From the NCBI GenBank assembly GCA_031283505.1, contig JAITBO010000227.1, positions 1 through 17,770 on the forward strand: DNA of 17,770 bases. The letters run 5' to 3'. The stretch comes from Treponema sp. (lineage in GTDB: Bacteria; Spirochaetota; Spirochaetia; Treponematales; Breznakiellaceae). This document shows, piece after piece, positions 1 through 17,770 of the stretch. How positions within the stretch are numbered: the first letter of the stretch is position 1; each line of letters begins with the position of its first letter. The notes under the pieces were generated by a model. The model was not told the origin of the DNA, did no database searches, and was given only the letters and a program-made list of their open reading frames with translations. A program made the translations under genes and the position numbers.

Positions 1-536
1 GTCTTTTCCGGTTGGGTAAACCGCAGTCCCGGCCACCAGAGGTTTTCGAAGAGCAAAAGCGGCTCCCCTTGAATGTTCGGTGAAATGCGGTTTACCAATT
101 CGATGGATGCGTCCATAACCTCCTCATCAGTATACCGGTAACGACGAGTAAGCGTCTCCCGGGTGGAAACATCGGATACATGAAACACCAGATATTCCGG
201 CGAAAGCCGGTTAGCAAAGACCAGGTTTTTTTCGTACGCCTTAAGGAGCGCCTCCCCCTGGTCCCCGCCGTATACCTTCCGGCAGACCTCCCAACTGCCA
301 TATTCATCAAGAATAGCCTCTTCATCCCTTCGCCATAAACAGACCCAACAGGGGAAAAAGGTCAGATGCACCCCGATTACATCTTCGGGGAAAATGATGT
401 TTTGAGATTCCACGGTCCCTTCCATCACCTCGACGCCGTCCAGTCCATAGTGACGGTAAAAATTTTTTAAATCCTGGTTATCCCGGTACCGGGGGATATC
501 AAAATGACTGGTGGTGATGTTCATAAGTTTTTTCAT
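1..536 (-). CDS. TIM-barrel, sugar-isomerase/endonuclease IV-like protein (C-terminus missing)
   Basis: The frame opens with ATG at 536-534, the base after the TAG stop of the second cobN-like gene, and stays open for 178 codons to the window edge, so the 3' part is missing. A second ATG at 524-522 (Met-5) is an alternative start; neither has a strong ribosome site, and coupling to the upstream stop is likely. Visible segments are GVEVMEG near residue 36, GVHLTFFPCW near 60, YLVFHVSDVSTRE near 120 and LLLFENLWWPGL near 165. These alternating strands with His/Glu-bearing ends resemble xylose-isomerase-like TIM barrels (AP-endonuclease family 2), where such residues bind a divalent metal. The substrate is unknown. 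As last visible gene of a corrinoid import/chelatase operon it may act on a nucleotide-loop sugar or another salvage intermediate, but that is inference. Family assignment is moderate; gene reality is high. Confidence 0.7.
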   Translation of the reverse strand, partial: MKKLMNITTSHFDIPRYRDNQDLKNFYRHYGLDGVEVMEGTVESQNIIFPEDVIGVHLTFFPCWVCLWRRDEEAILDEYGSWEVCRKVYGGDQGEALLKAYEKNLVFANRLSPEYLVFHVSDVSTRETLTRRYRYTDEEVMDASIELVNRISPNIQGEPLLLFENLWWPGLRFTQPEK

Positions 537-3500
537 CTAGTGCTTCTGGGCTTGTAAGGATGATAGGACATCTTCAATTTCCACAAGCTGTTCCCGCCAG
601 CGGGGAATAGTTTCATCGTTGAGGATCTCCACGGTCCCTCCCTGAATGGTTCCAGAGCTTTCTATGCCTCCTTCCAGGTTTCCCTCTATGGAAAGATAGT
701 TGTTTTTTAGTTTTTCCAGAATGGGGGTTTCTCCATGCCACTTGCCCCGGGAATTGAGCTCCAGGAGCCGGCGGGCCATTTCTTCCGCAGCAAAGCGGTT
801 ATGTGCTATAAGCCAATTCCGCATAACCTCATCGTTGATGTAGGATTCCGTCAGGGCATCCAGGGTGGGATCATCAAAACAATCACCCACACACTGGGCA
901 GAAAACACATTTTGGAGCAGCAGTAAGATCTCGGTAGCGCCCTGGTAACCCCGTTCCATGACCCGGTCTTTCCAGAATTCGTTTAAGAGGGTGTCCTGCA
1001 AGGCAGTGTTGATCGCCTTTGACAGGGATTCGGTTTTTACCGGCTTTTTCTGTTCGCTTTTTGTCTGGTACTGGCGGATATGTTTTCCGCTGTAATGTTT
1101 CGCCACCAGGCGGAAGCCCCCCTGTACCTGGGTACTAAAATCACAGGACAGAGGCGTCAAACGGCGGGATTGGGTAACATCACAGGAAAGATCCGTCTCC
1201 CGTAGATTCAGAATAAATTCACGAATACTTTTTCTACCCTCCAGATTTTTCCCATAGGCAAAGGCGGAGTTCTGTACAAAATATTTGGCCAGATCCTTTT
1301 CATCCTTCCATGCGCTGGCCATGAGGGCTAGGTCAAGTCCGGCGCCGTAAGTCCCCGGCGGGTCGCCAAACACGCGGATAGCCCCGTTTCGGTAGGGTTC
1401 TTCTCCGGGAGCTTCCACCAGAGCTATTCCCTGCTGAATATAGCTGCGAACGTGTTTGGCAATGTAGTTATCCTCGTCCGATTCATCCAGCCCTGCGGCG
1501 ATCAGCACGGCCTGATCCATAAGCTCCACTGCTTCAGGATAGGTATCCCGTAATACCCCGGATATGCGGACCGTAACATCGATCCGCGGCCGGCCGAGTT
1601 CGGCCAGATCTATCACTTCAAGACCCGTTACATTTCCCTGGGGGTCCCAGCAGGGCCGGATCCCCAGAAGGTACAAAAACTGTGAGAGCTGTTCACCCCT
1701 GCCGCGGCTGATGTCCAGGGATATCATATTCATGGCTACCTTTTCCGGGAGCCGCCCCTCATCAGCCACGTAGGAGTCCAAAAGCTGCCGGGCCATATCC
1801 ATGCCTCGCTCCCAGGCAATACGGGAAGGCGCCCGGCCGCTCTGCTCCCCCATCATGTTCCGTCCGGTGGGGAGAATCCCGAGGCCGTTGGTATCGGGCA
1901 TACCGCTTTCTCCTGGGGGAATGTAAGCTCCGGCAAGCCCTCGGATAAGCATATCCATTTCCTCCCGAGTCCGGTAAAGACCCGCAACGATCTTCTCCGC
2001 CATTACTGCGGCTTCCGCAGATTCCCGAGGCAGCCCAGCGGCATCAAGGACTTCTACCATGTACCGTTCCCGCTCTTCTGGATCCGGAACTTCGCCGAAT
2101 ACATGGTTTGATCCTATTTGCTGTCCTTGGTCTGTCCGCTTAAGGGCATCGTAAACTTCAGCGAGTCCCTGGTTGAAATCCAAGGCCCTTTTCATTATCC
2201 GGGAAGCAGCGGGTATGTCAGCCACAAGACCTCGGATTTCCTGTTCTAGCCTTTCCTGTTGGCCGTTATCTAGTTCTCGAGCCTGGGTATACGCGGCGAT
2301 AAGGTCCGAAAGACCTCGGGATTTTTTGTCTATCCCCATACTAGCCCGGGGCAGGTGATCCACTATGATTGCCTGAGCCCGCCGTTTAGCGATGAGGCCT
2401 TCGGTAATAACTCCGGCATGGTAAATATACAGTTCCGGCAGGGAACCGAGGACCGCGTGGGGCCAGCACCATTCCGAAAGGGCGTTGGTTTTTCCTGGAA
2501 GCAGTTCCAGGCTTCCCTTGGTTCCTATCTCCACGCAGGCATCGGCTTTGAGGACCTGTTCGATATATCTATAGGAGGCCAGGTACTGATGGGGAGGAGG
2601 ACAAAGGGGATCATGGAGGATCTTGCAGACCTCGCCGGTACATTTTGAACCGTAACACCCCCGCTTGGGCTGTACCATCAGGGTGATGTTACCGAATTGC
2701 AAACCGGTAATGATAATATCCCCATTAATAACCATCCCTTCTCCTGGAGGCGGCCCCCAGGTCTTTTCCATTTGATCTTGCAGTTCCTGGGGCAACGCCC
2801 GGTAATAGGCTTCATATGCTCTTTTCACCGGCATCCGGTACAGGCAGCCTCCGGCTGCAAGAATGTCCTCCACTGCGGTCCAGCGAAAATCGGAGAAGGC
2901 CTTTTTTTCCATAATGTACCCCAGAAGCGCCTGGCCATCAGGAGGTATTTCTCCGGTACTATAACCTTCGTCTTTCAAACGGCCTAGTATCGCTACTGCA
3001 CTCTTAAAAGGATCAAGCCCAAAGGCGCAACCCACCGTAGCCTCTACGCCGTTGCAGACCGCGTTATGCAACATCAGGACCAGTTTCTTTTCAGAGTTTG
3101 GTTTTTTCCGCAGGGACAGCAGTTTGGCGACCCGCCGGCCGAGGAATGTAATCCGTTCAGGGATAGGCTCATGGGGACCCTCTTCCCCTGAAGCAGCGGC
3201 TACCAGGACCGGTTCAATCATGCCGGACATTTCCGGGGTAATAAGGCTCATAGGCATATCCGCGGAAAGGGGCATCGTGCTTTTTCGCCAGGCTTCCCGG
3301 GTCAGGTAAAAGCTCTGTACCGGGGCCAATACGGGGATCCCTAGGGTTTCAAATTCCAGGATCGATTGTTCCATCACACTACGGCCCTTTTCCGCCTTAA
3401 TGGGGAATACCTGAAAATTGATGAGCCCTTCGATGTGTAATTTCCCGTTCAGGGTAAAACACGTGTTAACCATTTCCCGAAAACTCCGGGACTTTTCATC

Positions 3501-4187
3501 GGAACTGGAAAAAACCGGAATACACCCGGCTCCTTCTTTTTCGAGAGCCGCTGCTAGAAGGCGGAAAACCTCAAGCTCATCCTGAACCCAGTTATACCGG
3601 TATATATACATCCCCACATAACCCAGCGGTGGTGGCCCCTCAGGGTACTGTTCCCTCAGATAGAGTTCCAGTGTTTCATAGACCACAGCAGGATCTCCGG
3701 TTAAACTGAAGATGCCAGAAAAGGGCATTTCCCGGGGAACAGGTATGGCTTCGTCAGTTCCGGTTGACTTGTCGGAAGAGTCCTCCTGGAACAGATGCCG
3801 TTGGATATAACGGCCTGCATTGCGGATATTTTCGCTTCCTCCAAAGATAAGGTAGCGGTTGATCGCTTCAAGCACTTCACCGGCAACCGTAGAGGTTCCC
3901 AGGAGTATTGCCTCCGCGCCAATGGGAAGGATATACGCCTCTTGAGGCAGATTCTGGAGAAACGCCTCTACTTCGGCATCCATAGTATGATGACGAAAAA
4001 GGATCACCGTGGGGGATTCCCTAGCTTTGGCAGCGAGGGATGCGGAAAACGCCGCCCCTGGTTTTCCCTGTATGCGGTTTCTTTTAATATGGTTTTGGGA
4101 ATATGATTCCAGGGTAATCCCGGTTTGGGCAAAAAGTTTTCCCCAAATTCGATATTCGCCGTCGCAGTCAATACAGATCAGGTGCAA
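537..4187 (-). CDS. cobN: CobN-like chelatase large subunit 2, with altered metal-site motif
   Basis: This 1216-residue protein is of CobN/ChlH class, the porphyrin/corrin-binding subunit that works with ChlI and ChlD ATPases. Recognisable parts are LMLHN at about 371, CAFGLDP at 387-393, ILHDPLCPPPHQYLASYRYIE around 524-543, GSLELLPGK at 558-566, IAKRRAQAIIVDHLPRASM around 599-617, the segment ending ILPTGRN, and FGDPPGTYGAGLD in the last third. Compared with the neighbouring CobN copy, HVGTHGTLE becomes EIGTKGSLE: both histidines are replaced (Glu-553, Lys-557) while Glu-561 is kept. It also has Cys-511, Cys-516 and Cys-521 as C-x4-C-x4-C just before the ILHDP segment. The N-terminal third is strongly diverged. 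The start is TTG, chosen for a perfect AGGAGG six bases upstream. It overlaps the end of cbiZ by 20 bases. Cobalt insertion is the default family function; a different metal, metal removal or a ring-carrier role is equally open. Confidence 0.88.
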   Translation of the reverse strand: MHLICIDCDGEYRIWGKLFAQTGITLESYSQNHIKRNRIQGKPGAAFSASLAAKARESPTVILFRHHTMDAEVEAFLQNLPQEAYILPIGAEAILLGTSTVAGEVLEAINRYLIFGGSENIRNAGRYIQRHLFQEDSSDKSTGTDEAIPVPREMPFSGIFSLTGDPAVVYETLELYLREQYPEGPPPLGYVGMYIYRYNWVQDELEVFRLLAAALEKEGAGCIPVFSSSDEKSRSFREMVNTCFTLNGKLHIEGLINFQVFPIKAEKGRSVMEQSILEFETLGIPVLAPVQSFYLTREAWRKSTMPLSADMPMSLITPEMSGMIEPVLVAAASGEEGPHEPIPERITFLGRRVAKLLSLRKKPNSEKKLVLMLHNAVCNGVEATVGCAFGLDPFKSAVAILGRLKDEGYSTGEIPPDGQALLGYIMEKKAFSDFRWTAVEDILAAGGCLYRMPVKRAYEAYYRALPQELQDQMEKTWGPPPGEGMVINGDIIITGLQFGNITLMVQPKRGCYGSKCTGEVCKILHDPLCPPPHQYLASYRYIEQVLKADACVEIGTKGSLELLPGKTNALSEWCWPHAVLGSLPELYIYHAGVITEGLIAKRRAQAIIVDHLPRASMGIDKKSRGLSDLIAAYTQARELDNGQQERLEQEIRGLVADIPAASRIMKRALDFNQGLAEVYDALKRTDQGQQIGSNHVFGEVPDPEERERYMVEVLDAAGLPRESAEAAVMAEKIVAGLYRTREEMDMLIRGLAGAYIPPGESGMPDTNGLGILPTGRNMMGEQSGRAPSRIAWERGMDMARQLLDSYVADEGRLPEKVAMNMISLDISRGRGEQLSQFLYLLGIRPCWDPQGNVTGLEVIDLAELGRPRIDVTVRISGVLRDTYPEAVELMDQAVLIAAGLDESDEDNYIAKHVRSYIQQGIALVEAPGEEPYRNGAIRVFGDPPGTYGAGLDLALMASAWKDEKDLAKYFVQNSAFAYGKNLEGRKSIREFILNLRETDLSCDVTQSRRLTPLSCDFSTQVQGGFRLVAKHYSGKHIRQYQTKSEQKKPVKTESLSKAINTALQDTLLNEFWKDRVMERGYQGATEILLLLQNVFSAQCVGDCFDDPTLDALTESYINDEVMRNWLIAHNRFAAEEMARRLLELNSRGKWHGETPILEKLKNNYLSIEGNLEGGIESSGTIQGGTVEILNDETIPRWREQLVEIEDVLSSLQAQKH

Positions 4188-5310
4188 GATTTTCCTCCTG
4201 GGGCTTTGTTTTTTCTTCCCGGCAGAGGAGGAATATCAGACCATCTTCAAGGGCAGCTATCATGGTATCTACGCAGAGGCCGGTCTCGACAGGAAGGGTC
4301 CTGCTTTGCAGCATTGCATCGGGCATTTCCATGATCCGGAGCAGTTCCGCCCCGGCCCGGAGGGCTTCTGCCGGACTGATAAGATCCCATGTAAGCTCAT
4401 CCAACAGGTGGACATACAGGGCCGTATAGGTCAGGGGCATTTCCTGAGGGGATAGTTTTTCTGTCAGGACGGCAAACCGGGCCCGTCTTAGGCCTCCGGG
4501 TCCTGTTCCCCGGGCTTTTTCCCACAGGGAATCCGCGGTAATGCCAAAACGGCTTACCCGGTGCAGTATGCTGTGCTGCGATGCCGCGCAGAGTCCGCTT
4601 TGCAAAAAAAGCGCTTCCTTAACCGCGGCTTTTACAGAACAGCCGATAAGTTCTCCCAGCTTGTGGTGCTTTCCCGCGTCAGTAAGCAGAATGGGTGAAT
4701 CCAGATTCGCAGACAGGATCGTACCGTCCGTACCAGAACCGGTGGCAAGTCCCCGGGAGTATCTGCTGGGGGCAGCCAATTCCTGGAGGGCCGCGGTTTT
4801 TGCCTCTGTACAGGTTACTAAAGCCCTGGTTAAGGCCCCAGGAGTGAGGTTTACATTGATAAAAACCATGCAATTAATGGTACCGGGTTTTTCCCCTTCT
4901 ATTGGTTTTCCACTCATCTCATCCCAGGAAGCAGGGTCCCCGGCGCGGCCGCCGTTTACCTCCACGCCGCCGGTGACTATGGCGGTAACGGTGAGTTTCC
5001 CCCAGGTTTCGGTTTTGATGGAAGCGTTTTCCATGTGAGCCGCAGTAGTAAGTCCGGCGCTTTCTTCCGGTGAAAGACCAAGTTCCCGGGAGAGGATCAC
5101 CATGTGTTCTGCATAGGTAGACGCTTTAAGGGTAACCGCCATACCAGCTCCAACAGTGGCGTCGTGGTTGAATACCGCGGTAAGATCCTCCCTAAGCCCC
5201 CCGTTATGAGGCGCCGTACTGAGAACCCGGCGGCGGCCGGTAAAATTTACCACGATTGATTTTTGATACCGGTGTACTTCTTCACCAGTGCATAACCTAT
5301 AGAGCAGCAT
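4168..5310 (-). CDS. cbiZ: Adenosylcobinamide amidohydrolase CbiZ with C-terminal extension
   Basis: CbiZ cleaves the aminopropanol side-chain linkage of adenosylcobinamide or adenosyl-pseudocobalamin, giving adenosylcobyric acid for rebuilding with another lower ligand. It is a salvage enzyme often found beside BtuCDF transporters. The CbiZ domain covers about residues 25-235 and is very well conserved: STAPHNGG at 31-38, GLTTAAHMENA at 86-96, GGVEVNGGRAGDPASW at 114-129, a GTIN segment at 143-146, LTPGALTRALVT at 155-166 and GLATGSGTDG at 187-196. Residues 236-380 form an extra, apparently helical C-terminal region of unknown role. I chose the ATG at 5310 because GGAGG lies five bases upstream. 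An in-frame ATG at 5322 would add four residues but lacks its own site. CbiZ is the strongest argument that the operon handles corrinoids rather than haem. Confidence 0.93.
   Translation of the reverse strand: MLLYRLCTGEEVHRYQKSIVVNFTGRRRVLSTAPHNGGLREDLTAVFNHDATVGAGMAVTLKASTYAEHMVILSRELGLSPEESAGLTTAAHMENASIKTETWGKLTVTAIVTGGVEVNGGRAGDPASWDEMSGKPIEGEKPGTINCMVFINVNLTPGALTRALVTCTEAKTAALQELAAPSRYSRGLATGSGTDGTILSANLDSPILLTDAGKHHKLGELIGCSVKAAVKEALFLQSGLCAASQHSILHRVSRFGITADSLWEKARGTGPGGLRRARFAVLTEKLSPQEMPLTYTALYVHLLDELTWDLISPAEALRAGAELLRIMEMPDAMLQSRTLPVETGLCVDTMIAALEDGLIFLLCREEKTKPQEENLAPDLY
4194..4199 (-). promoter_or_regulatory. Ribosome binding site AGGAGG for the second cobN-like gene
   Basis: On the minus strand AGGAGG is followed by six bases and then TTG at 4187-4185. 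It is a perfect Shine-Dalgarno core inside the last codons of cbiZ, and it decides the TTG start because no ATG or GTG lies at a suitable distance. Confidence 0.8.
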
Positions 5311-5315
5311 TTTTT

Positions 5316-5320
5316 CCTCC
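5316..5320 (-). promoter_or_regulatory. Ribosome binding site GGAGG for cbiZ
   Basis: GGAGG followed by five A residues and ATG at 5310-5308. The site overlaps the upstream in-frame ATG at 5322-5320, so that ATG is probably not the main start. Confidence 0.7.
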
Positions 5321-5328
5321 ATGATTAT

Positions 5329-7263
5329 TTAATGCCTACCTAACGCCGTCACGATACCCTCTGCCTCTAGTTCTTCCATAGTGATGAGGAGGCCTCCGAG
5401 TTTTTCATGCAGTCTTGTACACATACCCAGACGGATAAAACTATTTTCCGTATCCAGAATGACAGTATGAATTTTCTGATGTCGGATCCGTTCCGCTCCT
5501 GCTAAAGCCTCTCCAAAGGGATCCGAACCGGAACGGCCGCTGGCCCGGCCGTCGGAAACCAGGACCAGGACAGGAATCGTATCAGGGTCCCGACTCCGTA
5601 AACCCAGGATCACTTCGTATGCCAGTTCAAGGCCTCGGGCCAAGGGAGTTGCCCCACCAGTGGGAAGGAGTTCCAGTTTTTTCCGGGCCAGTTCCACCGA
5701 TGAGGTGATCCCCAAAAGTAATTCCGCTCTGTCCCGGCGAAAAGCGATGAGTCCTACCTTGTCCCGTTTTTGGTAGGAGAGGTTCAGCATGGATACTATC
5801 GCGGCCTTTACCGCGGTCATGCGGGCATTTGCACCCATGGAGGCGCTGGCGTCTACCACAAAAAGGATACAACTTCCGCTGCGCCTTTCCCGGATCTTCA
5901 CCCGCAGGTCGGACCCAGAAATGGCGATTGCCTTTCCGCCCTTATCCCGCTGGTTCTGGAAAGGCGCTGCTGCCCGCAGAGTAGCGTCAAAAGCCAAATC
6001 CTGTACCCCTTCCTTGCCGGGCAGACGGTATCCCACATAGCGTCCCTGACGGCGTTTGGTCTGTACTAGATGCCGTTTTCCTGAACCGGTATGCTTTCCC
6101 CGGATATTCCGGGGATCTTGCCACTGTTTAATAACAAAGGATTCTCCCGGTGGCAGAATATTCTCATCAGAGCTGTCGGTTCCCGCGGGATTCCCCGGTT
6201 CATCCGGGAGCCTTTCCCCATCTGAAGCAAGGGTCTGTTCTTCACCATTCCGCGTATCCAGGGAAGGAGTCGTTTCATCCTGCGCCGTATCCAGAACCGA
6301 TTCATTTGTCCGGGATTCCTTGGCATCGTCCTGTTCGGTCTCCGCTTCTTCCGGTTCTTTAATTTCAGGAGGGGGAACAGGCGCGTTTCGGGCCCGGTGG
6401 GCTAAGGCGTATTCTGCGGCTTCCCGGATGTCCTCCAAGTTTACCATGCGGCGGCCTTCAAAAGCGGCATTGGCCCGGGCTGTTTCGATAAGCGCCAGTT
6501 CCCCCCGGTGGCCGGCGCAGTTTGCTTCGGAGGCAAAACGGGCTGCTAGGCGCAGGGCATTTTGGGTCAGTTCCACCCGGGGCAACAGCGCTTTTGCAGC
6601 GGTAATTTTTCCGGCCAGGGTTTCCGTCTCCAGGGCGAAATGTTCCATAAAACCGAAAGGGTCCGCTTCAAAGGCAATACAGCGCCGTAGGATCTCCACC
6701 CTGAGATGGGGGTCCTTTTCACTTGCCACTTCCGTATAGAGGCCAAAACGGTCCAGAAACTGGGGCCTGAGTTCTCCCTCTTCCGGGTTCATACTGCCCA
6801 GCAGCATAAAGCGGCTTGGGTGCCGGGCGGAGATCCCCTCTCGTTCAACCACATTTACTCCCCCGGAAGCTGCATCCAACAGGGCGTTTACGATATGATC
6901 CCCCAGTAGGTTTACCTCATCCACATAGAGGATATGGCCGTCTGCTTCTGCAAGCAACGCCCCGCCAAAGACAGGCCTGCCTGCCTGGAGCGCCGCCTTT
7001 ATGTCAATGGCGCCAACTAAACGATCCTCTGTAACATTGAGGGGACATTCAACAATACGCATACCTCCGGTAAGGGACTGGGAAGCCCGGATCAGGGTTG
7101 ATTTGGCAGTTCCCTTTTCTCCGGCAATGAGCAGCCCCCCTATCCGGGGATTAACCATGACGCGGATAAGGGCCTTTTTTATCCTTTCCTGGCCAAGCAC
7201 CGCGGTAAAGGGAAAAACCGGGGGGCCTTTACGATGCTGAATCGGTTGGTGATTTTCAGTCAA
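5329..7263 (-). CDS. chlD: ChlD/CobT-type chelatase subunit, AAA+ plus VWA domain
   Basis: This is a 644-residue medium subunit that forms the ATPase motor complex with ChlI and docks on the CobN/ChlH-type large subunit in metal chelation. Residues 18-290 are an AAA+ domain with intact Walker [10 protein letters not shown] (48-56), Walker [11 protein letters not shown] (111-120) and the LGSMNPEEGELRPQFLDRFG segment (155-174). Residues 293-380 are a Pro/Glu/Asp-rich, low-complexity linker. Residues 463-640 are a von Willebrand A domain with MIDAS motif DASAS (471-475), a TGGATPL loop (535-541) and a DGR segment (571-573). An intact Walker A/B is notable because the AAA+ half of classical ChlD/BchD is usually degenerate. 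The start is TTG, overlapping the TGA of the first cobN as TTGA, with GAGG seven bases upstream. It probably serves both CobN copies, since only one ChlD is present. Confidence 0.92.
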   Translation of the reverse strand: MTENHQPIQHRKGPPVFPFTAVLGQERIKKALIRVMVNPRIGGLLIAGEKGTAKSTLIRASQSLTGGMRIVECPLNVTEDRLVGAIDIKAALQAGRPVFGGALLAEADGHILYVDEVNLLGDHIVNALLDAASGGVNVVEREGISARHPSRFMLLGSMNPEEGELRPQFLDRFGLYTEVASEKDPHLRVEILRRCIAFEADPFGFMEHFALETETLAGKITAAKALLPRVELTQNALRLAARFASEANCAGHRGELALIETARANAAFEGRRMVNLEDIREAAEYALAHRARNAPVPPPEIKEPEEAETEQDDAKESRTNESVLDTAQDETTPSLDTRNGEEQTLASDGERLPDEPGNPAGTDSSDENILPPGESFVIKQWQDPRNIRGKHTGSGKRHLVQTKRRQGRYVGYRLPGKEGVQDLAFDATLRAAAPFQNQRDKGGKAIAISGSDLRVKIRERRSGSCILFVVDASASMGANARMTAVKAAIVSMLNLSYQKRDKVGLIAFRRDRAELLLGITSSVELARKKLELLPTGGATPLARGLELAYEVILGLRSRDPDTIPVLVLVSDGRASGRSGSDPFGEALAGAERIRHQKIHTVILDTENSFIRLGMCTRLHEKLGGLLITMEELEAEGIVTALGRH

Positions 7264-10200
7264 TTGAGAGCCTCTATTTCACCTTCTACTTCCAGGTAAA
7301 GGGAACGCAGTTTTTCTACGGTTTCTTTTGAGGCGTTCCACATCCCCCGGTTTACCGCTTCCAGGAGCCGTTCGCTTATATTCTGCATGGCCCAGGGGTT
7401 ATGGTCTCGGATCCACGCGGCGTTTTCTTCATCAAAAACATACCGGCTGGCAATGGCGTCGTACATCCAGTCGTCAATAACCGAGGTGGTAGCGTCCCAT
7501 CCAAAAACAATATCTACCATTTCGGATATATCCTGGGCGCCCTTGTAACCATGCTGCTTAAGACCGGCGATCCACCGGGGATTGTTGATCCGGGCCCGCA
7601 TGATCCTGGAGGCTTCCTCGTGTAGGGAAAATAATTCAGGCCGCTCCCTGTCAGCGGCATTGGGAATAAAAGCAGCTTTCATCTCCCCGGCATGGGAGGA
7701 AACCGCGGAAACCAGTCCGCCAAAGTAATTGTAAAAATCATCACTTCCCATCATGTCGTTTTCCACGCTGGGTTCGTTCTTTACCGATACATCGGTTTTG
7801 GAAAGGCGGCGGGAGAAATCATCGTAATGTTTTTCACCGTGGAGTTTTTTCCCGTATCCGTGGCAGCCCCAGGCCGTATATACACCGGCCAGATCCGCCT
7901 GGGTTTTCCATTTTTTCGCACTTACCAGTTCCGCCACCCCGGCGCCGTATACCCCTGGAGGATCGCCGAAGATCCGCAAGGAAGCCCGCTCCAAGGCCCG
8001 CTCTTTTTCCACTCCGCTTCGGATCAATTCCATGGTTTCGGTTTCAATGTGTTTTTTGATAAAGTTTTCTTTTGGAGATTCTTCCAGAGAGGCTACCATG
8101 ATAAGGGCGTCTTCAATACGTTCAATGAGGTTGGGAAAAGTATCCCGGAAAAGACCGGTGATCCTCAGGGTAACATCAATTCGCGGCCGCCCCAGTTCGG
8201 ACAGGGGAATCGCTTCCAAGCCGATTACTCGACTGGAGTTACCCAGCCACAAGGGGCGTATACCCAGAAGGTAGAGTATTTCGGCGATATCATCTCCGGT
8301 GGTACGCATGGTATCAGTAGCGTAAACCAGGATGGCGATGCTTTCCGGCAGCCCTCCTGTTTCCCGGCGGTAACGCAAAAGGAGATCCTCTCCCAACCGA
8401 ATCCCCGTTTTCCAAGCGGATCGAGAAGGTATGGCCCCGGGATCGATAGCATAAAAATTCTTCCCCGTAGGCAGGATCTGTGCATTGCCCCGGCTTGGGT
8501 TTCCCGAAGGCCCGGTGGGAACCATGCGCCCCTCCAGGGCCTTTACTACGGAATCGAGCTCCCGGCAGGTTTCCAAAAGCCGGGGTTTTATCTCCTTCGC
8601 CGCAAAACCAAGGCACTCAAGCAAGGGTTTACGGTTCTTTCCTGCGGAAGGGAAGGCTTCCCGGATTATACCTTTCACAACTTTCATGTCATAATCCCGC
8701 TGTTCCCATTTAAGAAAAATATCCCTGCCCAGGGCGTCAAGGTCTTCCAGAACCATGGCGCAGGTTTTCCCCGGAAACGCCAACTCTGCGGGATGCGCCA
8801 AGAGGTAGTCCAGGTCCAATCCTGCAGCAGCGCAGAGACCTTCCCTCAAGGAGGGAACGGCGCCGTTTTTTACCCGAAGAAGCACGCGGAGAAGATTACG
8901 GAACCGTTCCCCCTGGGGAATCTGCCCCAGGATATGAAGTCCGTCTCGTATTTCTGTCCGGGCGATACGGGCGGTCCAGGCGTGGATCAGGCTGACGCAG
9001 TTATCAAGATCAGATTCGGCGTCGGCATCGGAAAGGCTAATATCTGCGGTGATAAACGACTTACAGGCAAGTTCCCAGATCCGCTTTCCCACGGATAGGG
9101 CTCCACGGGGATCGGTTTGTTTGAAGTGGTAGTACTCCTTCATCATGTCATCCAGATCCGAAAGCGCATCGTAGTTTCCCCCTTCGATCATAGAGGGGAT
9201 CAGATGATCTACAAGCGCGCAATAGCTGCGGCGTTTTGCCTGGGTTCCCTCGCCGGGGTTACTGATGATGTAGGGATAGATGTTAGGCAGGGCGTCGATG
9301 GCGATGTCCGGGAAACAGCGTCCGCTCAAGGAGACCGCTTTGCCGGGAAGCCACTCCAGGGTACCGTGAGTACCTACATGGATCACCGCGTGGGCGCCGA
9401 ACACCCGGGATATCCAGCGGTAAAAAGCGAGGTACTGGTGGGGACACATTATGTCAGGGGAATGTACCAGTTCTTCCGCCTTATCCTCAAGGCCCCGAGG
9501 CGGTTGTAGTCCGATAAAGATATTTCCGTTCAAGATTCCTGGGATAAGGACTTTATCCTGGGCGGTTAAAAAGTTCCCCGGCGGGGATCCCCAGCAGGCG
9601 GAGAGTTGTTTCTGTACCGCGAGGGGGAATTGGGTAAACCAGGAACAGTACTGGTCTTTGCTTACAAGGTCTGCGCTTTTCTCCTGCAGCATTTCCGGGC
9701 TGCGCCAGCGCGTGTCGTTGGTGAGGCCCGCGGTAATGCGCTGTATAATCTCCGCTTCATCATGAAAAGCATAATCCGTATGGTACCCCTGCTTCCTGAG
9801 GGTTTCCACGAGATTCATAAGGGATCGGGGAGTATCCAGCCCCATGGCGCAGCCGATACGGTCGTTGCGGGGGGGCATATTATGGAGCATGATGGCTATC
9901 CGTTTTTCCCGGTTTGGGATCAGGGCAAGCCGTGCCCAGTTTATAGCCAGGCGGCAAACCGTATCGATCCGTTCCGGGATTGGTAGCGGGACCGGTTCGT
10001 TTCCATCATCGTTTTTAACGGTATAGGATGCGGAAAAGCTGATAAGCTGTCCGTCAAATTCCGGGTGAAACACCGAGGAACTGTAGTATTGCGGGGGAAT
10101 TCCGGCAGGGGCATTTTGCCATTCCTCAAACCCGTAAGGTGAACTCATCACCTGGAGTACCGGGATTCCCAAAAGGTAGAACAAGCTGTCCTGTGCATCC

Positions 10201-11009
10201 GAATTCCCCCGGCCCGGTTTGGCGAGCAGGGTCAGGGAAAAATTGCAGAGGTTGATGAGACAGCCTATCCGGGACTTTCCGTCTTTGAGAAAGTACCGTT
10301 TCAGGGTATCTTCTGCGCCGCCGAAGGTCCCTCTCTCATCAGGGGCAAGATGCGAATAAACACAAAGAGGATACGCTCCCATGCTCCGCAGTTTTTTCGC
10401 CATTGCGTCTATTGGGGCCAGATTACGCCGGGAGAAATTATACCGGTGGAAAAGGATACCGATGACCGGCTGACCTTTGGCCGCTGCATCTTCCCCGTTG
10501 CGCAGGGACCTTTCTTCATCAGACGCTGCTTCTGGGTCATACATTCCATCCCATTTTGGCTGCCGGGGCGGTGAAGCCTTCCAGGTTCCCCGGTGGAATA
10601 CCGTCTCTCCCACATAACGGAAAAGATCCGCCAGGCTTTCGGGATCCGCATTTTGATAGTAAGCCCCTATGGTTCCAACTTGATCGGGAAAGAGATGCAT
10701 CTTCCCTGCCATTTCCCGGTTTTCGTCGTCAATGCCAGACTGGAAAAACAGTTTTTTGTCCGCCATCAGAGGCAGGAGCCGATCAAAACCCTTACAGTCC
10801 CCCATTGTTCCGTGGAGGCTGATGATAATAAAATCCGCATTCCCTATATCTTTCTTACAGGATTCAAGGGCTTCTGTTTCGTCCAGGCTTTCGGCCTCGT
10901 AGAGGGCAAGAAAAAAGTCGTTTCTGTGTTTTTCGGCAAGGATCCCCATTGCTTGTCTAAAGGCGGCAAATGGTTCGGTTCCTGAAAGCAGGGCAACACT
11001 GCGTAGCAT
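7260..11009 (-). CDS. cobN: CobN-like chelatase large subunit 1, with canonical motifs
   Basis: This 1249-residue CobN-family protein binds the tetrapyrrole ring and inserts the metal, classically cobalt into hydrogenobyrinic acid a,c-diamide in aerobic B12 synthesis. Hallmarks are LLSGTEPF at the N-terminus, the NIFIGLQPPRG segment at 496-506, HSPDIMCPHQYLAFYRW at 516-532, HVGTHGTLEWLPGK at 544-557 (His-544, His-548, Glu-552), AKRRSYCALVDHLIPSM at 591-607, GPSGNPSRGNAQILPTGKNF, LGRPRIDVTLRITGLFRDTFP and FGDPPGVYGAGV. Length is close to the usual 1200-1300 residues. ATG at 11009 gives the expected CobN N-terminus although the ribosome site is weak; the TAA of the btuF gene ends 15 bases upstream. 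No corrin-ring synthesis gene is nearby, so its substrate is either imported or made elsewhere in the genome. CobN relatives also act in haem-iron removal (HmuS), which must be kept open. Confidence 0.92.
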   Translation of the reverse strand: MLRSVALLSGTEPFAAFRQAMGILAEKHRNDFFLALYEAESLDETEALESCKKDIGNADFIIISLHGTMGDCKGFDRLLPLMADKKLFFQSGIDDENREMAGKMHLFPDQVGTIGAYYQNADPESLADLFRYVGETVFHRGTWKASPPRQPKWDGMYDPEAASDEERSLRNGEDAAAKGQPVIGILFHRYNFSRRNLAPIDAMAKKLRSMGAYPLCVYSHLAPDERGTFGGAEDTLKRYFLKDGKSRIGCLINLCNFSLTLLAKPGRGNSDAQDSLFYLLGIPVLQVMSSPYGFEEWQNAPAGIPPQYYSSSVFHPEFDGQLISFSASYTVKNDDGNEPVPLPIPERIDTVCRLAINWARLALIPNREKRIAIMLHNMPPRNDRIGCAMGLDTPRSLMNLVETLRKQGYHTDYAFHDEAEIIQRITAGLTNDTRWRSPEMLQEKSADLVSKDQYCSWFTQFPLAVQKQLSACWGSPPGNFLTAQDKVLIPGILNGNIFIGLQPPRGLEDKAEELVHSPDIMCPHQYLAFYRWISRVFGAHAVIHVGTHGTLEWLPGKAVSLSGRCFPDIAIDALPNIYPYIISNPGEGTQAKRRSYCALVDHLIPSMIEGGNYDALSDLDDMMKEYYHFKQTDPRGALSVGKRIWELACKSFITADISLSDADAESDLDNCVSLIHAWTARIARTEIRDGLHILGQIPQGERFRNLLRVLLRVKNGAVPSLREGLCAAAGLDLDYLLAHPAELAFPGKTCAMVLEDLDALGRDIFLKWEQRDYDMKVVKGIIREAFPSAGKNRKPLLECLGFAAKEIKPRLLETCRELDSVVKALEGRMVPTGPSGNPSRGNAQILPTGKNFYAIDPGAIPSRSAWKTGIRLGEDLLLRYRRETGGLPESIAILVYATDTMRTTGDDIAEILYLLGIRPLWLGNSSRVIGLEAIPLSELGRPRIDVTLRITGLFRDTFPNLIERIEDALIMVASLEESPKENFIKKHIETETMELIRSGVEKERALERASLRIFGDPPGVYGAGVAELVSAKKWKTQADLAGVYTAWGCHGYGKKLHGEKHYDDFSRRLSKTDVSVKNEPSVENDMMGSDDFYNYFGGLVSAVSSHAGEMKAAFIPNAADRERPELFSLHEEASRIMRARINNPRWIAGLKQHGYKGAQDISEMVDIVFGWDATTSVIDDWMYDAIASRYVFDEENAAWIRDHNPWAMQNISERLLEAVNRGMWNASKETVEKLRSLYLEVEGEIEALN
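7271..7274 (-). promoter_or_regulatory. Ribosome binding site GAGG for chlD TTG start
   Basis: GAGG is followed by seven bases and TTG at 7263-7261, within the final codons of the first cobN. The TTGA junction (start TTG, stop TGA) suggests stop-start coupling and supports the TTG, since no ATG occurs before the conserved FPFTAVLGQE segment. Confidence 0.55.
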
Positions 11010-11024
11010 ACCGCTTTGTACCGT

Positions 11025-12212
11025 TTAATCCGGGAGCCGCATATAATTCTTAAGGGTATACCCTTTCAGCAATTCCGGGTGTAACATAAAAACCGTGTCC
11101 AGAAATTTTTCGTCTACTCCGGCGCTGTTCATATAATACCCCTTATCCAGAATGAAGACCCGGTCTTCCTTAAACGCCTTCAATTCCCCCAGCAGCGGAT
11201 CCACATCCAACAGGGCCTTTTTATCTGGACAGTACGCGGGAAGGGAAGTGTAGATAAGCACATCCGCGTCCCCTGCACGATTGATGAATTCCTCCATCCC
11301 CAAACTTATGCCAGCTTTCCCCGGAATATCCCTGAATGCGTATAAGCCGCCGGCCCGGTACAATTCCTGGGCCGTGATGGACTGTCCCCCCTGGGTATAC
11401 ACGATTCCCTCATACACCATAGCAAGGGCCGCAGTCGGCCGCTCTGCCTCGGGTATATCCGCAGTTATGTTGGCTAGTTCTTCTATCCGGGCGAGTTTGG
11501 TTTCAAAGATCTCAGCTGCCAGTTCGTCCAGGTTATAAAAAGCGGCAAAGAATTTGATCCATTCCAGGCCCGCGTTGTTGTCCGGTTCGGTCCAGTTAGT
11601 TACTGCCACATAGGGTATTCCCACCTCGTCCAGCATGGCCCGGAGCAGTACCTGAGATTCTTCTGGACCGCCGGTAAAAACCATTTCCGGGGAAAGGGAC
11701 ACCACTGATTCTATATTTACCGTAGTACGGTGATCCTGGGGGATATATTCGATGGTTCCCTTTGCCAAACCATCCAAGATCTGTGGAATAACCCACTCCT
11801 CAGGAGCGTTCATCACGCCACGGATACTAGCAAAGAGAGAGTCTTCACCCAGGGCTTTGCTCAAGGCATCTATAAAGCCCACCTGGGGAGTAGCGGTATA
11901 GAGGACATGGTTGATCGGTGTGGGGATCACCTGAATCCCTTCATAACCTGGGGGGACTTCCTTTCCCCGGGGCACCAGGAGCCGTTTATTCCCGTCAGAA
12001 TCAGTCAGGAGTTTCACCTGATCCGGTAGGTAGTCAATGGCGAAATTTTTCGCGTATTGGATTGCGGTTTTTCTTGGGGAGCCATTATCCTCTGTTGGGA
12101 CCGGGTTTATCACAGGAGACTGAACAGCACTACTTTTTTTGTTTTCACATCCGGAAAAACACACCGTACCCATAAGCGCGACACAGAACAAAAACAGAAT
12201 ATTTCTTTTCAT
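11025..12212 (-). CDS. btuF: BtuF-like periplasmic binding lipoprotein of a corrinoid ABC importer
   Basis: This 395-residue protein begins with a lysine/arginine N-terminus, a hydrophobic stretch and FSGC ending at Cys-22, a lipoprotein signal with a relaxed lipobox of the kind seen in spirochaetes. A Ser/Pro/Asn-rich tether follows to about residue 45. The mature part has the class III (FhuD/BtuF, Peripl_BP_2) plan: GIQVIPTPINHVLYTATPQV near 91-110 at the first lobe, SVVSLSPEMVFTGG near 168-181, a long connecting helix around 215-250 and a second lobe ending in VFILDKGYYMN. It should capture the ligand on the periplasmic side and hand it to the BtuC permease. The start overlaps the radical SAM stop (ATGA), with AGAAGG six bases upstream. 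The family alone would also allow a haem or siderophore ligand; CbiZ and CobN context favours a corrinoid. Confidence 0.85.
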   Translation of the reverse strand: MKRNILFLFCVALMGTVCFSGCENKKSSAVQSPVINPVPTEDNGSPRKTAIQYAKNFAIDYLPDQVKLLTDSDGNKRLLVPRGKEVPPGYEGIQVIPTPINHVLYTATPQVGFIDALSKALGEDSLFASIRGVMNAPEEWVIPQILDGLAKGTIEYIPQDHRTTVNIESVVSLSPEMVFTGGPEESQVLLRAMLDEVGIPYVAVTNWTEPDNNAGLEWIKFFAAFYNLDELAAEIFETKLARIEELANITADIPEAERPTAALAMVYEGIVYTQGGQSITAQELYRAGGLYAFRDIPGKAGISLGMEEFINRAGDADVLIYTSLPAYCPDKKALLDVDPLLGELKAFKEDRVFILDKGYYMNSAGVDEKFLDTVFMLHPELLKGYTLKNYMRLPD

Positions 12213-13249
12213 AGCATACCTTCTTTTTCTTTAGAGACTTTTTCAGAATCAACCGGGTTTTGAAAAGCCTCTTTACGAGTTATATTTTCAAAAGCATATC
12301 GCTTTATACTACAGTCAGGATCGCCGTTACCGTTCAAAATGAAACGAGCGGGACAGGCTCCATTACAATACCGCTGGTGTGAACAAACACCGCATCGCTG
12401 AGGTCTTGTGTAGCGAAGCGGCAAGCCCTTTAGCCCTGTCCGCACATTCCCCATAGCGTATTCCCGCATACCCGCAAGACTCCCGCAGGGGCAGCATTCC
12501 CCATTCGGCAGGATCACAAAGGAAGCGCCTTGGGCAGCGTAACAGTAATCATTACAGGGAACTTCGGCGGTTTTGAGATAGTGGGCCTTCTCAAATTCCC
12601 GAACCCGAATTTTCCGGGGAGAAAGGGCGTTTATCTCCTTTACCCGCAGGCGGAGCAGTTCCAGACCTCGCGTGAGCGCGGAATCTGAAGGAGGCTTAAT
12701 TTCGGCAATACGGTCCTTGGCCCTGCCCACAAGACGCAACGGGTCAAGGGCGATTCCCTGGACATTCCCCAGGTACACGGCCATATCCGCGGTTTCGTGG
12801 AGTTTTTCCACATTTACATCACACACTACGGTGTTGATATTCACCATGAGTCCCGCTTCCCCCAGCAGCCTGATTCCCCGGATAAGTTCCCGGGTTTTCC
12901 CCCGCAGGTATTCATTGATCTCCGTCCTGCCGTCAAGACTGATCCCCAGGGCAACATGGTATTGTTTCAGCAGTCCGATTACCCCTTCATTCAGCAAGGT
13001 TCCATTGGTTTGCAAGGCAAAGGAAACGCCGGGATTTTTAAACCGGGCATAGCTCATGATCTCCGCCATAAGGTCCGCTCTTAAAAGCGGTTCTCCCCCG
13101 GAAAATTGGATCTTAAAAGGGGGTTTCATGGTTTCTATAGCCATCCGGGCAGTGCTGATATCCATATCATCCGGCGGCACCTGTGCGGCGTAACAGTAAC
13201 GGCACTGTAAGTTACAACGGGATGTGGGCCATAATACCAAAAGCCGCAT
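12209..13249 (-). CDS. Radical SAM protein with SPASM-type C-terminal cysteine cluster
   Basis: The 346-residue protein has the radical SAM motif C-x3-C-x2-C (Cys-12, Cys-16, Cys-19) very near the N-terminus, SAM-binding SGGEP at 50-54, and later barrel segments TNGTL at 81-85 and GISLDGR at 102-108. The C-terminal third is cysteine-rich: Cys-232, Cys-236, Cys-252, Cys-253, Cys-255, then CGVCSHQRYCNGAC at 286-299 and Cys-313. That pattern is typical of SPASM/twitch domains binding auxiliary Fe-S clusters, as in anaerobic sulfatase maturases and peptide-modifying enzymes. It starts one base after the btuD stop and overlaps btuF by four bases, so it is firmly inside the transporter genes. No small precursor peptide is encoded beside it. 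Its substrate is unknown; modification of an imported corrinoid, of a protein partner, or an unrelated role are all possible. An anaerobic lifestyle is implied. Confidence 0.9.
   Translation of the reverse strand: MRLLVLWPTSRCNLQCRYCYAAQVPPDDMDISTARMAIETMKPPFKIQFSGGEPLLRADLMAEIMSYARFKNPGVSFALQTNGTLLNEGVIGLLKQYHVALGISLDGRTEINEYLRGKTRELIRGIRLLGEAGLMVNINTVVCDVNVEKLHETADMAVYLGNVQGIALDPLRLVGRAKDRIAEIKPPSDSALTRGLELLRLRVKEINALSPRKIRVREFEKAHYLKTAEVPCNDYCYAAQGASFVILPNGECCPCGSLAGMREYAMGNVRTGLKGLPLRYTRPQRCGVCSHQRYCNGACPARFILNGNGDPDCSIKRYAFENITRKEAFQNPVDSEKVSKEKEGML
12219..12224 (-). promoter_or_regulatory. Ribosome binding site AGAAGG for btuF
   Basis: AGAAGG, six bases, then ATG at 12212-12210. The site lies in the last codons of the radical SAM gene and supports the ATGA-overlap start, which also gives the expected lipoprotein signal. 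Confidence 0.65.
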
Positions 13250-13250
13250 A

Positions 13251-14468
13251 TCAGTTGCCTTCTTCAGGAGGATATCCGATATCCGAGATCCGGCTGCAAA
13301 GCTCTGCAGCGGATACTGCGGAAAAGAGGTTATCAGCGGCTCCCCAGAGTTCCGCGGTTTCCGCGGATCCCCTAAGGGAAATAACCGGAAAGCCTTTAGC
13401 GATGGCTTCTCCCAGGAGCTGGCGGTTTACCTGGTTGAATTTCCCCAGGGGAAAACCACAATCAATGATAAATTTAGTCTCCTCCATTTTTTTCCAGGCC
13501 TTTTCCGTTGCAGCGCCGCTAATAGGTTCAAAAGGTTTTTCACTGATCCTATATAAACGCATGGAAGAAGCCACCCGGTAATCAATATCGTTTTCCTGCA
13601 GGATCCCTGTAGCAATGCCGTATCCCAATCGGGACAAGATCCGGTACACTGAAGGACCCGTGCCTGCTCCTGCTGCGACAAACACTTCCGGCGTTTTTTC
13701 ATTACAGACTTCCAGCGCCCCGGTTACCGCGTCAAAAGCAGCGCCCTCAATACCGTAAAGTTCCCCGATGGTATTTTCGCCGATAATATCTTCTGGTTTT
13801 CCCTGGGCAAGGACCTTTCCGTTTTTTACCAGTACAAGGGTCTGACAGTTTTTTGCCGCTATATCAATATCATGGAGGACCATGATCACCGTCATGCCCT
13901 GTTCCCGGGAAAGGCGGTTGAGTATCTGTATCACTTCTATTTTGTGTTTGATGTCCAGATGACTTGTGGGTTCATCCAGGATAAGCAGTTCAGGCTCCTG
14001 GGCCAAGGCTCGGGCGATAAGCACCTTCTGTTTTTCGCCGTCACTTAGACTGGTAAAATTCCGTTCCCCCATATCCAGGGCCCCCACGGTTTCCAGCGCT
14101 TCATCTACAATCCGGTGATCTTCCGGTGAGAGGCGTCCCAGAAAATCCGTATGAGGCGAACGTCCCATGGCCACGATTTCCCGGGCATTCGTCATGTTGA
14201 CGTTGAGCCCTTCTGTCAGCACCAGGGCCACCTGTTTCGCCTTTTCCATGGGCTTTATCCGGCTTATTTCCCGTTGGCCTATATACACCGTTCCCTTCAC
14301 CGGGGCAAGAATACCTGCCAGGGTTCTGAGAACCGTTGACTTTCCTGATCCGTTAGGACCGATAAGGCAGATGGTTTGTCCCCGGAGGGCGTTTAAGTCC
14401 AGCTCTTTAACAACCGCTCTTTTGCCATAGCCTGCATCCAAACTGACGGTGGATAGTACTGGGTTCAT
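13251..14468 (-). CDS. btuD: BtuD-type ABC ATPase with extra C-terminal domain
   Basis: The 405-residue protein has an ABC ATPase domain at 1-250: Walker A GPNGSGKST (37-45), signature LSDGE (141-145), Walker B LLILDEPTS (161-169) with D-loop SHLD, and switch His-199. It belongs to the iron-chelate/B12 importer class and energises the BtuC permease. Usual BtuD/FecE proteins are about 250-270 residues. Here residues 256-405 add a second domain beginning VFVAAGAGTGPSV (262-274), a Gly-rich Rossmann-like turn, followed by GILQENDIDYRVA. I recall comparable extensions on corrinoid-type ABC ATPases of other anaerobes; their role is not established to my knowledge. The ATG at 14468 overlaps the btuC stop as ATGA and gives the standard N-terminus. 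A start at 14582 would add 38 residues without homology-like character and lie inside btuC, so I rejected it. Confidence 0.9.
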   Translation of the reverse strand: MNPVLSTVSLDAGYGKRAVVKELDLNALRGQTICLIGPNGSGKSTVLRTLAGILAPVKGTVYIGQREISRIKPMEKAKQVALVLTEGLNVNMTNAREIVAMGRSPHTDFLGRLSPEDHRIVDEALETVGALDMGERNFTSLSDGEKQKVLIARALAQEPELLILDEPTSHLDIKHKIEVIQILNRLSREQGMTVIMVLHDIDIAAKNCQTLVLVKNGKVLAQGKPEDIIGENTIGELYGIEGAAFDAVTGALEVCNEKTPEVFVAAGAGTGPSVYRILSRLGYGIATGILQENDIDYRVASSMRLYRISEKPFEPISGAATEKAWKKMEETKFIIDCGFPLGKFNQVNRQLLGEAIAKGFPVISLRGSAETAELWGAADNLFSAVSAAELCSRISDIGYPPEEGN

Positions 14469-15499
14469 AATGTATCTTTTCGGATCAACAGAAAAACTAC
14501 CAGGGGAGCACCAATAATGGAGGTAACCGCTCCCAGAGGCAGTTCCAGGGGAGAAACGATGTTCCGGGCTACAAAATCGCAAAAGCCGCTTAAAAGGCCG
14601 CCTCCCAGAACCGATGCGGGAATCAAAAGCCTGTTATTGGACGTTTGCAATAGAATCCGGCAGATATGAGGCGCCGCAAGACCGATAAAGGAAACAGGTC
14701 CTGTAAAAGCAGTGGTAACCGCCACCAGGATGCTGGAAATAAGGATGATCCCGTAACGGGTTGCTTTCACATTGATTCCCATACTGTGGGCATACGAATC
14801 CCCCATACTGAGAAGGTTCAGGGGTTTTGCCAGGAGGTAGGATACACCCAAAACGGGTAGGGTTACCCCGTACATCAGTCTTATCTGGGCCCAGGTAAAA
14901 CCGGAAAAGCTCCCCATGTTCCACATAACAAAATTGGTCAGCCGCTGTTTTTCCGCATAAGCGCTGAGTATGCTGGTAGCAGCGCTACAGACATACCCGG
15001 CCATAAGGCCGATGATGAGCAGGGTAACTATACTCTTTACCCGTCCCGCGGCAAAGAGGATTATAGCCATTACCAGCATGGCCCCTAAAAAAGCGCCACC
15101 GAAGAGAAACAGGGGAGTAACCCGGGGCAAACCAAAGGTAAAGCCCCCAAGCATTACCAGCCCCACAAAGAGGGTGGACCCCGAAGTTACCCCCAGTATA
15201 TAGGGTTCGATGATGGGATTGGCGAAGTAGGTTTGCAATAGTAATCCTGATGTCGCCAGAGAGGCGCCCCCTGCCAGGGACGCCAGGGCCCTAGGCAGCC
15301 GTATTTTCTGTATGATGAGAAAATTCTTGTCCTCTTCTGAAGAGGCGCTAAAAAGAACCCGGGCAATTTCGGAGAGATCGATTCTGGCGGAACCCACCCC
15401 CAGGTTGAGCAGAAACATAAACCCTACTCCGATTGCCAAGGCAGCGAAACAGAAAATACGCATAGTGGTTTTTATGTTACTGGTTACGACGCTTTCCAT
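14465..15499 (-). CDS. btuC: BtuC/FecCD-family inner-membrane permease
   Basis: The 344-residue protein is very hydrophobic, with roughly nine or ten membrane segments, the FecCD/BtuC topology. Conserved parts are RIDLSEIARVLF at about 38-49, QKIRLPRALASLAGG at about 64-78, NPIIEPYILGVTSG around 93-106, GPVSFIGLAAPHICR around 266-280 (the GLxxPH motif that contacts the ATPase) and a final PLGAVTSIIGAPLVVFLL helix pair. It forms a homodimeric pore for a corrinoid or other metal chelate with the BtuD-type ATPase encoded next. ATG at 15499 is supported by AGGAG seven bases upstream, and length matches the family. It is separated from chlI by 40 bases, the largest gap in the operon. Confidence 0.92.
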   Translation of the reverse strand: MESVVTSNIKTTMRIFCFAALAIGVGFMFLLNLGVGSARIDLSEIARVLFSASSEEDKNFLIIQKIRLPRALASLAGGASLATSGLLLQTYFANPIIEPYILGVTSGSTLFVGLVMLGGFTFGLPRVTPLFLFGGAFLGAMLVMAIILFAAGRVKSIVTLLIIGLMAGYVCSAATSILSAYAEKQRLTNFVMWNMGSFSGFTWAQIRLMYGVTLPVLGVSYLLAKPLNLLSMGDSYAHSMGINVKATRYGIILISSILVAVTTAFTGPVSFIGLAAPHICRILLQTSNNRLLIPASVLGGGLLSGFCDFVARNIVSPLELPLGAVTSIIGAPLVVFLLIRKDTL

Positions 15500-15506
15500 T
15501 CAGCTT

Positions 15507-15511
15507 CTCCT
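15507..15511 (-). promoter_or_regulatory. Ribosome binding site AGGAG for btuC
   Basis: AGGAG, seven bases, ATG at 15499-15497. It lies in the 40-base chlI-btuC gap, in which I see no terminator hairpin or promoter-like elements. Confidence 0.65.
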
Positions 15512-15539
15512 GGTGGCGATGTAGTGCATCTCAATTTTC

Positions 15540-16568
15540 TTACAGCCCTTCAATCTCTCGAATATCAAATCCCATTTCTTCAAAGGGCTTCCGGCGCATC
15601 CGATGGGGCAGTACCAGTTTTGCCGCTTCTCTCAGGTCTTCTTCCTGAACTTCCCGCCGTCCCCCAAAAGCCGCTAAAGTTATGGCGGTTTTCAGCATCC
15701 CGATATCCGCCCGGTGTCCATCCACTTTCAGCTTGATGCAGATCTTTACTATCTTCTCCAGAATCTCCCTGGAGTACATCACCGCAGCCAAAAGTTCCCG
15801 GGCCCGCAGGATCCGTTCCCGCAGCTTTTCCTGGGCCTCTTCAAAGTTGGCAAAAAATTCCGCCGGGTTATTTTCGAACTTGAGCCGGTTTTCCATAACC
15901 GCCATCCGGACATCTGGGTTTCCTTCTCCGGTAACCGTTACGGATAAACCGAAACGGTCGATAAGCTGGGGCCGGAGATCCCCCTCTTCAGGATTCATGG
16001 TACCCGCCAAGATAAACCGGGCCGGGTGGGAGTAAGAGACCCCCTCCCGTTCCACTGTGTTTACCCCCATAGCAGCGGAATCCAAAAGCACATCCACCAC
16101 ATGATCCTCCAGGAGATTCACCTCGTCCACATAGAGGATGTTCCGGTTTGCCCGGGCGAGGATTCCCGTTTCAAAACGTTTTTCCCCGGTTTTGACCGCG
16201 TATTCCATATCCAGGGTACCCACCACCCGGTCTTCGGTGGCGCTGACCGGTAAGTCAATCACCTGCATGGGAACCGTAACGCTTTCCAGGGGTTCTCCTC
16301 GTTCCAGTTTTTCTGTACATTCCGGGCAGAGCTGGGATGTATCACGGGGATCGCAATTAAAGCGGCAGCCTGTTACCTGTTCCCGCTGGGGAAGCAACTC
16401 TGCCAAAGCCCGAACCGCAGTGGATTTAGCAGTACCCTTTTCACCCCGGATAAGAACGCCTCCCAGCCTGGGGTTTATTGCGTTGAGTACTAGGGCGGTT
16501 TTCATATCCTCTTGTCCGACAATCGCGGTAAAGCAGTATCCCCCTTCAGGCAGGCCGGTAGGTTTCAA
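15540..16568 (-). CDS. chlI: ChlI/BchI-type AAA+ ATPase subunit of Mg/Co chelatase
   Basis: The 342-residue AAA+ protein matches the small chelatase subunit in length and layout. It shows Walker [10 protein letters not shown] (42-50), a four-cysteine insert (Cys-68, Cys-72, Cys-81, Cys-84) also seen in many ChlI proteins, [15 protein letters not shown] (106-120), Walker [11 protein letters not shown] (144-153), and [20 protein letters not shown] (188-207). It hexamerises and, with the ChlD-type protein of this operon, drives ATP-dependent remodelling of the large subunit during metal transfer. It sits far from chlD and both cobN copies, between the receptor and the permease, but on the same predicted transcript. 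The start is TTG, overlapping the receptor's TGA as TTGA, with AGGGG nine bases upstream; no ATG occurs before the conserved FTAIVGQE segment. Confidence 0.93.
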
Positions 16569-17770
16569 TTACCAGCGCCCCTGTTACCGGCCCCGATTCC
16601 CTCAAGGTTCATCCGTAATCCCACGGTAATGGTTAGTCCCGGCATGGGGTATTCGTAAAAAGATTGATAGGAAGCGTTGAGGAGATTGCGGAACACCGCA
16701 AAGGCTGTCAGGTTTTTGCCGATTTTCTGATTGACATTTGCGTTGAGGAGAAAGTGAGAATCCAACACGGTGATATTTGCGGTATCCGAATACCGTTCGC
16801 TTTCAAAGTACCCGGAAATAAGGAGGGAACCGGTTTTCCAAGGCAGGTCAACAGAAAAACCGACCGTATGATCGGGCATATAGGGGATACGCTTTTCCGA
16901 AGAAAAATCATACCCATAGCTTAACAGGTAACTCCGCATATACTGATAGGTAAGGGAGGGAATGATCTTGCTGAAAGGTCCTTTGGAGAGGGGAATAGCC
17001 ACACTGATCTTACTGTCAAGGCCGAAGAAAACCGCCGCGCCCACATTTGAAGGTCTCCAGACTCCCCCTGCCCCCGGCGCCCAGTGAATGGAATCGTTGG
17101 TGTACTGGGTAAAGAATGTAGTATCGAGGCTGAATATTTTATACCGGTAAACCGCTCCCAGATCCGCTCCCCAGCCGTCTTCAGGATTCAGATCAGGATT
17201 ACCAGCTACATCTCCCTGATCCGGCCAGTAGAGGTCCTCAAAATCAGGGTTCTTAAAACTGCGGAAGTAATTATTCCTGATTGTGAAATCCTCCGTAACA
17301 AACCAGGCGAAGCCGAGTTTGGGTACCGGTACAACCGGAGAAGCGCCGTTACTGTTAAAAACCGCTTTTACCGATGGGATAATAAGAAATTTTTCCACGG
17401 GTTTCAATTCACCAGTCAAATACAAACCGCCATCGTGCTGATCACGCCGGTGCATGTCCGTGGAATCAAGGGTGATATACCGGTAATCAGCCCCGGCCTT
17501 CAAAGCGAACCAGGAGAGGGGATACCAGCTCCAGCGGTTTATCGCCGTCATAATATGCTCGTCATGAAGGGAAGAAGCGCCGGCAGGGGGTTCATAGGTC
17601 AGGGTTTCCCAGGTATGACTTAGGGAGGCTTCTGTGGCGAGATCGTCCCGAAAAGCCCGAGGCATATCCAGCATCATGTTTTGCCGGGTGGAGAAATCTT
17701 TTTGCTTTCCTTTTAATTCCGCATAGCCGCTGGTAGGAATGTTTTTATCGCCGTAATAACCGTCGGCAGA
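16565..17770 (-). CDS. btuB: TonB-dependent outer-membrane receptor, BtuB-like (N-terminus missing)
   Basis: The frame is open from the window edge (first full codon at 17770) for 401 codons to TGA at 16567-16565, so only the C-terminal barrel part is present; signal peptide, TonB box and plug lie outside. An internal Met at 17677 is not a real start, because the 31 codons upstream are open and barrel-like. Diagnostic features are alternating amphipathic strands, [20 protein letters not shown] followed by [15 protein letters not shown] (the receptor region around loop GNPxLxPE), and the terminal [19 protein letters not shown] region followed by a last strand [11 protein letters not shown] tail [10 protein letters not shown] follows that strand, where these proteins usually end. 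It should import a corrinoid or similar ligand across the outer membrane using TonB. BtuB is a contextual assignment; ligand specificity cannot be read from sequence. Confidence 0.85.
16578..16582 (-). promoter_or_regulatory. Ribosome binding site AGGGG for chlI TTG start
   Basis: AGGGG, nine bases, TTG at 16568-16566. The site lies in the short Gly/Asn-rich tail of the receptor gene and supports the TTG start and coupling. Confidence 0.5.

What the first reader, a model, noticed from the sequence alone, without database searches (positions are those of the whole stretch)
1..17770. Import, corrinoid salvage and a full metal-chelatase set on one transcript
A receptor, BtuF, BtuC, BtuD and CbiZ are combined with ChlI, ChlD and two CobN-like subunits in one tightly coupled operon, yet no corrin-ring synthesis gene is present. 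Imported corrinoids already hold cobalt, so a chelatase in a salvage operon needs an explanation. Options: uptake of metal-free or wrongly metallated corrinoids followed by cobalt insertion, metal exchange or removal during remodelling, or a tetrapyrrole other than B12. CobN relatives in haem-uptake operons (HmuS with HmuR/T/U/V) are precedent for a chelatase-like protein beside a TonB/ABC importer, but CbiZ points to corrinoids.
Basis: partly seen in the sequence, partly recalled or inferred. Interest (0 to 1): 0.75.

Follow-up and report, generated by a model that had tools for sequence, protein, structure and literature searches.

The report
B12-salvage operon with odd twin chelatases
A termite-gut-type Treponema carries an operon that appears to import and trim vitamin B12-like molecules and, puzzlingly, also encodes a complete metal-handling machine; relatives have B12-sensing RNA switches in front of similar operons, and one of its two large subunits belongs to a subfamily, apparently not described before, with a cysteine-rich loop and a lost catalytic histidine.

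Summary
The substrate is a corrinoid, not haem: CbiZ, a BtuD closest to corrinoid transporters, and cobalamin riboswitches before sister operons. The closest genome held (G001; ten proteins 86-93% identical) has B12-binding proteins but no corrin-ring methylases or CbiB found. Two relatives with ring genes plus this module also encode CbiK and CbiD (early cobalt insertion), so there the chelatase is not the de novo enzyme. The operon type is known (Dehalobacter operon-2, 2015). New here: CobN2 belongs to a phylum-crossing CobN clade (77 of 212 sequences) with a CX4CX4C loop over the active site; the superfamily histidine is replaced in 50 of these 77, while 133 of the other 135 keep it. Most likely CobN1-ChlI-ChlD loads cobalt into cobalt-free or wrongly metallated imported corrinoids, and CobN2 helps handle ring or metal. 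That step is inference; no activity was tested.

The parts
16565..17770 (-). TonB-dependent receptor, C-terminal part (cut by window edge)
   Evidence: TIGR01779 TonB-B12 E 4e-10, far under cut-off; 85% identical over 390 residues to a receptor in G115 that lies behind a cobalamin riboswitch, with one small ORF between
15540..16568 (-). ChlI-type AAA+ motor subunit
   Evidence: TIGR02442 E 5e-150 and TIGR02030 BchI-ChlI E 1e-124, both below cut-off
14465..15499 (-). BtuC permease
   Evidence: PF01032, best NCBIfam BtuC PRK03784, below cut-off
13251..14468 (-). BtuD ATPase with C-terminal extension; ATG at 14468 overlaps btuC by 4 bp
   Evidence: best NCBIfam PRK09536 corrinoid ABC transporter ATPase, E 3e-71, ORF residues 41-392, below cut-off; gap -4 and ATG start
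12209..13249 (-). radical-SAM/SPASM protein (CNLQCRYC plus CX2CX5CX3C near the C-terminus)
   Evidence: PF04055; best NCBIfam rSAM_PapB, then TIGR04083, NirJ2, all far below cut-off; cysteine positions
11025..12212 (-). BtuF-like periplasmic binding lipoprotein
   Evidence: PF01497 E 8e-13; lipoprotein signal is my reading of the N-terminus
7260..11009 (-). CobN1, canonical class-I chelatase large subunit (GTHGTLEWLPGK)
   Evidence: TIGR02257 cobalto_cobN 925 bits, above cut-off 822; nearest solved relative M. tuberculosis CobN 7c6o
5329..7263 (-). ChlD-type AAA+/VWA subunit; DASAS MIDAS motif
   Evidence: TIGR02442, TIGR02031, below cut-off; motif
4168..5322 (-). CbiZ, corrinoid amidohydrolase with a C-terminal extension of about 150 aa
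   Evidence: PF01955 E 1e-56, residues 27-234
537..4187 (-). CobN2, Cys-loop CobN (C511, C516, C521, C529) with the superfamily histidine replaced by Lys557
   Evidence: PF02514; under every NCBIfam CobN cut-off listed; motif and clade
3..536 (-). N-terminal half of a xylose-isomerase-like TIM-barrel protein, possible CbiR-like remodelling phosphodiesterase
   Evidence: ORF of the G001 ortholog hits PF01261 below cut-off; the G071 ortholog's only NCBIfam match at E<=1 is CbiR NF041277, E 0.005, 16 bits of 105 needed; alignment

Best explanation
This is a corrinoid scavenging and remodelling operon of a Treponema. Shown by sequence: a TonB receptor and BtuFCD-type importer; CbiZ and possibly a CbiR-like enzyme for removing the nucleotide loop; a complete class-I chelatase (CobN1, ChlI, ChlD) plus a second divergent CobN (CobN2) and a radical-SAM enzyme in the same operon. 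Inferred: CobN1-ChlI-ChlD uses ATP to put cobalt into imported corrin rings that lack cobalt or carry another metal, so that rings which would be dead as cofactors become usable; CobN2, whose Cys loop lies over the active-site cleft and whose axial histidine is gone, handles the ring or the metal (takes out the wrong one, supplies cobalt, or only binds the ring). The finished corrinoid is rebuilt by CobS (present in G001) and used by B12-dependent enzymes.
For: Corrinoid substrate: CbiZ and a BtuD closest to corrinoid transporters; cobalamin riboswitches in front of CobN-module genes in G047, G177, G282 (two) and G272 (two, and a third in the fetched stretch), and in front of the receptor ortholog in G115. 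Salvage setting: in G001 no ring methylases and no CbiB were found, but CobS and five B12-binding proteins, one in a 1247-aa frame of MetH size. Not the de novo chelatase: G071 and G086 carry CbiK and CbiD as well; 4 of 4 ring-bearing genus mates have no CobN. Insertion direction: CobN1 keeps the canonical residues and has both motor subunits, whereas the dechelatase HmuS needs NADH and no ATP. B12-linked control, as in Dehalobacter operon-2 (46-fold up in starvation), fits supply rather than disposal.
Against: A natural supply of metal-free or wrongly metallated corrinoids to gut bacteria is not shown; none of the 15 and 10 titles and abstract beginnings listed reports one. No CobW-like cobalt supplier is in the operon. 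In G001 no CbiB was found, so cobyric acid made by CbiZ would be a dead end unless the MAG is incomplete; the CbiR route avoids this only if the weak CbiR assignment is right. No riboswitch is seen in the G001 operon itself. In G047 and G272 no CbiK was seen in the fetched stretches, so there the chelatase could still serve synthesis. The pair is not universal: G047 shows no CobN2 and both CobN of G272 lack the Cys loop. HmuS loses its turnover when this histidine is changed to alanine, so CobN2 may be catalytically dead.
Confidence: 0.42

Rival explanations
1. Corrinoid de-chelatase for cobalt: the operon strips imported corrinoids with CbiZ/CbiR and pulls cobalt out, as HmuS pulls iron out of haem, feeding cobalt to synthesis or disposing of unusable analogues; an ABC-2 exporter in some relatives would remove the empty ring.
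For: HmuS is a proven precedent in the same superfamily. CobN2 has a thiolate loop. ABC-2 transporter genes lie in the module of G272 and G282 and after CbiZ in G047. CbiZ without a CbiB found in G001, G177 and G115 would make a dead-end product.
Against: G001 has no ring pathway found that would use free cobalt. Sister operons are under cobalamin riboswitches and Dehalobacter operon-2 is induced by corrinoid starvation, the wrong time to destroy corrinoids. 6 of 6 further CobN-bearing genomes have CbiB (CbiZ was seen in two of them). HmuS needs the histidine that CobN2 lacks.
Confidence: 0.2
2. CobN1, CobN2, ChlI and ChlD do not change the metal: they act as an ATP-driven corrinoid-handling machine (binding, delivery to CbiZ/CbiR, or reactivation), with CobN2 a non-catalytic binding subunit.
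For: CobN2 falls under all NCBIfam CobN cut-offs listed and lacks the superfamily histidine; changing that histidine in HmuS leaves haem binding but no turnover; HmuS binds a non-substrate haem at its head and neck.
Against: CobN1 keeps the canonical chelatase residues; the Cys-loop clade keeps the catalytic glutamate column (E in 67 of 77) and CobN2 is under the same purifying selection as the rest.
Confidence: 0.15
3. Ordinary late cobalt insertion for de novo B12 synthesis that happens to lie with a transporter.
For: CobN1 scores above the cobaltochelatase cut-off; in G071 the CbiZ-CobN2 part lies on the same contig as ring genes.
Against: No ring methylases found in G001; G071 and G086 have CbiK and CbiD; 4 of 4 ring-bearing genus mates lack CobN.
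Confidence: 0.05
4. The substrate is haem or another tetrapyrrole, and the operon is a haem/iron uptake system, as suggested for the similar Treponema denticola genes.
For: HmuS precedent in Bacteroidota; the T. denticola cluster TDE_0746-0750 has been discussed as possible hemin-iron uptake, and no cobalamin riboswitch is found beside the like cluster of G359. B. fragilis BtuS1/BtuS2 are a weaker precedent: the double mutant still removed iron from haem.
Against: CbiZ, a BtuD closest to corrinoid transporters, a weakly CbiR-like protein and cobalamin riboswitches in front of sister operons; CobN1/CobN2 show no membrane segment and no methionine-rich insert, which mark HmuS.
Confidence: 0.05
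5. The module makes a changed corrinoid: cobalt is exchanged for another metal or a ring side chain is altered by the radical-SAM enzyme, giving a new cofactor.
For: Two chelatase types and a SPASM radical-SAM enzyme recur on the same contigs across phyla (26 shared contig lengths); CN-hydrolase and 4Fe-4S protein genes join the module in G272 and G282.
Against: No product is known; the radical-SAM gene is missing in G086; ordinary salvage explains most parts.
Confidence: 0.13

Closest known systems
Dehalobacter restrictus operon-2 / Acetobacterium woodii corrinoid salvage operon (PMC4285132, passages and one section read)
   Same: BtuCDF-like transporter, CbiZ, CobN and Mg-chelatase-type subunits in one cluster; cobalamin riboswitch; induced by corrinoid starvation
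   Different: Two CbiZ, and an ECF cobalt transporter in the operon before it; the passages seen name one CobN and no radical-SAM, CbiR or Cys-loop CobN; here a TonB receptor, radical-SAM, CbiR-like gene and two CobN types. The operon could not be fetched; a Dehalobacter CobN is 49% identical to CobN1, and an Acetobacterium paludosum contig carries both CobN types.
CobNST / CobN-ChlID late cobaltochelatase
   Same: CobN1 fold, conserved active-site motif, AAA+ and VWA motor subunits
   Different: Lies in a salvage operon without ring genes; two relatives with ring genes use CbiK and CbiD; a second, His-less CobN is present
HmuS/BtuS haem de-chelatase
   Same: CobN-superfamily protein encoded beside a TonB/ABC importer
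   Different: HmuS is membrane-anchored, has a methionine-rich insert, needs NADH and no ATP, and acts on haem; CobN1 and CobN2 show neither anchor nor insert and come with ATPase subunits
CbiZ cobinamide/cobamide amidohydrolase systems (Rhodobacter, archaea, Dehalococcoides)
   Same: CbiZ beside BtuFCD
   Different: Class-I chelatase and radical-SAM enzyme added
CbiR of Akkermansia (PMC7733943, passages and one section read)
   Same: Xylose-isomerase-like TIM-barrel family with His/Asp/Glu residues, next to corrinoid genes
   Different: Sequence similarity is at the edge of detection

Membership tests
Corrinoid uptake/salvage operon (Dehalobacter operon-2 type) | BtuFCD-type importer together with CbiZ | tested here: met
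Corrinoid uptake/salvage operon (Dehalobacter operon-2 type) | CobN plus Mg-chelatase-type subunits in the same operon | tested here: met
   (ChlI and ChlD by best match, below cut-off)
Corrinoid uptake/salvage operon (Dehalobacter operon-2 type) | cobalamin riboswitch control | tested here: inconclusive
   none in the window or in G001 contig C6; the window's promoter is cut off; present at CobN-module genes in G047, G177, G282, G272
Late cobaltochelatase of de novo synthesis | cobalt-late ring pathway in the same genome without CbiK/CbiX | tested here: not met
   G001: no ring methylases found; G071, G086: CbiK and CbiD present. Window's own genome not held; G047 and G272 open
Late cobaltochelatase of de novo synthesis | CobN above curated cut-off, with AAA+ and VWA partners | tested here: met
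   CobN1 925 bits against 822; partners present, below their cut-offs; CobN2 fails this cut-off
HmuS/BtuS de-chelatase | membrane anchors at the termini and methionine-rich insert | tested here: not met
   highest 19-residue hydropathy 1.26 and 1.42; at most 4 and 7 Met per 60 residues
HmuS/BtuS de-chelatase | active-site His538 and His1209 | tested here: not met
   CobN1 has one of the two (His548; Asp at the 1209 position), CobN2 neither (Lys557, Phe); 1209 read by me from alignments
HmuS/BtuS de-chelatase | NADH-dependent iron release from haem | not testable with these tools
   needs an assay
CbiR | match above NCBIfam NF041277 cut-off | tested here: not met
   G071 ortholog 16.4 bits of 105, its only match; G001 ortholog no CbiR match
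CbiR | His/Asp/Glu metal ligands of the superfamily | tested here: inconclusive
   His, Glu, Asp positions conserved between G001 and G071, but not aligned to CbiR itself
CbiZ | PF01955 domain above cut-off | tested here: met
   192 bits against 27

The most novel reading that the evidence does not exclude
CobN2 is the type member of a new kind of class-I chelatase relative: a Cys-loop CobN that holds or moves metal through thiolates (or an iron-sulphur cluster) instead of the axial histidine, and works as a pair with a canonical CobN-ChlI-ChlD to exchange the metal of imported corrinoids. Organisms that cannot build the corrin ring would thus use a demetallate-and-remetallate route to turn unusable corrinoids into B12.
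Probability: 0.17. Interest if true: 0.85.

Novelty: new variant of a known kind. Interest (0 to 1): 0.58.

Why it matters
Why strict anaerobes that insert cobalt early, or that cannot build the ring at all, carry 'aerobic' CobN genes is a question that papers raise without an answer (passages). This operon places a complete chelatase in a corrinoid-salvage setting, gives a cross-phylum set of relatives, and singles out a testable subfamily (Cys-loop CobN) with a defined sequence change at the active site. If cobalt insertion or exchange is shown, metal repair becomes a new step of B12 sharing in gut communities.

Tried and rejected
Searching the window's own genome: none is held; the closest relative G001 was used instead. 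Absence in G001 rests on a MAG of unknown completeness; RsmI, CobS and a HemC-CobA-HemD fusion were found, which argues against gross incompleteness but does not exclude missing contigs.

Late-insertion and haem readings: rejected as main readings for the reasons under rivals. A corrinoid-catabolism reading looked strong when CbiB was not found in G001 and G177; it was downgraded after 6 of 6 further CobN-bearing genomes had CbiB, riboswitches appeared and the TIM-barrel gene showed a weak CbiR match.

Plasmid and viral collections: 159 plasmid records hold CobN-type matches, the best under 33% identical to CobN2 among the 15 listed; the 10 listed radical-SAM hits of 644 plasmid records were under 30% identical; no viral contig. 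A structure prediction of the CbiR-like protein failed (mean pLDDT 32, two sequences) and is not used. PADLOC gave only distant viperin-type matches for the radical-SAM protein and one weak AAA match for ChlD. No solved relative of CbiZ or of the CbiR-like protein was found by sequence.

No paper seen describes the Cys-loop CobN family: searches (listings; passages of twelve papers seen, and one section each of PMC4285132 and PMC7733943). Subscription papers, among them Rodionov 2003, were not available.


Full report
What is there. Eleven genes lie on the minus strand with gaps of -20 to +40 bp: TonB receptor (cut), ChlI, BtuC, BtuD, radical-SAM/SPASM, BtuF, CobN1, ChlD, CbiZ, CobN2, and a xylose-isomerase-like TIM barrel (cut). 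Of the NCBIfam names only CobN1's (TIGR02257) passes its curated cut-off; ChlI, ChlD, BtuC, BtuD and the receptor are named by best match. BtuD's best match is the corrinoid ABC transporter ATPase PRK09536, extending into its C-terminal extension. The radical-SAM protein has CX3CX2C near its N-terminus and CX2CX5CX3C near its C-terminus (that this is the SPASM pattern is recalled).

Whose operon. No whole genome is held for the window. The closest found is Treponema sp. MAG Cc175_bin63 (JAIRLU010000131.1, CbiZ 91%), genome G001. Its contig C6 carries the same eleven genes in the same order. Ten proteins are 86-93% identical to the window's, the receptor 58%; dN/dS is 0.12-0.23 for the ten, and the receptor is saturated at silent sites.

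Ring synthesis. In G001 the tetrapyrrole-methylase family PF00590 has 3 matches: a HemC-CobA-HemD fusion, RsmI and an RsmI fragment (my reading of the sequences). In the genus, 4 of 11 genomes (G002, G007, G009, G011) have three more such genes on one contig; 7 of 11 do not. CbiB is in 7 of 16 genomes tested and not found in G001, G115, G177 and six genus mates. CobS is in 13 of 16, G001 included. G001 has five B12-binding matches, one in a 1247-aa frame of MetH size. So G001 looks like a corrinoid-dependent salvager. Completeness of this MAG is unknown.

Where the module occurs. CbiZ is in 6 of 195 genomes of the family. CobN was tested in 10 genomes: 5 of the 6 CbiZ genomes have it (G177 only a fragment at a contig end; G115 none) and 0 of the 4 ring-bearing genus mates. 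Gene order (partly my reading): G086 as in the window but without radical-SAM, and cut at ChlI; G047 ChlI, ChlD, BtuC, BtuD, radical-SAM, BtuF, CobN1, CbiZ, with internal deletions in BtuF and CobN1 and no CobN2; G177 BtuF, CbiZ, CobN2; G071 BtuF, CbiZ, CobN2 (Cys loop, GTDG) on one contig, and BtuD end, ChlD (split), CobN1, CbiR-like, CobN2 end on another (motifs). A search of 392 genomes of the phylum with twelve Cys-loop CobN sequences found CobN-type genes in 7, G001 included. G272 and G282 have wide modules that add a TonB-type gene, CN-hydrolase, 4Fe-4S protein and ABC-2 transporter, and in G282 a BtuR-type gene. Against a fixed pair: of the six other genomes, G282 has a Cys-loop CobN besides canonical ones (there with His), both CobN of G272 lack the loop, and the G214, G359 and G367 clusters show one CobN and no CbiZ nearby.

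Not the de novo chelatase. G071 and G086 encode CbiK (263 and 274 bits, cut-off 26) and CbiD (354 and 373 bits, cut-off 200) next to ring genes. So cobalt goes in early there, and the CobN set must do something else. In G047 and G272, which have CbiD, no CbiK was in the fetched stretches, so those two do not testify.

Corrinoid, not haem. Cobalamin riboswitches lie in front of BtuF-CbiZ-CobN2 in G177 (L019), BtuC onwards in G047 (L017), CobN1-CobN2 and the CbiZ operon in G282 (L058, L060), receptor-CobN and the CbiZ operon in G272 (L061, L062, which holds one more), and, with one small ORF between, the receptor in G115 (L021) that is 85% identical to the window's. In G326 two lie in or near the ring genes (L063, L064). 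In G071 the riboswitch points away from the CobN genes, towards CbiK (L020). None is seen in G086's cut locus (L016), in G001, in the window, or near the cluster of G214, G359 and G367. The last gene's G071 ortholog matches CbiR only, weakly (E 0.005); CbiR is a TIM-barrel enzyme that cuts cobamides to cobinamide phosphate (PMC7733943), which would bypass the missing CbiB.

The two CobN proteins. CobN1 has the canonical motif GTHGTLEWLPGK. CobN2 reads GTKGSLELLPGK. The histidine is described as apparently strictly conserved across the superfamily (HmuS His538, M. tuberculosis CobN His522; PMC12583661), and HmuS H538A binds haem but makes no product. Of 224 listed CobN-type proteins, 212 of 1050-1500 aa were aligned: 77 have at least three cysteines in the loop PKRGCYGxKCTGEVC; in these the residue is H 27, D 19, E 18, K 10, G 3. 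In the 135 others it is H in 133; the remaining 2 show F, with a gap at the glutamate column, so they are probably misaligned. The sample is what two similarity searches listed, not a survey. The 77 form one clade, support 1.0. Twelve of them share invariant C378, C511, C516 and C521. By spacing, CobN2 H525 to K557 equals HmuS H506 to H538 (32 residues), so the Cys loop is HmuS loop I, which is said to gate the cleft; C521 takes the place of HmuS F502. HmuS Asp1208-His1209 corresponds to Asp-Asp in CobN1 and Asp-Phe in CobN2 (read by me). The glutamate column stays E in 67 of 77. Neither CobN shows a membrane segment or methionine-rich insert.

A cross-phylum module. Lists: 83 Cys-loop rows of the 104 CobN2 hits, the 120 listed of 391 CobN1 hits, and the 120 listed of 4221 radical-SAM hits. 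They share 26 contig lengths exactly (4 with all three proteins, among them the window and G001); none differ by 1-3 bases. Equal length stands in for the same contig; 13 of the 26 are at most 31.3 kb, while the longer ones, two of them chromosome-sized, show no adjacency. Named sources on shared contigs outside the spirochaetes are Coriobacteriia, Actinomycetia, Eubacteriales, Acetobacterium, Dehalobacter and Contubernalis. Their CbiZ and transporter neighbours were not seen.

What is known. Dehalobacter restrictus operon-2 combines FepBCD/BtuCD-like transporters, two CbiZ, CobN and Mg-chelatase subunits; its proteins rise on average 46-fold in corrinoid starvation; it is syntenic with Acetobacterium woodii and thought to relieve a lost cbiH (PMC4285132). 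For Haloferax, a late chelatase without a late pathway was guessed to serve salvage (PMC8305020). cobN in an obligate anaerobe has been called surprising (PMC9834392). A 2021 Chlorobium study notes a CobN/BchHID cluster besides CbiK and CbiZ (PMC8620254). For the T. denticola homologs, hemin-iron uptake has been suggested (PMC12724145).

Mechanism. Shown: gene content, family membership, selection, B12-linked control in relatives. Inferred: import of corrinoids, removal of the loop by CbiZ/CbiR-like, cobalt insertion by CobN1-ChlI-ChlD into rings without cobalt or with a wrong metal, and ring or metal handling by CobN2. I favour insertion over removal because both motor subunits are kept while HmuS needs no ATP, CobN1 is canonical, sister systems are controlled by B12, and G001 has no ring pathway found that would use free cobalt. 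The main weakness is that a natural supply of such corrinoids is not shown.

Verdict. A genuine, conserved corrinoid-salvage operon of a published type, in a new host group, with a Cys-loop CobN subfamily, unremarked in the searches made, as its most interesting part.

Noticed in passing
L036 3590-7178 (G086); L028 about 7701-11550 (G047): Nitrogenase-like genes (NifH/CfbC-like part, E 1e-95, joined to a component-1-like part, plus a separate component-1 protein) near ABC transporter genes and CobS in G086; similar reading frames in the ring cluster of G047 (my reading). Possibly an unknown tetrapyrrole or corrinoid reductase.
   Followed up: partly
L062 8717-10195, 11394-11786; L060 12754-14226 (G272, G282): A CN-hydrolase (nitrilase family) lies between CbiZ and radical-SAM, and a 4Fe-4S protein before CbiZ, in the modules of two further spirochaete genomes.
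   Followed up: partly
L061 17303-19017; L060 1202-2907; L017 16972-18468: ABC-2 type transporter genes belong to or adjoin the module in three genomes; the cargo is unknown.
   Followed up: no
L037 693-3137 (G001): A HemC-CobA-HemD fusion is kept in G001 although no further ring genes were found; probably for sirohaem.
   Followed up: no
L017 12319-15799 (G047): BtuF and CobN1 carry internal deletions and run into each other; decay or assembly error.
   Followed up: no
L066 5022-15142 (G359, taken as Treponema denticola): BtuFCD, CobN, ChlD, ChlI operon without CbiZ in the fetched stretch; it differs from the gut type and has no cobalamin riboswitch nearby.
   Followed up: partly
L062 3917-7690, L060 7925-11716: In the modules of G272 and G282 one CobN carries an extra GLHGG(S/E)ESCP stretch besides the canonical motif; unexplained.
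   Followed up: no
window 4168-5322, residues 240-384 of CbiZ: A C-terminal extension of about 150 aa with no family match, shared with relatives.
   Followed up: no
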